Shown: positions 1 to 64,000 of the stretch, in pieces
Numbering within the stretch: position 1 is the stretch's first letter
How the letters are laid out: each line of letters begins with the position of its first letter
DNA from: Pararhodobacter marinus
GTDB taxonomy: Bacteria > Pseudomonadota > Alphaproteobacteria > Rhodobacterales > Rhodobacteraceae
DNA: 64,000 nt
Assembly (NCBI RefSeq): GCF_003122215.1
Contig: NZ_QEYD01000005.1
Location: 1-64,000 of the forward strand
Reading direction: 5' to 3'
The notes under the pieces: generated by a model
What the model saw: the letters and a program-made list of their open reading frames with translations, nothing else
Database searches by the model: none
What the model was told of the DNA's origin: nothing
Translations under genes and position numbers: made by a program

Positions 1-99
1 ACCGCCGCGCCCGACCAGCCCGCCAGCCCGTGGGCCGTCACCGTCACCAGCGGCCCCGTCACCATCCCCGCCGACCGTATCGAGGAGCCGAGCGAATGA
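1..99 (+). CDS. C-terminal end of a phage tail-region protein (partial)
   Basis: An open frame runs from the window edge to a TGA at 97-99 and encodes the last 32 residues, ending in DRIEEPSE. Its stop overlaps the ATG of the next gene (ATGA), which is typical of tightly packed phage genes. The visible part has no recognisable domain. The call as a prophage tail or host-interaction protein rests only on the lysis genes that follow. The true start lies left of the window. Confidence 0.5.
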   Translation, partial: TAAPDQPASPWAVTVTSGPVTIPADRIEEPSE

Positions 100-515
100 C
101 CTTCGAATTGACGATCGAAACCGCCGAACAGATCGCGGCGACCGCGCTGGCCGAGGCCAAGGCAGCCGCGCGCGCAACCCTTAATGCATGGATGACCGAG
201 GCGCGGCGCGCCGCGATCACCGATCTGCCGGGGCAGGACCTGATCTACCAGGCCAAGGAAGCCGAGGCGCGCGCCTATGTCGCCGATCCGTCGCCCGATC
301 TCGCCGATTATCCGCTGCTCTCGGCCGAAATCGGCATCACCGCCCCCGATGCCGCCGCCTTGGCTTCGCTCTGGATCTCGCTCTCGGCCGATTGGCGCGC
401 CACCGCCGCGACGCTGGAAGCCCTGCGCATGACCACGGGCGCGGCGATCGACACTGCCACGACAAAGACCGAGATCGCCGCAGCCCTCGCCGCTCTGCCG
501 GGGGCGGGGACGTGA
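96..515 (+). CDS. phage tail-region protein, function unknown
   Basis: The product is 139 residues, alanine-rich and mostly helical (MTFELTIETAEQIAATALAEAKAAARATLNAW...). The start at 96 overlaps the stop of the preceding frame by ATGA; an earlier in-frame ATG at 30 would read far back into that gene and gives an Arg/His-rich stretch that looks non-coding. Size, composition and position just before a lysis module resemble the small proteins that follow tail-fibre genes in tailed phages (DUF4376-like or tail-assembly proteins). That match is by eye only. No catalytic motif is visible. Confidence 0.55.
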   Translation: MTFELTIETAEQIAATALAEAKAAARATLNAWMTEARRAAITDLPGQDLIYQAKEAEARAYVADPSPDLADYPLLSAEIGITAPDAAALASLWISLSADWRATAATLEALRMTTGAAIDTATTKTEIAAALAALPGAGT

Positions 516-548
516 CCGGCAATACCGAACCGACCAAAGGACCCGGCC

Positions 549-836
549 ATGCCGCAGCCTGACCGTCCCGAGCCCTGGCATCTCGACCGGCGCATTCCCA
601 TCGCCACGCTTCTGGTGCTGATCGTCCAGGCCGCGCTTGGCGTGATGTGGGTGACCACACTGGGCAACACGGTCGACGGCAATGCCGCGCGCCTCACCGC
701 GATGGAGCAGCGCGTCGAGATCATGCGCGGGCAAGCCGCCTCGCAGGCCGTCCAGCTCGGCCGCATCGAGGAAGGTCTCGCCGGGGTCCGTACCGACATC
801 AACCGATTGATCACCAGCCTGGAGCGCATCCGATGA
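549..836 (+). CDS. small single-TM coiled-coil protein of the prophage lysis module
   Basis: This 95-residue protein has a short cytoplasmic N-terminus, one membrane segment at about residues 18-38 (IATLLVLIVQAALGVMWV) and a predicted coiled coil over the remaining 50 residues with spaced Leu/Ile (AARLTAMEQRVEIM... GRIEEGLAGVRTDINRLITSLERI). It ends in ATGA overlap with the muramidase gene. One membrane helix plus coiled coil, directly before an endolysin, is common in phage lysis cassettes and may act as a holin or holin accessory. The sequence does not prove pore formation. Confidence 0.6.
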   Translation: MPQPDRPEPWHLDRRIPIATLLVLIVQAALGVMWVTTLGNTVDGNAARLTAMEQRVEIMRGQAASQAVQLGRIEEGLAGVRTDINRLITSLERIR

Positions 837-1843
837 ATGCCACGCCATGGATCGGGGCTGCGATGCCCCGCGATTTGTCCCCCGCCGATTTCCAGCGCGC
901 CGCCGCGCGGCTCGGCTGCGAGCCTGCCGCCCTGCGCGCGGTCTGGGAGGTAGAAGCCTCGGGCCGGTGCTTCGATGCCTCGGGCGGCGTCCTGCGGCGG
1001 TTCGAGCCGCATCATTTCCCGCGTGCCCTGTGGGGGCGGATCGGCTTCGCAACCCGCGACGGCCAGGCCCCATGGCGCGCCTCGCTGGCTGTCTCGACCG
1101 CTGACCGGGCGCGCATGTTCGAGGTCGCGGCGCGAGCGGATCTGGAAGGCGCCCTTCGCGCGTCGAGCTGGGGCGGCCCGCAGATCATGGGCTTCAACCA
1201 TGCCGGTGCTGGCTTCGTCTCGGCCGGGGACATGGTCGAGGCCATGGCGACCGGGGCGCCCGCGCATCTGGACGCCTTCACCGCGCTGGTCACGTCCTGG
1301 GGGCTGGACCCGGCCCTGCGCGCCCATGACTGGCTGATCTTCGCCCGCCGCTACAACGGGACCGGGCAACCCGAGGTCTACGCCGGCCGCATCGAGGCGG
1401 CTTATCGGCGGCATTCGGGCGGCGTGCGCTCGCCCGTGGTGCTGCGCGTCGGGGATCGCGGCCCCGCCGTGGTCGCGCTGCAGCGCGCCCTCGGTATCCC
1501 CGAAGACGGCGCGTTCGGCCCGAACACGCTGGCAGCGGTCGAGGCCTTCCAAAGCGACATGGGCCTGCCGGTGGACGGCGTGGTCGGGCGCCGGACCTGG
1601 GCGGCGCTGGGGGTCAACCCGGTGGCCGAACCCCCCACGCCCCCGGCGCAGGCATCGACGCGCGAGCGCCGCACGTCTCAGGTGGTGCAGATCACCGGCG
1701 CCGCAGCGCCCGTGGTCGGTGCCGTCGCCACCATGTCGCAGGGTGAAGGGCCGATGCAGTACGCAATTGCCGCCGTACTGGTGATCGCCGCTCTGGGCGT
1801 CGTCTGGTGGCTGGTGTTCCAGAAGCGGAGGGCAAGGGCATGA
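833..1843 (+). CDS. phage endolysin: N-acetylmuramidase domain, peptidoglycan-binding domain, C-terminal membrane anchor
   Basis: The 336-residue product should cut the glycan strand of murein during lysis. Residues about 12-195 match the N-acetylmuramidase (DUF3380) family, with the AVWEVEASG segment carrying the likely catalytic Glu, then ASSWGGPQIMGFNHAG and a DWLIFARRYNGTG motif. Residues about 203-262 form a PG_binding_1 repeat (LRVGDRGPAVVALQRALGIPEDGAFG...). A hydrophobic helix (AIAAVLVIAALGVVWWLVF) followed by KRRARA ends the protein. The start at 833 overlaps the previous stop (ATGA). No N-terminal signal or SAR sequence is visible, so the membrane tail at the C-terminus is unusual for an endolysin. 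Confidence 0.85.
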   Translation: MNATPWIGAAMPRDLSPADFQRAAARLGCEPAALRAVWEVEASGRCFDASGGVLRRFEPHHFPRALWGRIGFATRDGQAPWRASLAVSTADRARMFEVAARADLEGALRASSWGGPQIMGFNHAGAGFVSAGDMVEAMATGAPAHLDAFTALVTSWGLDPALRAHDWLIFARRYNGTGQPEVYAGRIEAAYRRHSGGVRSPVVLRVGDRGPAVVALQRALGIPEDGAFGPNTLAAVEAFQSDMGLPVDGVVGRRTWAALGVNPVAEPPTPPAQASTRERRTSQVVQITGAAAPVVGAVATMSQGEGPMQYAIAAVLVIAALGVVWWLVFQKRRARA

Positions 1844-2112
1844 TCGGCGACATTCTCGGCCGGTTCACTTGGCCCTACGCCCTCGGGGGTGCGCTGCTGC
1901 TAGGTGGCGCGGTCTTCGTGGCAGGTCAGGGCTATTCGCAGCGCATGTATGACCAGGGCCACGCGGCAGGCTGGGGTGATGCACAGGCCGCGCTCAATCA
2001 GATCACCGAGGAAACGAGAGGACGGATCGACAATGCGGAAACGTCAACGGGCGACACTGGCGCTGATCTGGATTTCCTGCTGCGCCACCTTGACCGGCTG
2101 TCTGGACAATGA
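1840..2112 (+). CDS. Rz-like inner-membrane spanin subunit
   Basis: The product is 90 residues with an N-terminal membrane helix (about residues 8-28, TWPYALGGALLLGGAVFVAG) and a periplasmic helical tail (QRMYDQGHAAGWGDAQAALNQITEETRGRI...). The start at 1840 overlaps the endolysin stop (ATGA). Its last 80 bases are shared, in another frame, with a lipoprotein gene. An inner-membrane protein with a small lipoprotein overlapped in the +1 frame, right after an endolysin, is the layout of Rz/Rz1 spanins, which join inner and outer membranes in the last step of lysis. Identification is by architecture rather than close sequence match. Confidence 0.75.
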   Translation: MIGDILGRFTWPYALGGALLLGGAVFVAGQGYSQRMYDQGHAAGWGDAQAALNQITEETRGRIDNAETSTGDTGADLDFLLRHLDRLSGQ

Positions 2113-2296
2113 GCCCGAGCTGATCGTCGAGCGGCCGGTGCTGGACCGTCTCGAACCGGAGATAGACCAGCTCGCGGTCTGTGCCGTGGATCTGCACGCC
2201 GGATTCGCTGCCGGGCTGGTCAGTGAGGAAAACGTGTCCTGCATCGTCTCGGTTGCGCGGAACATGGTCAGCATCACCGAGGCGGCAAAGGGATGA
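2033..2296 (+). CDS. Rz1-like outer-membrane spanin lipoprotein
   Basis: The product is 87 residues with a positively charged N-terminus (MRKRQR), a hydrophobic core and a lipobox LTGC at about residues 20-23, so the mature protein would begin at Cys23 and be lipid-anchored. Its first 80 bases lie inside the Rz-like gene in another frame, the classic overlapped spanin pair. The mature part is about 65 residues and has three further cysteines or hydrophobic patches but no strong proline-rich region, unlike lambda Rz1. It is the last gene of the lysis module on this strand. Confidence 0.75.
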   Translation: MRKRQRATLALIWISCCATLTGCLDNEPELIVERPVLDRLEPEIDQLAVCAVDLHAGFAAGLVSEENVSCIVSVARNMVSITEAAKG

Positions 2297-2351
2297 GGCA
2301 CCGCACCAAGGCTGGCATCCGTGCCCGGCGGCGGGTGTTCCTGTGGTGGAT

Positions 2352-2573
2352 TCAGTCCCGCCGATAGCTCCCCAAATACGCCGGTTGCACCGACGCAGGG
2401 GTCCAGCTGCAGATCACCACGGCGGGCCGTCCCTTCCGTCCGCACTCGCGGCACCGCAGGCGGTGGAAGTCGCGAAATGTCAGAGCGTTTTCACCGAGGT
2501 CGGCAGCCCGCAGCACCGCGCGATGACCGCACGCACAATCAACTCGGATGATGGACTCGCCGCGGGGTGACAT
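2352..2573 (-). CDS. small zinc-ribbon protein at the prophage edge
   Basis: The 73-residue product contains two metal-binding knuckles, DCACGH (about residues 12-17) and CRECGRKG (about 40-47), with a helical linker between them (AADLGENALTFRDFHRLR). Short proteins of this form are common in rhodobacter phages and islands and probably bind DNA or RNA through one zinc ion. It is transcribed against the lysis genes and is the last gene before the attachment site, a position often held by phage accessory genes. The specific function is unknown. Confidence 0.6.
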   Translation of the reverse strand: MSPRGESIIRVDCACGHRAVLRAADLGENALTFRDFHRLRCRECGRKGRPAVVICSWTPASVQPAYLGSYRRD

Positions 2574-2611
2574 GCGCGGGGATTTAGGGCCGGGCAGGGC
2601 GGATGGGTAGG

Positions 2612-2626
2612 GGAAACCGGGTTTCC
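2612..2626. terminator. 7-bp perfect stem-loop in the prophage-edge intergenic region
   Basis: GGAAACC, one base, GGTTTCC, followed within ten bases on the + strand by a short T-rich run (CACTTTTTGTT). It lies in the 177-base stretch between the zinc-ribbon gene and the tRNA fragment, which holds no gene I can see. It could be a weak terminator isolating phage from host transcription. Confidence 0.3.
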
Positions 2627-2750
2627 GGCTTTCACTTTTTGTTCTCGCTGGAATGTCGCGCCAATCCGTTTACACATGCCCTGTAACCCGTTGAAATCTT
2701 TACAGGCGGTTTAGAGGGTATTTTACCAGATTGCCTTGATATTCCAGCGG

Positions 2751-2806
2751 TCTTGCATGGTTTTGGGTACCGTAGGTCGTAGGTTCGAATCCTATCGCCC
2801 CGACCA
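2751..2806 (+). other. prophage attachment site: 3' half of tRNA-Pro(UGG)
   Basis: The stretch reads as the 3' part of a tRNA: an anticodon stem ATGGT/ACCGT (2757-2761 with 2769-2773), a 7-base loop TTTGGGT giving anticodon TGG, a variable region, a T-arm with GGTTCGAAT (2782-2790), the 3' acceptor strand CGCCCCG, discriminator A and encoded CCA at 2804-2806. No matching 5' acceptor strand (CGGGGCG) or D-arm lies upstream, so it is not a working tRNA gene. Phages that integrate into tRNA genes leave such a 3' copy at one end. With phage genes on the left and host genes on the right, this is the far attachment site, and the intact tRNA-Pro should be at the left prophage end, outside the window. 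Confidence 0.8.
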
Positions 2807-2817
2807 TCCTTTCAGCG

Positions 2818-4389
2818 TCAGGCCGTTTCCTTCTCTCCGGCGAAACTGCGGATCGTGGCCAGCGTGCCCTCGACCGCCGACAGATCGGGTGATGTCAGCG
2901 CCGATTCCATCAGCCGCCGCGCCCAGTCGGCGGCATCCGCGCGCCCCTCGACCAGCGCCAGCCCGTCCAGCACGACGTCGAACTTGCTGAGCCCCCGGCC
3001 ATGGGTGTCGGAATAGCCCTTGATCAGCCGTCGCGCGTCGAGCGTGGCGACCGCCATCGCGTAGTCGCGCGGAAGCCGCGCTTCGGCCAGCGCCAGCCAG
3101 GCCTCGCGATGCGCGCTTTCCACCCGGTCGCGCCACAGCTTCCGGCGGACCCGGCGCAGGCCACCCAGTCCGTAGAGCAGCACGAAAGCGGGCAGGCGAC
3201 CGCTGCGCAGGCGGCGGCCCCTGTTCACCATCCGGTCGAGCATCCCGAACAGCCGCGGCGAGGCTTCGATCCGGCGGCCCAGGCGCGCGGGCAGCAGGCC
3301 GCAGATCTCTTCGGCGCGCGGATGCATGTATTCGGTCACCGCCAGCACCGCCTCGCCGCCCGCCTTGGCATGGTCGCGCACCCGCGCGAACCGGGCGCCG
3401 CGCGTCTTCAGATCGGCCACGCGGATGATGTCGTCGTAGCACAGCGCATTCGCCAGATGCTTGGCCAGCGCGGTCGAATAGGCCCAGCCGCGCGCCTCGC
3501 CCCCGGCGGCGCGGTCGGCTTCGGCCCCGCGCAGCACGCAATCGGCGTAGAGCGCGCCATAGCGCAGGTCCTGATAATCAACCACCTTGCGCAATCCGGC
3601 CCCGGCCATGGCGCGGGCGGGATCGGGGAGGGCGTCGAGCCGTGCTTCCAGCGCCGCCCATTCCGCGCGCAGCCGTTCGGGGCCGGCGACGTCGGGTTCC
3701 GGCGTTTCGGTCACGGCCGGCGCCTCGGTCCCGATGCCGCTCTGCGCCCGCTCATAGGCGTCGCTGAAGGCCCGCAACGCCGCCTCGACCCCGCGACCCG
3801 AGGCGCGGATCGCCGCCTCGAATGCTGCGCGCTCAAAAGGCAGGGCCCCCGAACCCGCCAGCGCGCCCAGCAGGCAATTGGTGATATGGCTGTCATGGTC
3901 GGCCGCCACGCGCTCCATATCCATCGCCACCAGATGGCTCGCCGCCTGCTCCAGCGCCGCCAGCACCACCGCGCTGTCGGCCCGCCCGTCGCCCGGCACC
4001 AGCTTTTCCGACAGGGTCAGAACCCGGTGGGTCGAGGTCACCAAGGTCGTGCGCAGGGGCGTCACGAAGCCCCGCTCGACGCCGCGCCCGGCCTCCATGA
4101 TCTCGCCCGCGACGACGATGTCGACCTCGCCGGGCGCGGGCATCAGGGAAAAGACCGGTTCGGCGCCGGTATCGGGCGCCATCTCGATGTAATAGATCGT
4201 GGCCCCCGTGCGCTGGGCCACGCCCGGCACCGAGCTGCTTTGCGCGCGGTAGCCGTTGGCCTCGGCGATGGCGACGATCCAGTCGGTCAGCTGGCCACAG
4301 CCCTGACCGCCGACGGCCAGGATTGCCAGCGTGATCAGCCCGTCATCGTCGCTGCGGGCGGGGGTGAAATCGCGGGGATGTTCGCTCAT
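2818..4389 (-). CDS. iorB: indolepyruvate oxidoreductase subunit beta (long form)
   Basis: Partner subunit of the thiamine-dependent enzyme that oxidises aryl-pyruvates to aryl-acetyl-CoA. Residues about 18-210 form the pyruvate/ketoisovalerate oxidoreductase gamma-type domain (LITLAILAVGGQGCGQLTDWIVAIAEANGYRAQSSSVPGVAQRTGATIYYIEM), and the remaining 300 residues match the extra C-terminal domain of proteobacterial IorB (DUF6537-type). At 523 residues it has the usual length for this long form. Its ATG overlaps the iorA stop by four bases (ATGA), so the two are probably translationally coupled. The stop lies only 11 bases from the prophage attachment site, and the gene is intact. Confidence 0.88.
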   Translation of the reverse strand: MSEHPRDFTPARSDDDGLITLAILAVGGQGCGQLTDWIVAIAEANGYRAQSSSVPGVAQRTGATIYYIEMAPDTGAEPVFSLMPAPGEVDIVVAGEIMEAGRGVERGFVTPLRTTLVTSTHRVLTLSEKLVPGDGRADSAVVLAALEQAASHLVAMDMERVAADHDSHITNCLLGALAGSGALPFERAAFEAAIRASGRGVEAALRAFSDAYERAQSGIGTEAPAVTETPEPDVAGPERLRAEWAALEARLDALPDPARAMAGAGLRKVVDYQDLRYGALYADCVLRGAEADRAAGGEARGWAYSTALAKHLANALCYDDIIRVADLKTRGARFARVRDHAKAGGEAVLAVTEYMHPRAEEICGLLPARLGRRIEASPRLFGMLDRMVNRGRRLRSGRLPAFVLLYGLGGLRRVRRKLWRDRVESAHREAWLALAEARLPRDYAMAVATLDARRLIKGYSDTHGRGLSKFDVVLDGLALVEGRADAADWARRLMESALTSPDLSAVEGTLATIRSFAGEKETA

Positions 4390-6542
4390 GCCATCTCGGC
4401 CTTTTCGAAAGTCAGCCGCTTCCTGGCGCGGCGGCGTTGCAGGGCTTCGATCATGCGGCCCGATACCCGGGCATACCAGCGCTCGAACCGGCCGGGATTA
4501 TGCACCACGTCGACCTGAAAGAAGGACGGGCAGAGCACGGCGGCATCGGCCACCTCGCCGCAATTGCCGCAGCCCACGCAGCCATCGTCGATGGAAGCGA
4601 CCGGATCGTCGCGCAGCGGGTCGTCGAGCGTCTTCATCGTCAGCGACGGGCAGCCCGACAGCCGCATGCAGGCATGGTCGCCGGTGCAGACATCCTCGTC
4701 GACGCCGAATTTCGGCACCACCACCCGCTTGCCGTCGCCGATCGCGGCATGGCGCAGCGGTTTCTCGCGGCGCTGGCGGTTCAGCATGCATTCCGACGAG
4801 GCGATGATGACCTTGGGCCCCGTCTCGGGCGTGGTCAGCGCTTCGGTCAGCGTGTCGCGCACCTTGGTCACGTCGTAGGTGCGGTCGATCTCGCGCACCC
4901 ATTTCACGCCCACGCCCTTCACCGCCCCGGCAATCGAGTTGTTGGTGTTGCGCGTCGGGTGCTCGGCGCGCGAGGACAGGATGTCCTGACCCCCGGTCGC
5001 GGCGGTGTAGTAATTGTCGACCACGACGATCACGCCGTCCGACTGGTTCAGCACCGCGTTGCCGATCGAGCTGGCCAGCCCGTTATGCCAGAACCCGCCA
5101 TCGCCGATGATCGAGATCGGCCGCCGCTCGCCGCCACCGTCAAACGCCCCGTTCGAGGCCGGTCCCAGCCCGAAGCCCATCGTCGTGCCGCCCAGATCGA
5201 AGGGCGGCAGGATGGAAAACAGGTGGCAGCCGATATCGCAGGCGATCTGGTGCGGGCCGATCTTCTGGTCCACCAGCTTCATCGCGGCGAAGATCGGGCG
5301 CTCGGGGCAGCCGACGCAGAAGCCCGGCGTCCGCAGCGGCACCGTCGCGCTGAGGTCCGGCACGGGCGGCGTCTGGGTGTCGTTGGGGGCGCGCTGGCGC
5401 GGATCGGCGGGGGTGACGCCGTGATCGGCCAGAAAGCCCGACAGCGCCTCCAGCATCTCCCCGGGCTGATACTCGCCCGCCATCGGCAGATAACCCTTGC
5501 CCTGCACCCGCGTCGGCAGGCCCTTGCGGTGAACCATGCTGCCGAAGGCCTGTTCGATGTAATTGGGCTGGCCTTCCTCGACCACCAACACCGCGTCCTT
5601 GCCCTCGCAGAAGGACAGGAACTCGGCCTCGGCCAGCGGATAGGTCACGTTGAGGACGTAAAGCGGGATCTGGCTGTTGCCGTGCAGATCGGCCAGCCCC
5701 AGCCTGCGCAGGCTGCGCATCACGGTGTTGTACATGCCCCCCTGCAGCACGAGGCCGACCTTGCCCGCCTTCGGTCCCATGAATTCGTTGAGCCCGTTTT
5801 CCATGATGAACTCGACCGCGCGGGGCCAGCGTTTCGAGACCTTCTCCTGCTCGTGCCGGAAGGCAAAGGGCGGCATCGCGAGCCGCTCGGTCGAGCGGCG
5901 CGGCGCCGACAACGCGTCTTTCACCGACAGGGGCGGGCGCTGATTGTCGCGGGCCTCGAACGCGCCGTGGACATGGCAGGCGCGGATGCGCAGTTCCAGA
6001 ATGACGGGCGTTTCGGTGGCCTCGGACAGCTCGAACCCGTCGCGTACAGCCTTGGTCATCGACCGCAGGTTCGGGCGCGGATCCAGCAGCCAGACCTGCG
6101 ATTTCATCGCGAAGGCATGCGTGCGCTCCTGCATGATGGCCGAGCCCTCGCCGTAATCCTCGCCGACGATCATCATCGCCCCGCCCGTGACCCCGCCCGA
6201 GGCAAGGTTCGCCAGCGCATCGGACGCCACGTTCACGCCGACCGGCCCTTTATAGGCGACGGCGCCCCGGATCGGGTAATGGACCGAGGCCGCCAGCATC
6301 GCCGTCGCCGCGGCCTCCGAGGCATTGGCCTCGAACCGCACGCCCAGCTCGCTCAGGATCTCCTGCGCATCGGCCAGCACGTCCATCAGGTGGCTGATGG
6401 GCGCGCCCTGATAGCCGCCGACATAGCCCACGCCGCATTCCAGCAGCGCCTTGGTGATCGCCAGAATCCCCTCGCCGCGAAACTCCTGTCCGGCGCCGAT
6501 CCTGAGTTGTTCGACTTCCCTGGCGAAAGACCTCTCGGCCAT
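4386..6542 (-). CDS. iorA: indolepyruvate oxidoreductase subunit alpha
   Basis: 718-residue catalytic subunit. The N-terminal half has the pyrimidine-binding domain of pyruvate:ferredoxin oxidoreductases (GYVGGYQGAPISHLMDVL). The thiamine-diphosphate site is visible as GDGGFWHNGLASSIG...VVVDNYYTA, after a CVGCPERPIF segment. The C-terminus carries two cysteine clusters (CTGDHACMRLSGCP and CVGCGNCGEVADAAVLCP) for iron-sulfur clusters. It converts indolepyruvate, phenylpyruvate or hydroxyphenylpyruvate plus CoA to the arylacetyl-CoA and CO2, passing electrons to an iron-sulfur carrier. It leads the iorA-iorB pair, 25 bases behind the TRAP operon on the same strand, so aryl-keto-acids or their precursors are plausible cargo of that importer. 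Confidence 0.9.
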   Translation of the reverse strand: MAERSFAREVEQLRIGAGQEFRGEGILAITKALLECGVGYVGGYQGAPISHLMDVLADAQEILSELGVRFEANASEAAATAMLAASVHYPIRGAVAYKGPVGVNVASDALANLASGGVTGGAMMIVGEDYGEGSAIMQERTHAFAMKSQVWLLDPRPNLRSMTKAVRDGFELSEATETPVILELRIRACHVHGAFEARDNQRPPLSVKDALSAPRRSTERLAMPPFAFRHEQEKVSKRWPRAVEFIMENGLNEFMGPKAGKVGLVLQGGMYNTVMRSLRRLGLADLHGNSQIPLYVLNVTYPLAEAEFLSFCEGKDAVLVVEEGQPNYIEQAFGSMVHRKGLPTRVQGKGYLPMAGEYQPGEMLEALSGFLADHGVTPADPRQRAPNDTQTPPVPDLSATVPLRTPGFCVGCPERPIFAAMKLVDQKIGPHQIACDIGCHLFSILPPFDLGGTTMGFGLGPASNGAFDGGGERRPISIIGDGGFWHNGLASSIGNAVLNQSDGVIVVVDNYYTAATGGQDILSSRAEHPTRNTNNSIAGAVKGVGVKWVREIDRTYDVTKVRDTLTEALTTPETGPKVIIASSECMLNRQRREKPLRHAAIGDGKRVVVPKFGVDEDVCTGDHACMRLSGCPSLTMKTLDDPLRDDPVASIDDGCVGCGNCGEVADAAVLCPSFFQVDVVHNPGRFERWYARVSGRMIEALQRRRARKRLTFEKAEMA

Positions 6543-6567
6543 GGTGTCTCCTTTCGGGTAAGGGGTT

Positions 6568-7890
6568 TCAGCGCGCGAACAGCATGTCGGGCAGGAAAAG
6601 CGCGACCTGCGGCCAGCCGATGATCAGCGCCAGCACGCCCAGCTGGATCAGCAGGAACGGCACCACGGCGGTGGTGATCCGTCCCAGCGTGATCTCGGGC
6701 GGTGCCACGCCCTTCATCACGAAGAGCAGCAGGCCGAAGGGCGGGGTAATCAGCGCGATTTCCAGGCACAGCAGGTAAACCAGGCCCAGCCAGATCATGT
6801 CGACGCCGACCGCCTCTGCCATCGGGATGAAGAAGGGCAGGGTGATCATCATCATCGACACCTGGTCGATGAAACAGCCGAGGATAAGCAGCACCGCAAC
6901 CACGATCAGGATCACCTGAAGCTGCGTCAGCTCCATCGCCGTGAGCAGCCGCAACAGGCCCGACGCCGCGCCGGAAAAGGCGAGGATCTGCGAGAAGGTG
7001 GTCGACCCCACGATGATGAACAGCAGCATCCCCGAGATCTTCGCGGCCTGCATCATCGAGTGACCTAGGTTGTGCAGGCTGAGCCGCCGGTAGAGCAGCG
7101 CCGCGATCAGCGTCGCCGCGACCCCCACCGCCGCCGATTCCGTCGGCGTGGCAAAGCCGCCCAGCAGGCTGCCGACCACGGCAAGGAAGATCGCGAACAG
7201 CGGCACCACGTCGCGCAGGAAGGGCCAGGCGCGCTGAAGGAAGCTCTCGCCCGTGGCCACCGCGTCGGGCTCTTTCGCGTCGCCCACGATCAGCGAGCGG
7301 GCGACGATATAGGCCACGAACAGCACCGCCATGATCAAGGCGGGCATGATGCCGGCGATCAGCAGTTCCGAGATCGACAGTTTCGCAAGGCTGCCCAGCA
7401 GCACCGCCAGAGCCGAGGGCGGGATCAGGATGGCGATGCCGCCCACCGCGACGATGGGGCCGATCGCCAGTTGCGGCGCGTAGCCCTGCCGCAGCATCTG
7501 CGGCAAGAGCGTGCTGCCCAGCATCGCGGTATTCGCCATCGACGAACCCGAAAGCGCGGCGAACATCGTGCCCGAGACGACCGAGACGATCGGCATCCGC
7601 CCCGGCACGCGGCGAATGAGCCGTTCGACTGCCGATATCGCGGCGGCCGCCATGCCGGTATGCAGCATCAACTCGCCCATGATGATGAACATCGGGATCG
7701 GTGCGAGCGAATAATTCTGCAAGGATTGCACGCCGTTGCGCACCATCAGGCCCAGCCCGGCGGGCCCGCCCAGAAACAGGAGGCCGCCCGCGATATTCAC
7801 GCTCAGGAAAACCAGCGCCACGGGCAGGCCGGTCATCATCAGAAGCGTGGCCAGACCCAGAAGGATCGTCAGTGCCCAGTACCATTCCAT
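6568..7890 (-). CDS. TRAP transporter large permease subunit (DctM type)
   Basis: 440-residue protein with about 12 membrane segments, from MEWYWALTILLGLATLLMMTGLPVALVFL onward. It has DctM hallmarks: IPMFIIMGELMLHTGMA, SGSSMANTAMLGSTLLPQM, GGIAILIPPSALAVLLGSLA, and LITPPFGLLLFVMKGVAPPEI near the C-terminus. ATG at 7890 fits the family N-terminus; the longer frame upstream overlaps the dctQ end and looks non-coding. It forms the sodium-driven membrane pore with the DctQ subunit encoded 10 bases upstream. The cargo is not deducible from DctM, but the gene lies between dctQP and iorAB. Confidence 0.9.
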   Translation of the reverse strand: MEWYWALTILLGLATLLMMTGLPVALVFLSVNIAGGLLFLGGPAGLGLMVRNGVQSLQNYSLAPIPMFIIMGELMLHTGMAAAAISAVERLIRRVPGRMPIVSVVSGTMFAALSGSSMANTAMLGSTLLPQMLRQGYAPQLAIGPIVAVGGIAILIPPSALAVLLGSLAKLSISELLIAGIMPALIMAVLFVAYIVARSLIVGDAKEPDAVATGESFLQRAWPFLRDVVPLFAIFLAVVGSLLGGFATPTESAAVGVAATLIAALLYRRLSLHNLGHSMMQAAKISGMLLFIIVGSTTFSQILAFSGAASGLLRLLTAMELTQLQVILIVVAVLLILGCFIDQVSMMMITLPFFIPMAEAVGVDMIWLGLVYLLCLEIALITPPFGLLLFVMKGVAPPEITLGRITTAVVPFLLIQLGVLALIIGWPQVALFLPDMLFAR

Positions 7891-7900
7891 TGTCGGGTCC

Positions 7901-8398
7901 TCAGATCGCGGCGCGTTCTTCGCGGGTGCGCAGCCCCGCGGCGCGCAGGACAAGCTCGATGCACAAGGCGGCAAAGCAATAGGGCACCACCGTCAGGATC
8001 CACCATTCGGGGATCACGAAGCTGCGGATGAACAGCGTCCCGCGCTGGGCCGCGCTCAGAAGCTCGCCCACCGCCAGCCAGCCAAGCCAGCCGCACAGGA
8101 CCGCGCCCCAGCCCCAGGCCAGCCGCTCGACCCAGACCGCCAGCCGCGCGGGCAGGATCTGCAGCACGATATCCACGCGCACATGCGCGCCGATGGCCAG
8201 AATCCACGGCGCCAGAAGGAAGGTGGCGATCACCAGCGTCAGTTCGACCGCATCGACATGCCAGCTGAAATACCGCAGGCCGAAGGGACGCAGGACGACG
8301 TCGCCCACCGTCACCGCGACGGTCATCGCGAGAAGAAATGCGCCGAGCATGGCGGCGCATTTCAGGATCGCGTCGAAGATACGCAACAGGGCCTGCAT
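7901..8398 (-). CDS. TRAP transporter small permease subunit (DctQ type)
   Basis: 165 residues, four predicted membrane segments, with the DctQ-type sequence YFSWHVDAVELTLVIATFLLAPWILAIGAHVRVDIV. ATG at 8398 is the first methionine of a normal DctQ N-terminus (MQALLRIFDAILK). A GTG at 8404 in the same frame overlaps the stop of the upstream binding-protein gene (GTGA) and is an equally possible start; neither has a strong ribosome-binding site. It bridges the binding protein and DctM subunits. Confidence 0.85.
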   Translation of the reverse strand: MQALLRIFDAILKCAAMLGAFLLAMTVAVTVGDVVLRPFGLRYFSWHVDAVELTLVIATFLLAPWILAIGAHVRVDIVLQILPARLAVWVERLAWGWGAVLCGWLGWLAVGELLSAAQRGTLFIRSFVIPEWWILTVVPYCFAALCIELVLRAAGLRTREERAAI

Positions 8399-8400
8399 CG

Positions 8401-9366
8401 TCACTCGGCGCTTTCGGGCGCCAGCAACTCACGCAGTTCGGTCACGTATTCGGGCTGCAGGCGTTCCAGCTCGGCCCAGCCGGCATCGCTGGCGCGGCGT
8501 AGGAATTCGTCGCGGCGCTCGCCGTCCAGCGCGATGACCTGCACGCCCGCATCGGCCTGACGCTGCAGTTCTTCCGCCTGCAGGTCGAGCAGCACGTGGT
8601 CCTGTCCCTCGACCCACAGGGCGGCCTCGCTCAGGCAGTCCTGCGCGGCTGCATCCAGCCCGTTCCAGCGGTCCAGGTTGACCAGGATATTGCTGTCCGA
8701 GACGTAGAAGCCCGGATCGACGCGGTAGCGGATATGCTGGTCCCAGCCCTGATCGAACAGCCCGAGGCTGGTCCAGCCCACGCCCTGCACGACACCGCGC
8801 TCCAGCGCGGGATAGACCTCGGCGGGCGGGATCTGCACCACGGTCGCGCCCAGATCCTCGAAGAAGGCGCGGTAGACCGGGGCGATGCGCAGGCTCACGC
8901 CCGACAGGTCCAGCGGATCGGCCTCTTCGGTCAGGTACAGATGGAACGGGATCCCGTCCGAGGTGCGCGCCAGGTAATAGGCGTTCATGCGCTCGTTATG
9001 GATCCGGTTCAGCAGCTCCCAGCCGCCGTTCTCGCGCTGCTCGGCGGCCGAATTGGTCGACAGCCGGATCGCCGAGGCGTCGGGCACGATCGATGTGTAG
9101 AAGGATTGCGAGCTGAAGCCCACATCCACCACGCCCCGGCGCACCGCCTCGCCCAGCTCGAAGGTCGGGATGGCCTCGGGGCCGCCTACGAAATTGAGCG
9201 TGACGCTGTCGGTGCAGGTCTCGTTCACATGCTCGACAAAGGCGGTCAGCGGGATGTTCTGCATCGTCCCCTGCGGGAACGCGGTCACCACGCGCAGCGT
9301 GGTCTGGGCGAGGGCCGGCGCACCGATCAGGCACGACGCCATCGCCAGAGCGATCGTCTTGTTCAA
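8401..9366 (-). CDS. TRAP transporter substrate-binding protein (DctP type)
   Basis: 321-residue periplasmic protein with a clear Sec signal (MNKTIALAMASCLIGAPALAQ, cleavage after ALA). The DctP fold follows: TLRVVTAFPQGTMQNIPLTAFVEHVNE, then the region with VYRAFFEDLGATVVQIPPAEVYPALERGVVQGVGWTSLGLFDQG. The family Arg that pairs with the substrate carboxylate is probably in SGVSLRIAPVYRAFF. It is first in the minus-strand operon dctP-dctQ-dctM-iorA-iorB, and it faces a LysR gene, so an aromatic or keto acid is the likely ligand (inference from context). Confidence 0.88.
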   Translation of the reverse strand: MNKTIALAMASCLIGAPALAQTTLRVVTAFPQGTMQNIPLTAFVEHVNETCTDSVTLNFVGGPEAIPTFELGEAVRRGVVDVGFSSQSFYTSIVPDASAIRLSTNSAAEQRENGGWELLNRIHNERMNAYYLARTSDGIPFHLYLTEEADPLDLSGVSLRIAPVYRAFFEDLGATVVQIPPAEVYPALERGVVQGVGWTSLGLFDQGWDQHIRYRVDPGFYVSDSNILVNLDRWNGLDAAAQDCLSEAALWVEGQDHVLLDLQAEELQRQADAGVQVIALDGERRDEFLRRASDAGWAELERLQPEYVTELRELLAPESAE

Positions 9367-9402
9367 GGTATCCTCCCTTTCAAATCCCCATCACGAAAAA
9401 TA

Positions 9403-9429
9403 CTGAGCTTTCTCTCCTCCAAAGCTCAG
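9403..9429. promoter_or_regulatory. 9-bp perfect inverted repeat between the TRAP operon and lysR
   Basis: CTGAGCTTT and AAAGCTCAG separated by nine pyrimidine-rich bases, 37 bases upstream of the TRAP binding-protein start and about 130 upstream of lysR. In a divergent promoter region this is more likely a binding site or leader hairpin than a terminator. The rest of the 191-base gap shows no gene. Confidence 0.4.
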
Positions 9430-9557
9430 CCTTCGTCCGGGGCTCTCGCATGCAACGCGCTCAAACCCTTCGGTTTCGCGGCCTGCTGCAGAACAGACTT
9501 CCAGCAACCCCGCCATTATGCCAATGCTTATGCGATCCAAACCCATGCCGAATTGTT

Positions 9558-10481
9558 ATGAGCTTCAGCCACCGCCACCTCACCGCCTTCGTCACCGTCG
9601 CCGCCCTGCACAGCCTTGGCCGCGCCGCCGAGCAGATGCATATCACCCAGCCCGCGCTCAGCCGGATCATCCGCACGCTCGAGGAAACGCTGGGCGTGCG
9701 CCTGTTCGAGAGGCACCCGACCGGCATGATGCTGACCGCTCATGGCCAGGCCTTCCTGCCGCGCGCCGAGCTGCTTCTGGCCGACTGGTCCGCGGCCATC
9801 GAGGAACAGCGCCATATCTCGACGCTGACCACCGGCACGCTGCGCATCGGCTGCGTCGCGGGGGCGGTGAACCCGCATCTCAACCGTGCGGTGCGGATCA
9901 TGTTGCAGCGCCATCCGGGGCTGCGCATCATCGCCTCTGAGGCGATCGAGGACCGGCTGACCGACGCGCTGGTGGCCGGGCAGATCGACCTTGCCGTCGC
10001 GGGCGAGATCGACGGCTGGGCGCGGTTCGGTCTGCGCCAGAGCTATTATGCCAGTGACCGCTGGTATCTCTTCGCCGCGCCCGACCATCCGCTGCACCGG
10101 CTGGACGCGCCCGTGCTGTCGGACCTGCTGGCCTATCGCTGGGTCATGGTCCCCGAGGACAGCATCGCCCATGACCACCTGCGCGCGGTCTTCGGCACGC
10201 AATCGCTGCCGCCGCCCGACTGCGTGATGCAGACCCGCTCGATCACCGTCGCGGCGGCGACGCTCGTCGGGTCGGACTACATCACCATGATGCCCGAAAG
10301 CCTGCTGCAAAGCGAAGTGGCGCTGGGCCGTCTGGTCCGGCTGCCCTTTGCCCAGCTCGAATGGGATCGCGCGCTGTTCCTCTATCGCCGCGACAAGGGC
10401 TCGCTGCCGCCCGCCGCGCGCGAATTCCTGACGATCCTGACCGAAAGCGGCGGGGAGCCCGCGGCGCCCCGCCCGATCTGA
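9558..10481 (+). CDS. LysR-family regulator of the TRAP/iorAB operon
   Basis: 307 residues. The N-terminal winged helix-turn-helix is typical (HLTAFVTVAALHSLGRAAEQMHITQPALSRIIRTLEETLGVRLFERHPTGMMLTAHG), followed by the two-lobed effector domain. Unusually for the family the scanning segment reads AAEQMHITQPALSR, as in GbpR/CbpA-like regulators. ATG at 9558 starts just before the HTH; an upstream ATG at 9450 adds 36 residues unlike any LysR. Divergent from the TRAP-iorAB operon, it most likely activates that operon in response to its imported substrate. Confidence 0.88.
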   Translation: MSFSHRHLTAFVTVAALHSLGRAAEQMHITQPALSRIIRTLEETLGVRLFERHPTGMMLTAHGQAFLPRAELLLADWSAAIEEQRHISTLTTGTLRIGCVAGAVNPHLNRAVRIMLQRHPGLRIIASEAIEDRLTDALVAGQIDLAVAGEIDGWARFGLRQSYYASDRWYLFAAPDHPLHRLDAPVLSDLLAYRWVMVPEDSIAHDHLRAVFGTQSLPPPDCVMQTRSITVAAATLVGSDYITMMPESLLQSEVALGRLVRLPFAQLEWDRALFLYRRDKGSLPPAAREFLTILTESGGEPAAPRPI

Positions 10482-10505
10482 AGGCCCGGATTGACAGGCC
10501 AGGTT

Positions 10506-11342
10506 TCAAAGGGTCGTGCGCAGCGCCCAGAGTTCGGGGAACAGCTCGACCTCGAGCATACGGCGCAGATAGCTCACGCCCGCCGTGCCGCCGGTGCCGC
10601 GCTTGAAACCGATGACACGCTCGACGGTGGTGACGTGGTTGAAGCGCCAGCGGCGGAAGTAATCCTCGAAATCCACCAGCTTCTCGGCCAGCTCGTAAAG
10701 CTCCCAGTGCCGCGCGGGATCGGCATAGACGCCGCGCCACGCCGTTTCGACCTCAGGGCTCGCCTGCCAGGGCTGGCGCAGATCGCGCTGCAACACCGCC
10801 TCGGGGATGTCGAAGCCCGCCTTCGCCAGCTGCCCCACGGCGACGTCGTAAAGCGACGGTTTCGCCAGCTCGGCCTCCAGCGCGGCCAGAAGGTCGGGCC
10901 GATGCGCATGGGGCTTCAGCAGCGCCGCGTTGCGGTTGCCGACCGCGTATTCGATCAGCCGGTATTGCCACGACTGGAAGCCCGAGGATTCCCCCAGATC
11001 GTCGCGGAACGTGGTGTATTCCGACGGCGTCATCGTGCGCAGCACGTCCCAGGCGGAATTGAGCTGCTCGAAAATCCGCGCCACGCGGGTCAGCATCTTG
11101 AACGCCGGGCGCGCCGCACCCTGTTCCAGCTGATCGCGCGCCGCGCCGATCTCGTGCAGGGCCAGCCGCATCCACAGCTCGCTGGTCTGGTGCTGGATGA
11201 TGAACAGCATCTCGTCATGCGCGTCCGAGCGCGGATGCTGCGCCGTCAGGATCGCGTCGAGTGACAGGTAATCAGTATAGGACATGCGGCCGTCAAAGGC
11301 CATCTGCGCGCCTTCTTTGGCGGGGTCGTAAGCGTCGGTCAT
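10506..11342 (-). CDS. kynA: tryptophan 2,3-dioxygenase
   Basis: 278-residue heme enzyme that opens the indole ring of L-tryptophan with O2 to N-formylkynurenine, the first step of the kynurenine route. The family blocks are present: [36 protein letters not shown] (active-site His51), and [40 protein letters not shown] (proximal heme ligand His236). Length and ends are normal. It lies 215 bases downstream of kynU on the same strand. Kynurenine formamidase (kynB), needed between the two, is not in the window. Confidence 0.95.
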
Positions 11343-11477
11343 CGGGGTCTCCGTTGAATATCGTCAGGCAGGGCGGGGTCAGCCCGTCGCCCGCGCGTTC
11401 AATTTCCCCACCATCGCCAACCGCTTCCACAACGCCACCCAGCCCGCCGGACGGCAGAGCGGATCCGCCCCCGCCCC

Positions 11478-11534
11478 ATCTTTGTTCCACAAATATCCCG
11501 GGGGGAGCCGCAGGCGGGGGGCAGCGCCCCCCAG
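11478..11534 (-). repeat. intergenic GC hairpin plus TATT element, copy 1
   Basis: In the 215-base kynU-kynA gap. Read on the minus strand it has a hairpin GGGGGGC-GCT-GCCCCCC, then a run of C, then GGGATATTTGTGGAACAAAG. The copy at 34365-34404 has the same order (hairpin, CCCCC, GAGTATT, GGAGCA). Similar elements recur between genes in Rhodobacterales genomes; I know them only from general familiarity. The gap holds no gene I can support. Confidence 0.55.
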
Positions 11535-11557
11535 CGTCGCCGCCCTCAGGCGCGGCC

Positions 11558-12754
11558 TCACGTCACCCTCGCGCGGGTCTTGTATTCGGGCCGGTCCCAG
11601 GCCCCGGTCTCCATGATCTCGGCCAGGATCTTCACCGCGCCCGCGACCTCGTCCAGCCCGATATAGAGCGGCGTGAAGCCGAAGCGCAGGATGTCGGGCG
11701 CGCGGAAATCGCCGATCACGCCGCGCGCGATCAGCGCCTGCATGATCGCGTAGCCCTCTGGGTGGCGGAAACTCACCTGGCTGCCGCGCATCGCCGCGTC
11801 GCGGGGCGTGGCCAGTTCCAGCATCGGGCAGGCGGCCTCGACCTGTTCGATGAAGGCCTCGCACAAGTCGATCGAGCGCGCGCGCAGATCGGCGATCTCG
11901 ACCCCGTCCCAGACATCGAGCGCGGCGTCGAGCGCCGCCAGTTGCAAGACCGGCGGCGTGCCCACGCGCATCCGCTCGATCCCCGCGCCGGGGCGGTAAT
12001 CCAGATCGAAGGCAAAGGGCTTCTCGTGACCCATCCAGCCCGACAGCGCCGGGCGCGCGGTCTCGGCATGGCGCGGGGCCACATAGATGAAGGCCGGGCC
12101 GCCGGGGCCGGAATTGAGGTATTTATAGGTGCAGCCGACCGCGAAATCCGCCTTGCCCCCGGCCACGTCCACATCCGTGGCTCCGGCCGAATGCGCCAGA
12201 TCCCAGACCGCCAGCGCGCCTACCGAATGCGCCTTGGCGGTCAGCGCGGCCATGTCGTGGCGCCGCCCGGTGCGGTAATCGACCTCGGTGATCATCAGCA
12301 CCGCGACGCTGTCGTCGATGGCGTCCATCACGTCTTCGGGCGCCACGGTCTTCAGGCTGTATTCCGGCCCCAGCGTGCGGCACAGGCCCTCGGCCATGTA
12401 GAGGTCCGAAGGGAAATTGCCGGTATCCGACAGGATCACGCGGCGGTCGGGGTTCATTTCCAGCGACGAGGCCAGCGCCTGATAGACCTTGATCGACAGC
12501 GTGTCGCCCAGCACCACATGGCCCGCCTCGGCGCCAATGAGGCGCGCGATGCGGTCGCCGATCTTCGTGGGCAGCTCCATCCATCCCGCCTTGTTCCAGC
12601 CGGTGATCAGCATCTGGCCCCATTCGGCGGTCGCGGCCTGTTGCAGGCGCGCGGGCACGGCGCGCGGCAGCGGGCCCAGCGAGTTGCCGTCGAGATAGAT
12701 CACCCCCTCGGGCAGGTCGAACAGGGCGCGGGTGGCGGTGAAATCGGTCGGCAA
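11558..12754 (-). CDS. kynU: kynureninase
   Basis: 398-residue PLP enzyme of fold type I that splits L-kynurenine into anthranilate and alanine. The sequence shows IYLDGNSLGPLPRAVPARL, ALASSLEMNPDRRVILSDTGNFPSDLYMAEGL, the aspartate motif AVWDLAHSAGATDVDVAGGKADFAVGCTYKYLNSGPGGPAFIYV with the lysine that binds PLP in CTYKYLN, and WMGHEKPFAFDLDYRPGAGIERMRVGTPPVLQLAALDAAL. ATG at 12754 is preceded by a usable site. A perfect palindrome 65 bases upstream (12819-12834) links it to the MarR regulator near 30 kb. Its product is the substrate of the anthraniloyl-CoA operon at 30.5-37.7 kb. Confidence 0.95.
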   Translation of the reverse strand: MPTDFTATRALFDLPEGVIYLDGNSLGPLPRAVPARLQQAATAEWGQMLITGWNKAGWMELPTKIGDRIARLIGAEAGHVVLGDTLSIKVYQALASSLEMNPDRRVILSDTGNFPSDLYMAEGLCRTLGPEYSLKTVAPEDVMDAIDDSVAVLMITEVDYRTGRRHDMAALTAKAHSVGALAVWDLAHSAGATDVDVAGGKADFAVGCTYKYLNSGPGGPAFIYVAPRHAETARPALSGWMGHEKPFAFDLDYRPGAGIERMRVGTPPVLQLAALDAALDVWDGVEIADLRARSIDLCEAFIEQVEAACPMLELATPRDAAMRGSQVSFRHPEGYAIMQALIARGVIGDFRAPDILRFGFTPLYIGLDEVAGAVKILAEIMETGAWDRPEYKTRARVT

Positions 12755-12818
12755 AGGGCAATCCTCGGACGGTGAGCGAAGGGAGAAGCTGCGCGGAGGC
12801 TAGTCCCGCGCCCGCTAA

Positions 12819-12834
12819 ATTTCAAGCTTGAAAT
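12819..12834. promoter_or_regulatory. 16-bp perfect palindrome upstream of kynU (candidate MarR operator)
   Basis: ATTTCAAGCTTGAAAT, a perfect dyad without spacer, 65 bases upstream of kynU. Near-identical sites occur at 30336-30349 and 30411-30438 between the MarR gene and the anthraniloyl-CoA operon, so all probably bind the same repressor. AT-rich flanks in otherwise GC-rich DNA suggest a promoter here. Confidence 0.65.
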
Positions 12835-12937
12835 AAACACGGCCTTGTCGCGCATCAACTGTTTGCGCGGCCTCGCGGCGGCTGGCCCTTCGCGATGCCC
12901 CGCGCTAGAGCGGGGCAGAGGAACAAGGGGCGCGCGC

Positions 12938-13645
12938 ATGGAATATTCGGATAACGGCTGGGAAAGTTCGGCGCGGGCCTGGATCACCGACATGGCAGAG
13001 GCTGGCGATTATTCGCGCCGCCACGTGCTTGATGCGCCGATGATGGCACGACTGCGCCAAGGGCGTTTCCGCACGGCGCTCGATGTAGGGTGCGGCGAGG
13101 GGCGGTTCTGCCGGATGATGCGCGCCGAGGGGATCGAGCCCACCGGCATCGACCCAGCGCCGACACTTCTGGCCACCGCGCAGGACCGTGATCCCGGCGG
13201 GCGATATCTGTCCGCGCGGGCCGAGGCCCTGCCGTTCGGCGCGGACAGTTTCGACCTTGTCGTCAGCTACCTGACGCTGATCGATATCGACGATATCGAC
13301 GCGGCCCTGGCCGAGATGACGCGCGTGCTCAGACCCGGCGGCACGCTGCTCATCGCCAATCTCAACAGTTTCAGCACCGCCGGGGAATGGGTCCGCGACG
13401 AGACCGGGCGCGCAAAGCTCGTGATCGACGATTACCTCACCCCCCGCGCCGAATGGGTCAGCTGGCGGGGGATCTCGATCCGCAACTGGCACCGACCGAT
13501 GCACCGGTACATGCAGGCGCTCATCGGGTGCGGGTTAAGGCTCGTGCATTTCGACGAACCCGCGCCCGACGATGCCGATCCCGACCGCGCCGATCGTTTC
13601 CGTCGCTGCCCGTATTTCCACATCATGGAATGGCACAAGAGCTGA
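12938..13645 (+). CDS. class I SAM-dependent methyltransferase (UbiE/type 11)
   Basis: 235 residues. Motif I is VGCGEGR (FRTALDVGCGEGRFCRMMRAEGIEPTGIDPAPTLL) with the acidic residue after beta 2 as GIDPA, and the later motifs LPFGADSFDLVVSYLTLIDIDDIDAALAEMTRVLRPGGTLLIANLN are standard for Methyltransf_11. ATG at 12938 has GAGGAACAAGG upstream; an upstream ATG at 12845 would add a basic, non-homologous stretch. It stands alone, divergent from kynU and convergent with the topoisomerase gene. The substrate is unknown. Confidence 0.85.
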   Translation: MEYSDNGWESSARAWITDMAEAGDYSRRHVLDAPMMARLRQGRFRTALDVGCGEGRFCRMMRAEGIEPTGIDPAPTLLATAQDRDPGGRYLSARAEALPFGADSFDLVVSYLTLIDIDDIDAALAEMTRVLRPGGTLLIANLNSFSTAGEWVRDETGRAKLVIDDYLTPRAEWVSWRGISIRNWHRPMHRYMQALIGCGLRLVHFDEPAPDDADPDRADRFRRCPYFHIMEWHKS

Positions 13646-13657
13646 GGCCAAGGTCGC

Positions 13658-14719
13658 TCAGTTCTGGCGTTCCAGCCAGCGCAGGAACAGCGATTCGCCG
13701 TCATCCAGCCCTTTGAGCGGACGCGGCAGGCGGCGGCGCAGCGCCGTCAAGGCCGGGGTCAGCCCGCCGTCTTCCCAGGCCGAGACGATCGCCGGGTGGA
13801 TATAGCTGCGCCGGCACACCGCGCGGGTATTGCGCAAAAGGGATGCCACCTCGGCCACCTGCGCGTTCAGCGCGCGGGCGCGAGCGGTCTTGCCCTCGGG
13901 GCGCTCGCAGGCGGCCAGCAATGCCAGCGCCTGCACGCTGCCGCCCCAGGGCCGGAAATGCCGGGACGAGAAATCCTCGCCCGCGGCGGCGCGGATATAG
14001 GCGTTGACGTCGTGGGATAGCAGGTCATGCGGCTTGCCGTCCTCGTCGAGATAGCGAAACAGCCGTTGCCCCGGCAGATCCTGGATCGAGCGCAGGGCGG
14101 TGGCGATGCGGCGGTCATGGACCTTCAGTTTCCAGTCCTTGCCGGATTTGCCCCGGAAGGCAAAGCGCAGGTTCGACCCTTCCAGCGCGACGTGGCGGGC
14201 GCGCAGCGTGGTCAGGCCGTAGCTGCGGTTTTCGGTGGCGTAGCGGTCGTTGCCGATGCGGATCAGACCGATATCCAGAAGCCGCACCACCGTCGCCATC
14301 ACCCGCTCGCGCGGGGCGCCCCGGCGGCGCAGATCGGCATCCACCTGCGCGCGCAGGGCAGGCAGCGCATGGCCGAACGCGCCGAGGCTCGCGAATTTCT
14401 GCTCTTCCTGCGCCTGTGCCCAGAGCGGATGATAGCGGTACTGCTTGCGCCCCCGCGCATCGCGCCCGGTCGCCTGGATATGGCCCTCGGGATCGGCGCA
14501 GATCCAGACCTCGCGCCAGGCGGGCGGGATCGCCAGCGCGCGCAGGCGCGTGAGGCATTCCGGATCGCTGATCCGTGTGCCCGTCTCGTCGAGATAGTAA
14601 AATCCCTTGCCTGCGCCGCGCCGGGACCAGCCGGGTTCGTCGTCGTTCACATAGCGCAGCGCGGCGCCCGATTGCGGGCCCGGGGGCGTCTGCGCGGGGT
14701 CGCCAAGCCGCTTGAGCAT
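13658..14719 (-). CDS. DNA topoisomerase IB (poxvirus/bacterial type)
   Basis: 353-residue enzyme that relaxes supercoils through a transient 3'-phosphotyrosine. The N-terminal domain has GKGFYYLDETGTRISDPECLTRLRALAIPPAWREVWICADPEGHIQATGRDARGRKQYRYHPLW. The catalytic domain has the YGLTTLRARHV, FRGKSGK (Lys of the active-site set), HFRPWGGS and NTRAVCRRSYIHPAIV blocks, with the nucleophile Tyr306. Length is normal for bacterial IB enzymes, which are accessory and scattered. It is a single gene, convergent with the methyltransferase gene. Confidence 0.93.
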   Translation of the reverse strand: MLKRLGDPAQTPPGPQSGAALRYVNDDEPGWSRRGAGKGFYYLDETGTRISDPECLTRLRALAIPPAWREVWICADPEGHIQATGRDARGRKQYRYHPLWAQAQEEQKFASLGAFGHALPALRAQVDADLRRRGAPRERVMATVVRLLDIGLIRIGNDRYATENRSYGLTTLRARHVALEGSNLRFAFRGKSGKDWKLKVHDRRIATALRSIQDLPGQRLFRYLDEDGKPHDLLSHDVNAYIRAAAGEDFSSRHFRPWGGSVQALALLAACERPEGKTARARALNAQVAEVASLLRNTRAVCRRSYIHPAIVSAWEDGGLTPALTALRRRLPRPLKGLDDGESLFLRWLERQN

Positions 14720-14816
14720 CCCGGCTTTCCTTTTGGGGAAATGGATGCCGGATCAACGCGCGTATGCGCCTGCGGGTTCCGGGGCAGGGGACGACGCGCG
14801 CCGTACCCTTTCGGTC

Positions 14817-16514
14817 TCAGCCCGTCGGCAGGGGCTTGCCCGCGGCCGTATGGGCGGCGATGAAGCCGAAGGTCAGCGCCGGGCCCAGCGTGATCCCCGC
14901 GCCGGGATAGGTGCCGCCCATGATCGAATTGGCATCGTTGCCGCAGGCAAAGAGGCCCGGGACCGGCTGGCCCTCGGGCGTGACCACCCGCGCCTCGGGG
15001 TCGATGGGCAGCCCGACCGAGGCGCCGATATCGCCGGGATAAAGCCGGATCGCGTAGAACGGTCCCCGCGCCAGCGGCCCCAGGCAGGGATTGGCCCCGC
15101 CCAGCTCGGGATCGCCCAGATAGCGGTTATAGGCCGTGCTGCCCTTGCCGTGATCGGGATCCTCGCCTTTCTGCGCGAAGCCCGTGACACGGGCGGCGGT
15201 TTCGGCCAAGGCCTGAGCGGGAACGTCGATCTGCGCGGCCAGATCCGCCAGCGTCCGCCCGCGCTTCAGATAGCCCGAGCGCAGATGCCCGCCCATCGGC
15301 GCGGGGAAGGGGCGCACCGCGCCCAGCCCGTAGCGCCGGATCGTCGCGTGATCGGCCAGCAGCCAGACCGACCCTTCGGGCGCGCGTCCGGGCCCGTTGC
15401 CCAGCATGGCGCGGACGAAATCGTGATAGCTTGCGGCCTCGTTCACGAAGCGCTGCCCGGTGCCATCGACGGCATAGACGCCCGGTTTCGCACGGTCGAG
15501 GAACAGGTGCGGGAAGGGCCGGACCGAGCCATCGGCCTGCGGGATGAGCGAGACGGGCGCGTAGAAAAGCGGCGCGGCGTTGCCCTCGGCCACGCGAACC
15601 CCCAGCGGTGCGGCCAGCGCGATGCTGTCGCCGGTCGAGCCTTCGGGCGACATCGAGTAATGCTGCGCATGCGGATGCAGAACATCATCCAGCACCTTGG
15701 CCCGCGCCGCCCCGCCGCCCGCCAGCACGACGCCCAGCCGTGCCGTGACCCGCTGGTCGCCGTCGGGCGTGTCCAGCAGCAGGCCGGTCACGCGGCCCTC
15801 TTCGGTCAGCAATTCCTTGGCCGCGCTGCGTGTCTGCAGGTCGATCCCGGCTTCGAACACCGAATGCGCCAGCCGCCCGGCCATGGCCGAGCCCAGCACC
15901 AGCCGCGTCGCGCGCCCGCGTGTCAGCTTGTCCTTGGCGTGCCGCGCAAGGATACCCGCCGCGTGCAGCGCCGAGGCCGGTTTGCGCAGCATCGAGAACA
16001 TGTGCGGGATGTCCTTGCGCCCCACCATCATGCCGCCGAACACGGTGAATTCCCGGATCGGCGGGCGGATCAGCGCCAGTTTCTCGCCCATCACCCGCGC
16101 ATCGAAATCGAGCGGGTCCAGCACCCGGTGCCCCAGCGCGCCGCCGGGCTGGTCGGGATGGTAATCCGGCGCGACGGGGCGCATCGAGAATTTCAGATGC
16201 GTTTTGTCTTCCATGAAGCGGACCATCTTCGGCCCGGCATCGAGAAAGCTCTCCCACAAATCGGGGCGGCCGTGATTGCCGACCTCGGCCTGCAGATAGG
16301 TCATGGCGTTGCTCCTGGGCTCGGCCGCCCCCGCCTCAAGCTGATGGGGGTTGTTGGGGATCCATGTCGCGCCGCCCGAATAGGCGGTCGAGCCGCCGAT
16401 ATACTCGGTCTTCTCGACGATCAGGACGCTCAGGCCCAGATGATGCGCCGTCAGCGCAGCGGCCATCCCCGCCGCGCCCGATCCGACGACGACCAGATCG
16501 TAACTGTCCTGCAT
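14817..16514 (-). CDS. FAD-dependent 3-ketosteroid-delta1-dehydrogenase-like oxidoreductase
   Basis: 565-residue flavoprotein of the fumarate reductase/KstD superfamily. The FAD-binding N-terminus is DLVVVGSGAAGMAAALTAHHLGLSVLIVEKTEYIGGSTAYSGGATWIPNN. The C-terminal block FYAIRLYPGDIGASVGLPIDPEARVV...GLFACGNDANSIMGGTYPGAGITLGPALTFGFIAAH matches KstD, including the Tyr-x-Pro-Gly-Asp active-site stretch. Such enzymes desaturate a ring next to a ketone. It is the last gene of an operon with three SDRs and a TRAP importer, so a cyclic, probably hydroxylated acid could be imported, oxidised to a ketone and then desaturated. A steroid is not required: the family has broad substrates. Confidence 0.8.
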   Translation of the reverse strand: MQDSYDLVVVGSGAAGMAAALTAHHLGLSVLIVEKTEYIGGSTAYSGGATWIPNNPHQLEAGAAEPRSNAMTYLQAEVGNHGRPDLWESFLDAGPKMVRFMEDKTHLKFSMRPVAPDYHPDQPGGALGHRVLDPLDFDARVMGEKLALIRPPIREFTVFGGMMVGRKDIPHMFSMLRKPASALHAAGILARHAKDKLTRGRATRLVLGSAMAGRLAHSVFEAGIDLQTRSAAKELLTEEGRVTGLLLDTPDGDQRVTARLGVVLAGGGAARAKVLDDVLHPHAQHYSMSPEGSTGDSIALAAPLGVRVAEGNAAPLFYAPVSLIPQADGSVRPFPHLFLDRAKPGVYAVDGTGQRFVNEAASYHDFVRAMLGNGPGRAPEGSVWLLADHATIRRYGLGAVRPFPAPMGGHLRSGYLKRGRTLADLAAQIDVPAQALAETAARVTGFAQKGEDPDHGKGSTAYNRYLGDPELGGANPCLGPLARGPFYAIRLYPGDIGASVGLPIDPEARVVTPEGQPVPGLFACGNDANSIMGGTYPGAGITLGPALTFGFIAAHTAAGKPLPTG

Positions 16515-16517
16515 CGC

Positions 16518-17291
16518 TCAGTCCTCGTCGGGGCGCGGGTATCGGCCCAGGGTCCAGCCGCCATCGATGCGCAGCGTCTCGCCGGTGATGAAGCTGGCCT
16601 CGTCGGAAATGAGGAAGATCGCGCCGTTGGCGATATCCTCGGGCTTGCCGACGCGGCGCAGCGGGCTCTGGTCGATATAGATATGGCGCCGCCACGCCTC
16701 GGTGCGGATGCGCTCGGCGGTCAGCGCGGTCTCGATCAGGCCCGGCGCCACGGCGACGACGCGGATGCCCTCGACGCCGTAATCGGTGGCCATCTGCCGC
16801 GTGAGCCCCGCGACCGCGGCTTTCGAGGTCGAATAGGCCGCCGATCCGGTGGCGCCGATGAAGGAATAGATCGAGGCGGTGTTCAGGATCACCCCGGCCT
16901 TGCCCTTCCAGTCGTTCACCGCCGCGCGCGACAGGCGGAACAGGCCGGTGACATTGACGTCGAGATAGCGGTTCAGCGTCTCGTCATCGGTGTCGCCCGC
17001 CATGCCGCCGCCACCGATGCCCGCATTGTTGCACAACACGTTCCACTGCCATCCCAGCGCGGACAGCTTCGTGCGGATCGCGTCGGGCAGGCCCTTGTCG
17101 GTGACATTGCCCACCAGCGTCTCGAACCGGCCCGGCCCCGAGACACGGGCGGCGGTCTCGGCCAGCCCGGCTTCGGACAGATCGACCCCCAGAACCTGCG
17201 CGCCCTCGCGCACGAAGCCTTCGGCCATGCCTTGCCCGATGCCGCTGCCGGCGCCGGTCAGGACGATGCATTTGTTGGACAATCTGGCCAT
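16518..17291 (-). CDS. short-chain dehydrogenase/reductase (SDR), TRAP operon copy 3
   Basis: 257 residues of the classical SDR family: nucleotide motif VLTGAGSGIGQG, NNAG motif CNNAGIGGGG, catalytic Ser in LNTASIYS and YSTSK (Tyr/Lys), and the GETLRIDGGWTLG C-terminus. ATG at 17291 lies four bases from the preceding gene's stop and opens directly on the Rossmann strand. It is an NAD(P)-dependent alcohol/ketone oxidoreductase and probably acts beside the KstD-like enzyme encoded three bases downstream. The exact substrate is unknown. Confidence 0.85.
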   Translation of the reverse strand: MARLSNKCIVLTGAGSGIGQGMAEGFVREGAQVLGVDLSEAGLAETAARVSGPGRFETLVGNVTDKGLPDAIRTKLSALGWQWNVLCNNAGIGGGGMAGDTDDETLNRYLDVNVTGLFRLSRAAVNDWKGKAGVILNTASIYSFIGATGSAAYSTSKAAVAGLTRQMATDYGVEGIRVVAVAPGLIETALTAERIRTEAWRRHIYIDQSPLRRVGKPEDIANGAIFLISDEASFITGETLRIDGGWTLGRYPRPDED

Positions 17292-17292
17292 G

Positions 17293-18036
17293 TCAGGCGC
17301 CTCCCAGCGTGCCGACCGACGCGCCGCCATCGACGATCAGCGTCTGGCCGGTGATGAACCCGGTGCGGCGGTCGGCAAGAAAGCCCACCACGGCGGCGAT
17401 GTCTTCGGGACGGCCCAGCCGCCCGATGGGCTGGCGCGCGGCAAGGGCCGCGCGGGCCTCGTCGTCCCAGGCGTCGAGGATCGCGGTTTCGATCACGCCC
17501 GGCGCGATGGCGTTGACGAGGATGCGCTTGGGGGCCAGATCCAGCGCCATGGCGCGGGTCAGGCCCACCACGGCGGCTTTCGACGCGGCGTAATGGGCGA
17601 TGGATTTCGCCCCCAGCCACGAGCGCGACGCGATGTTGATGATGCGTCCGTCTTCCGGCATCCGGCGCGAGGCGGCCTGCGACAGGGTGAAGACGGGGAT
17701 GTAATTGACCTCGGTCATGCGGCGCAGATCGGCGGCCGTCAGGGCGTCGAACTCGATCACGTCGAAGATGCCGGCATTGTTGACCAGCACGTCGAGCCGG
17801 GGCAGGGCGTCGATTTCCGCCTTCACCGCGTCCTCGTCGCGCAGGTCGATGCCGGCGGCGGTGACGTTCAGGCCGCGTTCGGCCAGTGTGGCGGCGGCGG
17901 CGGCGACGCGCTCGGCGGACAGATCCAGCATGCGGACGGCGAACCCGTCCTCGGCCAGCCTTGTAGCGGAGGCGAGGCCGATGCCCCCCGCCGCACCGGT
18001 GACGACGGCAACCGGCAGATCCTGTTCAGAGGTCAT
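17293..18036 (-). CDS. short-chain dehydrogenase/reductase (SDR), TRAP operon copy 2
   Basis: 247 residues: VVTGAAGGIGLASATRLAEDGF (cofactor), VNNAGIFD, the Ser in NIASRSWLGAKS, YAASK, and the C-terminal IVDGGASVGTLG. The order resembles FabG-type and 3-alpha-hydroxysteroid or hydroxyacid dehydrogenases. It follows the TRAP binding-protein gene after a 69-base gap holding an 11-bp GC hairpin that probably lowers expression of the downstream enzymes relative to the binding protein. It is one base from the next SDR. Confidence 0.85.
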   Translation of the reverse strand: MTSEQDLPVAVVTGAAGGIGLASATRLAEDGFAVRMLDLSAERVAAAAATLAERGLNVTAAGIDLRDEDAVKAEIDALPRLDVLVNNAGIFDVIEFDALTAADLRRMTEVNYIPVFTLSQAASRRMPEDGRIINIASRSWLGAKSIAHYAASKAAVVGLTRAMALDLAPKRILVNAIAPGVIETAILDAWDDEARAALAARQPIGRLGRPEDIAAVVGFLADRRTGFITGQTLIVDGGASVGTLGGA

Positions 18037-18071
18037 GGAAAGCTCCTTGGGCCTTGCAAAGGCCGGGTCGT

Positions 18072-18097
18072 CCGGGGGCGGGTCGTCCCGCCCCCGG
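18072..18097. terminator. 11-bp perfect GC stem-loop between TRAP binding-protein gene and SDR genes
   Basis: CCGGGGGCGGG-TCGT-CCCGCCCCCGG, a perfect 11-bp stem with a 4-base loop, without a T-run. All flanking genes are on the minus strand in one operon, so it is better read as an internal attenuator or an RNA-stabilising 3' end for the binding-protein message. Confidence 0.65.
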
Positions 18098-18105
18098 GAT
18101 CGGGG

Positions 18106-19236
18106 TTACTCGAGACCCCAGGTGTTGACGTCGATGGGGCCGTACAGGTTTTCCTGCAGCAGGGCCGTCAGATCCTCGACCGTGTAGGGCTGCTCCAGCC
18201 CGTCCAGCAGGCCGACCCACTTGTCGACATAGCCCTGGAAGCTGTCGAACAGCGCCTGCGGATCCTCGATCCCGTGGGCCGAGGCGGCGATGCCCGCCAT
18301 GTCGCCCACGCCGTCCGCGACCCAGGCGTCATAGGCTTCCTGCAGCGAGGCGTCCGGCTCGACGATCGGGATGCCGCGCTCGGCCGCCGCGTCGCGCGCT
18401 TCGCTCGCTTCGCGGGCATAGGCCACCTGCAGACGCGCCAGCGATTCCGCCGAGACGTCGAACACGGTGCGGCGCTGTTCGGGCGTCAGACCGGCCCAGA
18501 AATCGGGGTTATAGGCCCAGGTCACACCGGCATAGAACGGGCTCATGGCCAGCGTGGTCACGCCGCCCGCCACTTCCATCAGCGTCGCGCCGCCGGTCAG
18601 GTGCGAGGTGTCCGACGCCGTGCAATCGACCGAGCCGCGCTCGAAGGCGGTGTAGATCTCGTTCGAGGGGACGTTGACGCCGACGACGCCGATCGCCTGA
18701 CCGAACCGCGCCCAGCCGCCGCCCGGCATCCGCACGCGCTTGCCTTCGAAATCGGCCAGCGTGCTCAGCGGCTCGCGGCAGATGAAGTTGTATTCCGGCA
18801 CCGCGTAGCCGCCGCCGAACAGCACGCCGTTATCGCGCCAGTCGTTGAAGCCCGCAGGCTCGTTCATCATGAAATCGCTCCACGCGAAGGCCATGACGAA
18901 GGGGTCGGGCGTGATGAAGCCCATATCGGCCACGGCGTTCGACACCGGCAGGTCCGACGGCGTGTAGGTCGCGGTGTGGAAACCCGCCTGCGCCAGACCG
19001 TCGGCCACGCCCTGCATGGTCGATTGCGCGGGGATCAGCGCGCCGCCGACGATCACTTCGAAGGCGACCTCGCCATCGGTGGCCTCGGCCAGATCCTCGG
19101 CCCATTGCATATGGGCCTCGCGGGTGATGACGTGGTTGGGTTCCAGCCACGACGAGAACAGGTATTGCGCTTCGGCGGCGGTGCCGATGGTCAGCGCGGT
19201 GGTGCCCGCAAGGGCCATGGTAAAGAGTGCTTTCAT
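18106..19236 (-). CDS. TRAP transporter substrate-binding protein (DctP type), second system
   Basis: 376 residues, with signal peptide MKALFTMALAGTTALTIGTAAEA (cleavage about AEA-Q). The mature protein begins QYLFSSWLEPNHVITREAHMQWAEDLAEAT and has the DctP core VIVGGALIPAQSTMQGVADGLAQAGFHTATYTPSDLPVSNAV, and FEGKRVRMPGGGWARFGQAIGVVGVNVPSNEIYTAFERGSVDCTASD. It is longer than most DctP proteins and belongs to the large DUF-like DctP group common in marine rhodobacters. It binds the cargo in the periplasm for the DctQM permease encoded just upstream. Cargo unknown. Confidence 0.88.
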   Translation of the reverse strand: MKALFTMALAGTTALTIGTAAEAQYLFSSWLEPNHVITREAHMQWAEDLAEATDGEVAFEVIVGGALIPAQSTMQGVADGLAQAGFHTATYTPSDLPVSNAVADMGFITPDPFVMAFAWSDFMMNEPAGFNDWRDNGVLFGGGYAVPEYNFICREPLSTLADFEGKRVRMPGGGWARFGQAIGVVGVNVPSNEIYTAFERGSVDCTASDTSHLTGGATLMEVAGGVTTLAMSPFYAGVTWAYNPDFWAGLTPEQRRTVFDVSAESLARLQVAYAREASEARDAAAERGIPIVEPDASLQEAYDAWVADGVGDMAGIAASAHGIEDPQALFDSFQGYVDKWVGLLDGLEQPYTVEDLTALLQENLYGPIDVNTWGLE

Positions 19237-19282
19237 GTCCGTTTCCTCCCTGGACGATGAGTTGCGTGGTGAAAGGGTGAAA

Positions 19283-20593
19283 TCAGTTGGCCATCAGGCC
19301 GGGCAGCCACAGGACCAGCGCCGGGAACGCGACCAGCAGCGCCAGCGTGACCACGTCCATGGCCAGGAACCACAGCGCGCCGCGGAAGACGGTGGTCAGC
19401 GGGACCGCGCCCTTGAGCGCCGAGTTGATGACATAGACGTTGAGCCCCACGGGCGGTGTGATCAGGCCGATTTCCAAGAGCTTGATGATGATGATGCCGA
19501 ACCAGATCATGTTGACATCGGCCCCGCCCAGAAGCGGGATCAGCACCGGCAGGGTCAGCAGCATCAGGCCGATCGAGTCGATGAACATGCCCATCAGGAT
19601 ATAGACCACGGCGATCATCAGGATCAGGATCAAGGGGTTGGTGCTGACCCCCAGCATCGTATCGGCGATCACGCGGGGCAGGCCGGTCAGGCCCATGAAG
19701 CTGGTGAACATGCTCGCGCCCATGGCGATCACGAAGACGATGCTGGTGCCGCTGGCCGCCTCGCGCAGGGCGGTGCGCATGATGGCAAAGGTCAGGCTGC
19801 CGCGCGCCAGCGCGATCACCACGGCCAGACCCGCACCCACGGCGCCCGCCTCGGTCGGGGTCATGATGCCCGTCATGATCCCGCCCAGCACGCCGAGGAT
19901 CAGCAGCGGCAGCGGCCAGACCTCGCGCAGGGCCGCGGACAGCTCGCCCGGCGCCGGGGTTTCGGTCATCGGCGGCGCAAGCTTGGGGTTCAGCTTGGCG
20001 CGGATGACGATCATCGCCATGTAGACCAGCGCCGACAGCACGCCGGGGATGAACCCCGCCATGAACAGCGCGCCGATCGACGTCTGGGTGAAGATGCCGA
20101 ACAGGATCATCAGGATCGAAGGCGGGATCAGCGAGCCCAGCGTACCCGAGGCCGCGACCGAGCCGGTGGCCAGCGCCTTGTCATAGCCCGCGCGCACCAT
20201 TTCCGGCACGGCGATGCGCGACATCGCGGCGGCGGTCGCCACCGAGGACCCGGACGCGGCGGCAAACAGCGCCGAGGCACCGACCGTCGAACAGGCCAGC
20301 CCGCCGGGCAGCTTGCGAAGCAGGATGCGCATCGCCTTGAACAGCCCGTTGGTCAGGCCTGCATTCGACGCCACGAAGCCCATCAGCAGGAACATCGGCA
20401 CCGCCGAGAAGGACCAGTTGGCGATGAACTGGAACGGCACGGCCCGCACGAGGCCCCAGGCAGCGGTGAGATTGGTCGCAGCCCAGATGCCGCAGAACGA
20501 GACGATTACCAGCACAAGCCCGATGGGCACACGCAGCGCGATCAGCGCCAGCACGGCGGCAAGCCCGGTGAAACCGATTTCAAGGCGATCCAT
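19283..20593 (-). CDS. TRAP transporter large permease (DctM), second system
   Basis: 436 residues, about 12 membrane segments, with FIANWSFSAVPMFLLMGFVASNAGLTNGLFKAMRI, AASGSSVATAAAMSRIAVPEM, GTLGSLIPPSILMILFGIFTQTSIGALFMAGFIPG and LITPPVGLNVYVINSALKGAVPL, all DctM landmarks. Its ATG shares one base with the dctQ stop (TGATG), so the two are coupled. The order dctQ-dctM-dctP differs from the first TRAP operon (dctP-dctQ-dctM), so the two systems are not recent duplicates. Confidence 0.9.
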   Translation of the reverse strand: MDRLEIGFTGLAAVLALIALRVPIGLVLVIVSFCGIWAATNLTAAWGLVRAVPFQFIANWSFSAVPMFLLMGFVASNAGLTNGLFKAMRILLRKLPGGLACSTVGASALFAAASGSSVATAAAMSRIAVPEMVRAGYDKALATGSVAASGTLGSLIPPSILMILFGIFTQTSIGALFMAGFIPGVLSALVYMAMIVIRAKLNPKLAPPMTETPAPGELSAALREVWPLPLLILGVLGGIMTGIMTPTEAGAVGAGLAVVIALARGSLTFAIMRTALREAASGTSIVFVIAMGASMFTSFMGLTGLPRVIADTMLGVSTNPLILILMIAVVYILMGMFIDSIGLMLLTLPVLIPLLGGADVNMIWFGIIIIKLLEIGLITPPVGLNVYVINSALKGAVPLTTVFRGALWFLAMDVVTLALLVAFPALVLWLPGLMAN

Positions 20594-21123
20594 CAGACCG
20601 TTCCTTCGTCAGGGGAGGGGGGCGCGATCAGCTCGGCGCGCGCGTCGCGGCTGACCGCCAGCCGGGCGAGGTGCCACAGGCAGACCAGCCCGGCCAGCGC
20701 GAAGCTGATCGGCAGGATGAAGCGGCTGGGCCAGATGACCACGGTGACCGGGCCCATCACGACCTCGCCGCGATCGAACGAGCGCAGCGCGTCCAGCCAT
20801 GTGATCCGCGCAAGCCCGGCATAGGCCGCGACGCACAGAAGCAGCACCAGCGCGATGCACAGAACCTGCACCGGGCGCGGGAACATATTGAAGAACAGCT
20901 CGACCGAGACCGCCGAGCGCGTCATCTCGACCAGCGCCAGCGGCAGGAAGACCGCCCAGACCATGTAGTAGTAGGACACGACTTCCAGCGTGCCCTGGAT
21001 GGGCCGGTTGAAAACGTATTTCATGCCGACATCGGCGCAGACATGCAGCATCATGACCAGAAGCAGGATGGCCGAGATGTCGAGCAGCCGGTTCGCCAGC
21101 CAGGTGATCGGGGTGCGTCCCAT
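20593..21123 (-). CDS. TRAP transporter small permease (DctQ), second system
   Basis: 176 residues with four predicted membrane segments (ISAILLLVMMLHVCADVGMKYVFNRPIQGTLEVVSYYYMVWAVFLPLALVEM...). The VMMLHVCADVGMKY...F.RPI.GT.E region is DctQ-like. ATG at 21123 is chosen over the in-frame ATG at 21156, which would overlap the SDR gene upstream and adds unrelated residues. It is ten bases behind the SDR that begins the operon. Confidence 0.85.
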   Translation of the reverse strand: MGRTPITWLANRLLDISAILLLVMMLHVCADVGMKYVFNRPIQGTLEVVSYYYMVWAVFLPLALVEMTRSAVSVELFFNMFPRPVQVLCIALVLLLCVAAYAGLARITWLDALRSFDRGEVVMGPVTVVIWPSRFILPISFALAGLVCLWHLARLAVSRDARAELIAPPSPDEGTV

Positions 21124-21133
21124 CACGTCCTCC

Positions 21134-21922
<789 letters not shown>

Positions 21923-21972
21923 GGGGTGTCCCCTCCCGATTTGCATCCAATTCACGCAATCAAAGGGGTGTT

Positions 21973-21990
21973 GTCAACGTATGTTTTGAC
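21973..21990. promoter_or_regulatory. inverted repeat GTCAA-N8-TTGAC, candidate GntR operator
   Basis: GTCAA at 21973-21977 and TTGAC at 21986-21990, inside the 116-base AT-rich gap between the SDR/TRAP operon (minus) and the GntR gene (plus). A 5-bp dyad with 8-base spacing, in a divergent regulator-operon gap, fits a FadR-type GntR site but is short enough to arise by chance. Confidence 0.35.
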
Positions 21991-22038
21991 GATTAGAACA
22001 AGATTGTATCCAAGTTAAGGGGCGAAGCGGGGGAGCGC

Positions 22039-22752
22039 GTGGCGACGACATCAACCCAGAGCACAGCCGAGATCCTGCGCGAACGGATCCTCGAAGGCTC
22101 GTTTCCGCCGGGGACGATCCTGCGTCAGGACGCGCTGGCGCAGCTTCTCGGTGTCTCGCGCACCCCGCTGCGCACGGCGCTGGCGGAACTGGCGCGCGAC
22201 GGGCTTGTGACCTACGAGGCCAATCGCGGCTATACCGTGCGCGGCTTCGACGTGAACGACATCCGCGCCGCGTTCGAAGTCCGCGCCAATCTCGAAGGGC
22301 TGGCCTGCCGTCTGGCCGCGCCGCGCATCACCGGCGAACAGCTCGACCGGCTGCAACGCTGCGTGACCGAGGGCGACGTGATCCTGTCAAAGGGGGTTTT
22401 GGATCCAGACGACCTTGCCCCCTATCGCCGGCTCAATGTCGAGTTTCACGAGACCATCATCGCCGCCAGCGCCAATCCGTGGATCGCCGATTTCGTCGGT
22501 CGCACGCATAACGTGCCGCTGGCCTCGGACCGGGTGTTCCACTGGGAGGATCACGCGATCATCTTCCGCTCGCATAACGACCATCACCGCATCCTGAAGG
22601 CGCTGCGCGACGGGCAGGCGATGCGGGCCGAGGCGCTGATGTGGGAACATGTCACCAATGCCGGCGACGTGCTGGTCGAACATGTCGCGCCCAAGATCAC
22701 CGACCGGCAGGCGCCGGTCACGTTTCACTCCAAAGATACGGGAAATCCATGA
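22039..22752 (+). CDS. GntR-family (FadR/FCD type) regulator
   Basis: 237 residues starting at GTG 22039 after a GGGGGAG site. The winged HTH is ILRERILEGSFPPGTILRQDALAQLLGVSRTPLRTALAELARDGLVTYEANRGYTVRGF, followed by an all-helical FCD effector domain with the metal-binding pattern D..(N/R)..FH (YRRLNVEFHETIIAAS) and SHNDHHRIL. It is divergent from the TRAP/SDR/KstD-like operon, so it most likely represses that operon until its substrate is present. Its stop overlaps the GST start (ATGA), so the two are co-translated. Confidence 0.9.
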   Translation: MATTSTQSTAEILRERILEGSFPPGTILRQDALAQLLGVSRTPLRTALAELARDGLVTYEANRGYTVRGFDVNDIRAAFEVRANLEGLACRLAAPRITGEQLDRLQRCVTEGDVILSKGVLDPDDLAPYRRLNVEFHETIIAASANPWIADFVGRTHNVPLASDRVFHWEDHAIIFRSHNDHHRILKALRDGQAMRAEALMWEHVTNAGDVLVEHVAPKITDRQAPVTFHSKDTGNP

Positions 22753-23354
22753 AAATTTTCTTCTCGCCCGCCTCGCCCTATGTCCGCAAGACGCTGGCCT
22801 CGGCGCATCTGCTGGGGCTTTTCGACACGATCGAGCTGTTGCCCTCGGCCGCCAGCCCGGTCGCGCGCGACATGACCATCGCGCCGACCAACCCGCTGGG
22901 CAAGGTGCCGACCGCCTATCTGGACGACGGCACCGCGCTGATCGACAGCCGGACGATCTGCGAATACCTGCACGAGCAGGCGCCCGAAAAGGGGCTGTTC
23001 CCGGCAGGAAAGGCCCGCTGGGAGGCGCTGCGCCTGCACGCGATCGCCGACGGGCTGCTCGATGCCGCGCTGCTGGCCCGCTACGAGGTGGCGATGCGCC
23101 CCGAGAACCTGCGCTGGAACGACTGGCTTGCGGGTCAGATGGGCAAGATCGATGCTGCTGTCGCGGCGCTTGAAGCGTCGGTCGATCAGCTTCAGGGCCG
23201 CGAGGATATCGGCTCGATCACGGCGGGCTGTGCGCTGGGCTATCTGGATTTCCGCTTCCCCGATCACGACTGGCGCAGCGCCGCGCCGAATCTGGCGCAA
23301 TGGTGGGAAGCCTTCGCGCAGACCCCGCCGATGGCCCAGACCGTTCCGCATTAA
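22749..23354 (+). CDS. glutathione S-transferase family protein (YibF-like)
   Basis: 201 residues. The N-terminal thioredoxin-like domain has MKIFFSPASPYVRKTLASAHLLGL (Ser/Tyr near the glutathione site) and TNPLGKVPTAYLDDGTALIDSRTICEYL, with the cis-Pro in KVPT and the IDSR glutathione contact. The C-terminal helical domain follows. Being coupled to the GntR gene, it may perform a glutathione-dependent isomerisation or detoxification for the neighbouring catabolic operon, but this is inference. Confidence 0.82.
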   Translation: MKIFFSPASPYVRKTLASAHLLGLFDTIELLPSAASPVARDMTIAPTNPLGKVPTAYLDDGTALIDSRTICEYLHEQAPEKGLFPAGKARWEALRLHAIADGLLDAALLARYEVAMRPENLRWNDWLAGQMGKIDAAVAALEASVDQLQGREDIGSITAGCALGYLDFRFPDHDWRSAAPNLAQWWEAFAQTPPMAQTVPH

Positions 23355-23365
23355 GGGAAAGGGCA

Positions 23366-23391
23366 GGGCGGCGGGGCAGATCCCGCCGCCC
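23366..23391 (+). terminator. 10-bp GC stem-loop after the GST gene
   Basis: GGGCGGCGGG-GCAGAT-CCCGCCGCCC, perfect stem, 12 bases after the GST stop. It lacks a T-run, as many GC-rich alphaproteobacterial 3' hairpins do, and probably ends the gntR-GST message. Confidence 0.6.
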
Positions 23392-23461
23392 GCTCTGGCC
23401 TTTCGCCCCGGCCATCGTGTAGGGAGATCCCGGCACAATCGCGGCGCGAAAGGGACAGGCG

Positions 23462-23875
23462 ATGACCGTGACAGTCGAAGCGCTCAAACAGCGCTACCCG
23501 GACGCGGAAGGGTTCAAGTTCGGCGACAGCGCCGAAACCTCGGCCTGGCTGATCGCGCTGGTCCGTTCGGGAAAGAAGGTCGCAACCTGCGGCGCATTGC
23601 GCGACTTCCAGAACGGAGAGCCGATGCCCGTCATTGGCCGCCGCGACATCGCGCTGAACTGGGACGATACGCCCGCGCTGGTGATCGAGACCGTCGAGCT
23701 GGTCCAATGCCGCTTCGACGAGATCACCGAGGCGATGGCGCTGGCCGAGGGCGAGGATGACAGCCTGCAGGGCTGGCGCGACGGCCACGGCGCCTATTTC
23801 GAACGCAATGGCGGCTTTTCCCCGGACATGCAGATCGTCTGGGAACGTTTCATCCTGATCGAGGATCTGGCCTGA
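23462..23875 (+). CDS. ASCH domain protein
   Basis: 137 residues with the ASCH fold: VEALKQRYPDAEGFKFGDSAETSAWLIALVRSGKKVATCGAL, RDIALNWDDTPALVIETVELVQCRFDEITEAMALAEGE, and a DLQGWRDGHGAYFERNGGFSPDMQIVWERF-type end. The family binds RNA; close bacterial relatives (YqfB-like) hydrolyse N4-acetylcytidine. GCGAAAGGGACAGGCG upstream of ATG 23462 contains a plausible ribosome site. It is a single gene, convergent with the LysR gene across 13 bases. Confidence 0.85.
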   Translation: MTVTVEALKQRYPDAEGFKFGDSAETSAWLIALVRSGKKVATCGALRDFQNGEPMPVIGRRDIALNWDDTPALVIETVELVQCRFDEITEAMALAEGEDDSLQGWRDGHGAYFERNGGFSPDMQIVWERFILIEDLA

Positions 23876-23888
23876 ATTCCATGCTGGC

Positions 23889-24779
23889 TCAGCCCAGGAA
23901 GGCCGGGCCCGCATTGCGCTCCAGCAATTCCTGCACCACCGGATTGGGAAAGCGCCGCCGCAAGGTGATGGCGTAAAAGGTCTCGCGGATCCGGGGATGC
24001 GCGCTGGCCTCTTTCAGCCGCCCCGAGCTCAGCTCGTCCGTCACCACGATGGGCGCGACCAGCGCCAGCCCGATATCCTCGCGTGCCAGAAGCCGCATCA
24101 TCGCCATGTCGTCCACCTCGGCGGCGATCTGCGGGCGCACCGAAAGCCGGCTTGCCAGCGCATCGAAGGCCGCGCGCACGCTGTTCTCGGTGGTGGGCAG
24201 GATGAAGGGCTCTTCGCGCAGCAGCAGCCGCAGCGGCCGGTCAGAGGCCAGCCGCTCGGGCGTGCCGACGATGCTGACCGCCTGTTCCCCGATCTGATGC
24301 GTCTCGTAAGGTGTCAGCGCATCGTCGGGCGGCGGGCGGTTCATCAGCACCAGATCCAGATTGAGCGTGCCCAGCCCCTCCAGCAATTCCGCCGGGCTGC
24401 CCGAGCGCAGGATCACCTCGACATCCGGGCGCGACAGGATCGGCCGCAAAAAGCCGATCTGGAAGTTGCGCGACAGCGTCGCCAGCGCCCCCACCCGCAA
24501 CGCCTTGCGGTCAGCGACCGTCCCGCTCAGCGTCGCCACAAGCTCTTGTCCCGTCGAGAAAATCGCATCCGCATGGTCGAGAGCGATGCGCCCGGCTTCG
24601 GTCAGGTGCAATTGCCGCCCGCGCCGCTCGAACAGCGCATGGCCCAGCCGGTCCTCCAGTTGCTTGATCTGCACCGACAGCGCCGATTGCGACAGATTCA
24701 GCCGCTGTGCCGTGCGCGTCAGGTTGCCGTCATGCGCGACGGCCCAGAAATAGCGCAAGTGATGATAGTTCAGCGGCAT
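23889..24779 (-). CDS. LysR-family regulator (NhaR-like) of the DAB operon
   Basis: 296 residues. HTH MPLNYHHLRYFWAVAHDGNLTRTAQRLNLSQSALSVQIKQLEDRLGHALFERRGRQLHLTEAG is close to NhaR-type regulators, with a normal effector domain. ATG at 24779 begins the standard N-terminus; the frame open back to 24827 includes a Ser/Asn-rich stretch without similarity. It is divergent from dabB/dabA and probably controls them by CO2/bicarbonate state, as LysR regulators do in other carbon-concentrating loci. Confidence 0.87.
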   Translation of the reverse strand: MPLNYHHLRYFWAVAHDGNLTRTAQRLNLSQSALSVQIKQLEDRLGHALFERRGRQLHLTEAGRIALDHADAIFSTGQELVATLSGTVADRKALRVGALATLSRNFQIGFLRPILSRPDVEVILRSGSPAELLEGLGTLNLDLVLMNRPPPDDALTPYETHQIGEQAVSIVGTPERLASDRPLRLLLREEPFILPTTENSVRAAFDALASRLSVRPQIAAEVDDMAMMRLLAREDIGLALVAPIVVTDELSSGRLKEASAHPRIRETFYAITLRRRFPNPVVQELLERNAGPAFLG

Positions 24780-24789
24780 ATCGTTCGTA

Positions 24790-24804
24790 TTATTAGAACT
24801 ATAA
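24790..24804. promoter_or_regulatory. T-N11-A dyad between lysR and dabB
   Basis: TTATTAGAACTATAA, with TTAT/ATAA arms that fit the LysR T-N11-A pattern, lies 10 bases upstream of the LysR start and 84 upstream of dabB. It is probably an autoregulatory site. The 109-base gap is AT-rich compared with the surroundings. Confidence 0.45.
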
Positions 24805-24888
24805 GCCAAGAACAATGAATTTTTCATACGGGCCAGAGCGACCTAAGTGAGGGGGCATCACCCGGCCGTCCCCTTACAGGAACCGATC

Positions 24889-26439
24889 ATGCCCCATCTC
24901 CTTGTGCCCTTTCTCAGCCCGCTGATCTTGCTGCTGGCGGCCCTGATTGCCGCGCGCCATCCCGGCCAGCGACCCGGTCGCATCCCCCTGCTGGCCGAAA
25001 TCGCCGCGTTCGCGGCGTTTCTCGGCGCTGTGGCCTCGGCGGCTTTGCTGGTGGTCCATGGTCCCGGCACCTCCGCGCTGATCGGGGCGTTCGGGATCGG
25101 GCTTTCGGTGCGACTCGATGCGGTCAGCGCGGTAATGCTGGTTCTGGTCAGCTTCATCGGCTGGATCGTGCTGCGCTACGCCCGGACCTACATGGACGGC
25201 GAGGAGCGGCAGGGCGCCTTCACCGGCTGGATGGCGGCAACGCTGGCCGCCGTGCTGGTGCTGGTCATGTCAGGGAACCTCGTGCAGCTTTTCCTTGCCT
25301 GGACGCTGACCAGCCTGTCGCTGAACCGCCTGTTGCTGTTCTATCCCGGCCGGGCCACGGCGCGGCGCGCCGCGCGCAAGAAGGCGTTTGTCGCCCGCGC
25401 CAGCGAAGCTGCGCTGGCCCTGGCGCTGATCCTGCTGGCCGTGGCCACCGGGACCAGCGACATCGAGACCATCCTCGCCACCGCTCAGCCCGGCGCGATG
25501 ATTGCCGTCGCGGCGCTCTTGATCGCCGTCGCGGCGGTGCTGGCCTCGGCGCAGTTCCCGGCGCATGGCTGGCTGACCGAGGTGATGGAAGCCCCCACGC
25601 CGGTCTCGGCGCTGCTGCATGCGGGCGTCATCAATGCCGGTGGCTTCCTGCTGATCCGTTTTGCCGACGTGATGCTGCTGGCCCCGGGCGTGATGGCGCT
25701 TCTGGTCATGCTGGGGGGCTTCACGGCCCTGTTCGGCGGGCTGGTGATGCTGACGCAGCCGGCGGTCAAGACCTCGCTGGCGTGGTCGACCATCGCGCAG
25801 ATGGCCTTCATGATCATGCAATGCGGGCTGGCGCTGTTCCCGCTGGCGCTGCTGCATATCGTGGCGCATTCTCTCTACAAGGCGCATGCCTTCCTCGGGT
25901 CGGGCGAGGCCGTGCGCAACGTCGCCGCGATCCGCCGCCCCGGCCCGGTCGCCGTCCCCAGTCTGCGCAACGTGCTTCAGGCCTTTGCAATCGCCATCGT
26001 GATCTATGCCGCCGTGGGTGCCGTGCTGGGCTTTGACGACAAATCCGTGCAGGCCATCGTGCTGGGCGTGATCCTGATCTTCGGCGTGGCCTATCTGCTG
26101 GCGCAGGGCTTTGCCGATACCGCGCCGCGCGCGCTAATGCGGCGCATGGTGGTCTACGCGCTGGTGACGTCGGTCAGCTATTTCGCGCTGCAGGTCGTGG
26201 CTTTGTCGCTGACCGCCGGAAGCCTGCCCGCGACGCCTGCGCCCGGCCCGCTGGAATGGGCGCTGATGGTGCTGGCGCTGGCCAGTTTCGGCCTCGTCGC
26301 CGTCGCGCAATCGACCTTCCCGCTCTGGGCCGCGCATCCGGCCGCCGCCGGGCTGCGCGTCCATCTCAGCAATGGTCTCTATGCCAACGCGATCTTCGAC
26401 AAGCTTCTGGACGGATGGTCCAGCCGCAAAGCCGCCTGA
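24889..26439 (+). CDS. dabB: DabB: proton-channel subunit of the DAB inorganic carbon pump (NuoL-like)
   Basis: 516-residue membrane protein of the NADH-quinone oxidoreductase chain 5/antiporter family with about 14 segments. Landmarks are the [31 protein letters not shown] region, [78 protein letters not shown] with the conserved Lys and His. ATG at 24889 follows AGGAACCGATC. It is followed 14 bases later by dabA, and the pair takes up CO2 and traps it as bicarbonate using the proton gradient. The long identity to NuoL-type subunits but absence of any other nuo genes supports the DAB call. Confidence 0.9.
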
Positions 26440-26453
26440 AAGGAGCCGATCCC

Positions 26454-28886
26454 ATGTTTGCAACTCTCGAAACCTATTCCGGCGCGCTTCTGGAACTCGT
26501 CGGCGTCGCCAATTCGGCGGCCAAGGCGATCCCGCCGCTCTTCCCGCTTTCGGCCAGCGTCGCGGTTAACCCGTTCCTGGGCCAAGGCGACGAGCCCTTG
26601 TCGCTGACCGCCGCGCGACTGGCGCGGGTCGGTGGCACCCGCGTGACGCCCCGGCGCTCGTACTGGGCGGCGAAGATCGCGGCGGGCGAGATGACCGAGG
26701 CCGATATCGCCGCCGCGCTGGCCGCGATAAAGGGCGATGCGCCCGATCTGGCCGAGATCCGCGTCGCGCTGGGCCACGACACGCCCGACCCCGTGGCGCT
26801 GCCCACCGTGGCCGAGCTGGCCGCCGAGGTGTCGGGCATCGACTGGCCCGCGCTGATCGAGGACCGGATCGGCGCCTGGGCGGCGGGCCATTTCGACGAA
26901 GGTCAGGCGCTCTGGCAGCAGGCCCGCACCGGCGGCGCCTTCAGCGCGTGGCGAGATTTCGCGTCGCGCGACCTGACGCCCGAGATCCTGGGCCTGAACG
27001 GTTTCTGCGCCTTCGTGGCCGAGACCAACCGCGCCCATTGGCGCGCCATCGGCCGGGCCTCGGAGCGGCTGGGCGTCGGCCCCGTCGCCGCGCCGACCGC
27101 TTTTCATCGCTGGCTGATGACACTGGGCGGCTGGGCGCAATACGCGCGCTACCTGCTGTGGCAGGCCGAGCTGAACGGCGAGCGCGACAGCACCGTGACC
27201 GAGCTTCTGGCGATCCGCATGGTCTTTGACGAAGCCCTGTTCGAGCGCTACGGGGACAGCATCGCCGCGCGCTGGGCCGAGACCGTCGCCGCGCATGAGG
27301 CCCCGCTGGCCCCGACGCGTGACCAGATCATCGACACCGTCCTGCAAGAGGCCGCCGAGCGCGCGCAACAGCGGGCGCTGGCCGGGATCCTGCCCACCGG
27401 CACCCCGCCGCAGCGGCAGGGCCGTCCCGACCTGCAGGCCGCGTTCTGCATCGATGTGCGCTCGGAAGTCTTCCGCCGCGCGCTGGAGGCGCAGGGCGAG
27501 GGCATCGAAACCCTCGGTTTCGCGGGCTTCTTCGGTCTTGCCAGCGCCCACCGCGCCGCCGGTTCGGACCTGACCGAGCGGCGCGGCCCCGTTCTGCTGC
27601 AACCTGGCGTCACCTCGCGGGCCGCCGAGCCGCAGGGCGCCGACCTGTCGCGGCGCTACACCGCCCGCGCCCGGCGCGCCTGGGGCCGCTTCAAGCTGGC
27701 CGCCGTGTCGTCCTTCGCCTTTGTCGAGGCCACGGGCCCGCTTTATGCCGGCAAGCTCGTGCGCGACGCGCTGGGCTTCGGCGGCCACGCTGCCACCGAC
27801 CCGGCCCCCGCGCTCGACCCCGCGCTGGACCTGACGACGCGCATCGCCATGGCGAAAACCGTGCTTTCGGCCATGTCCCTGACCCGCAACTTCGCCCCGA
27901 TCGTGCTGATCGCGGGTCACGGTGCCGATGTCACCAACAACCCGCATGAAAGCGCCCTTCATTGCGGCGCCTGCGGCGGTTTTGCGGGCGATGTGAATGC
28001 GCGGCTTCTGGCGGGCCTGCTCAATGATCCCGAGATCCGCGCGGGTCTGCGCGACGACGGGATCGAGATCCCCGCCGATACCGTCTTCCTGCCCGCGCTT
28101 CACCACACCACCACCGATGCCGTCACGCTTTTCGAACAGGACCTGCCCGCCACGTCCACAGCCCGCGACCTGTCGCGCCTGAAGGGCTGGCTCAGCGCAG
28201 CCGGCCATCTTGCGCGGGCCGAGCGTGCGCGCAGGCTGCCGCGCGCCGCCAATCCCGCCGCGCTTGCCGCGCGCGCCCGCGACTGGGCCGAAACCCGGCC
28301 CGAATGGGGCCTTGCCGGGTGCCGTGCCTTCATCGCCGCCCCGCGCCACCGCACCGGCGGGGCTGATCTGTCGGGGCAGGCGTTTCTGCACGATTACGAC
28401 TGGCACCGGGACCGCGATTTCGGCGTGCTCGAGCTTATCCTGACCGCGCCCGTCGTCGTGGCCAGCTGGATCAGCCTGCAATATTACGGCTCGACCGTGG
28501 CGCCGGGCCTGTTCGGCGGCGGCAACAAGCTTCTGCACAACGTGGTCGGCGGGATCGGCGTGCTCGAGGGCAATAACGGCGCCCCGCGTCCCGGTCTGCC
28601 ATGGCAATCGGTGCATGACGGGACGGGGTTCCAGCACGAGCCGCTGCGGCTCTCGGTGATCGTCGAGGCCCCGCGCGAGGCGATGTCCGACATCCTTGCG
28701 CGTCATCCCGGCGTGAAGGCGCTTTTCGACAACGGCTGGCTGCACCTCATCGCCATGGACCAGGCCGGCCGTCTGGCCTGGCGCTACACGGGCGATCTGC
28801 ACTGGAGCGCCTTCGCAGGCGGGGTCAAGGCCACCGCGGACGAGGCCGGCACCGTCCCAAGTCCGGGCACCCTCGCGGCGGAATAG
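26454..28886 (+). CDS. dabA: DabA: cytoplasmic zinc subunit of the DAB inorganic carbon pump (DUF2309)
   Basis: 810 residues, the usual length for DabA. The beta-carbonic-anhydrase-like zinc site is complete: Cys332 and Asp334 in FCIDVRSE, His489 in [12 protein letters not shown], and Cys504 in [19 protein letters not shown]. It hydrates CO2 at the membrane with DabB as proton channel. AAAGGAG precedes ATG 26454. In autotrophs the pump feeds carboxysomes; here no Rubisco gene is near, so it more likely supplies bicarbonate for carboxylases at air-level CO2. Confidence 0.93.
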
Positions 28887-28908
28887 GGGCCGCCGGCCTG
28901 CCATCCGG

Positions 28909-28933
28909 CCCGCCCCGCGACGCGTGGGGCGGG
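28909..28933 (+). terminator. 8-bp GC stem-loop after dabA
   Basis: CCCGCCCC-N9-GGGGCGGG starts 23 bases after the dabA stop, with the loop able to pair further. No T-run follows. It is the probable end of the dabBA message. The 154-base gap to the GST gene has no other visible feature. Confidence 0.55.
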
Positions 28934-29040
28934 TTCGGAGGGGGAAGGATTATCCTTGCGGTCCGGGCGTTTGCCCGCGAGCCAGGCACCGCGCGCGATG
29001 CCCGGTTCACAGGAACTGTTACCCGCGTGGCAGGTCAGGT

Positions 29041-29691
29041 TCAGGCCCTGCGTCGCGCGTCGTCCGCCGCTTGGAAATGGGCCATCTGCGCAGCATGGGC
29101 CCTCTGGAATGCCGGACGGCCCGTCACGCGCCGGACATACGCCTCGGATGCGGGGCGATCCCCGAAGGCGCGCACCTTCTTCACCCGCAGCACGTCGGCC
29201 AACAGCAGGTCGGCGACGGTGAACCGATCCGACACCAACCATTCCCGTCCCTCGAGAACCCTCTCGATATGAGCGAGGCGGCTTTCCAGCCAACCGGTGA
29301 GCCCGTTTTCCGCCGCGCCGGAGACTTCCAGGAACCACCAGGGCACCGACACCATCTCGACGGAATTCAGCGCGGCGATCGTCCATTGAAGAGTTTCCGC
29401 TTCTCCCACGGGATCACGAGGCATCAAGGCCTCGCTCTTGCGGGCGATGTGGATCAGGCACGCCCCGCTTTCGAAGATCTCGACCGCGCCGTCCTTGAGG
29501 AAGGGCACCTGGCCGAAGGGCTGGCGCAGGAAATGTTCGGGGGATTTTTCCGCAAGCGGGACGGTGCCGACGTCGTAATCGATGCCGGCTTCTTCGCAGG
29601 CCCATCTGAGCCGCAAGTCCCGGACGAAGCCGGCGGGACCATCGGGCATCGGAACCCAGTCCAGGGTCCATATTGTAAGCTTGTTTGCCAT
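29041..29691 (-). CDS. glutathione S-transferase family protein
   Basis: 216 residues. N-terminal thioredoxin-like domain (LTIWTLDWVPMPDGPAGFVRDLRLRWACEEAGIDYDV, FGQVPFLKDGAVEIFESGACLIHIA with cis-Pro and the ES glutathione contact), then a helical C-terminal domain with the ADLLLADVLR N-cap box. AGGGAAAAA precedes the ATG at 29691. It stands downstream of the MarR gene on the same strand with a 141-base gap. The substrate is unknown; a detoxifying role next to an aromatic pathway is possible. Confidence 0.82.
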   Translation of the reverse strand: MANKLTIWTLDWVPMPDGPAGFVRDLRLRWACEEAGIDYDVGTVPLAEKSPEHFLRQPFGQVPFLKDGAVEIFESGACLIHIARKSEALMPRDPVGEAETLQWTIAALNSVEMVSVPWWFLEVSGAAENGLTGWLESRLAHIERVLEGREWLVSDRFTVADLLLADVLRVKKVRAFGDRPASEAYVRRVTGRPAFQRAHAAQMAHFQAADDARRRA

Positions 29692-29832
29692 TTTTTCCCT
29701 GACGCATCCGGCGCTCTGCGCATGATCTCAATCCCATGCCTAGCAGATGTGGGCGCAAAGCGCAGCCTCGGCGAGTCGGGGGACGATGGCGGCTTTCGCG
29801 CGGCTAGACGCCCTGCCGTCTGCGCCGGAAGA

Positions 29833-30285
29833 TCACTCCGGCTCGGCCACAGCCTTCTGAAGGATCGCGCGAAGCTGGTCGAGATCCTCGGCATCGAGCC
29901 GGTGAAACAGCGTGTTCACCTCGTTCTCATGGGCCGCCGCCATCGACTCGAACTGCCGGATCCCCGCCTCGGTCAGCGTCGCCTGTACCGTTCGGCGGTC
30001 CTTCTCGACCGGTGTGCGCAGCACCAGCCCCTCGCGTTCCAGCCGGTCCACCACCGCCGTCGCGTTTCCGTTCGAGACCAGCAGCGCGCGGCTGAGTTCC
30101 GACATCGTCAGCCCCTCGCGCCGTCGCCACAGGGCCGCCATCACGTCGAAGCGGGGCAGGGTCGTCGCATGGTTGACGCGCAGGAATTCGCGCAGGTGGT
30201 TTTCGGATTGCCGCGTTACATTGAGCAGCCGCAACCACGCCTTCAGCCGACGCTTGCTGAGCGGATCCCTGAGCGTCTGTGTCAT
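29833..30285 (-). CDS. MarR-family regulator, likely repressor of anthraniloyl-CoA and kyn genes
   Basis: 150 residues with the MarR winged HTH LTMSELSRALLVSNGNATAVVDRLEREGLVLRTPVEKDRRTVQATLTEAGIRQFESM; wing tip DRRTVQ is typical. It sits divergently from the 2-aminobenzoyl-CoA operon across a 233-base gap with TTTCAAG-type dyads, and the same dyad lies upstream of kynU. MarR regulators of aromatic CoA pathways usually release DNA on binding an aryl-CoA, so 2-aminobenzoyl-CoA is the natural candidate (inference). Confidence 0.88.
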   Translation of the reverse strand: MTQTLRDPLSKRRLKAWLRLLNVTRQSENHLREFLRVNHATTLPRFDVMAALWRRREGLTMSELSRALLVSNGNATAVVDRLEREGLVLRTPVEKDRRTVQATLTEAGIRQFESMAAAHENEVNTLFHRLDAEDLDQLRAILQKAVAEPE

Positions 30286-30335
30286 CCTGCGGCTCCGGTT
30301 TGGGGCTGTCGCGGGCGCGCAACGGCCGGGGAATG

Positions 30336-30349
30336 TTTCAAGCCTGAAA
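30336..30349. promoter_or_regulatory. TTTCAAG-type dyad near the marR start
   Basis: TTTCAAGCCTGAAA differs by one base from the perfect palindrome before kynU. It is 51 bases upstream of marR and so could mediate autoregulation. Confidence 0.6.
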
Positions 30350-30410
30350 GGTCAACCTTAGGGCAAAGCCGCCCGCGCCAGAAGCAGAAAAGCGGGCGGG
30401 GCCCTCATAA

Positions 30411-30438
30411 TTTCAAGTTTAAAACTTTAATGTTGAAA
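30411..30438. promoter_or_regulatory. double TTTCAAG-type operator before the anthraniloyl-CoA operon
   Basis: Two adjoining half-matching 14-mers, TTTCAAGTTTAAAA (12 of 14 to the kynU site) and CTTTAATGTTGAAA (10 of 14), in an AT-rich block that includes a perfect dyad AAGTTT-A-AAACTT (30415-30427). The block is 80-108 bases before abmA. Tandem sites at the main target promoter and single ones elsewhere fit a MarR repressor. Confidence 0.6.
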
Positions 30439-30518
30439 TGTTACCGGATTGGTGCTTTCCTGAGTCCCGACGCGCCGGCTGCGACCGGCGCCTGCCTGCG
30501 CACAGCAAGGGATGGATC

Positions 30519-32816
30519 ATGCGTATTGCCTGTCTTGGCGGCGGACCTGCCGGCCTTTATTTCGCCATCTCGATGAAGCTTCGCGACCCCGCGCACGAGG
30601 TCGTGGTGATCGAGCGCAATCGCGCCAACGACACGTTCGGCTGGGGCGTCGTCCTGTCGGACGACGCGCTTTCGAACCTCGCGCGGAACGACCCGCCGAG
30701 CGCCGAGGCGATCCGCTCGCATTTCGCCTATTGGGACGATATCGCCGTCGTCCATGATGGTGTGCGCACCGTCTCGGGCGGGCATGGTTTCGCCGGGATC
30801 GGCCGCAAGCAGATGCTGATCCTGCTGCAGCAGCGCGCCCGCGAGTTGGGCGTCGAGCTGCGCTTCGAGACCGAGTTCAAGACCGCCGGCGAATACCTCA
30901 AGGAATATGACCTGGTGGTGGGCGCCGACGGCATCAATTCGCGCGTCCGCGAGGAATTTGCCGAGGTCTTCAAACCCGATGTCGAGATGCGCGCCTGCAA
31001 GTTCATCTGGCTGGGCACGCATCAGAAATTCGACGACGCCTTCACCTTCATCTTCGAGAAGACCGAGCACGGCTGGATCTGGGCGCATGTCTACCAGTTC
31101 GACGCCGATACCGCGACCTTCATCGTCGAATGCGCGCAGGACACCTGGGATAAATTCGGCTTCGAAGGCATGACGAAGGAAGAGATCGTCGAGAAATGCC
31201 GCGAGGTCTTCGCGTCGCATCTGGGCGGTCACGAGCTGATGTCGAACGCGGCCCATCTGCGCGGCTCGGCGGTGTGGATGAACTTCCCGCGCGTCCTGTG
31301 CGAGAAATGGTATCACGAGAATGTCGTGCTTCTGGGCGATTCCTCGGCCACCGCGCATTTCTCGATCGGCTCGGGCTCGCGTCTGGCGTTCGACAGCGCC
31401 ATCGCCTTGGCCGATTATTTGCATTCCGAACCGACCATGGAAGCCGCGTTCGAGCGCTATCAGGCCGAGCGTCGTCTGGAAGTGCTGCGGCTGCAATCCG
31501 CCGCGCGCAACTCGCTGGAATGGTTCGAGGAAGTCGAGCGCTATCTCGATCTCGACCCGGTGCAGTTCAATTATTCGCTGCTGACCCGCTCGCAGCGCAT
31601 CAGCCATGAAAACCTACGCCTGCGCGATCCCGAATGGCTGGAGAGTGCCGAGCGCTGGTTCCAGAATACCGCCGGCGCTGCGCCGGACGCCCCCCTGCGC
31701 GCGCCGATGTTCGCGCCGTTCAAGCTGCGCGACATGGCGCTCAAGAACCGCATCGTCGTGTCGCCCATGGCGCAATACAAGGCCGTCGACGGCTGCCCGA
31801 CCGACTGGCACCTGATCCATTACGGCGAGCGCGCCAAGGGCGGCGCGGGGCTGGTTTATACGGAAATGACCTGCGTCTCGCCCGAGGGCCGGATCACGCC
31901 GGGTTGCCCCGGTCTCTATACCCCCGAACACGAGGCCGCGTGGACGCGCCTGACGGCGTTCGTCCATGCCGAGACCGACGCGAAGATCTGCTGCCAGATC
32001 GGTCATTCGGGGCGCAAGGGGTCCACGAATATCGGCTGGGAGGGCATGGACCTGCCGCTGAAGGACGGGAACTGGGACCTGGTCTCAGCCTCGGCGCTAC
32101 CATGGTCCAAGCGCAACGCCATGCCGCGCGAGATCACGCGCGCCGAAATGGACCAGATCAAGGCCGAATTCGTGGCCTCGACCGAAATGGCCGTCCGCGC
32201 GGGCTTCGACATGATCGAGCTGCACGCGGCGCATGGCTATCTGGTGTCGTCGTTCATCTCGCCCACCTCGAACCAGCGCAAGGACGAATACGGCGGCTCG
32301 CTGGAAAACCGGATGCGCTGGCCGCTGGAAGTCTTCGCCGCGATGCGCGCCGTGGTGCCCGAGGGCACGCCGATGTCGGTGCGGATCTCGGCCAATGACT
32401 GGGTCGGCGATGCGGGCGTCACGCCCGAGGAAGCGGTGCAGATCGCCAAGCTCTTCACCGAGGCGGGCGCCGATCTGATCGACGTCTCGGCGGGACAGAC
32501 CTCGGTCGAGGCACGGCCGGTCTATGGCCGGATGTTCCAGACCCCGTTCTCGGACCGGATCCGCAACGAGGCGGGCATCCGCACCATGGCGGTAGGCAAT
32601 ATCTCGGAAGCCGACCATGCGAACTCGATCCTGATGGCCGGGCGCGCGGATCTGGTGGCGGTGGGCCGCCCGCATCTGTCCGATCCCTACTGGACCCTGC
32701 ACGAGGCCACCCGGATCGGCGACCGCGCCGCGCCGGACTGGCCGCTGCCTTACATGGCCGGGCGCGATCAGTCATGGCGTCTGGCCGACCGCGAAGCCGA
32801 GGCGATCCGCGCATGA
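30519..32816 (+). CDS. abmA: 2-aminobenzoyl-CoA monooxygenase/reductase (fusion flavoenzyme)
   Basis: 765 residues made of two flavoproteins. Residues 1 to about 385 are a p-hydroxybenzoate-hydroxylase-type FAD monooxygenase ([60 protein letters not shown]). From about residue 395 there is an old-yellow-enzyme FMN reductase ([76 protein letters not shown]). This fusion is the signature of the Azoarcus evansii enzyme, which hydroxylates and then reduces the ring of 2-aminobenzoyl-CoA. It is first of an operon with beta-oxidation-type genes and the CoA ligase. Salicylyl-CoA hydroxylase is a relative but usually lacks this anthranilate context. Confidence 0.9.
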
Positions 32817-33547
32817 CCGGGCCGCGCATGAGGCGGGTCCTGGTCACCGGGGGCGGATCGGGCATCGGCCGCGCCATCGCCCGCGCCTTCGCCGAAGCGG
32901 GCGATGCGGTGACGATCTGCGGGCGCCGGATGGACGCGCTGGAAGAGACCGCGCAGGGCTACACGATGACCCTGCGACAGGCCGATGTGACTAACGAGGC
33001 GCAGGTCGCCGCGTTGTTCGATCAGCCCTATGACGTGGTCGTCGCCAATGCCGGGGGCGGCCCCGCCGCCAAGTTGCGCAACACCACGCTTGAGCAATGG
33101 AATGACACGCTGGCGGTGACGCTGACCGGCACCTTCCTGACCTTTCGCGCCGCGCTGGACGGGATGGGGCAGGGCGGGCGGCTGATCGCCATCGCCTCGA
33201 CCGCCAGCCTCAAGGGGGGTGCCACGATCGCCGCCTATGCCTCGGCCAAGCACGGCGTTCTGGGGCTGGTTCGGTCGGTCGCGCAGGAAGTGGCGAAACA
33301 GGGCATCACCTGCAACGCGATCTGCCCGGGTTTCGTCGACACGCCGCTGGCGCAGGGCGCCATCGAGGGGCTGATGGAGAAAAAGGGCCTCGACCGGGCG
33401 AAAGCCGAGGCGATGGTCGCCAGCGGCAACCCGGTCGGCGGGCTGATCCGCCCCGACGAGGTGGCCAGCGCCGCCCTCTACCTCGCTTCGCCCGGGGCGC
33501 GCATGATCAACGGCCATGCGCTGAGCCTTTCGGGCGGCGAAATATGA
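32813..33547 (+). CDS. SDR, probable 3-hydroxyacyl-CoA dehydrogenase of the anthraniloyl-CoA pathway
   Basis: 244 residues. [37 protein letters not shown], Ser in [19 protein letters not shown] at 32813 overlaps the abmA stop (ATGA), and its own stop lies 11 bases before the hydratase. A hydroxyacyl-CoA dehydrogenase of the SDR family occurs at this spot in described 2-aminobenzoate clusters and would oxidise the ring hydroxyl formed after hydration. Confidence 0.82.
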
Positions 33548-33558
33548 CAGGAGACACC

Positions 33559-34350
33559 ATGCCGCAGCACTTTCTTCTGAGCACCGAGAACGGCATCGCG
33601 ACCGTCTCGCTGGACCGGCCCGACCGCAAGAACCCGCTGACCTTCGACAGCTATGCGGAACTGCGCGACTGGTTCCGGGGGCTGGTCTATGACGACAGCA
33701 TCAAGGCGGTGATCTTCGCGCCCAATGGCGGGAATTTCAGTTCGGGCGGCGATGTGCATGACATCATCGGCCCCCTGACGCGGATGAACATGAAGGAACT
33801 TCTGACCTTCACCCGCATGACCGGGGACCTGGTGAAAGCCATGATCGGCTGCGGCAAGCCGATCATCGCGGCGGTGGACGGGGTCTGCGCGGGCGCGGGC
33901 GCGATCATCGCCATGGCCTCGGACCTGCGGGTCGCGACGCCGGGCGCAAAGACCGCCTTCCTGTTCAACCGTGTGGGCCTTGCGGGCTGCGACATGGGCG
34001 CCTGCGCGATCCTGCCGCGCATCATCGGGCAGGGCCGGGCCGCGGAACTCCTGTATCTGGGCCGCTCGATGTCGGCGGAAGAGGGGCTCAACTGGGGCTT
34101 CTTCAACCGCGTCGTGGAACCCGATCAGCTGATGGCCACGGCGGGCGACTTCGCCGCACGCATCGCCGAGGGACCGAATTTCGCCAACATGATGACCAAG
34201 ACCATGCTGGCGCAGGAATGGTCGATGGGGCTGGAACAGGCCATCGAGGCCGAGGCGCAGGCGCAGGCGATCTGCATGCAGGGCCAGGATTTCACGCGCG
34301 CCTACGAGGCTTTCGTGAAGAAGGAAAAGCCGGTTTTCCAAGGGGATTGA
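33559..34350 (+). CDS. enoyl-CoA hydratase/isomerase of the anthraniloyl-CoA pathway
   Basis: 263 residues of the crotonase family. The oxyanion-hole segments are [19 protein letters not shown] and [20 protein letters not shown]; the [31 protein letters not shown] block follows. ATG at 33559 has AGGAG eight bases upstream and is preferred over the ATG at 33544 that overlaps the SDR stop. It probably hydrates or hydrolyses the dearomatised ring CoA ester, following the monooxygenase/reductase and SDR. Confidence 0.85.
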
Positions 34351-34364
34351 CCGGCGGGGCCAAG

Positions 34365-34404
34365 CCGGGGGCTGCCGCCCCCGGACCCCCGCGAGTATTG
34401 GGAG
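34365..34404 (+). repeat. intergenic GC hairpin plus TATT element, copy 2
   Basis: CCGGGGGC-TGCC-GCCCCCGG (perfect 8-bp stem, 34365-34384), then ACCCCCGCGAGTATTGGGAG. Same architecture and orientation relative to the next gene as copy 1 at 11478-11534. Here its GGGAG lies nine bases before the acyl-CoA dehydrogenase ATG, so the element supplies the ribosome-binding site. Confidence 0.55.
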
Positions 34405-34413
34405 CAGACTGAA

Positions 34414-35589
34414 ATGGCGGATCGCAGCTTTCTGGACTGGCCGTTTTTCGAGGACAGGCACCGCGCGCTGGCGGCCGAGATCGAGGCCTTCGCGGCGGGG
34501 CTGGATATCGACCACGGCGATACCGATGCGGCCTGCCGGGCGCTGGTGACGGCGATGGGCGAGGCCGGGGTGGCGGCGCATTCGGGGGCGTTGGACGGGC
34601 GGCTCGACGTGCGCAGCCTGTGCCTGATCCGCGAGACGCTGGCGCGCTACGATGGCTTGGCGGATTTCGCCTTTGCCATGCAGGGGCTGGGGACCGGGGC
34701 GATTTCGCTGTTCGGGAGCGAAGCGCAGCGCGCCGAATGGCTGCCGCTGACGCGCGGCGGCAAGGCGATCTCGGCCTTCGCGCTGACCGAGCCGCGATCG
34801 GGCTCGGATGTGGCGAATTCGACCATGACGGCAACGCGCGACGGCGACGATTACGTTCTGGACGGCGAGAAGACGTGGATTTCGAATGGCGGCATCGCCG
34901 ATGTCTACACGCTGTTCGCGCGGACCGGCGAGGCGCCGGGGGCGAGGGGGCTGTCGTGTTTCATCGTCACGCCGGACCTGCCGGGGTTCGAGGTGGTCGA
35001 GCGGCTGAACACCATCGCGCCGCATCCGCTGGCGCGGTTGCGCTTCACCGGCTGCCGGGTTCCAGCGAGCGCCATGATCGGCGCGCCGGGGCAGGGGTTC
35101 CGCATCGCCATGTCGGTGCTCGACGTGTTCCGCTCGTCCGTCGCGGCGGCCGCGCTGGGATTCGCGCGTCGGGCGCTCGACGAGGCGCTCGACCGTGTCA
35201 CCACGCGCGAGGTGCAGGGCGCGCCGCTGTTCGATCTGCAGATGGTGCAGGGCCATATCGCCGACATGGCGCTCGATGTGGACGCCGCCGCGCTGCTGGT
35301 CTACCGCGCCGCCTGGACCAAGGATTCGGGCGCGCCGCGGGTCACGCGCGAGGCGGCGATGGCCAAGCTTTTCGCCACCGACCAGGCGCAGAAGGTGATC
35401 GATCGCGCGGTACAGCTGCATGGCGGGGACGGCGTGCGCTCGGGCGAGGTGGTCGAGAGCCTCTATCGCGAGATCCGCGCGCTGAGGATCTACGAGGGAG
35501 CCTCGGACGTGCAGCGCGTGGTGATCGCGCGGCAGGCGCTGGCCGGGCACCAGAATCAGGCCGGAAACCGGGGCGAACCGGCGGCGTAA
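34414..35589 (+). CDS. acyl-CoA dehydrogenase of the anthraniloyl-CoA pathway
   Basis: 391-residue FAD enzyme. [49 protein letters not shown] is the central beta domain; [59 protein letters not shown] and [51 protein letters not shown] carry the C-terminal helices, with a catalytic Glu in YEGASDVQ. It likely oxidises a ring or ring-opened CoA ester. A hairpin element separates it from the hydratase gene. Confidence 0.9.
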
Positions 35590-35607
35590 CCCAACAGGAG
35601 AGGCGAG

Positions 35608-37227
35608 ATGCTCAGAGAGTCTTCTCATACGGACAGCTTCACGCGCGACAATCTTCCGCCCCCGGCCAGCTGGCCCGAGCTGAGGCTCGACGGGTTCGAC
35701 TATCCCGACCGGCTGAACGCCGGGGTCGAGCTGACCGATGCCATGGTCGCGCGGGGCCACGGCGACCGCACGGCGCTGATCGGCAACGGGCGGCGTCGGA
35801 CCTACAAGGAGCTCTCCGACTGGACCAACCGGCTGGCGCGGGCGATGGTCGAGGATCTGGGCATCAAGCCGGGCAACCGGGTGCTGATCCGTTCGGCCAA
35901 CAACCCGGCGATGGTGGCCTGCTGGCTGGCCGCGACCAAGGCGGGCGCGGTGGTGGTCAACACGATGCCGATGCTGCGGGCATCAGAGCTGGCGAAATAT
36001 GTCGAGACGGCGCAGATCACGCATGCGCTGTGCGACACGCGGCTGATGGACGAGCTGACCGCCTGCGCCAAGACCTCGCCCTATCTGAAGACGGTGGTCG
36101 GTTTCGACGGGACCTCGAACCACGATGCGGAACTGGACCGGCTGGCGCTGGAAAAGCCCGTGACCTTCGAGTCTGTCGCGACCGCGCAGGACGACGTGGC
36201 GCTGATCGGTTTCACCTCGGGGTCGACCGGCAAGCCGAAAGCGACGCTGCATTTCCACCGCGACCTGCTGATCATCGCCGACGGCTATGCCAGGGAAGTG
36301 CTGGGCGTGGTGCCCGAGGATGTCTTCGTGGGCTCGCCACCGCTGGCCTTTACCTTCGGGCTGGGGGGGCTGGCGATCTTTCCGCTGCGCTTCGGGGCCG
36401 CGGCGACGCTTCTGGAAAACGCGACCCCGCCCAACATGGTCGAGATCATCGAGAAATACCGCGCGACCGTCTGTTTCACCGCGCCGACCGCCTACCGGGC
36501 TATGATGCGGGCGATGGACGAGGGGGCGGATCTGTCCTCGTTGCGCGCGGCGGTGTCGGCGGGTGAGACGCTGCCGGGCCCGGTCTATGACGAATGGAAG
36601 GCCAAGACCGGCAAGCCGATGCTGGACGGGATCGGCGCGACCGAGATGCTGCATATCTTCATCTCGAACCGGTTCGACGATCACCGCCCGGCCTGCACGG
36701 GCAAGCCCGTTACCGGCTACGAGGCGCGGATCCTGGGGCCGGAGGGCGAAGAGCTGCCGGCGGGCCAGCCGGGGCGGCTGGCCGTGCGCGGCCCGACCGG
36801 GTGTCGCTACCTGTTCGGGGACCGGCAGGAGGAATACGTGCAGGGCGGCTGGAACATTACCGGCGACACCTTCGTGCGCGATGAGGACGGCTATTACCAT
36901 TTCGCCGCGCGCAATGACGACATGATCGTCTCGGCGGGCTACAACATCGCCGGCCCCGAGGTCGAAGCGGCGCTGCTGGCGCATCCGGCGGTGGCGGAAT
37001 GCGCGGTGATCGGTGCCCCCGACGAGGCGCGCGGCATGATCGTGCAGGCGCATGTGGTGCTGGGCGCGGGCGAAGTGCCGTCGGATGCGCTGGCCAAGCT
37101 GCTGCAGGACTTCGTCAAGTCGACGATCGCGCCCTACAAGTATCCCCGCTCGATCATCTTCACCCGGACCCTGCCGAAGACCGAAACCGGCAAGATCCAG
37201 CGTTTCCGCCTGCGCGATCAGGACTGA
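35608..37227 (+). CDS. abmG: 2-aminobenzoate-CoA ligase (benzoate-CoA ligase family)
   Basis: 539 residues of the AMP-forming acyl-CoA synthetase family. The P-loop is IGFTSGSTGKPKATLHFHRD (about residues 200-218); DGIGATEMLHIFISNR, GWNITGDTFVRDEDGYYHFAARNDDMIVSAGYNIAGPEVEAALLAHPAVAECAVIG and the C-terminal catalytic Lys in LPKTETGKIQRFRLR are all present. It resembles benzoate/2-aminobenzoate-CoA ligases, which activate anthranilate from KynU to 2-aminobenzoyl-CoA, the substrate of the first enzyme of this operon. AGGAGAGGCG precedes ATG 35608. Confidence 0.85.
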   Translation: MLRESSHTDSFTRDNLPPPASWPELRLDGFDYPDRLNAGVELTDAMVARGHGDRTALIGNGRRRTYKELSDWTNRLARAMVEDLGIKPGNRVLIRSANNPAMVACWLAATKAGAVVVNTMPMLRASELAKYVETAQITHALCDTRLMDELTACAKTSPYLKTVVGFDGTSNHDAELDRLALEKPVTFESVATAQDDVALIGFTSGSTGKPKATLHFHRDLLIIADGYAREVLGVVPEDVFVGSPPLAFTFGLGGLAIFPLRFGAAATLLENATPPNMVEIIEKYRATVCFTAPTAYRAMMRAMDEGADLSSLRAAVSAGETLPGPVYDEWKAKTGKPMLDGIGATEMLHIFISNRFDDHRPACTGKPVTGYEARILGPEGEELPAGQPGRLAVRGPTGCRYLFGDRQEEYVQGGWNITGDTFVRDEDGYYHFAARNDDMIVSAGYNIAGPEVEAALLAHPAVAECAVIGAPDEARGMIVQAHVVLGAGEVPSDALAKLLQDFVKSTIAPYKYPRSIIFTRTLPKTETGKIQRFRLRDQD

Positions 37228-37296
37228 CAGCCCGTCACGCGACGGGCCCCATCGTGAACGGGCCCGCGCGACAGGCCCCAGTTGAGAGGAGCAACC

Positions 37297-37701
37297 ATGC
37301 CCCATACCATCATCCAGCCCGAGGGCTGGGCCCCGGCCAAGGGCTATGCCAATGGCGTGCTGACCCCGTCGGGCATCCTGCATATCGGCGGCCAGATCGG
37401 CTGGGACGCGAACAAGGAGTTCGTCGGCGACGGGTTCATCGAGCAGATGGAACAGGCACTGAAGAACATCCGCGCCATCGTCGAGGCCGCGGGCGGCACG
37501 GTCGAGGATATCGTGCGCCTGACATGGTTCGTGACCGACAAGGCCGAATACATGGCCCATCAGCGCGAGGTGGGCGAGGCCTATCGCCGCGTGCTGGGCA
37601 AGCATTTCCCGGCCATGTCGATGCTGGTCGTCTCGGAGCTGGTCGAGGACCGCGCCAAGGTCGAGATCGAGGCCACGGCGGAATTGTCGAAGGCCGGCTG
37701 A
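37297..37701 (+). CDS. RidA/YjgF-family protein of the anthraniloyl-CoA operon
   Basis: 134 residues with the RidA fold: ANGVLTPSGILHIGGQIGWDANKEFVGDGFIEQMEQALKNIRAIVEAAGGTVEDIVRLTWFV and FPAMSMLVVSELVEDRAKVEIEATAEL. The Arg of classical 2-iminoacid deaminases (in PAR-S/T) is Met107 here. It is the last gene of the operon, after the ligase. Ring reduction of 2-aminobenzoyl-CoA leaves an enamine, so a Rid protein hydrolysing enamine or imine nitrogen would make chemical sense, but the missing Arg argues for a different mechanism. GAGAGGAG precedes ATG 37297. Confidence 0.82.
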   Translation: MPHTIIQPEGWAPAKGYANGVLTPSGILHIGGQIGWDANKEFVGDGFIEQMEQALKNIRAIVEAAGGTVEDIVRLTWFVTDKAEYMAHQREVGEAYRRVLGKHFPAMSMLVVSELVEDRAKVEIEATAELSKAG

Positions 37702-37724
37702 GCGTTTCGCAACAGAACAAGCAG

Positions 37725-37758
37725 GGCCGGGGCGTTCGGAGCGGCCCGGCCTTTCCTT
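37725..37758 (+). terminator. Rho-independent-type terminator after the anthraniloyl-CoA operon
   Basis: GGCCGGG, 13 bases, CCCGGCC, then TTTCCTT on the + strand. It is 23 bases after the Rid gene stop and just before the convergent GFA gene. Confidence 0.65.
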
Positions 37759-37768
37759 GCGGCCGGTC

Positions 37769-38149
37769 TCAGCCCTGTTCGTGGACGGGCGCGTCGTCGG
37801 GCATTGGGTAATAGGCGCCCTTGTCCGCCACGAAGATATGCTTGCCGATGCGCAGACCCGTCGTGTCCTCAAGGCAGCCCGCCGCGATGCCGATCCCGTC
37901 CTCGTCGTTCATCCGGTAGAACAGGCTCGATCCGCAAAGCGCGCAGAAGCCGCGTTTTGCCATGTCGGACGAGGCATACCAGCGCAATCCTGCGTCAGCG
38001 GTGAAATGCAGGCTGCCAAAGGGGGCGTGGGTCGAGGCCCAGAGATGCCCGCTGCTGCGGCGGCACTGCGAACAATGGCAGACCGTCACCGTGTCGCGGA
38101 CGTGATCGACCTCGAACGCCACGGCGCCGCATTCGCATCTGCCTTTCAT
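37769..38149 (-). CDS. GFA-family zinc protein (glutathione-dependent formaldehyde-activating/CENP-V-like)
   Basis: 126 residues with all Zn-binding cysteine groups: MKGRCECGAVAFE, CHCSQCRRSSGHLWASTH, FCALCGSSLFYRM. GFA proteins bind glutathione and zinc; most are not proven formaldehyde enzymes. GGGAAATGA precedes the ATG at 38149. It is 16 bases downstream of the DMT transporter gene on the same strand and may be co-transcribed with it. Confidence 0.88.
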   Translation of the reverse strand: MKGRCECGAVAFEVDHVRDTVTVCHCSQCRRSSGHLWASTHAPFGSLHFTADAGLRWYASSDMAKRGFCALCGSSLFYRMNDEDGIGIAAGCLEDTTGLRIGKHIFVADKGAYYPMPDDAPVHEQG

Positions 38150-38165
38150 TCATTTCCCTCCCGCT

Positions 38166-39047
38166 TCAGTGGCCCGCGCGGCGGGCGCGGAAGATGGTGA
38201 AGACCCCGCTGGCGATGATGATCGCCGCCCCCAGCCAGGTCATCGAATCCGGGGTTTCGCGCCAGATCAGCCAGCCCAGCAGCGTGGCCCAGAGCAGCCC
38301 GGTGTAATCGAGCGGCGCGACGATGACCGCCGGGGCCATGCGGAACGCCTGCGTCATCATCGTCATGCCCGCCGTGCCGAACAGCGCGATGGCCAGGAAC
38401 AGCCACAGATCGCCCGGATCGACCGGCACCCAGACCAGCGGCACGACCAGCCCGCCCAGAAGCGCGCCTGCCCCGGTCAGGTAGACAAGCAGCGTCCACA
38501 CGCTTTCGCGCGGGTCGACCCAGCGCGCGCTGAGCATCAGCACCGCGTAGACCAGGGCCGTGGCCACCGGCAGAAGCGCCGCGGGCTGGAAACTGGCGCC
38601 GCCCGGTCGCATGACGATCAGCACGCCCAGAAAGCCGAACAGCACCGCCAGCCAGCGCCGCCAGCCGATCTCGTCCTTGAGAAACAGGGCCGAAAGCACG
38701 GTGATGAAGACCGGGGCCACGAAGATCAGCGCCGTCGCCTCGGCAAGGCCCAGATAGCGGAAGCTGCTGAAGAACAGGAAGGTTGCCGCAACCCACAGCA
38801 CCCCGCGCACAAGATGCGCGGCGGGCCGGTACGAGCGCAGGGCGCGCCCGCCGCCCATGAACAGCGCGATGAGGATGGTGAATGGCAGCGCGGTCACGTT
38901 GCGCAAGAACAGGATCTGCAGCGGCGAATAGCTCTCGGTCAGGGATTTCGCGATGGCATCGTTGACGCTGAGCGCGGCCACGCCCACGCACATCAGCACG
39001 ACACCCGCCAAAGGGTGCCCTGTCGGCGCAACGCTTGCCTCATTCAT
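38166..39047 (-). CDS. EamA/DMT-family metabolite transporter
   Basis: 293 residues and ten predicted membrane segments in two EamA repeats (GVVLMCVGVAALSVNDAIAKSLTESYSPLQILFLRNVTALPF in the first; PVATALVYAVLMLSARWVDPRESVWTLLVYLTG in the second). ATG at 39047 starts the first helix; the open frame continues upstream to 39137 but lacks transmembrane signal. Divergent from an Lrp-family gene, as in many amino-acid exporter pairs. Likely a small-metabolite exporter. Confidence 0.85.
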   Translation of the reverse strand: MNEASVAPTGHPLAGVVLMCVGVAALSVNDAIAKSLTESYSPLQILFLRNVTALPFTILIALFMGGGRALRSYRPAAHLVRGVLWVAATFLFFSSFRYLGLAEATALIFVAPVFITVLSALFLKDEIGWRRWLAVLFGFLGVLIVMRPGGASFQPAALLPVATALVYAVLMLSARWVDPRESVWTLLVYLTGAGALLGGLVVPLVWVPVDPGDLWLFLAIALFGTAGMTMMTQAFRMAPAVIVAPLDYTGLLWATLLGWLIWRETPDSMTWLGAAIIIASGVFTIFRARRAGH

Positions 39048-39173
39048 GCCTGTCTCTCCCCACACTTGCCGGAAGTTTATGCGGATTTGCCCGGCATCGT
39101 CTTGCGTTCTTCCCCCGCTTCGGCGTGAAATCGGCATGGATCATCCGCAATAGCCGATACCACGAGGGGTTTC

Positions 39174-39635
39174 ATGCACGAGATCGACGAGACCGACCGC
39201 CGCATCCTGCGCGTGTTGCAGGCCGATGCGTCCCTGTCGGTGACCGAGGTGGCCGAGCGGATCGGCCTGTCGCAATCGCCCTGTTCCCGCCGCATCGCGC
39301 GGCTTGCCGAAAGCGGGATCATTCTGGGCAAGACGCTGGTCCTGGACCGCAAGAAGCTGGGGTTCAACGCCATCGTGCTGGTGCGCATCAAGCTGAGTTC
39401 GCACGGGCGCACGGCTTTCGACGCTTTCCAGAACGCGGTTCTGCGCATCCCCGAGGTGCAGGTGGTGCAGCTCATGCTGGGGGAATACGATTTCAACGTC
39501 CGTGTCGTCGTGCGCGACATGGATCACTTCCATGCGCTGTTGCGCGATCGGCTCGCCCTACTGCCCGGCGTGCAGGAAATGCAGAGTTCGGTGCTGCTGG
39601 ACGAGCTGAAATACACCACCCACCTGCCGCTCTGA
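39174..39635 (+). CDS. Lrp/AsnC-family regulator
   Basis: 153 residues: HTH IDETDRRILRVLQADASLSVTEVAERIGLSQSPCSRRIARLAESGIILGKTLVLDRKKLGF and the RAM effector domain with VQVVQLMLGEYDFNVRVVVRDMDHFHALLRDRLALLPGV. It is divergent from the EamA exporter gene with 126 bases between starts, so it probably activates that exporter in response to an amino acid. It ends convergent with the aminotransferase gene. Confidence 0.92.
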   Translation: MHEIDETDRRILRVLQADASLSVTEVAERIGLSQSPCSRRIARLAESGIILGKTLVLDRKKLGFNAIVLVRIKLSSHGRTAFDAFQNAVLRIPEVQVVQLMLGEYDFNVRVVVRDMDHFHALLRDRLALLPGVQEMQSSVLLDELKYTTHLPL

Positions 39636-39653
39636 ACCGCGGGCAGGGGCGTG

Positions 39654-41045
39654 TCAGCTGCGGGTTTCGGCCTCGAATATGTCCAGAACCTCGGTCAGCA
39701 GCGCCATCATCTCGTCCAGCTGGGCATCGGTCACGATCAGCGGCGGGGTGATCATCAGCCATTCGCCGTACCGCCCGCCCGCCGTGCTGCGCGAATAGAG
39801 CAGAAGGCCGCGGTCAAGCCCCAGCTCGACGATCCGGGCGATGGCTTTGCGCGCGGGCGGAAAGGGGGCCTTGGTCGTCTTGTCCGCGACGATCTCGATC
39901 GCGCGCAGCAGCCCCAGCCCGCGCACATCGCCCACGATGCCCGAGTGCCGCGCCAGCACCTGCAGCCGTTCGCCCAGCAGGATCCCCATCCGTTCGGCAT
40001 TGCCGATCAGGTCACGATCCATCACCTCGGCCAGCACCGCCTCGCCCACCGCGCAGGACAGGGGGTTGGCGCTGTAGGTGTGGCCGTGCAGGAAGCCGCC
40101 CGCCGCCACCACCTTCTCGACCATCTCGCGCGGAGCCAGAACCATGCCCAGCGGCGTGTAGCCGGCGGCCACGCCCTTGGCCAGGATCACCAGGTCGGGG
40201 CGCGCATCGGGCCAGTGCTCGGCGGCCAGGAAGCGCCCGGTACGGCCCGCGCCGCTCATCACCTCGTCGAAGATCAGCAGGACCCCGTGGCGCGAACAGA
40301 TCTCGCGCACGGCGGTGTAATAGGCATCGGGCGCCACCAGCGCGCCCGTCGCCAGCCCGCCCACCGGCTCCATGATGAAGGCCAGAACGCTGTCGGGGCC
40401 TTCATCGCGGATCGCCGCTTCCAGCGCCTCGGCGCAATGGCGCGCATGGGTTTCCGCGTCCAGATTGCCCGGAACGCGATAGGTGAACGGCGCCGGCACG
40501 CGCGGCATGATCCGCATCACCGGCCCGAACACGGCATCGGTTTCCGGATCGCCGGTAATGGCGGCCGCGCCCAGGGTCGCGCCGTGATAGCCCGGCTCGC
40601 GCGCCAGCACTTTCCAGCGCCCCGCCTCTCCGCAGGCGACCGCATGGTGCCGTGCCAGCTTGATCGCCGCCTCGGTCGCTTCGGACCCGCCCGACACGAC
40701 GAAGACCCGCTCGAAACCCGGACCGGCCAGCGCTGCCACCCGCTCGGCCAACGCGATATTCGCCTGGTTTTCGAACAGCGCGCGCGAGGCGTAGCAGACC
40801 TTGCCCGCCTGTTCGGCCATCGCCGCCAGCACGCGCCCGTTGCCATGGCCGATATTGCTGACCACCGGCCCCGAGGTGGCGTCGAGATACCGTTTGCCGT
40901 CGGTGTCCCACATGTAGATCCCCTCGGCATGCGAGATCATCGGCCGGCGCGGGGCCTCGGGCGGCGCGTAGAACACCTGGATCGGGCCGCCGCGCTGCGG
41001 AAAGGGGCTGCCGCTGCCGGAAGCGGGGTCTTGCGGGGCTGTCAT
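39654..41045 (-). CDS. class III PLP aminotransferase
   Basis: 463 residues. SNIGHGNGRVLAAMAEQ, VSGGSEATEAAIKLARHH, LLIFDEVMSGAGRTGRFLAAEHWPDARPDLVILAKGVAAGYTPLGMVLAP (Asp and PLP Lys) and HGHTYSANPLSCAVGEAVLAEV are the family motifs. ATG at 41045 follows a ribosome-like AAGGAT; the upstream in-frame ATG at 41147 adds 34 poorly conserved residues. Nearest general group is omega-amino acid:pyruvate transaminases. Substrate unknown; TetR follows upstream on the same strand. Confidence 0.87.
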   Translation of the reverse strand: MTAPQDPASGSGSPFPQRGGPIQVFYAPPEAPRRPMISHAEGIYMWDTDGKRYLDATSGPVVSNIGHGNGRVLAAMAEQAGKVCYASRALFENQANIALAERVAALAGPGFERVFVVSGGSEATEAAIKLARHHAVACGEAGRWKVLAREPGYHGATLGAAAITGDPETDAVFGPVMRIMPRVPAPFTYRVPGNLDAETHARHCAEALEAAIRDEGPDSVLAFIMEPVGGLATGALVAPDAYYTAVREICSRHGVLLIFDEVMSGAGRTGRFLAAEHWPDARPDLVILAKGVAAGYTPLGMVLAPREMVEKVVAAGGFLHGHTYSANPLSCAVGEAVLAEVMDRDLIGNAERMGILLGERLQVLARHSGIVGDVRGLGLLRAIEIVADKTTKAPFPPARKAIARIVELGLDRGLLLYSRSTAGGRYGEWLMITPPLIVTDAQLDEMMALLTEVLDIFEAETRS

Positions 41046-41153
41046 GGACTTATCCTTGTGTCGTCTTCGCGGCGGGTACTGCGCATCTTCGGTCTGTTGT
41101 GCGGTGTACAATAAGCCCGGAGCGCTCGCCACCCTCTTGTCCGTCATTCGTCG

Positions 41154-41891
41154 CTAGCTCGAAGCGGCCCCACCCTCGCGCGGCAGGCGGTCGAGGCCGG
41201 TCACGAACGCCTCGACATACATTGCGAAGGCGCCGGTCATCGGTTGCGTGGCACCGTTCTGCCAGCGCAGGATGAAGGCCGCGCCGATCATCTGCCCGGA
41301 CAATTGCGCCAGCAGCGGATGGCGGTTGGCGTCGATCCGGTCCGGGAAACCGGCCAAATCCTCGCGCAGGCTCTCGGCATCGGGCGGCAGCATGGCGAAT
41401 TCCTGCGTGGTAAATCCGACCATGGCGCCGATCACGGCATTATAGGCATTGATCAGCGAGGCGCCCCGGAACCCCGCGTCGTGCAGCTTGGCAAGGACCG
41501 CCTCGACCAGATCCACATCGACCGAGGCATTCGAAACCAGCGTCACGCCGATCAGAGGCGCGGCGTTGGGATGGCGGGCGATGGCCGCGCGGTAGCGCGT
41601 GAACAGCGCCCGAAGCCAGTCCTGCCAGTCGAGACCGGCGTCGGGCAGGACGTCGCGCAGCACCACGGTGATGATCTCGGCGATCAGGACATGGCGGCTC
41701 GGCGTGTACCAGTAGATCGCGGTCGGATAGCAGCCCAGCGCCCGCGCCACGCTGCGGATCGAGAAGGCCTCCAGCCCCTTTTCGTCGATCAGCCGCAGCG
41801 CGGTCGCGACGATCTGCGCCTTCGACAGGTCGGGGGCGCCGTTCTGCGGTCTGCCGCGGCCTTTTCGGGCCGGGGCCGGTGTCTTGGCCAT
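41154..41891 (-). CDS. TetR-family regulator
   Basis: 245 residues. HTH LSKAQIVATALRLIDEKGLEAFSIRSVARALGCYPTAIYWYTPSRHVLIAEIITVVL is preceded by a basic arm (KTPAPARKGRGRPQNGAPD) and followed by an effector domain matching the TetR_C family with IARHPNAAPLIG. ATG at 41891 has CGGAAAGG-like sequence upstream. It lies between the SDR (102 bases upstream) and the aminotransferase (108 bases downstream), all on the same strand. Confidence 0.88.
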   Translation of the reverse strand: MAKTPAPARKGRGRPQNGAPDLSKAQIVATALRLIDEKGLEAFSIRSVARALGCYPTAIYWYTPSRHVLIAEIITVVLRDVLPDAGLDWQDWLRALFTRYRAAIARHPNAAPLIGVTLVSNASVDVDLVEAVLAKLHDAGFRGASLINAYNAVIGAMVGFTTQEFAMLPPDAESLREDLAGFPDRIDANRHPLLAQLSGQMIGAAFILRWQNGATQPMTGAFAMYVEAFVTGLDRLPREGGAASS

Positions 41892-41993
41892 GGGATCGCC
41901 TTTCCGTCCAGTCGCGTCGCCGGCTGCGAGGCGCCGCAAGCCGGGATAGCATCGCCGCGCGCGCGCTCACAACCAGTGCCGCTAACCCGTGCG

Positions 41994-42770
41994 TCAGCGG
42001 CTGTCTCCGGGCGGCGGCGGGGGAAGCTGGCCCAGCAGCAGGCGCGAGGTCAGGCCCGGCGCCACGCGGCCGAGCAGCCGCACGATCCGGGTCTTGCCGA
42101 TCCAGATCCGCGTTTTCCGGTGCTCGAGCCCCCGCAGGATCGCCGCCGCTGCCTGTTCGGCGCTGATCTTGCCGCTGCCGCGACCCCGCGTCATGTCGGT
42201 TTCCACCAGCGGCAGGATGGCCTCGGCAATCAGCAGGCCGGGCCAGTTGCGGGCTTGACCGCGCAGCGCGACGCTCAGGTTTCCCAGCCCCGCCTTGGCG
42301 GCGCAATAAGCCGGCGCGGCCATCTTGGGCGCCATGCCAAGCGCGCTGTTCACGTTGCAGACAAAGCCGCCTGGTGCCTGCGCCAGAACCGGCAACAGGC
42401 CATAGCTCAGAAGGCAGGGCGCCACGAGGTTGACGCCGATCTCCGGGGCCACCAGCGCCGCCGCCGCGCCGGGCGCAAGGGCCGAGAGATCGGCCTCGGT
42501 CTGCAGCCCGGCATTGTTGATCAGGCCCAGGGGCCCCAGTTGGCGAAGCGCGTCCACCAGACGGGCGGTCGCCGCCGCGTCGCTCAGGTCGCAGGCGATG
42601 AAGCGGAACGTCGCGCTGTCGGGCCGGTCGGGACGCGCGCGGGCGACGCCGATCACGCTGTGCCCCTGATCCAGTAGCTGCGAGACGAGCGCGCGACCGA
42701 TACCCCGGCTTGCGCCGGTGACGATGACGGGGGCCTGCGGGCGCCGGGCGATATCGGGAAGGGGGGACAT
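41994..42770 (-). CDS. SDR oxidoreductase
   Basis: 258 residues: VIVTGASRGIGRALVSQLLDQGHSVIGVARARP, INNAGLQTEADL, Ser in NVNSALGMAPKM, YCAAK. The C-terminus is extended (GLEHRKTRIWIGKTRIVRLLGRVAPGLTSRLLLGQLPPPPPG), a basic-hydrophobic tail seen in some membrane-associated SDRs. ATG at 42770 opens the cofactor fold; the frame open to 42965 reads through low-complexity coding-poor sequence. Substrate unknown. Confidence 0.82.
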   Translation of the reverse strand: MSPLPDIARRPQAPVIVTGASRGIGRALVSQLLDQGHSVIGVARARPDRPDSATFRFIACDLSDAAATARLVDALRQLGPLGLINNAGLQTEADLSALAPGAAAALVAPEIGVNLVAPCLLSYGLLPVLAQAPGGFVCNVNSALGMAPKMAAPAYCAAKAGLGNLSVALRGQARNWPGLLIAEAILPLVETDMTRGRGSGKISAEQAAAAILRGLEHRKTRIWIGKTRIVRLLGRVAPGLTSRLLLGQLPPPPPGDSR

Positions 42771-43202
42771 TCTTGCTTTCCGGTCGGATGAGGGGATGAG
42801 ATCCCAGTGTCGAGCAAAAGCTCGCTTTCTCAACTCGCTTTGCGCCAAGCCTGCGGGGGCGGGGCGTCGGGGGCGGGAAATCAAGGGATTATCGCCCGGG
42901 AACGGTGAGGGTCGCTGCCTGAGCCGGTGTCTGCCGGCACTGTGGCTCGCCTTTCGGGGGGACATACAGGCCCTTCACAAAACGCGGTGTTTCACACTTG
43001 TGAAACTGTTTGCTCAGGATGCGATAGGTTTTGACAAAAACCTGCCGAACCCGCCTCCTGTAGGCGGAGCGCGCGGACCCATGTCCCGCGGGGGAGGCCA
43101 ATCAGACATCCGGACACGACCGTACCCCGGTGCGGCGGCGGACGGGTATTGCGCCCTGCCTGCGGACGGGTCCCGGCCCTTGATGCAATTGCCGGAGGCG
43201 CC
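42771..43202. other. 432-base divergent intergenic region before the catabolic island
   Basis: No gene I can support. It contains the IclR-type palindrome at 42989-43006, and after it two adjoining hairpins in the leader of the downstream operon, AGGTTTT-GACA-AAAACCT (43026-43043) and CCGCCT-CCTGT-AGGCGG (43051-43067). A small dyad CGAGC-AAAA-GCTCG lies at 42811-42824. The AT content is higher from about 42960 to 43045, marking the probable promoter. Confidence 0.6.
42989..43006. promoter_or_regulatory. 18-bp palindrome upstream of the acyl-CoA dehydrogenase operon (candidate IclR operator)
   Basis: GTTTCACA-CT-TGTGAAAC, perfect 8-bp arms with a 2-base centre, about 197 bases before the ATG at 43203. 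The core TTCACA-N2-TGTGAA recurs at 55158-55171 before iclR and, with one mismatch, at 54305-54318 before the Baeyer-Villiger monooxygenase gene. Confidence 0.7.
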
Positions 43203-44297
43203 ATGCCCCTCATCCAACTCGACGATCCCGATACGACGCTGGCGATGCTGCGCGACAGCGTCGCCGCTCTGGCCGCCCGCGCCGATGGCCCGGCCACCTT
43301 CCGCCGCCGCCGCGCCGCGCAGGGCGACCTCGATGCCGCGACCTGGAGCGCGCTGGCCGAGGCCGGGTTTCTGGCCCTGACCCTGCCCGAAAGCATGGGC
43401 GGGATGGGGCTGGGCGACAGCGAGCTGACCGTTCTGGCCGAGGCGCTGGGCCGGTCGCTGCTGACCGAGCCCTTCGCCAATCTCGCCGTGTTTCCGACCA
43501 CGCTGCTGCGCGAGATCGACGCCTCCGACGCGGCGACGGGGCTGGCGGTCGATATCGGCTCGGGCGAGGCCATCGTGCCGGTTTTGTGGCAGGATGCGCG
43601 CGGGGCAGCCGCGCCGCTGACGCTGTCGGGCGACCGGCTCAACGGCAGTGCGCATCTGGTGCCGGGCGCGGTTTCGGCCACCGGGTTCCTCGTTCTCGCC
43701 GAAGAGGGCGGCGATCTGGCGCTGGTGCATCTGGCTGCCGGGGCCGAGGGGATGCGTGTGGCCACGCGGCCCGGTCTGGATGGCGCGGTGCTGGGGCAGG
43801 TGACGCTGCACGATACCCCTGCCGCAACCGTGCTGGCGCGCGGCGCGGGGGTGCAGGCGGCGCTTGATGCGGCAATTGCCACCACGCGCATGGCGCTGGC
43901 GGCGGAACTGGCCGGGCTGGCCGCGCGGGCGCTGGAAATTACCGTGGATTACACCTCGAACCGGGTGCAGTTCGGCAAGTCCATCGCCAGCTTTCAGGCC
44001 ATCCAGCACCGGCTTGTCGATATGTGGGCCGAGGCGGAATTCGCCTGTTCGGCCTGCGCCAATGCCGCCATCGCCCCTGCGGGAGAACGCGCGCAGGCGA
44101 TCCTTGCCGCCAAGGCCCGCGCCGGGGACAGCGCCACCTCGATCACCCGCAAGGCCATCCAGCTTCACGGCGCGATGGGCTTCACCGACCAATGCGATAT
44201 CGGCCTGTACCTCAAGCGCGCGATCACCCTGAACGCGACGTTGGGCCAACCCGAAGAGCTGCGGCTGGCCTTCCTGACCGCCGACCGCGCCGCCTGA
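43203..44297 (+). CDS. acyl-CoA dehydrogenase family protein, likely beta partner of a heteromeric enzyme
   Basis: 364 residues. MRDSVAALAARADGPATF... GFLALTLPESMGGMGLGDSELTVLAEALGRSLLTEPF and the C-terminal half TVDYTSNRVQFGKSIASFQAIQHRLVDMWAEAEFACSACANAA and AIQLHGAMGFTDQCDIGLYLKRAITLNATLG. The usual catalytic Glu in the last helix region (YEG-type) is not present. Short ACADs of this kind pair with a longer ACAD to form alpha2beta2 enzymes in degradation of bulky CoA esters. The likely partner is at 45088. CCGGAGG precedes ATG 43203. Confidence 0.82.
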   Translation: MPLIQLDDPDTTLAMLRDSVAALAARADGPATFRRRRAAQGDLDAATWSALAEAGFLALTLPESMGGMGLGDSELTVLAEALGRSLLTEPFANLAVFPTTLLREIDASDAATGLAVDIGSGEAIVPVLWQDARGAAAPLTLSGDRLNGSAHLVPGAVSATGFLVLAEEGGDLALVHLAAGAEGMRVATRPGLDGAVLGQVTLHDTPAATVLARGAGVQAALDAAIATTRMALAAELAGLAARALEITVDYTSNRVQFGKSIASFQAIQHRLVDMWAEAEFACSACANAAIAPAGERAQAILAAKARAGDSATSITRKAIQLHGAMGFTDQCDIGLYLKRAITLNATLGQPEELRLAFLTADRAA

Positions 44298-44308
44298 AAG
44301 GAATTCCG

Positions 44309-45088
44309 ATGAGAAACGACCTGATCAAGACCGAGATCACCGACCACGTCGCCGTCGTCACCATGGACGCGCCGCCCGTGAACGCGCAGTCGCGCGGCTT
44401 CATGGAAGAGCTGATCGAGGTCTTCGACGAATTGAACGAAACGCCGGGCGTGCGCTGCGTGGTGCTGACGGGGAACGGCAAATGCTTCTCGGCGGGCGCC
44501 GATATCAAGTCGCGCGCCAAGGTCGCGGACGGGGTCGCGGGCGACACCTATCGCCATCTGCGCCGTGCGCGCGAGGTGGGCTTCGTCATCATGGAGATGA
44601 ACGTCCCCGTCATTGCCGCCGTCAATGGCCCGGCTCTGGGCGCGGGGATGGGGCTGGCGATCTGTTCGGACATGATCGTCGCGTCAACAAACGCGGTGTT
44701 CGGCCTGCCCGAGATCGATATCGGCCTGATGGGCGGCGTGCGCCACACGATGCGGGTGTTCCCCATGTCGCTGACGCGCCGCATGGTGCTGACCGGCTGG
44801 CGCGTTCCGGCAGCCGAACTCTATCGCCGGGGCCTGATCGAGGCCTGCGTCGAGCCCGAGGCGCTGATGGATACGGCGATGGAGTTGGCCCGCAACATCG
44901 CTTCGAAAAGCCCCGCGGCGATCCGTCTGGCCAAGCGCGCGCTCAACACCGTGGAAACGATGGGCCTGAAGGACGGCTACCGGTTCGAGCAGAACCTGAC
45001 GGTCGAGATGACCCGCCATCCCGACAGCAAGGAAGCAATGCGCGCCTTCATGGAAAAGCGCCCGGCGGTTTTCGGGGACGAGCTGTGA
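44309..45088 (+). CDS. enoyl-CoA hydratase/isomerase
   Basis: 259-residue crotonase: VVLTGNGKCFSAGADIKSRAKVADG, VAAVNGPALGAGMGLAICSDMIVASTNAVFGLPEIDIGLMGGVRHTMRVFPMSLTRRMVLTG, with the Glu of FGLPEIDIGL in place. AAAGGAATTCCG precedes the ATG. Its stop shares one base with the start of the next ACAD (TGATG). It hydrates the enoyl-CoA made by the surrounding dehydrogenases. Confidence 0.87.
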   Translation: MRNDLIKTEITDHVAVVTMDAPPVNAQSRGFMEELIEVFDELNETPGVRCVVLTGNGKCFSAGADIKSRAKVADGVAGDTYRHLRRAREVGFVIMEMNVPVIAAVNGPALGAGMGLAICSDMIVASTNAVFGLPEIDIGLMGGVRHTMRVFPMSLTRRMVLTGWRVPAAELYRRGLIEACVEPEALMDTAMELARNIASKSPAAIRLAKRALNTVETMGLKDGYRFEQNLTVEMTRHPDSKEAMRAFMEKRPAVFGDEL

Positions 45089-46272
45089 TGAAGTCCGCGA
45101 CGATGCCCGAACAACAGGACTGGAACGCGCTGACGGACGAGGAATTCCGCGCGATCTTCCGGGACTGGGTGGATCAGAACTGCCCCGCCCATCTGCGCTT
45201 CATGCGCAAGCAGCGGCCCGTCTTCGACGAGGTGGCCGAGTGGTATCACGCGCTGGCGCGCAAGGGCTGGCTCTCGCCGGTCTGGCCGCAGGAACATGGC
45301 GGCATGGGCCTGAATGCCGCGAAGCATATCGTTTATGTCGAGGAATGGGCGCGGCTGGGCTGCCCGCGTATTCCCGATCACGGCATCGGCCTGACCGGCC
45401 CCCTGCTGATCGAATTCGGCACCGATGAACAGAAGGAGTTCTTCCTGCCGCGCATCCTGTCAGGCGAGCATGTCTGGTGTCAGGGCTATTCCGAACCCAA
45501 TGCGGGTTCGGATCTGGCCAGCCTGCGGACCTCGGCGGTGCGTGAGGGTGACGAATTCGTCGTCAACGGCCAGAAGATCTGGACCACGCTGGCGCATTGC
45601 GCGAACTGGATCCTGCTTCTGGCGCGCACCGACAAGGAGGCTGCGAAGCCACAGGGCGGAATCACCGTGCTGCTGGTCGATCTGACCTCTCCCGGTGTGG
45701 TCGTGCGCACCATCCCCAACCTGCGCGAAGAGGCCGATTTCTGCGAGGTCTTCTTCGACAATGTCCGCGTGCCCGCGAAGAACGTTGTGGGCGAGGTCAA
45801 TGCGGGCTGGGCGCTGGCCAAGGCAGTGCTGGGGCATGAGCGGATCTTCCTCGGCGCGCCCTCGCGGCCCGAATACGCGCTCACGCGGCTGGAAATGCTG
45901 GCCGAGGATCGCGGCGCATTCGAGGATGCCGCCTTCCGTTCACGCTTCGCCAAGCTGCGGCTCGATCTCTACGACCTTGGCTCGGCCTTCGAGCGGTTTG
46001 CGAAGGTGCTGCGCGAAGGCGGTACGTTGGGCGCCGATGTCTCGGTGCTGAAGCTCTTCTGCACCGAACTCTATCAGCGCATCACCGAGGAAACGCTGGC
46101 CGTCGCGGGCGAGGAAGCGCGCTTCTACGACGACCTGCCCCTGGGCGATGGCGGTCATGTCGACGCGATGAACCTGTTCCTTGATGCGCGCGCGCCGGCG
46201 ATTTTCGGCGGGTCCAACGAGATCCAGCGCAACATCCTTGCCAAGGCCGTTCTCGGCCTTCCGTCACGGTGA
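45088..46272 (+). CDS. acyl-CoA dehydrogenase, likely alpha partner
   Basis: 394 residues. The FAD/substrate core is CQGYSEPNAGSDLASLRTSAVREGDEFVVNGQKIWTTLAHCANWILLLARTD, and the C-terminal FGGSNEIQRNILAKAVLGLPSR takes the position where medium-chain ACADs carry YEG; here it is FGG, as in heteromeric ACADs such as FadE26/FadE28. The N-terminus WYHALARKGWLSPVWPQEHGGMGLNAAKHIVYVEEWARLGCPRIPDHG is typical of that group. It and the short ACAD at 43203 probably make one alpha2beta2 enzyme flanking the hydratase gene. Confidence 0.85.
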   Translation: MKSATMPEQQDWNALTDEEFRAIFRDWVDQNCPAHLRFMRKQRPVFDEVAEWYHALARKGWLSPVWPQEHGGMGLNAAKHIVYVEEWARLGCPRIPDHGIGLTGPLLIEFGTDEQKEFFLPRILSGEHVWCQGYSEPNAGSDLASLRTSAVREGDEFVVNGQKIWTTLAHCANWILLLARTDKEAAKPQGGITVLLVDLTSPGVVVRTIPNLREEADFCEVFFDNVRVPAKNVVGEVNAGWALAKAVLGHERIFLGAPSRPEYALTRLEMLAEDRGAFEDAAFRSRFAKLRLDLYDLGSAFERFAKVLREGGTLGADVSVLKLFCTELYQRITEETLAVAGEEARFYDDLPLGDGGHVDAMNLFLDARAPAIFGGSNEIQRNILAKAVLGLPSR

Positions 46273-46277
46273 GCGCG

Positions 46278-47022
46278 ATGGGCGAATACGCACTCGAAGC
46301 GCAGGGTCTGACCAAGACCTTCGGCGGGTTCAACGCGGTCACGGACGTGAACCTCAAGGTCCGGCGCGGATCGATCCACGCGCTGATCGGCCCCAACGGG
46401 GCGGGCAAGACCACCTGTTTCAACCTGCTGACCAAGACCCTGACGCCCACGTCGGGCAAGGTGTTTCTGGATGGGCGCGACATCACCCGGTTGCGCAGCG
46501 CGCAGGTGGCGCGACAGGGGCTGGTGCGCAGCTTTCAGATCTCGGCCACCTTCCCGCATCTGACCTGTCTGGAAAACGTGCGCGTCGCGCTGCAATCGAA
46601 CCATGGCACTGCCTACAAGTTCTGGCGCTCGCTCAAGGCGGTCTCGGCGCTCAATGAGCGCGCGCATGAATTGCTGGGGCAGGTCGGGCTGGGCCATCAG
46701 GCGCACACGCCCGCGACCGAGCTGAGCTATGGCAAGAAGCGCGCACTGGAAATCGCCACGACGCTGGCGCTGGATCCCAAGGTGATGCTGCTCGACGAGC
46801 CGACAGCGGGGATGGGCCACGAGGATATCGAGCCGATCACCGACCTGATCCGCAAGGTTTCGGACGGGCGCACGATCCTGATCGTCGAGCACAATCTCTC
46901 GGTCGTCTCGAGCCTGTGCGAGCGCATCACCGTGCTGCAGCATGGCGAAGTGCTGTGCGAGGGAGCCTATGCCGAGGTGTCGAACGATCCCGAGGTGATC
47001 ACCGCCTATATGGGAGGGATCG

Positions 47023-47030
<8 letters not shown>
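46278..47030 (+). CDS. LIV-type ABC transporter ATP-binding protein (LivG-like)
   Basis: 250 residues. Walker A GPNGAGKTT, signature LSYGKKRALEIATTLALDPKVMLLDEPTAGMG and Walker B, and the LivG-specific HLTCLENVRVAL stretch. ATG at 46278 has GGTGAG upstream; a GTG at 46269 that overlaps the ACAD stop (GTGA) is an alternative start adding three residues. It ends in an 8-base overlap with livF. It energises uptake of the cargo bound by the periplasmic protein encoded at 56185. Confidence 0.92.
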
Positions 47031-47727
<697 letters not shown>

Positions 47728-47730
47728 GCG

Positions 47731-48615
47731 ATGTTCGATCACATCTCGATCCAGCTTTTGCTGGGACAATTGCTGATCGGCCTGATCAACGGGTCGTTCT
47801 ACGCCATGCTCAGCCTGGGGCTGGCGATCATCTTCGGCCTGATCCATGTCGTGAACTTCGCCCATGGCGCGCAATACATGCTGGGGGCCTTCGTGGCGCT
47901 CCTGCTGCTGAACCATCTGGGCATTCCCTATTGGGGCGCGCTGTTCATCGCCCCGGTGGTGGTGGGGGCGGTCGGATTGCTGATGGAGCAGACGATCCTG
48001 AAACCGCTCAGGCATCTCGATCACCTCTACAGCCTGCTCGCCACCTTCGCGGCGGTGCTGATCATGGAGGGGCTGATGCGGCTGGAATTCGGCTCGACCG
48101 GGTTGCCCTATGCCTCGCCGCTTCCCGGCGGCATCAATCTGGGCTTCATGTTCCTGCCCTGGTACCGGGGCTGGGTCGTCGTCTTCTCGCTGGTCGTCTG
48201 CATCGCGACATGGCTGCTGATCGAAAAGACCAAGCTTGGCGCCTATCTGCGCGCGGCCAATGAACGGCCCGAGATCGTCGAAAGTTTCGGCATCAACGTG
48301 CCCCGCATGATGAGCCTGACCTATGCCTTTGGCGTGGGGCTGGCGGGTCTGGGCGGGGTGCTGGCAGCCCCGATCTATCAGGTCTCGCCCTCGATGGGGT
48401 CGAACCTGATGATCGTCATCTTTGCCGTGGTGGTGATCGGCGGCATGGGCTCGATCCTGGGGGCGATCCTGACGGGCTATCTGATCGGCATCGTCGAGGG
48501 GCTGACCAAGGTCTTTTATCCCGAGGCCTCGAACCTCGCGATCTTCGTCATCATGATCGTCGCCCTGATCCTGCGGCCCAATGGCCTGTTCTCTTCGCCG
48601 GAGTCGTCCAGATGA
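47731..48615 (+). CDS. LIV-type ABC transporter permease (LivH-like)
   Basis: 294 residues with eight membrane segments: LLGQLLIGLINGSFYAMLSLGLAIIFGLIHVVNFAHGAQYMLGAFVALLLL and FAVVVIGGMGSILGAILTGYLIGIVEGLTKVFYPEASNL are classic LivH features. Three bases after livF; its stop overlaps livM (ATGA). Forms the channel together with the LivM-like subunit. Confidence 0.93.
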   Translation: MFDHISIQLLLGQLLIGLINGSFYAMLSLGLAIIFGLIHVVNFAHGAQYMLGAFVALLLLNHLGIPYWGALFIAPVVVGAVGLLMEQTILKPLRHLDHLYSLLATFAAVLIMEGLMRLEFGSTGLPYASPLPGGINLGFMFLPWYRGWVVVFSLVVCIATWLLIEKTKLGAYLRAANERPEIVESFGINVPRMMSLTYAFGVGLAGLGGVLAAPIYQVSPSMGSNLMIVIFAVVVIGGMGSILGAILTGYLIGIVEGLTKVFYPEASNLAIFVIMIVALILRPNGLFSSPESSR

Positions 48616-49538
48616 CGCGCTATATCCTGTTGGCCGTGCTGGCCGTCGTCGCGCTGATCGCGCCGTTCTTCGTCTATCCGATCCTGCTGATGACGATCCT
48701 GTGCTTCATGGTCTTCGCCTCCAGCTTCAATCTTCTCCTGGGTTATGCCGGGCTGTTGTGCTTCGGCCACGCGATGTTCTTCGGCGCCGGGGCCTATATC
48801 GGCGGCTGGCTGATGAAAGAGGGCGGATTGTCGATCGAGCTGGCCTTTCTGGGCGCCGCCCTGGCCATGGCCGCGCTGGGCTGGGTCGTCGGCCTGATCT
48901 CGGCCCGGCGGGGCGGTATCCAGTTCGCGATGATCACGCTGGCCATTTCGCAGTTCATCTACTTCCTGCTGCTGCGCGCGCCTTTCACGCATGGCGAGGA
49001 CGGGCTGCAGCGCATCCCGCGCTCGGACCTGTTCGGGGTGGTGGACGTGTCGTCGAACCTGTCGCTGTATTATCTGGTTCTGGCGGTGTCGGTCGCGGCG
49101 ATCTGGTTCTTCTACCGCATCGTGCATTCGCCCTTCGGCGAGGTGCTGCGCGCGATCCGCGACAACGAGGGGCGGATGGAATCGCTGGGTTTCGTGCCCG
49201 AGCGGTTCAAGATCCTGGCCCTGACGCTGTCGGCCGGTCTGGCGGGTCTGGCCGGGGCGATGAAAGCATCGGTTCTGCAAATCGCCACGCTGCACGACCT
49301 GTCGTTCCACGTCTCGGGCACGATCATCTTCATGGCGCTTCTGGGGGGATTGGGCACGCTGGCCGGCCCCATCGTCGGCGCGGCGCTGGTCGTGCTGCTG
49401 ACCGACCACCTGGCGCAGTTCGGGGAATGGGCGCTGATCATCCAGGGGAGTGTGTTCCTGGTGGTGATCCTGTTCTTCCGCCGCGGGCTGGTGGGCGAGT
49501 TGCAGGCCTTCCTCAAGCGCCGCGTTGCGCGGGCGTAA
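48612..49538 (+). CDS. LIV-type ABC transporter permease (LivM-like)
   Basis: 308 residues, about nine membrane segments: MVFASSFNLLLGYAGLLCFGHAMFFGAGAYIGGWLM and FALTLSAGLAGLAGAMKASVLQIATLHDLSFHVSGTIIFMALLGGLGTLAGPIVGAALV, both LivM landmarks. Last gene of the operon, before a strong bidirectional terminator. The binding protein is encoded separately 6.6 kb downstream. Confidence 0.93.
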   Translation: MTRYILLAVLAVVALIAPFFVYPILLMTILCFMVFASSFNLLLGYAGLLCFGHAMFFGAGAYIGGWLMKEGGLSIELAFLGAALAMAALGWVVGLISARRGGIQFAMITLAISQFIYFLLLRAPFTHGEDGLQRIPRSDLFGVVDVSSNLSLYYLVLAVSVAAIWFFYRIVHSPFGEVLRAIRDNEGRMESLGFVPERFKILALTLSAGLAGLAGAMKASVLQIATLHDLSFHVSGTIIFMALLGGLGTLAGPIVGAALVVLLTDHLAQFGEWALIIQGSVFLVVILFFRRGLVGELQAFLKRRVARA

Positions 49539-49545
49539 CGATGAA

Positions 49546-49572
49546 GAAGGGGCGGGCCGGACCCGCCCCTTC
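49546..49572. terminator. bidirectional terminator between livM and the Rid gene
   Basis: GAAGGGGCGGG-CCGGA-CCCGCCCCTTC, perfect 11-bp stem with a 5-base loop, in the 43 bases between two convergent genes. Short A/T ends on both sides suit termination from either direction. Confidence 0.75.
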
Positions 49573-49581
49573 GCCATGCCG

Positions 49582-49992
49582 TCAGTCCAGCGCGACGACG
49601 GCCTCGACCTCGAACAGCATCGACGGAAGGGCGAGGGCCGGGACCCCGACCAGCGTCTGCGCCGGCATCCGATCTCCGAAAATCGTGATCACCGCCTCGG
49701 TCATCGGGCCCAGCTTCGACGGGTCGTGATCGACCACATAGGTGGTCAGCTTGACGACCCGCTCGGGCCCAGCGCCCAAGCCTTCCAGCGCCGTGCGCAG
49801 ATTGTCATAGGCCTGCCGGACCTGCCCGACGAAATCCGGAGACAGCGCGCCGGTGTGATCCTGCCCCCCTTGTCCCGAAATGAAGGCAAGCCGCGCCGAA
49901 GCCGGTGCGATCACGGCGGTGCTGTAGCCATTCGGGCTGGGATCGGGCAGCGGCGCGGGGTTGACGATCTGCGGCAAGGTATTGGCTTTCAT
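49582..49992 (-). CDS. RidA/YjgF-family protein (noncanonical subgroup)
   Basis: 136 residues: NGYSTAVIAPASARLAFISGQGGQDHTGALSPDFVGQVRQAYDNLRTALEGLGAGPERVVKLTTYVV and RMPAQTLVGVPALALPSMLFEVEAVVALD. Gln112 takes the place of the catalytic Arg of RidA deaminases, placing it in the Arg-less Rid subgroups. ATG at 49992 follows an AGGAGAAT site. It is divergent from a WYL regulator gene across 87 bases with an inverted repeat, so the two probably form a regulatory unit. Confidence 0.85.
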   Translation of the reverse strand: MKANTLPQIVNPAPLPDPSPNGYSTAVIAPASARLAFISGQGGQDHTGALSPDFVGQVRQAYDNLRTALEGLGAGPERVVKLTTYVVDHDPSKLGPMTEAVITIFGDRMPAQTLVGVPALALPSMLFEVEAVVALD

Positions 49993-50040
49993 GGCGAATT
50001 CTCCTGTGTCCTGAGGGCGACACAATGGATAGCCAGAATC

Positions 50041-50059
50041 GGTGCCAGAACTTGTCACC
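50041..50059. promoter_or_regulatory. 19-bp imperfect dyad between Rid and WYL genes
   Basis: GGTGCCA-GAACT-TGTCACC: 6 of 7 arm bases are complementary. It is 21 bases before the WYL start and 49 before the Rid start, and no other dyad is visible in the 87-base gap. Confidence 0.5.
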
Positions 50060-50079
50060 AATCATGCTAGGCTTGTCGC

Positions 50080-50805
50080 ATGAACTCCCGCGCCCGTCAG
50101 GATCACCTGATCCGCCATCTTCGCCGCAACGGCCTCACCACGAGCGAAACGCTGGCCCAAGCGGTCGGCACCTCGCGCCGCACGGTGCTGCGCGACCTGT
50201 CCTGCCTGCGTGACGAGGGCTACCTGATCCATTCCGAGCCCGGTCCGGGGGGCGGCTTGCTGCTTGATCCGCAGGCCGCGCGCTCTGGGCCGCGGCTGTC
50301 GGTCAGCGAGGTCTTCGCGCTGATCGTCACCGTTTCGGCAATGCAGATCGCGCGGGATGTGCCCTTTGCCGAGCTGGCCGATACGGGCCTTGCCAAGATC
50401 GAGAAAAGCCTTTCGGCCGATCAACTGCGCGACCTGCGCGCCTTGCTGGAGGGGCTGCATGTGGGCCGGCTGTCGCCCTTGCAGGATCTGTCCGACCGGG
50501 ACGCGATGGACCCGGCCCTGCTGCCTTGCTTCGAGGCAGGCTTCCTGGACCGTCAGCCGATCCGCTTTGCCTATCGCGATGCCAAGGGCAACCAGACCCG
50601 ACGACAGGTCGAGCCGCAGGCCATGCTGATCCTGCCGCCCCTGTGGTATCTGGTCGGCTGGGATCCTGAAAAGGGCGACTTTCGCCACTTTCGCATGGAC
50701 CGGATCGCGCGGCCCGAGATTGTCCCCGGACCGCCCTTCCGTCGCCGCCGCGTGCCCTTCGAGGCCGATGTCTGTCCGTTCACGGAGCTGACGCGTCAAC
50801 CTTGA
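50080..50805 (+). CDS. YafY/DeoR-like HTH regulator with WYL domain
   Basis: 241 residues. N-terminal HTH_11: RQDHLIRHLRRNGLTTSETLAQAVGTSRRTVLRDLSCLRDEGYLIHSEPGPGGGLLLDP. C-terminal WYL domain: PIRFAYRDAKGNQTRRQVEPQAMLILPPLWYLVGWDPEKGDFRHFRMDRIARPEI, with WYL visible in PLWYLVGWD. WYL domains sense nucleic acid ligands or small molecules. Its last 26 bases overlap the convergent acyl-CoA ligase gene. Probably controls the Rid gene. Confidence 0.9.
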   Translation: MNSRARQDHLIRHLRRNGLTTSETLAQAVGTSRRTVLRDLSCLRDEGYLIHSEPGPGGGLLLDPQAARSGPRLSVSEVFALIVTVSAMQIARDVPFAELADTGLAKIEKSLSADQLRDLRALLEGLHVGRLSPLQDLSDRDAMDPALLPCFEAGFLDRQPIRFAYRDAKGNQTRRQVEPQAMLILPPLWYLVGWDPEKGDFRHFRMDRIARPEIVPGPPFRRRRVPFEADVCPFTELTRQP

Positions 50806-52420
50806 CCAGGTGATCCTTCCACGCCTCGCGCAGCACCTTCTTGTCCAGCTTGCCGGTCGCGGTCAGCGGCAGATGATCGACGAAGACCACGTCGTCGGGC
50901 AGCCACCAGCGCACCACCCTGTCGTCGAGATAGGACAGGATGTCGGCGGATGCGACGTCGCTTCCGGGCTTCCTGACCACCAGCATCAGCGGGCGCTCCT
51001 GCCAGCGTTCATGCGTCACGCCCACCACCGCCGCGGCCTCGACCGCCGGATGGCCGAGCGCGGCGTTTTCCAGCTCGATCGAGCTGATCCATTCGCCGCC
51101 CGACTTGATCACGTCCTTCGAGCGGTCGGTCAGCGTCACGAACCCCTCACCGTCGATCTTCGCCACGTCGCCGGTCGCGAACCAGCCGCCCTCATCCACG
51201 ACCTGACCGCCGACGCCGCCGTAATAGCCCGAGGTGACCCACGGGCCGCGCACCATCAGCTCGCCTGAGACGCTGCCATCCTGAGGCAATTCGGCGCCGG
51301 ATTCGTCGACGATCTTCAGATCGACACCGAACATCGCCCGGCCCTGCCGCGCCAGAATGTCGATCTGGGCGGATTTGGGCAGGTCGCGATGATCGGGCAG
51401 CAGCGAGGCGACCGTGGCGACGGGACTGGTTTCGCTCATTCCCCACGCCTGGAACGCATGGACGCCCGCGTCGTGGAACCGCTGCAGCAATGCGCGCGGC
51501 GCCGCCGAGCCGCCCATCAGCACGCGCTGGAAGGGCAGGGTTTCGGGGTTGATGCCGTTTTCGTCGAGATACTTGAACAGCCCGATCCAGACCGTCGGCA
51601 CGCCCAGCGAAAAGGTGCATTCCTCGGCCCGTGCCAGATCGTAGAGCGACTTGCCGTCCAGCTTCGGTCCCGGCAGAACCAGCTTCGCCCCGCACAGCGC
51701 CGAGGCATAGGGAATACCCCAGGCATTGACGTGAAACAGCGGCACGGCCAGCAGGGTGGCATCGGCGCGCGACAATTGCAGGCCATCGACCTGACAGCAC
51801 AGGAATGCATGCAGCACGGTCGAGCGATGCGAATACAGCACCCCCTTGGGATTGCCGGTCGTCCCCGAGGTGTAGCATAGCCCCGAGGCCTGTTTTTCAT
51901 CGAAAACCGGCCAGTCCAGCGCGCCGTCTTCCGAGGCCAGCAGCGCCTCGTAACTCGACAGATCGGCGCGGCCTTTGGGCATGTGGCTGGCCGGGGACAG
52001 GACGACCCGGTGCTTCACCGTTTTCAGCCTGTCCGCCAGCCCGTCGACCAGATCGAGGAAGGGCGCGTCGAACAGCAGGACCTCTGCCGCGCCGTGGTTC
52101 AGGATATACTCGATCTGGTCGGGGAACAGGCGCGGATTGACGGTGTGCAGCACCGCGCCGATGCCGGCGGCGGCATAATAGAGCTCCAGGTGACGATGGG
52201 TGTTCCAGGCCAGCGTCCCCACCCGGTCACCGGGTTTGACGCCCAGACGTCGCAAGGCTTGCGCGGCCTTGCGCGCGCGGCGGGCGATCCCGGCCCAGTC
52301 GGTGCGGTGGATTTCGTCTTCGCAGGTGACGGACACGATTTCGCTGCGCGGATGGTAGCGTTCGGCATGGGTAAGAAGGGACGAGATCAGCAAGGGCCGA
52401 TCCTGCATGAGGCCAAGCAT
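50780..52420 (-). CDS. AMP-forming fatty/acyl-CoA ligase
   Basis: 546 residues: [27 protein letters not shown] (P-loop), [59 protein letters not shown] and [18 protein letters not shown] with catalytic Lys. It belongs to the medium/long-chain or DmdB-like acid:CoA ligases. ATG at 52420 has GGAGAG upstream. It is downstream of the monooxygenase on the same strand after a hairpin and would activate an acid made from, or resembling, the ring-expansion product. Confidence 0.9.
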
Positions 52421-52446
52421 GGTCACTCTCCGGGTTGAATGAAAAC

Positions 52447-52475
52447 ACCCGGCCACGCGGAAGGCACGGCCGGGT
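52447..52475 (-). terminator. 8-bp stem-loop between monooxygenase and ligase genes
   Basis: ACCCGGCC-N13-GGCCGGGT, perfect stem, in the 81-base gap. No T-run. It may limit read-through from the monooxygenase gene into the ligase gene. Confidence 0.5.
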
Positions 52476-52501
52476 CTGTAAAGGTCGGAACCGGGCCGGG
52501 C

Positions 52502-54157
52502 TCAGCCTGCCGCGGGTTCAAGTTGCTTCGAGGGCTGGAAGCTGAGATCGCGGTAACCGTTGGCGGCCACGGCCTCGCAGGCTTCGCGGTACTTGTGGAA
52601 GCCGCCGGTGAACATCGCCATACCCTGCGGCTTGCCCTTGACGTTCGAGCCGGTCCACCACGTTTTCGCCTTGAGCATCAGCGAGCGGCTGGCGAGCTGT
52701 TCGATCTGCGCCATCCAGGCATCCTCGGCCTGCGCAGAGGCTTCGACCGCGCCCTGTCCGGTTTTCTGCATATGCGCGATCACCCCGGCGATGAAATCGA
52801 CATCGTTCTCGCTGATGGTAAAGATGTTGGCCAGCGCCGCCGGGCCATTGGGGCCGGTGGTCATGAACATGTTGGGGAAGCCCTGCATCAAGACCCCGAA
52901 CAGCGAGCGCGGGCCATCGCGCCATTTGTCCCTGAGCGCGGCGCCATCCCTGCCGGTGATCTCGAAGGCCAGCAGCGCGCCGGTCAGCGCGTCATAGCCG
53001 GTGGCAAGGATCAGCACGTCAAGCTGATGGTCCCCCGACCGGGTGCGGATGCCCGTTTCGGTGATCTCGACGATCGGGTCTTCCAGGCAATCCACCAGAT
53101 GCACGTTGGGGCGGTTATAGGTCTCATAGTAGCCGGTATCGAGACAGGGCCGCCGCGCGAAGATCGGGTAGCCGCGCGGCTTCAGTTTCTCGGCGGTAGC
53201 CTTGTCATCGACCGTGTCGTGGATGCGGTCGCGGACGAAATCGGCGACCTGATCGTTGGCCGATTGGTTGACCATCAGGTCCGAGAAGATGCCAAGGAAG
53301 GTATGCCCGCCATGCTGCCAGGCCTGCTCCATCAGTTCCTGCCGGTGATCGGCGGGGATCGAAAAGAAGGGGCGGGTGGAGACGGGCCGCGCGCCGCCCG
53401 TGGGGTTCAGTTTGCACGCCGCGCGGATCGAGGCGTAATTCGCCTTGAGTTCGGCCACATCCTGTTCGGTTACCTTGCGGTTGCGCATCGGCAGGGTGAA
53501 GCTGGGCGTTCGCTGGAACACGAACAGCTCGCAATCGGTGCGGCCCAGCGTCTGGATGATCTGCATCCCCGACGAACCAGTGCCCAGAACGCCGATCCGC
53601 TTGCCCTTCAGGTCGGGCTCTTCATGCGGCCAGCGCGCGGCACGCAGGGTCAGGCCCTTGAAGCGATCGAGACCCGGAATGTCCGGATCCGTGGGCTTCG
53701 ACAGCGGGCCGGTGGACATGACGCAATAGGTCGCTTCCAGCACCTTGCCGTCATTGGTGCGCACCACCCAGAGCTGGCGGGACTCGTCCCATTTCGCGCT
53801 GTCGACGCGGGTGCCGAAGCGGTAATGCTTGCGCAGGTCCAGCCGGTCGGCGACGAAATTGGCATAGGCAAGGATCTCGGGCTGGGCCGCGAATTGCTCG
53901 GACCACGTCCATTCCTGCTGGATCTCGTCCGAGAAGCCGTAGCTGTAATCGACCGACAACAGGTCACAGCGCGCGCCGGGATAGCGGTTCCAGTACCACA
54001 CGCCGCCCACGTCGCCGCCTTCTTCGATGCTGACGATGTTCAGGCCCATCTCGCGGAACTTGTAGGTGGCATACATGCCGCCAAATCCCGCCCCGACGAT
54101 GACCATATCAATCCGTTCGGCCGCCGCGCCCGCGGTGGCCGTTTCCGCTCGACTCAT
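52502..54157 (-). CDS. Baeyer-Villiger-type flavin monooxygenase with altered fingerprint
   Basis: 551 residues. Two Rossmann motifs, VIVGAGFGGMYATYKF (about residue 20) and IGVLGTGSSGMQIIQ (about 188), and the SVDYSYGFSDEIQQEWTWSEQFAAQPEILAYANFVADRLDL region identify the CHMO/PAMO-type family, which uses NADPH and O2 to turn cyclic ketones into lactones. The fingerprint F-x-G-x3-H-x3-W-P reads FKGLTLRAARWP (166-177), with Arg172 in place of the conserved His (codon CGT, one base from CAT). The gene faces an IclR-site promoter. Loss of the His could alter cofactor gating or specificity. Confidence 0.85.
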   Translation of the reverse strand: MSRAETATAGAAAERIDMVIVGAGFGGMYATYKFREMGLNIVSIEEGGDVGGVWYWNRYPGARCDLLSVDYSYGFSDEIQQEWTWSEQFAAQPEILAYANFVADRLDLRKHYRFGTRVDSAKWDESRQLWVVRTNDGKVLEATYCVMSTGPLSKPTDPDIPGLDRFKGLTLRAARWPHEEPDLKGKRIGVLGTGSSGMQIIQTLGRTDCELFVFQRTPSFTLPMRNRKVTEQDVAELKANYASIRAACKLNPTGGARPVSTRPFFSIPADHRQELMEQAWQHGGHTFLGIFSDLMVNQSANDQVADFVRDRIHDTVDDKATAEKLKPRGYPIFARRPCLDTGYYETYNRPNVHLVDCLEDPIVEITETGIRTRSGDHQLDVLILATGYDALTGALLAFEITGRDGAALRDKWRDGPRSLFGVLMQGFPNMFMTTGPNGPAALANIFTISENDVDFIAGVIAHMQKTGQGAVEASAQAEDAWMAQIEQLASRSLMLKAKTWWTGSNVKGKPQGMAMFTGGFHKYREACEAVAANGYRDLSFQPSKQLEPAAG

Positions 54158-54304
54158 GTCGATCCTCCTCCTGAACGATGGCGCGGCACCGGGCCCTGGG
54201 GACGGGGTGCGGCGCCGGCGGCCTCCTCTGGTCCGCCGGGTCTGGAGGGATGAAACCGCGACTTGCGGCAGCGATCAACGATTTCGGCAATTCTGAAGCC
54301 GACA

Positions 54305-54318
54305 TTCACATCCGTGAA
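54305..54318. promoter_or_regulatory. TTCACA-N2-CGTGAA site upstream of the monooxygenase gene
   Basis: TTCACA-TC-CGTGAA, one mismatch from the perfect IclR-type palindrome, 148 bases before the monooxygenase ATG and 31 bases after the iclR stop. Confidence 0.6.
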
Positions 54319-54348
54319 AAGCAGGCCGCATTCCGGCGCCGGGCCCGG

Positions 54349-55128
54349 TCACAATTCGATATGGATCGGGCGGTCGAAATCCGGCTCGGTCGGGATCGAA
54401 CGCGCGGCATTGCGTAGCGCGCCCAGGTACTTGTCGAAATTCTTCTTGATCCGGTCCGTGACGCCGCCCAGCGCCAGCGTGACCGGGCTGCCCAGGATCG
54501 TGCCGGGCACCAGCACCGCGATGGTCGCGCCGCCGGCGAAGGGCACGTCCTCGGCCCAGCCATAGCCGCGCGCGCGGATCTCGGCGATGCGCTCGAAGAT
54601 CTCGGGCAACAGGACGCGCTCGGCCGGGTTCTGCGTGGCGATATTGGCGCGGCGCACCATGTTCTCGATCTTGTCGTCCGACATGGTGGACATCAGCACC
54701 CAGCCCGCCGCCGAGCGGGTGATCGGACGCACGGTCCCCTCGTCGATGAAGAACCGCAGCGCGTGCAGCGATTGCTTGGTCTTCAGGTATTGCAAATAGA
54801 CGTCGTTGCGGGTGCCTACGAAGATACCTTCGCTGGTGGCGGCATGGACGTCGTTCATCGCGTCGATGACATGCCCCGATCCGAACAGCGCGCGCGGCAC
54901 CCAGTCGCCCAGTCCCGTGACCTTGGTCGTCGGGAAATACACGCGGCGGCCCCGGTCATAGCTGAGATAGCCCAGATTCACGAGCGTCTTCAGCAGCACC
55001 GTGGTCGAGGACAGCGGATAGCCCAGATCGCCCGACAATTCCGACATGGTGCGGGGCTGCTGGGTCAGGCGGAAATGTTCGAGGATCTCGAACGCCCGCA
55101 TGGCCGACTTGACCTGCGCGTTGGACAT
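54349..55128 (-). CDS. IclR-family regulator of the catabolic island
   Basis: 259 residues. Winged HTH KSAMRAFEILEHFRLTQQPRTMSELSGDLGYPLSSTTVLLKTLVNLGYLSYDRGRRVYFPTTKV; effector domain with EGIFVGTRNDVYLQYLKTKQSLHALRFFIDEGTVRPITRSAAGWVLMSTM and GYGWAEDVPFAGGATIAVLVPG. ATG at 55128 gives the standard N-terminus; an ATG six residues upstream is possible. It is divergent from the SDR/binding-protein operon, with a TTCACA-N2-TGTGAA dyad 30 bases upstream. Similar dyads at 42989 and 54305 define its probable regulon. Confidence 0.9.
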   Translation of the reverse strand: MSNAQVKSAMRAFEILEHFRLTQQPRTMSELSGDLGYPLSSTTVLLKTLVNLGYLSYDRGRRVYFPTTKVTGLGDWVPRALFGSGHVIDAMNDVHAATSEGIFVGTRNDVYLQYLKTKQSLHALRFFIDEGTVRPITRSAAGWVLMSTMSDDKIENMVRRANIATQNPAERVLLPEIFERIAEIRARGYGWAEDVPFAGGATIAVLVPGTILGSPVTLALGGVTDRIKKNFDKYLGALRNAARSIPTEPDFDRPIHIEL

Positions 55129-55157
55129 GAATGTGGCCTCCCCCAAAGTGCACAGAA

Positions 55158-55171
55158 TTCACAAGTGTGAA
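55158..55171. promoter_or_regulatory. TTCACA-N2-TGTGAA palindrome between iclR and the SDR/binding-protein operon
   Basis: TTCACA-AG-TGTGAA, perfect 6-bp arms, 30 bases before iclR. The gap to the SDR ATG at 55377 is 248 bases; no gene fits there. Confidence 0.65.
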
Positions 55172-55376
55172 ACTCTGCTTCACTTACTGAATTTTTCTAG
55201 CCGCATCCCCGACCTCGTGCAATCTTTCCCTCATACCCACAGACCAGCCGGTTGCGGCGGGCGACCGGATCGGGACGGGCGCGTCAGCGCGCCCCGGAGA
55301 CGTCTTGCCTGCTGTCCGGAACGGCAGCCCGGGAGGGGTGTGGCGGGTCGGGGACCGGGAGGAAAGGAAGAATTCG

Positions 55377-56135
55377 ATGAAGGGCAGACTGGCCAGCCGG
55401 GTCGCTCTGGTAACGGGCGGAGGTCGCGGAATCGGCCGCGCGATCAGCGAGGCCTATGCACGGGAAGGGGCGAAGGTCGCGGTTCTCGACCTGAAGCTCG
55501 ACGTGGCCGAGGAATGCGCCGGGGCGATCCGCGCGGCGGGCGGCGAGGCGATGGCGGTGCAGGCGAATGTCGCCGACCGCGAGGACGTCTTCACCGCCGC
55601 GGCCAAGGTGAAACACGCATTCGGCCCGGTCACGGTGCTGGTCAACAACGCGATGTACAACCGCTATGGCCCGCTCGACGATCAGACCGAACCGATGATC
55701 AGCCGGATGATCGACGTGGGCTTCAAAGGCGTGATCTGGGGATATCAGGCCTGCGTGCCGCAGATGCGCGAGGCGGGGGGCGGCGTGATCGTCAACATCG
55801 CCTCGCCCTCGGCTGTTCTGGCGATGAAGAATGGCATCATGTACTCGGCCATCAAGGCCGCGGTCGCCGCCGCGACCCGTTCGGGCGCGGCGGAATACGG
55901 CCCCGACAATATCCGCGTCACCGCCATCGCGCCGGGACCGACGCAGACCGACGGGGCCAACATGGTCGTTAGCGAAGAGGGTTGGGAAAGGCGCCGGCAA
56001 CGGATGCCCATCGGACGGCTGGGACAGCCCTCTGACATGGCAAACGCGGCTGTGTTTCTGGCATCGGACGACGCGTCCTTTGTCACGGGCGACATGCTGT
56101 TTGTGGATGGAGGCGTGACCTACGCCTTCTCGTGA
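55377..56135 (+). CDS. SDR oxidoreductase of the IclR island
   Basis: 252 residues: VALVTGGGRGIGRAISEAYAREGAKVAVLDLKLDVA (NAD-type Asp), NNAMYNRYG in place of NNAG, Ser in NIASPSAVLAM, YSAIK. AGGAAAGGAAG precedes ATG 55377. It probably oxidises an alcohol to the ketone that is the monooxygenase substrate, though order of action is inferred only from the neighbourhood. It is followed after 49 bases by the binding-protein gene. Confidence 0.85.
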   Translation: MKGRLASRVALVTGGGRGIGRAISEAYAREGAKVAVLDLKLDVAEECAGAIRAAGGEAMAVQANVADREDVFTAAAKVKHAFGPVTVLVNNAMYNRYGPLDDQTEPMISRMIDVGFKGVIWGYQACVPQMREAGGGVIVNIASPSAVLAMKNGIMYSAIKAAVAAATRSGAAEYGPDNIRVTAIAPGPTQTDGANMVVSEEGWERRRQRMPIGRLGQPSDMANAAVFLASDDASFVTGDMLFVDGGVTYAFS

Positions 56136-56184
56136 GGCCCTGGCGGGGAGGGAGGAGCCCCGCATCATCCTGGGAGGAAGACCA

Positions 56185-57405
56185 ATGACGATGAACGCAA
56201 CCGGCGCCACGGCGCTGTTTCTGGCCTGCACCGCGCTGAGCGCCGCGCCGGCCTGGGCCGATTTCTCGGACGATGTGATCCGCATCGGCGTGATGAACGA
56301 CCAGTCGGGTCCCTATGCCGACAATTGCGGCGCGGGATCGGTGGCTATGGTGCGGCTGGCCATCGAGGACCATGGCGGCGCGATCAACGGCGTGCCGATC
56401 GAAGTGGTGGTCGCCGACGATCAGAACCAGCCCGATGTCGGCGTCTCGGCCGCGCGCCGCTGGGTCGAGGAAGAGGGCGTCGACACCATCGTCGGCTGCT
56501 CGGCCTCGTCCATCGCGCTGGCCGTGCAGGACGTGATGCGCCAGCACGAGCGCCCCTACCTGATCGCCGGCACCGCGACGACGGAGACGACCAACGGCCA
56601 GTGTTCGCCCATGACCACCAACTGGGCCTATGACACCTACACGCTGGCCCGCGGTTCGGTGAATGCGCAGATCGAGCAGGGCAATCTGAGCTGGTATTTC
56701 ATCACCGTCGATTACACCTTCGGCCATGCCTGGCAGGATGACGCGACGCGTTTCATCGAAGCGGCGGGCGGCGAGGTCCTGGGCTCGACCCTGCATCCGC
56801 TGGGCGCCACGGACTTCTCGTCGCAGCTGCTGCAGGCGCAGGCCAGCGGCGCGCAGGTGATCGGCATCGCCAATGCGGGCGCCGACCTTGCCAACGTCAT
56901 CAAGCAGGCCGAGGAATTCGGCATCGTCGCCGCCGGTCAGCAGATCGCCCCGCTGGGCGCGCAGGTGAACAACATCCACGGCATCGGCCTGCCGGCGACG
57001 CAGGGGCTGGTCTTCTCGGCCGCCGCCTATTGGGACCGCGACGACGAGACGCGCGCGCTGACCGAACGCTACAACGCCGCCTTCGACGGTCGCTATCCCA
57101 ACGAGTCGCAGCTGGTGACCTATTCGGCGGTCAACCACTACCTGACCGCGCTGGAAGCGATCGGCACGGATGAAGGCGTTGCGGTCATGGATCAGATGCG
57201 CGCCACGCCGGTCAACGATCCGATCATGCAGGACGTGTCGATCCGTGAAGACGGCGTGGTCATGCATCCGATGCTGATGGTGCAGGTCAAGACGCCCGAG
57301 GAATCGACGGGCGACTGGGATTACTACGACGTTCTGGGCCTGATCCCCGCCGAGGACTCGTGGCGCACCCGCGAGGAAAGCAGCTGCCCGCTCTTCACCG
57401 AATAA
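56185..57405 (+). CDS. LIV-type ABC transporter substrate-binding protein
   Basis: 406 residues with a Sec signal (ATALFLACTALSAAPAWA-D, cleavage about residue 25). Type I periplasmic fold: IRIGVMNDQSGPYADNCGAGSVAMVRLAIEDHGGAINGVPIEVVVADDQNQPDVGVSAARRWVEEEGVDTIVGCSAS and GAQVIGIANAGADLANVIKQAEEFGI. Such proteins bind aromatic or alicyclic acids as often as leucine. The partner permease genes are at 46278-49538 and no other orphan set is visible here. A strong terminator follows, consistent with high expression. Confidence 0.92.
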   Translation: MTMNATGATALFLACTALSAAPAWADFSDDVIRIGVMNDQSGPYADNCGAGSVAMVRLAIEDHGGAINGVPIEVVVADDQNQPDVGVSAARRWVEEEGVDTIVGCSASSIALAVQDVMRQHERPYLIAGTATTETTNGQCSPMTTNWAYDTYTLARGSVNAQIEQGNLSWYFITVDYTFGHAWQDDATRFIEAAGGEVLGSTLHPLGATDFSSQLLQAQASGAQVIGIANAGADLANVIKQAEEFGIVAAGQQIAPLGAQVNNIHGIGLPATQGLVFSAAAYWDRDDETRALTERYNAAFDGRYPNESQLVTYSAVNHYLTALEAIGTDEGVAVMDQMRATPVNDPIMQDVSIREDGVVMHPMLMVQVKTPEESTGDWDYYDVLGLIPAEDSWRTREESSCPLFTE

Positions 57406-57419
57406 GAACCTCCCTGACT

Positions 57420-57456
57420 GGCGGCCGGATCGTCTCTGGCCGCCGTTTTTCTTCTT
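57420..57456 (+). terminator. Rho-independent terminator after the binding-protein gene
   Basis: GGCGGCC, 11 bases, GGCCGCC, then GTTTTTCTTCTTT. Perfect 7-bp stem with a true T-run, the clearest terminator in the window. The SMP-30 gene downstream must use read-through or its own promoter. Confidence 0.85.
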
Positions 57457-57470
57457 TCCGGGATGCATCC

Positions 57471-58379
57471 ATGACAGCCCAATCCGCCGCCAAGATCGTC
57501 GCAACCCGCGTCGTGGCGACGCCCGACATGCTGGGTGAAAGCCCGCTTTGGGACGAACGCCGCCAGCGGCTTTACTGGGTCGACGGCGTCTCGCGCCTGA
57601 TCCGGTTCCACGACCCTGCCACCGACAGCACCGGCCAGTGCGAGACGCCCTCGACCGTGGGCTCGATCGGCCTGTGCGAAGACGGGCGCCTGATCGCCGG
57701 GCTGGTGGACGGCTTCTATCTTGTCGATCCCGACAAGGGCGCGGTGACGCCCTTCCTGATCCCCCCGCGCAACGAGAAAATGCGCTTCAACGACGGCAAG
57801 GTCGACCGGCAGGGCCGTTTCGTCTGCGGCGGCATGGGCGTCTTTGCCGATCCGGTGGGCGAGCTGTGGCGCATAGACGGCGCGGGCCATTCCGAGATCC
57901 TGGCCAACGGCATCCGCATCGCCAATGCGCTGTGTTTCAGCCCTGACGGCGGCACGATGTATTTCGCCGACAGCCTGGACCGCTTCGTGCGCGCCTATGA
58001 TTACGACAATGGCGAGCTGTCGCGCCCGCGTGTCTTTGCCGATACGCAGCAATTCAATTCCGGTCCCGACGGCGCGACGGTCGATGCCGAGGGGCATGTC
58101 TGGGTAGCGCTGGTCAATGTGGGCAAGCTGGCCCGCTTCACCCCCTCGGGCAAGCTGGAGCGGCTGCTCGAAGCGCCGACCGACATGCCAAGCTGCCCGG
58201 CTTTCGGCGGGCCGGACCTGTCGACGCTTTATGTCACCTCGATCAAGGACAGCGGTTCGGGGCGCGCGATCTCGCGCCATCCACAGGGCGGGCATCTGTT
58301 CGCCATCGACGGGCTGGGCATCAGGGGCCTGGCCGAACCGCGCATGAAACTGACCCTTTCGGAGACCCCCGATGTCTGA
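57471..58379 (+). CDS. SMP-30/gluconolactonase-family lactonase
   Basis: 302-residue six-bladed beta-propeller. Metal-site signatures are GESPLWDERRQRLYWVD (Glu), EKMRFNDGKVDRQGRFVCGGMG, IRIANALCFSPDGGTMYFADS (Asn and Asp). The family hydrolyses lactones, often sugar lactones. Placed next to a Baeyer-Villiger-type monooxygenase it could open the lactone that enzyme makes. Its last eight bases overlap the next gene. Confidence 0.87.
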   Translation: MTAQSAAKIVATRVVATPDMLGESPLWDERRQRLYWVDGVSRLIRFHDPATDSTGQCETPSTVGSIGLCEDGRLIAGLVDGFYLVDPDKGAVTPFLIPPRNEKMRFNDGKVDRQGRFVCGGMGVFADPVGELWRIDGAGHSEILANGIRIANALCFSPDGGTMYFADSLDRFVRAYDYDNGELSRPRVFADTQQFNSGPDGATVDAEGHVWVALVNVGKLARFTPSGKLERLLEAPTDMPSCPAFGGPDLSTLYVTSIKDSGSGRAISRHPQGGHLFAIDGLGIRGLAEPRMKLTLSETPDV

Positions 58380-60462
58380 CGCTTTCGACGCCCTGTTCGC
58401 CCCGCAAAGCGTGGCGCTGGTCGGTGCCTCGGACGATGCCTCGCGCATCGGCGGGCGCCCGCTGCGCTATCTGCGCGAGGGCGGGTTCAAGGGCCGCGTG
58501 CTGCCGGTGAACCCCAAGCGCGAGACGGTGCAGGGTCTGCAAGCCTATGCCGCCATCGCCGATCTGCCCGAAGTGCCCGATACCGCGATCCTGGCGCTGC
58601 CCGCCTCGGCCACGCTGAAAGCGGTCGAGGATTGCGCGGCGCGGGGAGTGAAATCCGCCATGATCTTTTCGGCGGGTTTCGCGGAGACTGGCGCCGAGGG
58701 CGAAGCTCTGCAGGCCCGGCTGACGGCTACCGCGCGCGAAGCGGGGATGCGGCTGCTGGGGCCGAATTGTCTGGGCGTGTTCAACCCGGCCCTGGGCTAT
58801 TACGGGACGTTCAGCGTGATCCTCGACACCGCGCTGATCGCGCCGGGCCCGGTGGGTATCGTGTCGCAATCGGGGGCTTACGGCGCGCATATCGCGCATC
58901 TGGCGCGCAACCGGGGCCTTGGCATCAGCCAGTGGATCACCACCGGGAACGAGGCCGATATCGACGTGGCCGAGGCGCTGAGCCATATGGTCCGTCAGCC
59001 CGATACCCGCGTGGTCATGGCCTATGCCGAAGGGGTGCGCGACCGCGACCTGTTCATCGACGCGCTGGAAACCGCGCGGCAATTGCACAAGCCCATCGTC
59101 TTCATGAAGACCGGGCGCTCGGCGGTGGGGGCGGCGGCGGCGGCTTCGCATACCGCGGCGCTGGCCGGGTCGGACGGGGTGTTCGATGCGGTCCTGCGCC
59201 AATACGGCGTGCACCGCGCCGCGACCACGGCCGAGCAGATCGACGTGGCCTATGCTGCCGCCTCGGGGCGTTTCCCGGCGGGGGACAAGGTGGGGATCTT
59301 CACCATGTCGGGGGGCTTTGGCATCCAGCTGGCCGACGATGCCGAGGCGGCGGGGCTTGATGTCTCGCCCATGCCCGAGGCTGCGCAAAAAGAGCTTCTG
59401 GCGCTCTTGCCCTATGCCGCGCCGCGTAATCCCGTGGATGCGACGGCGCAGGCGGTGAGCGATCTCGACGTGCTTAAGGCCTGCGTGCGCCCGATGATGG
59501 CGCAGGGCGGCTACGATGTGTTTACCGCGATCCTCGGGACCGGGCCGGGCTCGAAAACCTATGCCGATCCGCTGAGGAAGGCGCTGATGGAGGCGCTGGC
59601 GGGGCACGAGGATCGCATCCGCGCGCTGACGATGTCGGCCCCGGTCGAGGCCGTGCGCCGCTACGAGGCCGACGGGTTCCTTGTCTACGAGGACGGCTCG
59701 GCGCTGGCCCATGCGCTGGGCGCGTTGGCAAAGTTCCGGCGGGCATTCGAGCGGCCCGCATCGGCCCCGGCGCCGATGGCGCCGCTGGCCTTGCCGCAGG
59801 GGCCGCTGTCGGAAGCGGGTGCCAAGGCGCTGTTGCGGCAGGCGGGCCTGCGCTTTGCCGACGAAGAACTGGCCGCGACGTCTGATGCGGCGGTCGCGGC
59901 GGCCGACAGGCTGGGTTACCCGGTCGTGGCGAAGATCTGCTCGCCCGACATCGCCCACAAGACCGAGATCGGCGGCGTGGCGGTGAACCTGAAGGACGCG
60001 CAGGCGGTCCGCGCGGCGACCGAGGCCATCCTGGCCCGCGCGAACGCCAAGGCGCCGGACGCCCGGATCGAGGGCGTGCTGATCGCGCCCATGGTGCAGG
60101 GCGGGGTCGAGACCATCGTTGGCGTCACCCGCGATCCGGTGCTGGGCCCGGTGGTGATGTTCGGGCTGGGGGGCATTTTTGTCGAGGTGCTGAAAGACGT
60201 GACGTTCCGCGCCGCCCCTTTCGACGTGCCCGAGGCCCATCGCATGATCCGCGAGATCCGGGGATTCCCGCTGCTGGAAGGCGCGCGCGGGGCCGAGCCC
60301 GCCGATATCGACGCGCTGGCGCGGCTTCTGTCGGACCTGTCGCGCTTTGCCGCCGCGCATCGCGACGGGGTGATCGGCATCGACCTGAACCCCGTGCGCG
60401 TGCTGCCAAAAGGTCAGGGCGTCATCGCGCTGGACGCGCTTATCGAACTGGAGGCCTCATGA
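58372..60462 (+). CDS. ADP-forming-type acyl-CoA synthetase (ACD/pimeloyl-CoA-ligase-like)
   Basis: 696 residues in the single-chain order CoA-binding domain ([48 protein letters not shown]), succinyl-CoA-synthetase-like domain ([53 protein letters not shown] with phosphorylatable His), and an ATP-grasp domain ([59 protein letters not shown]). It joins CoA to an acid with ATP to ADP, and in catabolic loci it activates the acid from ring cleavage. It is coupled to the lactonase gene. Confidence 0.88.
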
Positions 60463-60983
60463 CCGATCTTGCCACCCGGGTGCAGGAATTGATGGACCGC
60501 GAGGCGATCCGCGATTGCCTGTACCGCTATTGCCGGGGCATCGACCGCGCCGACGAAGCGGCGTTGCGCGCATCCTACTGGCCCGATGCGACCGACCGGC
60601 ACGGCCCCTATTCCGGCCCTGTCGAGGGGTTTATCGACTGGGCCAGGAAGGTCTGGGCGACGGGGCCGCGCAATATCCATGTGGTCTCGAACATCCTCAT
60701 CGAATTCACCGGGCCCGATGGCGCGCAGGTCGAAAGCTACTTCACCGCCCATCAGCGCGGGGCGGGGGCCGATAGCGTGGTGCGGCAGGTGATGCTGATC
60801 GGGCGCTATTGCGACCGGTTCGAGAAACGCGGCGCGGAATGGCGCGTGGCCGAGCGTGTCGTGGTCTATGACTGGGCCGAGGATCAGCCGGTGCCCGAGG
60901 GCAGCGAGGCCGAGCGTTTCGGCGCGCGCCAGCCCATCGGCGGCGCCTATCCCGACGATCCCGTCTACCGGAAGCCCGCATGA
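60459..60983 (+). CDS. SnoaL-like (NTF2 fold) protein
   Basis: 174 residues: [66 protein letters not shown] has the SnoaL_4 start and [31 protein letters not shown] the following strands. His and Asp in the [20 protein letters not shown] segment fit the family pocket. SnoaL-like proteins include dehydratases, ring isomerases and hydroxylase subunits, so a role beside the monooxygenase route is plausible but not definable. ATGA overlaps at both ends. Confidence 0.82.
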
Positions 60984-61507
60984 CCCGCCGTTCCGATCCC
61001 GGTGCAGGAAAGACCGCCCCCGATGCCGTTTCGGTCGACGATTACAAGACCGCGATGCGCCACGTCGTCTCGCCGGTGGTGGTCGTGACATGGCTTCACG
61101 ACGGCAAGCCCGAAGGACTGACCATCACGGCGATCTGCTCGGCCACGACCGAACCGCCGACGCTGGTGGTCTGCCTTCGCGGTGACAAGCCCGCCGCCGA
61201 GCGGATGCGCGCGGCGGGGCGCTTCGGGGTGAATTTCCTCAGCGACGAACAGCCCGATATTGCCCGACGGTTCTCGTCCAATCCGGGCCATGACGGCGAG
61301 GCTTTCGATCCCGGTCTGTGGACCGTCACGCCGGGCGGAGTGCCGCTTCTGGACCGCGCGGTCAGCCGCTTCGATTGCGTGGTCGAACAAGCCTTCGAGC
61401 AGGGCAGTCATGTCGTGTTTCTGGGCCGCGTGACTGATCTGGCCACGGCGCCGGGAGCCAGCCTGCTGTATCGCGACGGGTTCTTCCGTCGCCTGGGAAC
61501 GGAGTGA
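60980..61507 (+). CDS. flavin reductase (HpaC/DIM6-like)
   Basis: 175 residues: [81 protein letters not shown] is the FMN-binding split barrel, with the HEVFGRV-like end [12 protein letters not shown]. It supplies reduced flavin to two-component monooxygenases; no second component is near, because the monooxygenase at 52502 is self-contained, so it may serve another oxygenase. Starts by ATGA overlap. Confidence 0.87.
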
Positions 61508-61511
61508 CGCG

Positions 61512-63053
61512 ATGAGGCGGATTTCCCTTGTGACCGGCGCTGCCGGCGGTATCGGGCGGGCGCTGATCGCCGAGCTGTCCGGGCGCGGCGACCGGGTGAT
61601 CGCGGTCGACCTGCCGGGCAGCGGCGTGCTGGACCTGCCCGGTGTGACGGCCTTCGAATGCGACCTCTCGGACGAGCCGCAGATCCTGACCCTGTGGCGC
61701 ACGCTCGATGCGCTGGGGCTGGCGGTGGGGCTGCTGGTCAACAACGCCGCGATGGGGCCGACGATGGCGCCCACGACCCGGACCGATCTGGCGCATTTCC
61801 GGCTGACCTTGCGCACCAATGTGAACGGCCCGTTCCTGATGGCGCGCGAGGCCGCGCGGCGGATGCCCAAGGGCGGCGCGATCGTCAATACCGCCTCGCT
61901 GGCGGGCGTCCTGGGCAATCCCTGCCGCAATGCCTATGCGGCATCGAAAGCCGCGCTCATCTCGATGACGCGGTCGCTGGCCTGCGAATGGGCGGCGCGG
62001 GGGATCCGCGTCAATGCCATCGCGCCGGGCTATGTGCGCACGCCGATGGTCGCCGCGCTGGAAGCCGAGGGCAAGGCGGACCTGTCGGCCGTCCGCCGCC
62101 GCATCCCGATGGGGCGGCTCGCGCGCGCGGACGAGATGGCCTCGGCCATCGGGTTCCTGGGCTCGCCCGAGGCGCGCTACGTGACGGGGGCGATCCTGGG
62201 CGTGGATGGCGGCTGGATGTCGTTCAACCAGCCGGGCGACGCGCATCCCCCCGCCGACGCGGTCCCTGCCGCCGAGATCACGCGGCCCGCCGCTCCCGAG
62301 AGCCCGCGCCGCGTGGTCATTACCGGCGCCGGTACGGGGATCGGGGCGGCCATCGCCGCGCGGTTCCACGGCGGGGGCGATCATGTCGTCCTTCTGGACC
62401 GCGATGCCGAGGCGGTCGCCGCCCGGGCGGCCGAGCTGGGCGAGGGCGCACAGGCCATTCCCTGCGACGTGACGCGGGACGAAGAGATCGCCGACGCCTT
62501 CGCGCGGATCGGCGCCGTCGATGTGCTGGTCAACAATGCCGCCATCGCCGACCCGTTCACACCGGGGCTGGAGCAGGATTTCGCGGCGCTCGACCGGACC
62601 TTGTCGGTCAACCTGACCGGCGCTTTCGCCTGCGCGCAGGCGGCCATTCCGGCGATGACGGCGGGACGCGGGGTGATCGTCAATCTCGGCTCGATCGCGG
62701 GGCTCGTGCCGATGGCGCCGCGTCATCCCTATGGCGCGTCGAAGGCCGGGATCGACATCCTGACCCGCTGTCTGGCCGCCGAGCTGGGCCCCATGGGCCT
62801 GCGCACGGCCACCGTCGCACCGGGCTACATCCGCACGCCGGGCGTCGCCGCGCTGGAAGCGGACGGACGGGTCGACACCGCGCAGATCCGCCGCCGGATC
62901 CCGATGGGCGACCTGGGCCGCCCCGAGGATATCGCCGAAGCCGTGTTCTTCGTGGCGTCGCCGGCTGCCAGTTACGTCAACGGCACGCTTCTGAGCGTGG
63001 ATGGCGGCTGGAACGCCTTTGGCAGCGCCGGGGATGCCAGCGACAGGGCATGA
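61512..63053 (+). CDS. tandem SDR-SDR fusion oxidoreductase
   Basis: 513 residues with two full SDR domains joined by a Pro/Ala linker (about residues 240-265). Domain 1: VTGAAGGIGRALIAEL, NNAAMGP, Ser in NTASLAGVLG, YAASK, GVDGGW. Domain 2: VVITGAGTGIGAAIAARF, NNAAIAD, Ser in NLGSIAGLVP, YGASK, SVDGGWNAFG. Both have all catalytic residues and share the motif RRRIPMG, so they look like a duplicated FabG-like gene. It is last of the lactonase-SnoaL operon and might do two oxidations in one protein. Confidence 0.87.
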   Translation: MRRISLVTGAAGGIGRALIAELSGRGDRVIAVDLPGSGVLDLPGVTAFECDLSDEPQILTLWRTLDALGLAVGLLVNNAAMGPTMAPTTRTDLAHFRLTLRTNVNGPFLMAREAARRMPKGGAIVNTASLAGVLGNPCRNAYAASKAALISMTRSLACEWAARGIRVNAIAPGYVRTPMVAALEAEGKADLSAVRRRIPMGRLARADEMASAIGFLGSPEARYVTGAILGVDGGWMSFNQPGDAHPPADAVPAAEITRPAAPESPRRVVITGAGTGIGAAIAARFHGGGDHVVLLDRDAEAVAARAAELGEGAQAIPCDVTRDEEIADAFARIGAVDVLVNNAAIADPFTPGLEQDFAALDRTLSVNLTGAFACAQAAIPAMTAGRGVIVNLGSIAGLVPMAPRHPYGASKAGIDILTRCLAAELGPMGLRTATVAPGYIRTPGVAALEADGRVDTAQIRRRIPMGDLGRPEDIAEAVFFVASPAASYVNGTLLSVDGGWNAFGSAGDASDRA

Positions 63054-63077
63054 GGGCAGGGCGGGGCCGCGGGGCGC

Positions 63078-64000
63078 TCAGGTCCCGCCGCCCGCCTCTG
63101 TCTTGGCCTCGCCGCGGCTGGCCATTTTCAGCGCGTCGAGCAGCAGCGCCTTCTTCAGCGGTTTCGCCACGCAGCTCACGAAGCCTTCGTCGAGATACTC
63201 CTTGATCTGATGCGACATCACGTTCGCGGTGAAGGCGATGGCGGGCGGCAGCGCGCGGCCGGTTTCCTGCGCTTCCTGCGCCATCCGGTGACGCGCGGCG
63301 ATACCGCCCAGAACCGGCATGGAGATGTCAAGCAGCACGACGTCGAAATCGGCCGAGCGCCACGCTTCGATCGCCTGTTCGCCATTGGCGACGAGGGTCA
63401 GCTCGACGCCCGAACCGCGCAGCATCGCTTCCAGTACGTGCCGGTTGGTCGCGTTGTCATCGGCCGCCAGCAGCCGCAGCCCGGCCAGTTCCGACCCGGT
63501 CAGGGTCTCGCCCTCGACCTCGCGCAGCATTTCGCGTTCGGGGAAGGGCAGATCGATGGTGATCACCGTGCCCTCGCCCGGAACGGAGCGGACATCGATC
63601 TTGCCCTGCATCAGCGTGACCAGATGGTGAACGATGGACATGCCCAGCCCCGTGCCGCCGTGCCGGCGCGAGATCGAGCCGTCGCCCTGCACGAATGCCT
63701 CGAACAGGGTGTTGAGCTGGTCCTCGCTCATGCCGGGGCCGCTATCGGCGATCGTCACCGTCAGCGGCTGGCCCGCCCGGTTCGCCACCGTGATTTCGAC
63801 CGAGCCCTCTTCGGTGAACTTGATCGCGTTGCTGATCAGGTTGTGCAGGATCTGCCCGAAACGATGCATGTCACCTTCGCGCGCCGGTCCGGGCGGCGTC
63901 AGGCCCGAAATGCTCAGCAAGAGACCTTTTTCCTCGGCCCGGACCTGATGCAGCGCGACGATGCGCTTCATGGTCGCTTCGGGCTGGAACTGCGTGGCTT
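63078..64000 (-). CDS. hybrid sensor histidine kinase, C-terminal part (5' end outside window)
   Basis: 307 residues are visible and the frame stays open through the right edge (reading ...ATQFQPEATMKRIV). From the left edge: HATPase_c (MHRFGQILHNLISNAIKFTEEGSVEITV, ADSGPGMSEDQLNTLFEAFVQGDGSISRRHGGTGLGMSIVHHLV) with N, G1 and G2 boxes, then a receiver domain (LRLLAADDNATNRHVLEAML, VVLLDISMPVLGG with phosphoacceptor Asp, TANVMSHQIKEYLDEGFVSCVAKPLKK with Lys). The sensor and dimerisation regions lie to the right. It is convergent with the island and is not evidently part of it. Confidence 0.9.
   Translation of the reverse strand, partial: ATQFQPEATMKRIVALHQVRAEEKGLLLSISGLTPPGPAREGDMHRFGQILHNLISNAIKFTEEGSVEITVANRAGQPLTVTIADSGPGMSEDQLNTLFEAFVQGDGSISRRHGGTGLGMSIVHHLVTLMQGKIDVRSVPGEGTVITIDLPFPEREMLREVEGETLTGSELAGLRLLAADDNATNRHVLEAMLRGSGVELTLVANGEQAIEAWRSADFDVVLLDISMPVLGGIAARHRMAQEAQETGRALPPAIAFTANVMSHQIKEYLDEGFVSCVAKPLKKALLLDALKMASRGEAKTEAGGGT

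What the first reader, a model, noticed from the sequence alone, without database searches (positions are those of the whole stretch)
43203..63053. Candidate undescribed pathway: IclR-controlled Baeyer-Villiger/lactonase/CoA island
The island combines LIV-type uptake, SDR, monooxygenase, SMP-30 lactonase, ADP-forming-type and AMP-forming CoA ligases, a heteromeric ACAD with hydratase, SnoaL-like protein, flavin reductase and a double SDR. Read together: import, oxidation to a cyclic ketone, conversion to lactone, opening to an acid, CoA activation and beta-oxidation. Known cyclohexanone or camphor clusters use different regulators and lack the heteromeric ACAD, the SnoaL and double SDR.
Basis: inference. 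Interest (0 to 1): 0.75.

Follow-up and report, generated by a model that had tools for sequence, protein, structure and literature searches.

The report
Three-operon ring-cleavage catabolic regulon
A bacterium carries a three-operon gene set, sharing one DNA control site, that looks built to import an unknown ring-shaped molecule, cut the ring open and burn the pieces; two of its genes have close relatives on plasmids of nitrogen-fixing legume symbionts, and its substrate is unknown.

Summary
The genes are there, and they form one unit. The window is from a Pararhodobacter-like genome. The island is three operons: (1) ACADa-ECH-ACADb-LivGFHM, (2) BVMO-AMP ligase, (3) SDR-LIV binding protein-SMP30-ADP-forming ligase-SnoaL-flavin reductase-double SDR, with a divergent iclR gene. 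A 14-bp palindrome, TTCACANNTGTGAA, stands before all three. At up to one mismatch the 4.49-Mb genome has six such places: these three, and three inside predicted reading frames. The sites recur in other Rhodobacterales genera, where the BVMO can lie inside operon 3 and the AMP ligase heads operon 1. Over set thresholds, partner genes surround relatives of this BVMO (e.g. SMP30 22/34 loci) and none of 27 control BVMOs. So the refutation condition 'not co-regulated' is answered as far as sequence can. Not shown: substrate, order of steps, Baeyer-Villiger activity. The BVMO clade lacks the fingerprint histidine in 29 of 30 rows (as do 4 of 9 other rows). Unexpected lead: SnoaL and the double SDR are close relatives (about 65-68% and 51-53%) of a conserved NTF2-SDR-LLM cassette on rhizobial plasmids, by nif genes in 3 of 5 regions viewed. 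My reading: an undescribed catabolic regulon of a known kind, with a side-chain CoA module plus a ring-opening module.

The parts
42991..43004 (.). operator palindrome TTCACACTTGTGAA (0 mismatches) before the ACAD-transporter operon
   Evidence: same place in L034-L036 (0 mismatches) and L044 (1 mismatch), and before the ACS-ACAD operon in three further genomes
43203..44297 (+). ACADa: acyl-CoA dehydrogenase subunit without a middle-domain match
   Evidence: Pfam; best solved relative Tcur3481 6wy8_A, E 1.6e-23; start
44309..45088 (+). enoyl-CoA hydratase/isomerase
   Evidence: Pfam ECH_1 5.2e-55
45103..46272 (+). ACADb: acyl-CoA dehydrogenase subunit with all three domains; HERI motif aligned to HERV of 4x28_A; start less clear
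46269..47030 (+). LivG-type ATPase
47023..47727 (+). LivF-type ATPase
47731..48615 (+). LivH-type permease
48612..49538 (+). LivM-type permease
49582..49994 (-). RidA-like protein (my reading of the translation, no library hit); accessory, not core
   Evidence: only L035 matched it among the loci
50080..50805 (+). HTH/WYL regulator; accessory insertion, found in L035 but not in L034, L036 or L044
50780..52420 (-). AMP-forming acyl-CoA ligase (PRK07008-like, below that model's cut-off)
52502..54157 (-). BVMO-like flavin monooxygenase, PAMO-related; fingerprint FxGxxxHxxxWP reads FKGLTLRAARWP
54305..54318 (.). operator palindrome TTCACATCCGTGAA (1 mismatch) before BVMO-AMP ligase
54349..55128 (-). 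IclR-family regulator
55158..55171 (.). operator palindrome TTCACAAGTGTGAA (0 mismatches) between iclR and the SDR operon
55377..56135 (+). SDR dehydrogenase (glucose-1-dehydrogenase-like name, PRK07231 above cut-off)
56185..57405 (+). LIV-type binding protein; closest solved 3i09, E 3.7e-98
57471..58379 (+). SMP-30/gluconolactonase-family lactonase; start less clear
58372..60462 (+). ADP-forming acyl-CoA ligase; closest solved 4-hydroxybutyrate-CoA ligase 8wzu
60459..60983 (+). SnoaL_4/NTF2 dehydratase-like protein, D29/H74 conserved
60980..61507 (+). flavin reductase (RutF/HsaB-like, below cut-offs)
61512..63053 (+). double SDR (two SDR domains), 51-53% to rhizobial y4vI-type SDR

Best explanation
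The island is one regulon of three operons, very probably repressed by its own IclR-type protein through the palindrome TTCACANNTGTGAA and induced by the substrate or an early intermediate. Shown by sequence: gene content, the three shared operators, and recurrence of the linkage in other genera and orders. Inferred mechanism: a carboxylated alicyclic compound (terpenoid- or steroid-ring-like, or an algal/plant product) is imported by the LIV-type transporter and joined to CoA by the AMP-forming ligase. Its side chain is shortened with the alpha2beta2-type acyl-CoA dehydrogenase and the hydratase. On the ring, the SDR and double SDR oxidise hydroxyls to ketones and the SnoaL protein eliminates water. 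The BVMO-like enzyme inserts oxygen next to the ketone to give a lactone, SMP30 opens the lactone, and the ADP-forming ligase (its gene overlaps that of SMP30) joins the freed hydroxy acid to CoA for beta-oxidation. The flavin reductase's partner is not known.
For: Operators: 3 in 64 kb at up to 2 mismatches, expected 0.60, one before each operon; genome-wide 6 places at up to 1 mismatch, control pattern 0, the other 3 inside predicted reading frames. An exact site stands before the ACAD operon in the own genome and in 4 of 4 other genomes searched that have the island (G098, G078, G206, G306); a same-genus genome without this BVMO (G296) has no exact site and two one-mismatch places. A site at up to 2 mismatches lies between iclR and SDR in 12 of 12 Rhodobacterales sequences scanned (6 exact, 2 with one, 4 with two mismatches; partly near-duplicates). 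Neighbourhood over set thresholds: clade BVMOs vs 27 controls, SMP30 22/34 vs 0, SnoaL 17/34 vs 0, ECH 20/34 vs 0, ACADa 12/34 vs 0. Of 562 plasmid records with an SMP30 match, the five listed first are exactly the five records with the best BVMO matches. ACAD subunits match partner chains of solved complexes (their steroid role recalled) and are one gene in Variovorax. SnoaL keeps the LinA-aligned Asp/His and its model is nearest to scytalone dehydratase-like, LinA and bile-acid dehydratase folds.
Against: No substrate, no activity, no expression data. The BVMO fingerprint His is replaced in 29 of 30 clade rows. Four clade loci (L040, L041, L042, L051) show none of the partners above the thresholds, so the BVMO clade is not tied to one pathway everywhere. 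Seven of the 29 sequences scanned show no operator (L043, L047, L062, L068, L069, L079, L080); L068 and L069 have TetR-type regulators in the stretch instead of IclR. The count of three in the window alone is modest: 3 of 100 shuffles reach it. Exact sites outside the island exist in G098 (2), G206 (1) and G078 (1), and the control pattern gave one place each in G306 and G078. That the IclR protein binds the palindrome is inferred from position. Among the 20 proteins scanned no thiolase was seen.
Confidence: 0.6

Rival explanations
1. Ring-first order: a neutral or simple alicyclic alcohol/ketone is oxidised, lactonised and opened, and only then activated to CoA and beta-oxidised by the heteromeric ACAD.
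For: Camphor and cyclohexanone logic (recalled); the SMP30 gene overlaps that of an ADP-forming ligase whose closest solved relative is a hydroxy-acid ligase; in Phenylobacterium locus L062 BVMO, SMP30 and both ACADs are contiguous.
Against: In G078, G206 and G306 the AMP ligase heads the ACAD-ECH-ACAD-transporter operon, suggesting CoA activation at import; two separate CoA ligases suggest two activation events.
Confidence: 0.25
2. The BVMO-like protein is not a lactone-forming Baeyer-Villiger enzyme here but oxidises an aromatic or linear ketone (ester formation) or another group, so the pathway handles an aryl ketone or similar compound and SMP30 acts as an esterase or on another intermediate.
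For: Fingerprint His lost in 29 of 30 clade rows, and Arg-Arg in place of Lys-Arg by the active-site Arg in 30 of 30; closest solved enzymes are phenylacetone and steroid monooxygenases, which act on side-chain or linear ketones (recalled); a BVMO/hydrolase route opens the quinone ring in Sphingobium AntQ-1 (passages of PMC9836352).
Against: SMP30-family lactonase linkage in 22 of 34 clade loci; no aromatic ring-cleavage dioxygenase among the 20 proteins scanned; 4 of 9 BVMO rows outside the clade also lack the His, so its loss says little by itself.
Confidence: 0.2
3. SMP30 and the glucose-1-dehydrogenase-like SDR form an ordinary sugar or polyol lactone module that merely neighbours the monooxygenase.
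For: Family names and sugar-lactone activity of many SMP-30 enzymes (recalled); Arg and Asn of the RFND motif, shared with regucalcin, are kept in 16 of 16 rows.
Against: Shared operators and operon; linkage absent over threshold in 27 control loci; the SMP30s listed first among 562 plasmid records are those of the BVMO-clade records.
Confidence: 0.05
4. The island is a biosynthetic or modification cluster rather than a catabolic one.
For: PtlE-type BVMOs in antibiotic synthesis give the best NCBIfam match, far below cut-off (299 vs 1100 bits).
Against: LIV-type uptake genes, two ACADs, ECH and two CoA ligases in the same regulon; no scaffold synthase among the proteins scanned.
Confidence: 0.05

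Closest known systems
Camphor (CAM plasmid) pathway of Pseudomonas putida
   Same: Ketone formation, BVMO ring opening, CoA activation, beta-oxidation; two-component luciferase-like plus FAD-type BVMOs in one organism resembles Pseudosulfitobacter and relatives (L038, L070), which have both kinds side by side (the family of the L037 homologue).
   Different: Window has no P450 or luciferase-like BVMO in the island and no close LLM relative in the genome; IclR not TetR (CamR recalled); adds SMP30, SnoaL, double SDR, LIV transporter and alpha2beta2-type ACAD. Pathway details partly recalled; starts of abstracts of camphor papers seen in the listing.
Cyclohexanone (chn) and cyclopentanone (cpn) clusters
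   Same: Dehydrogenase-BVMO-lactone hydrolase order of chemistry (recalled).
   Different: Those use alpha/beta-hydrolase lactonases and other regulators and have no ACAD or transporter module (recalled).
Rhizobial plasmid cassette NTF2-SDR-LLM (NGR234 y4vH-y4vI-y4vJ, names recalled), sometimes with P450 and ferredoxin
   Same: SnoaL about 65-68% identical in the rhizobial rows listed, double SDR 51-53% over full length; its LLM is 56-61% identical to the LLM beside the Pseudosulfitobacter, SP17 and W027 clusters.
   Different: No type I BVMO, SMP30 or ACAD in the five stretches viewed; nif genes in view in 3 of 5; function not found in the searched library. NGR234 y4vI passes the PRK06484 cut-off (839 vs 713 bits), the window protein does not (610).
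Anthraquinone cluster of Sphingobium AntQ-1 (PMC9836352; passages read)
   Same: BVMO plus lactone hydrolase pairs open a ring; type II and type I BVMOs proposed to act in sequence.
   Different: Type I enzyme reported with both canonical fingerprints; alpha/beta-hydrolase and monoterpene epsilon-lactone hydrolase; catechol and phthalate downstream.
Phenylacetone and steroid monooxygenases (1w4x, 4aos)
   Same: Closest solved relatives, E 1.1e-165 and 3.5e-152; active-site Arg aligned.
   Different: Fingerprint His is Arg; Lys-Arg is Arg-Arg.

Membership tests
Type I Baeyer-Villiger monooxygenase | Two Rossmann GxGxxG motifs | tested here: met
   GAGFGG and GTGSSG in the translation
Type I Baeyer-Villiger monooxygenase | Fingerprint [A/G]GxWxxxx[F/Y]P[G/M]xxxD (as given in PMC9836352) | tested here: met
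   GGVWYWNRYPGARCD; the pattern holds in 30 of 30 clade rows
Type I Baeyer-Villiger monooxygenase | Fingerprint FxGxxxHxxxW[P/D] | tested here: not met
   FKGLTLRAARWP: His is Arg; clade rows R 16, L 9, Y 4, H 1; 4 of 9 rows outside the clade also lack it. I therefore call it BVMO-like, not a canonical member
Type I Baeyer-Villiger monooxygenase | Lactone or ester formation from a ketone | not testable with these tools
   no assay
SMP-30/gluconolactonase | SGL domain over cut-off; metal-ligand Glu, Asn, Asp (positions recalled) | tested here: met
   PF08450 264 bits; the three residues kept in 16 of 16 aligned rows
alpha2beta2 heteromeric acyl-CoA dehydrogenase | Two different ACAD subunits in one operon, each matching a different chain of one solved complex | tested here: met
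   6wy8 A/B and 4x28 D/A; 4x28_D is only fourth for ACADa
alpha2beta2 heteromeric acyl-CoA dehydrogenase | Physical complex | not testable with these tools
   no biochemistry
ADP-forming acyl-CoA synthetase | CoA-binding, Succ_CoA_lig and ATP-grasp_5 domains in one chain | tested here: met
Scytalone dehydratase/LinA-like SnoaL_4 eliminase | NTF2 fold with the Asp/His pair aligned to LinA D25/H73 (numbers and roles recalled) | tested here: met
   D29 and H74 invariant in 13 of 13 aligned, aligned to LinA Asp and His; model pLDDT 83.7, top folds 3ef8 and LinA, bile-acid 7-alpha dehydratase at rank 11
IclR regulator of the island | HTH_IclR and IclR_C domains; conserved palindrome at its own divergent promoter | tested here: met
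IclR regulator of the island | Protein binds the palindrome | not testable with these tools
   inferred from position
Camphor-type pathway | Luciferase-like type II BVMO present | tested here: not met
   best own-genome matches to the L037 LLM are 28-35% over part of the protein
Camphor-type pathway | P450 hydroxylase for the substrate | not tested
   none in the island; rest of genome not searched for P450

The most novel reading that the evidence does not exclude
An undescribed catabolic regulon for a plant- or alga-derived alicyclic (terpenoid- or steroid-like) acid, centred on a BVMO clade that has dropped the fingerprint histidine; its SnoaL-double SDR core handles the same class of compound as the P450-ferredoxin-NTF2-double SDR-LLM cassette kept on rhizobial symbiotic plasmids, so solving the substrate here would also reveal an unknown nodule-linked pathway.
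Probability: 0.3. Interest if true: 0.8.

Novelty: new variant of a known kind. Interest (0 to 1): 0.6.

Why it matters
It turns a list of genes into a defined regulon with a predicted operator, so the inducer can be found by a simple reporter screen. It gives natural context to a BVMO clade without the accepted fingerprint, links SMP-30 lactonases to likely non-sugar catabolism, and connects to a cassette of unknown function found on many rhizobial plasmids.

Tried and rejected
Sugar-lactone module by chance next to a monooxygenase: rejected for co-regulation. WYL regulator as the controller: the operators persist in L034, L036 and L044, where no WYL gene was found. Flavin reductase as partner of a luciferase-like BVMO in the genome: no close LLM relative in the own genome, and the reductase beside the LLM in L038 and L070 is only about 30% identical to the window's. 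NifA-type sites before the rhizobial cassette: one TGT-N10-ACA match in L083, about 1.25 kb upstream and inside an annotated gene, none in the stretch searched of L082, where one weak -24/-12-like string lies inside an annotated gene (genes); not convincing. Extra operator sites elsewhere: the G098 C49 tandem lies between two gene ends; a 5'-nucleotidase-like gene in G206 and a TonB receptor in G078 follow exact sites; not claimed as regulon members. Other matches away from the island promoters (L040 three, L046, L070 position 981, L078 two, L081 position 5633) were not followed up. Genes at 39654-42965 as part of the island: no match in the Pararhodobacter loci, which end soon after.

Limits: thresholds were set after seeing the data, and weaker, shorter or more distant matches beside lower-identity BVMOs exist (e.g. 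in L024, L057, L058). Controls are 7 lower-identity loci plus 20 of the 24 lower-identity places; four control stretches were cut by contig ends. L068-L071 were taken with wider flanks (12-16 kb) than the rest (about 10 kb). Some clade loci are near-duplicates (L038/L039/L070) and L036 is genome G098 by coordinates. L067 was dropped (no full BVMO); short, BVMO-less or double-counting loci were left out beforehand, including L078, which carries the full partner set. The ranking uses the tool's own order (coverage times identity). One search scanned 29 of the sequences held, not all.

Full report
What the window is. The window is contig 26 of a 4.49-Mb genome in 30 contigs. The closest named loci are Pararhodobacter aggregans, Pararhodobacter sp. 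CCB-MM2 and a RHODO2 MAG at 90-91% BVMO identity, and P. zhoushanensis at 89%, so it is a Pararhodobacter-like member of the Rhodobacterales.

Anatomy. Operon 1 (plus strand) is ACADa 43203, ECH 44309, ACADb 45103, two LIV ATPases and two LIV permeases, with overlaps or short gaps. Operon 2 (minus strand) is the BVMO-like gene 54157-52502 followed by the AMP-forming ligase from 52420. Operon 3 (plus strand) starts at SDR 55377 and runs through the LIV binding protein, SMP30, ADP-forming ligase, SnoaL, flavin reductase and double SDR to 63053; SMP30/ligase, ligase/SnoaL and SnoaL/reductase overlap by 4-8 bases. That these are operons is inferred from spacing. iclR (55128-54349) is divergent from operon 3. 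A RidA-like gene (my reading of the translation) and a WYL regulator sit between operons 1 and 2; they were found in L035 but not in L034, L036 or L044, so they are accessory.

One operator for three operons. Comparing the iclR-SDR gaps of 11 Rhodobacterales sequences shows a palindrome TTCACA-NN-TGTGAA. In the 64-kb window, up to two mismatches, it occurs three times against 0.60 expected; 3 of 100 shuffles reached three. So the count alone is modest; the places are what matter: 42991 before operon 1, 54305 before operon 2, 55158 before operon 3. In the whole genome there are six palindrome places at up to one mismatch and none for the control pattern; both exact sites are in this island, and the three places outside it lie within predicted reading frames. 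In L034, L035, L036 and L044 the same three places carry it, and in Pseudooceanicola (L066) there are sites beside iclR/SDR, before BVMO, and between the AMP ligase and an old-yellow-enzyme-type reductase. Of 29 sequences scanned, 12 of 12 Rhodobacterales sequences with the iclR-SDR pair have a site in that gap (6 exact, 2 with one mismatch, 4 with two; partly near-duplicates). The Sphingopyxis, Sphingomonas, Sphingomonadales and Novosphingobium loci L050, L052, L063, L064 and L071 have a two-mismatch form, ATCACATATGTGAT, before their iclR. L043, L047, L062, L068, L069, L079 and L080 have none. In G098, G078, G206 and G306 an exact site stands before the ACAD operon; a same-genus genome without this BVMO, G296, has no exact site. 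Against a fully private operator: exact sites outside the island occur in G098 (2), G206 (1) and G078 (1), and the control pattern gave one place each in G306 and G078. That IclR is the binder is inferred.

Linkage beyond the species. In Pseudosulfitobacter H46 and genomes G078, G206 and G306 the BVMO lies in the same co-directional run as SDR-SBP-SMP30-ligase-SnoaL-reductase, and in G078, G206 and G306 the AMP ligase heads the ACAD-ECH-ACAD run (with LivG after it where the stretch reaches, G078 and G206). Comamonas antarctica and Variovorax PBL-E5 plasmids carry BVMO, SMP30, LIV transporter, ACADs, ECH and both ligases; in Variovorax both ACAD parts fall in one annotated gene. Sphingomonas, Sphingopyxis, Phenylobacterium and Novosphingobium loci carry subsets. 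Against 27 control loci with BVMOs below 51% identity, partners over set thresholds are: SMP30 22/34 vs 0/27, SnoaL 17/34 vs 0/27, ECH 20/34 vs 0/27, ACADa 12/34, ACADb 15/34, AMP ligase 11/34, ADP ligase 14/34, double SDR 9/34, IclR 20/34 and SDR 23/34, all 0/27 in controls (limits told under Tried and rejected). Four clade loci (L040, L041, L042, L051) have none. In plasmids, the first five of 562 SMP30 records in the tool's order are the five records with the best BVMO matches. The clade is rare: 5 of 390 order genomes at 66% or more, the window's own included; in the wider draws only the own genome of 385 and the own genome plus G1040 of 398 passed E 1e-175.

The enzymes. The BVMO-like protein is closest to phenylacetone monooxygenase (1w4x, E 1.1e-165) and steroid monooxygenase. 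It keeps both Rossmann motifs and the first fingerprint but reads FKGLTLRAARWP where the second fingerprint needs His; in 30 clade rows the residue is Arg 16, Leu 9, Tyr 4, His 1, and RR stands for KR at the active-site Arg in 30 of 30. Neither change is private to the clade: of 9 rows outside it, 4 also lack the His and 2 have RR. I therefore treat it as BVMO-like. The two ACADs match partner chains of solved alpha2beta2 enzymes, which act in steroid breakdown (recalled), hinting at a bulky ring substrate. The ADP-forming ligase is nearest to 4-hydroxybutyrate-CoA ligase among solved structures, fitting a hydroxy acid from lactone opening. SnoaL aligns D29 and H74 with the LinA pair, invariant in 13 of 13; its model (pLDDT 83.7) is nearest to scytalone dehydratase-like and LinA structures, with bile-acid 7-alpha-dehydratase also high, so an elimination is likely. 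The flavin reductase has no obvious partner: the genome holds no close relative of the luciferase-like monooxygenase found beside related clusters.

A link to legume symbionts. The window SnoaL matches 173 plasmid records at E up to 1e-20, 147 of them at 60-80% identity; by name 86 Rhizobium, 54 Sinorhizobium, 8 Mesorhizobium, and smaller numbers of Sphingobium, Variovorax, Streptomyces and others. The double SDR at E up to 1e-90 matches 61 records: 37 Rhizobium, 15 Sinorhizobium, 8 Mesorhizobium, 1 Agrobacterium; weaker matches were not asked for. In 5 of 5 regions viewed the order is NTF2-SDR-LLM, with a P450 in 3 and a neighbouring ferredoxin in 2, and nif genes in view in 3 (flanks of 6-12 kb). 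The double SDRs are 51-53% identical over their length, and the rhizobial LLM is 56-61% identical to the LLM beside Pseudosulfitobacter, SP17 and Sulfitobacter W027 clusters. A table in PMC8197338 (passages read) lists CYP127A3 for testosterone hydroxylation; that CYP127 is the P450 of this cassette is recalled. I found no paper on the cassette's function.

How it most likely works. Two modules under one operator: an import and side-chain CoA module (operon 1 plus AMP ligase) and a ring module (SDRs, SnoaL, BVMO-like enzyme, SMP30, ADP-forming ligase). Content, shared operators and linkage are shown; co-regulation, order, substrate and activities are inferred.

Known or new. No cluster with this set was found in the library (listings and starts of abstracts seen; passages of PMC9836352, PMC8305402, PMC8197338 and PMC6946804 read). 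The logic is that of known BVMO pathways; the enzyme set, regulator and BVMO clade are not, as far as I could find, so I call it a new variant of a known kind.

Noticed in passing
window 30438-37701: Separate cluster: bifunctional salicylyl-CoA 5-hydroxylase/oxidoreductase (PRK08255, 1280.6 bits over cut-off 1078), ECH, ACAD and benzoate-CoA-ligase-like enzyme; a known kind of aromatic-CoA pathway.
   Followed up: partly
L082, L083, L088, L089, L090: Conserved NTF2-double SDR-LLM cassette on rhizobial plasmids, with P450 in 3 and nif genes in view in 3 of 5 regions; function unknown to the searched library.
   Followed up: partly
L084 11478-29335 and L070 14231-29052: A second, LLM-type cluster (LLM, flavin reductase, ADP ligase, ACAD pair, ECH, TTT transporter) that can lie next to the BVMO island (L070) or occur without a BVMO in the stretch viewed (L084).
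   Followed up: partly
G1040 contig 9, L078 and L079: Two clade BVMOs about 22 kb apart, with SnoaL, double SDR, ECH, ligase, ACAD pair and SMP30 between them.
   Followed up: no
L041 and L042 (Mesorhizobium MAGs): BVMO of this clade (64-65%) beside a glycerophosphate-oxidase-like DAO gene and ABC ATPases, without the other partners over threshold.
   Followed up: no
L037, L040, L066: Old-yellow-enzyme-type reductase with the same operator palindrome upstream; a likely extra regulon member in these genomes.
   Followed up: partly
window 63078-63971 (-): Histidine-kinase ATPase domain followed by a response-regulator domain, directly after the island.
   Followed up: no
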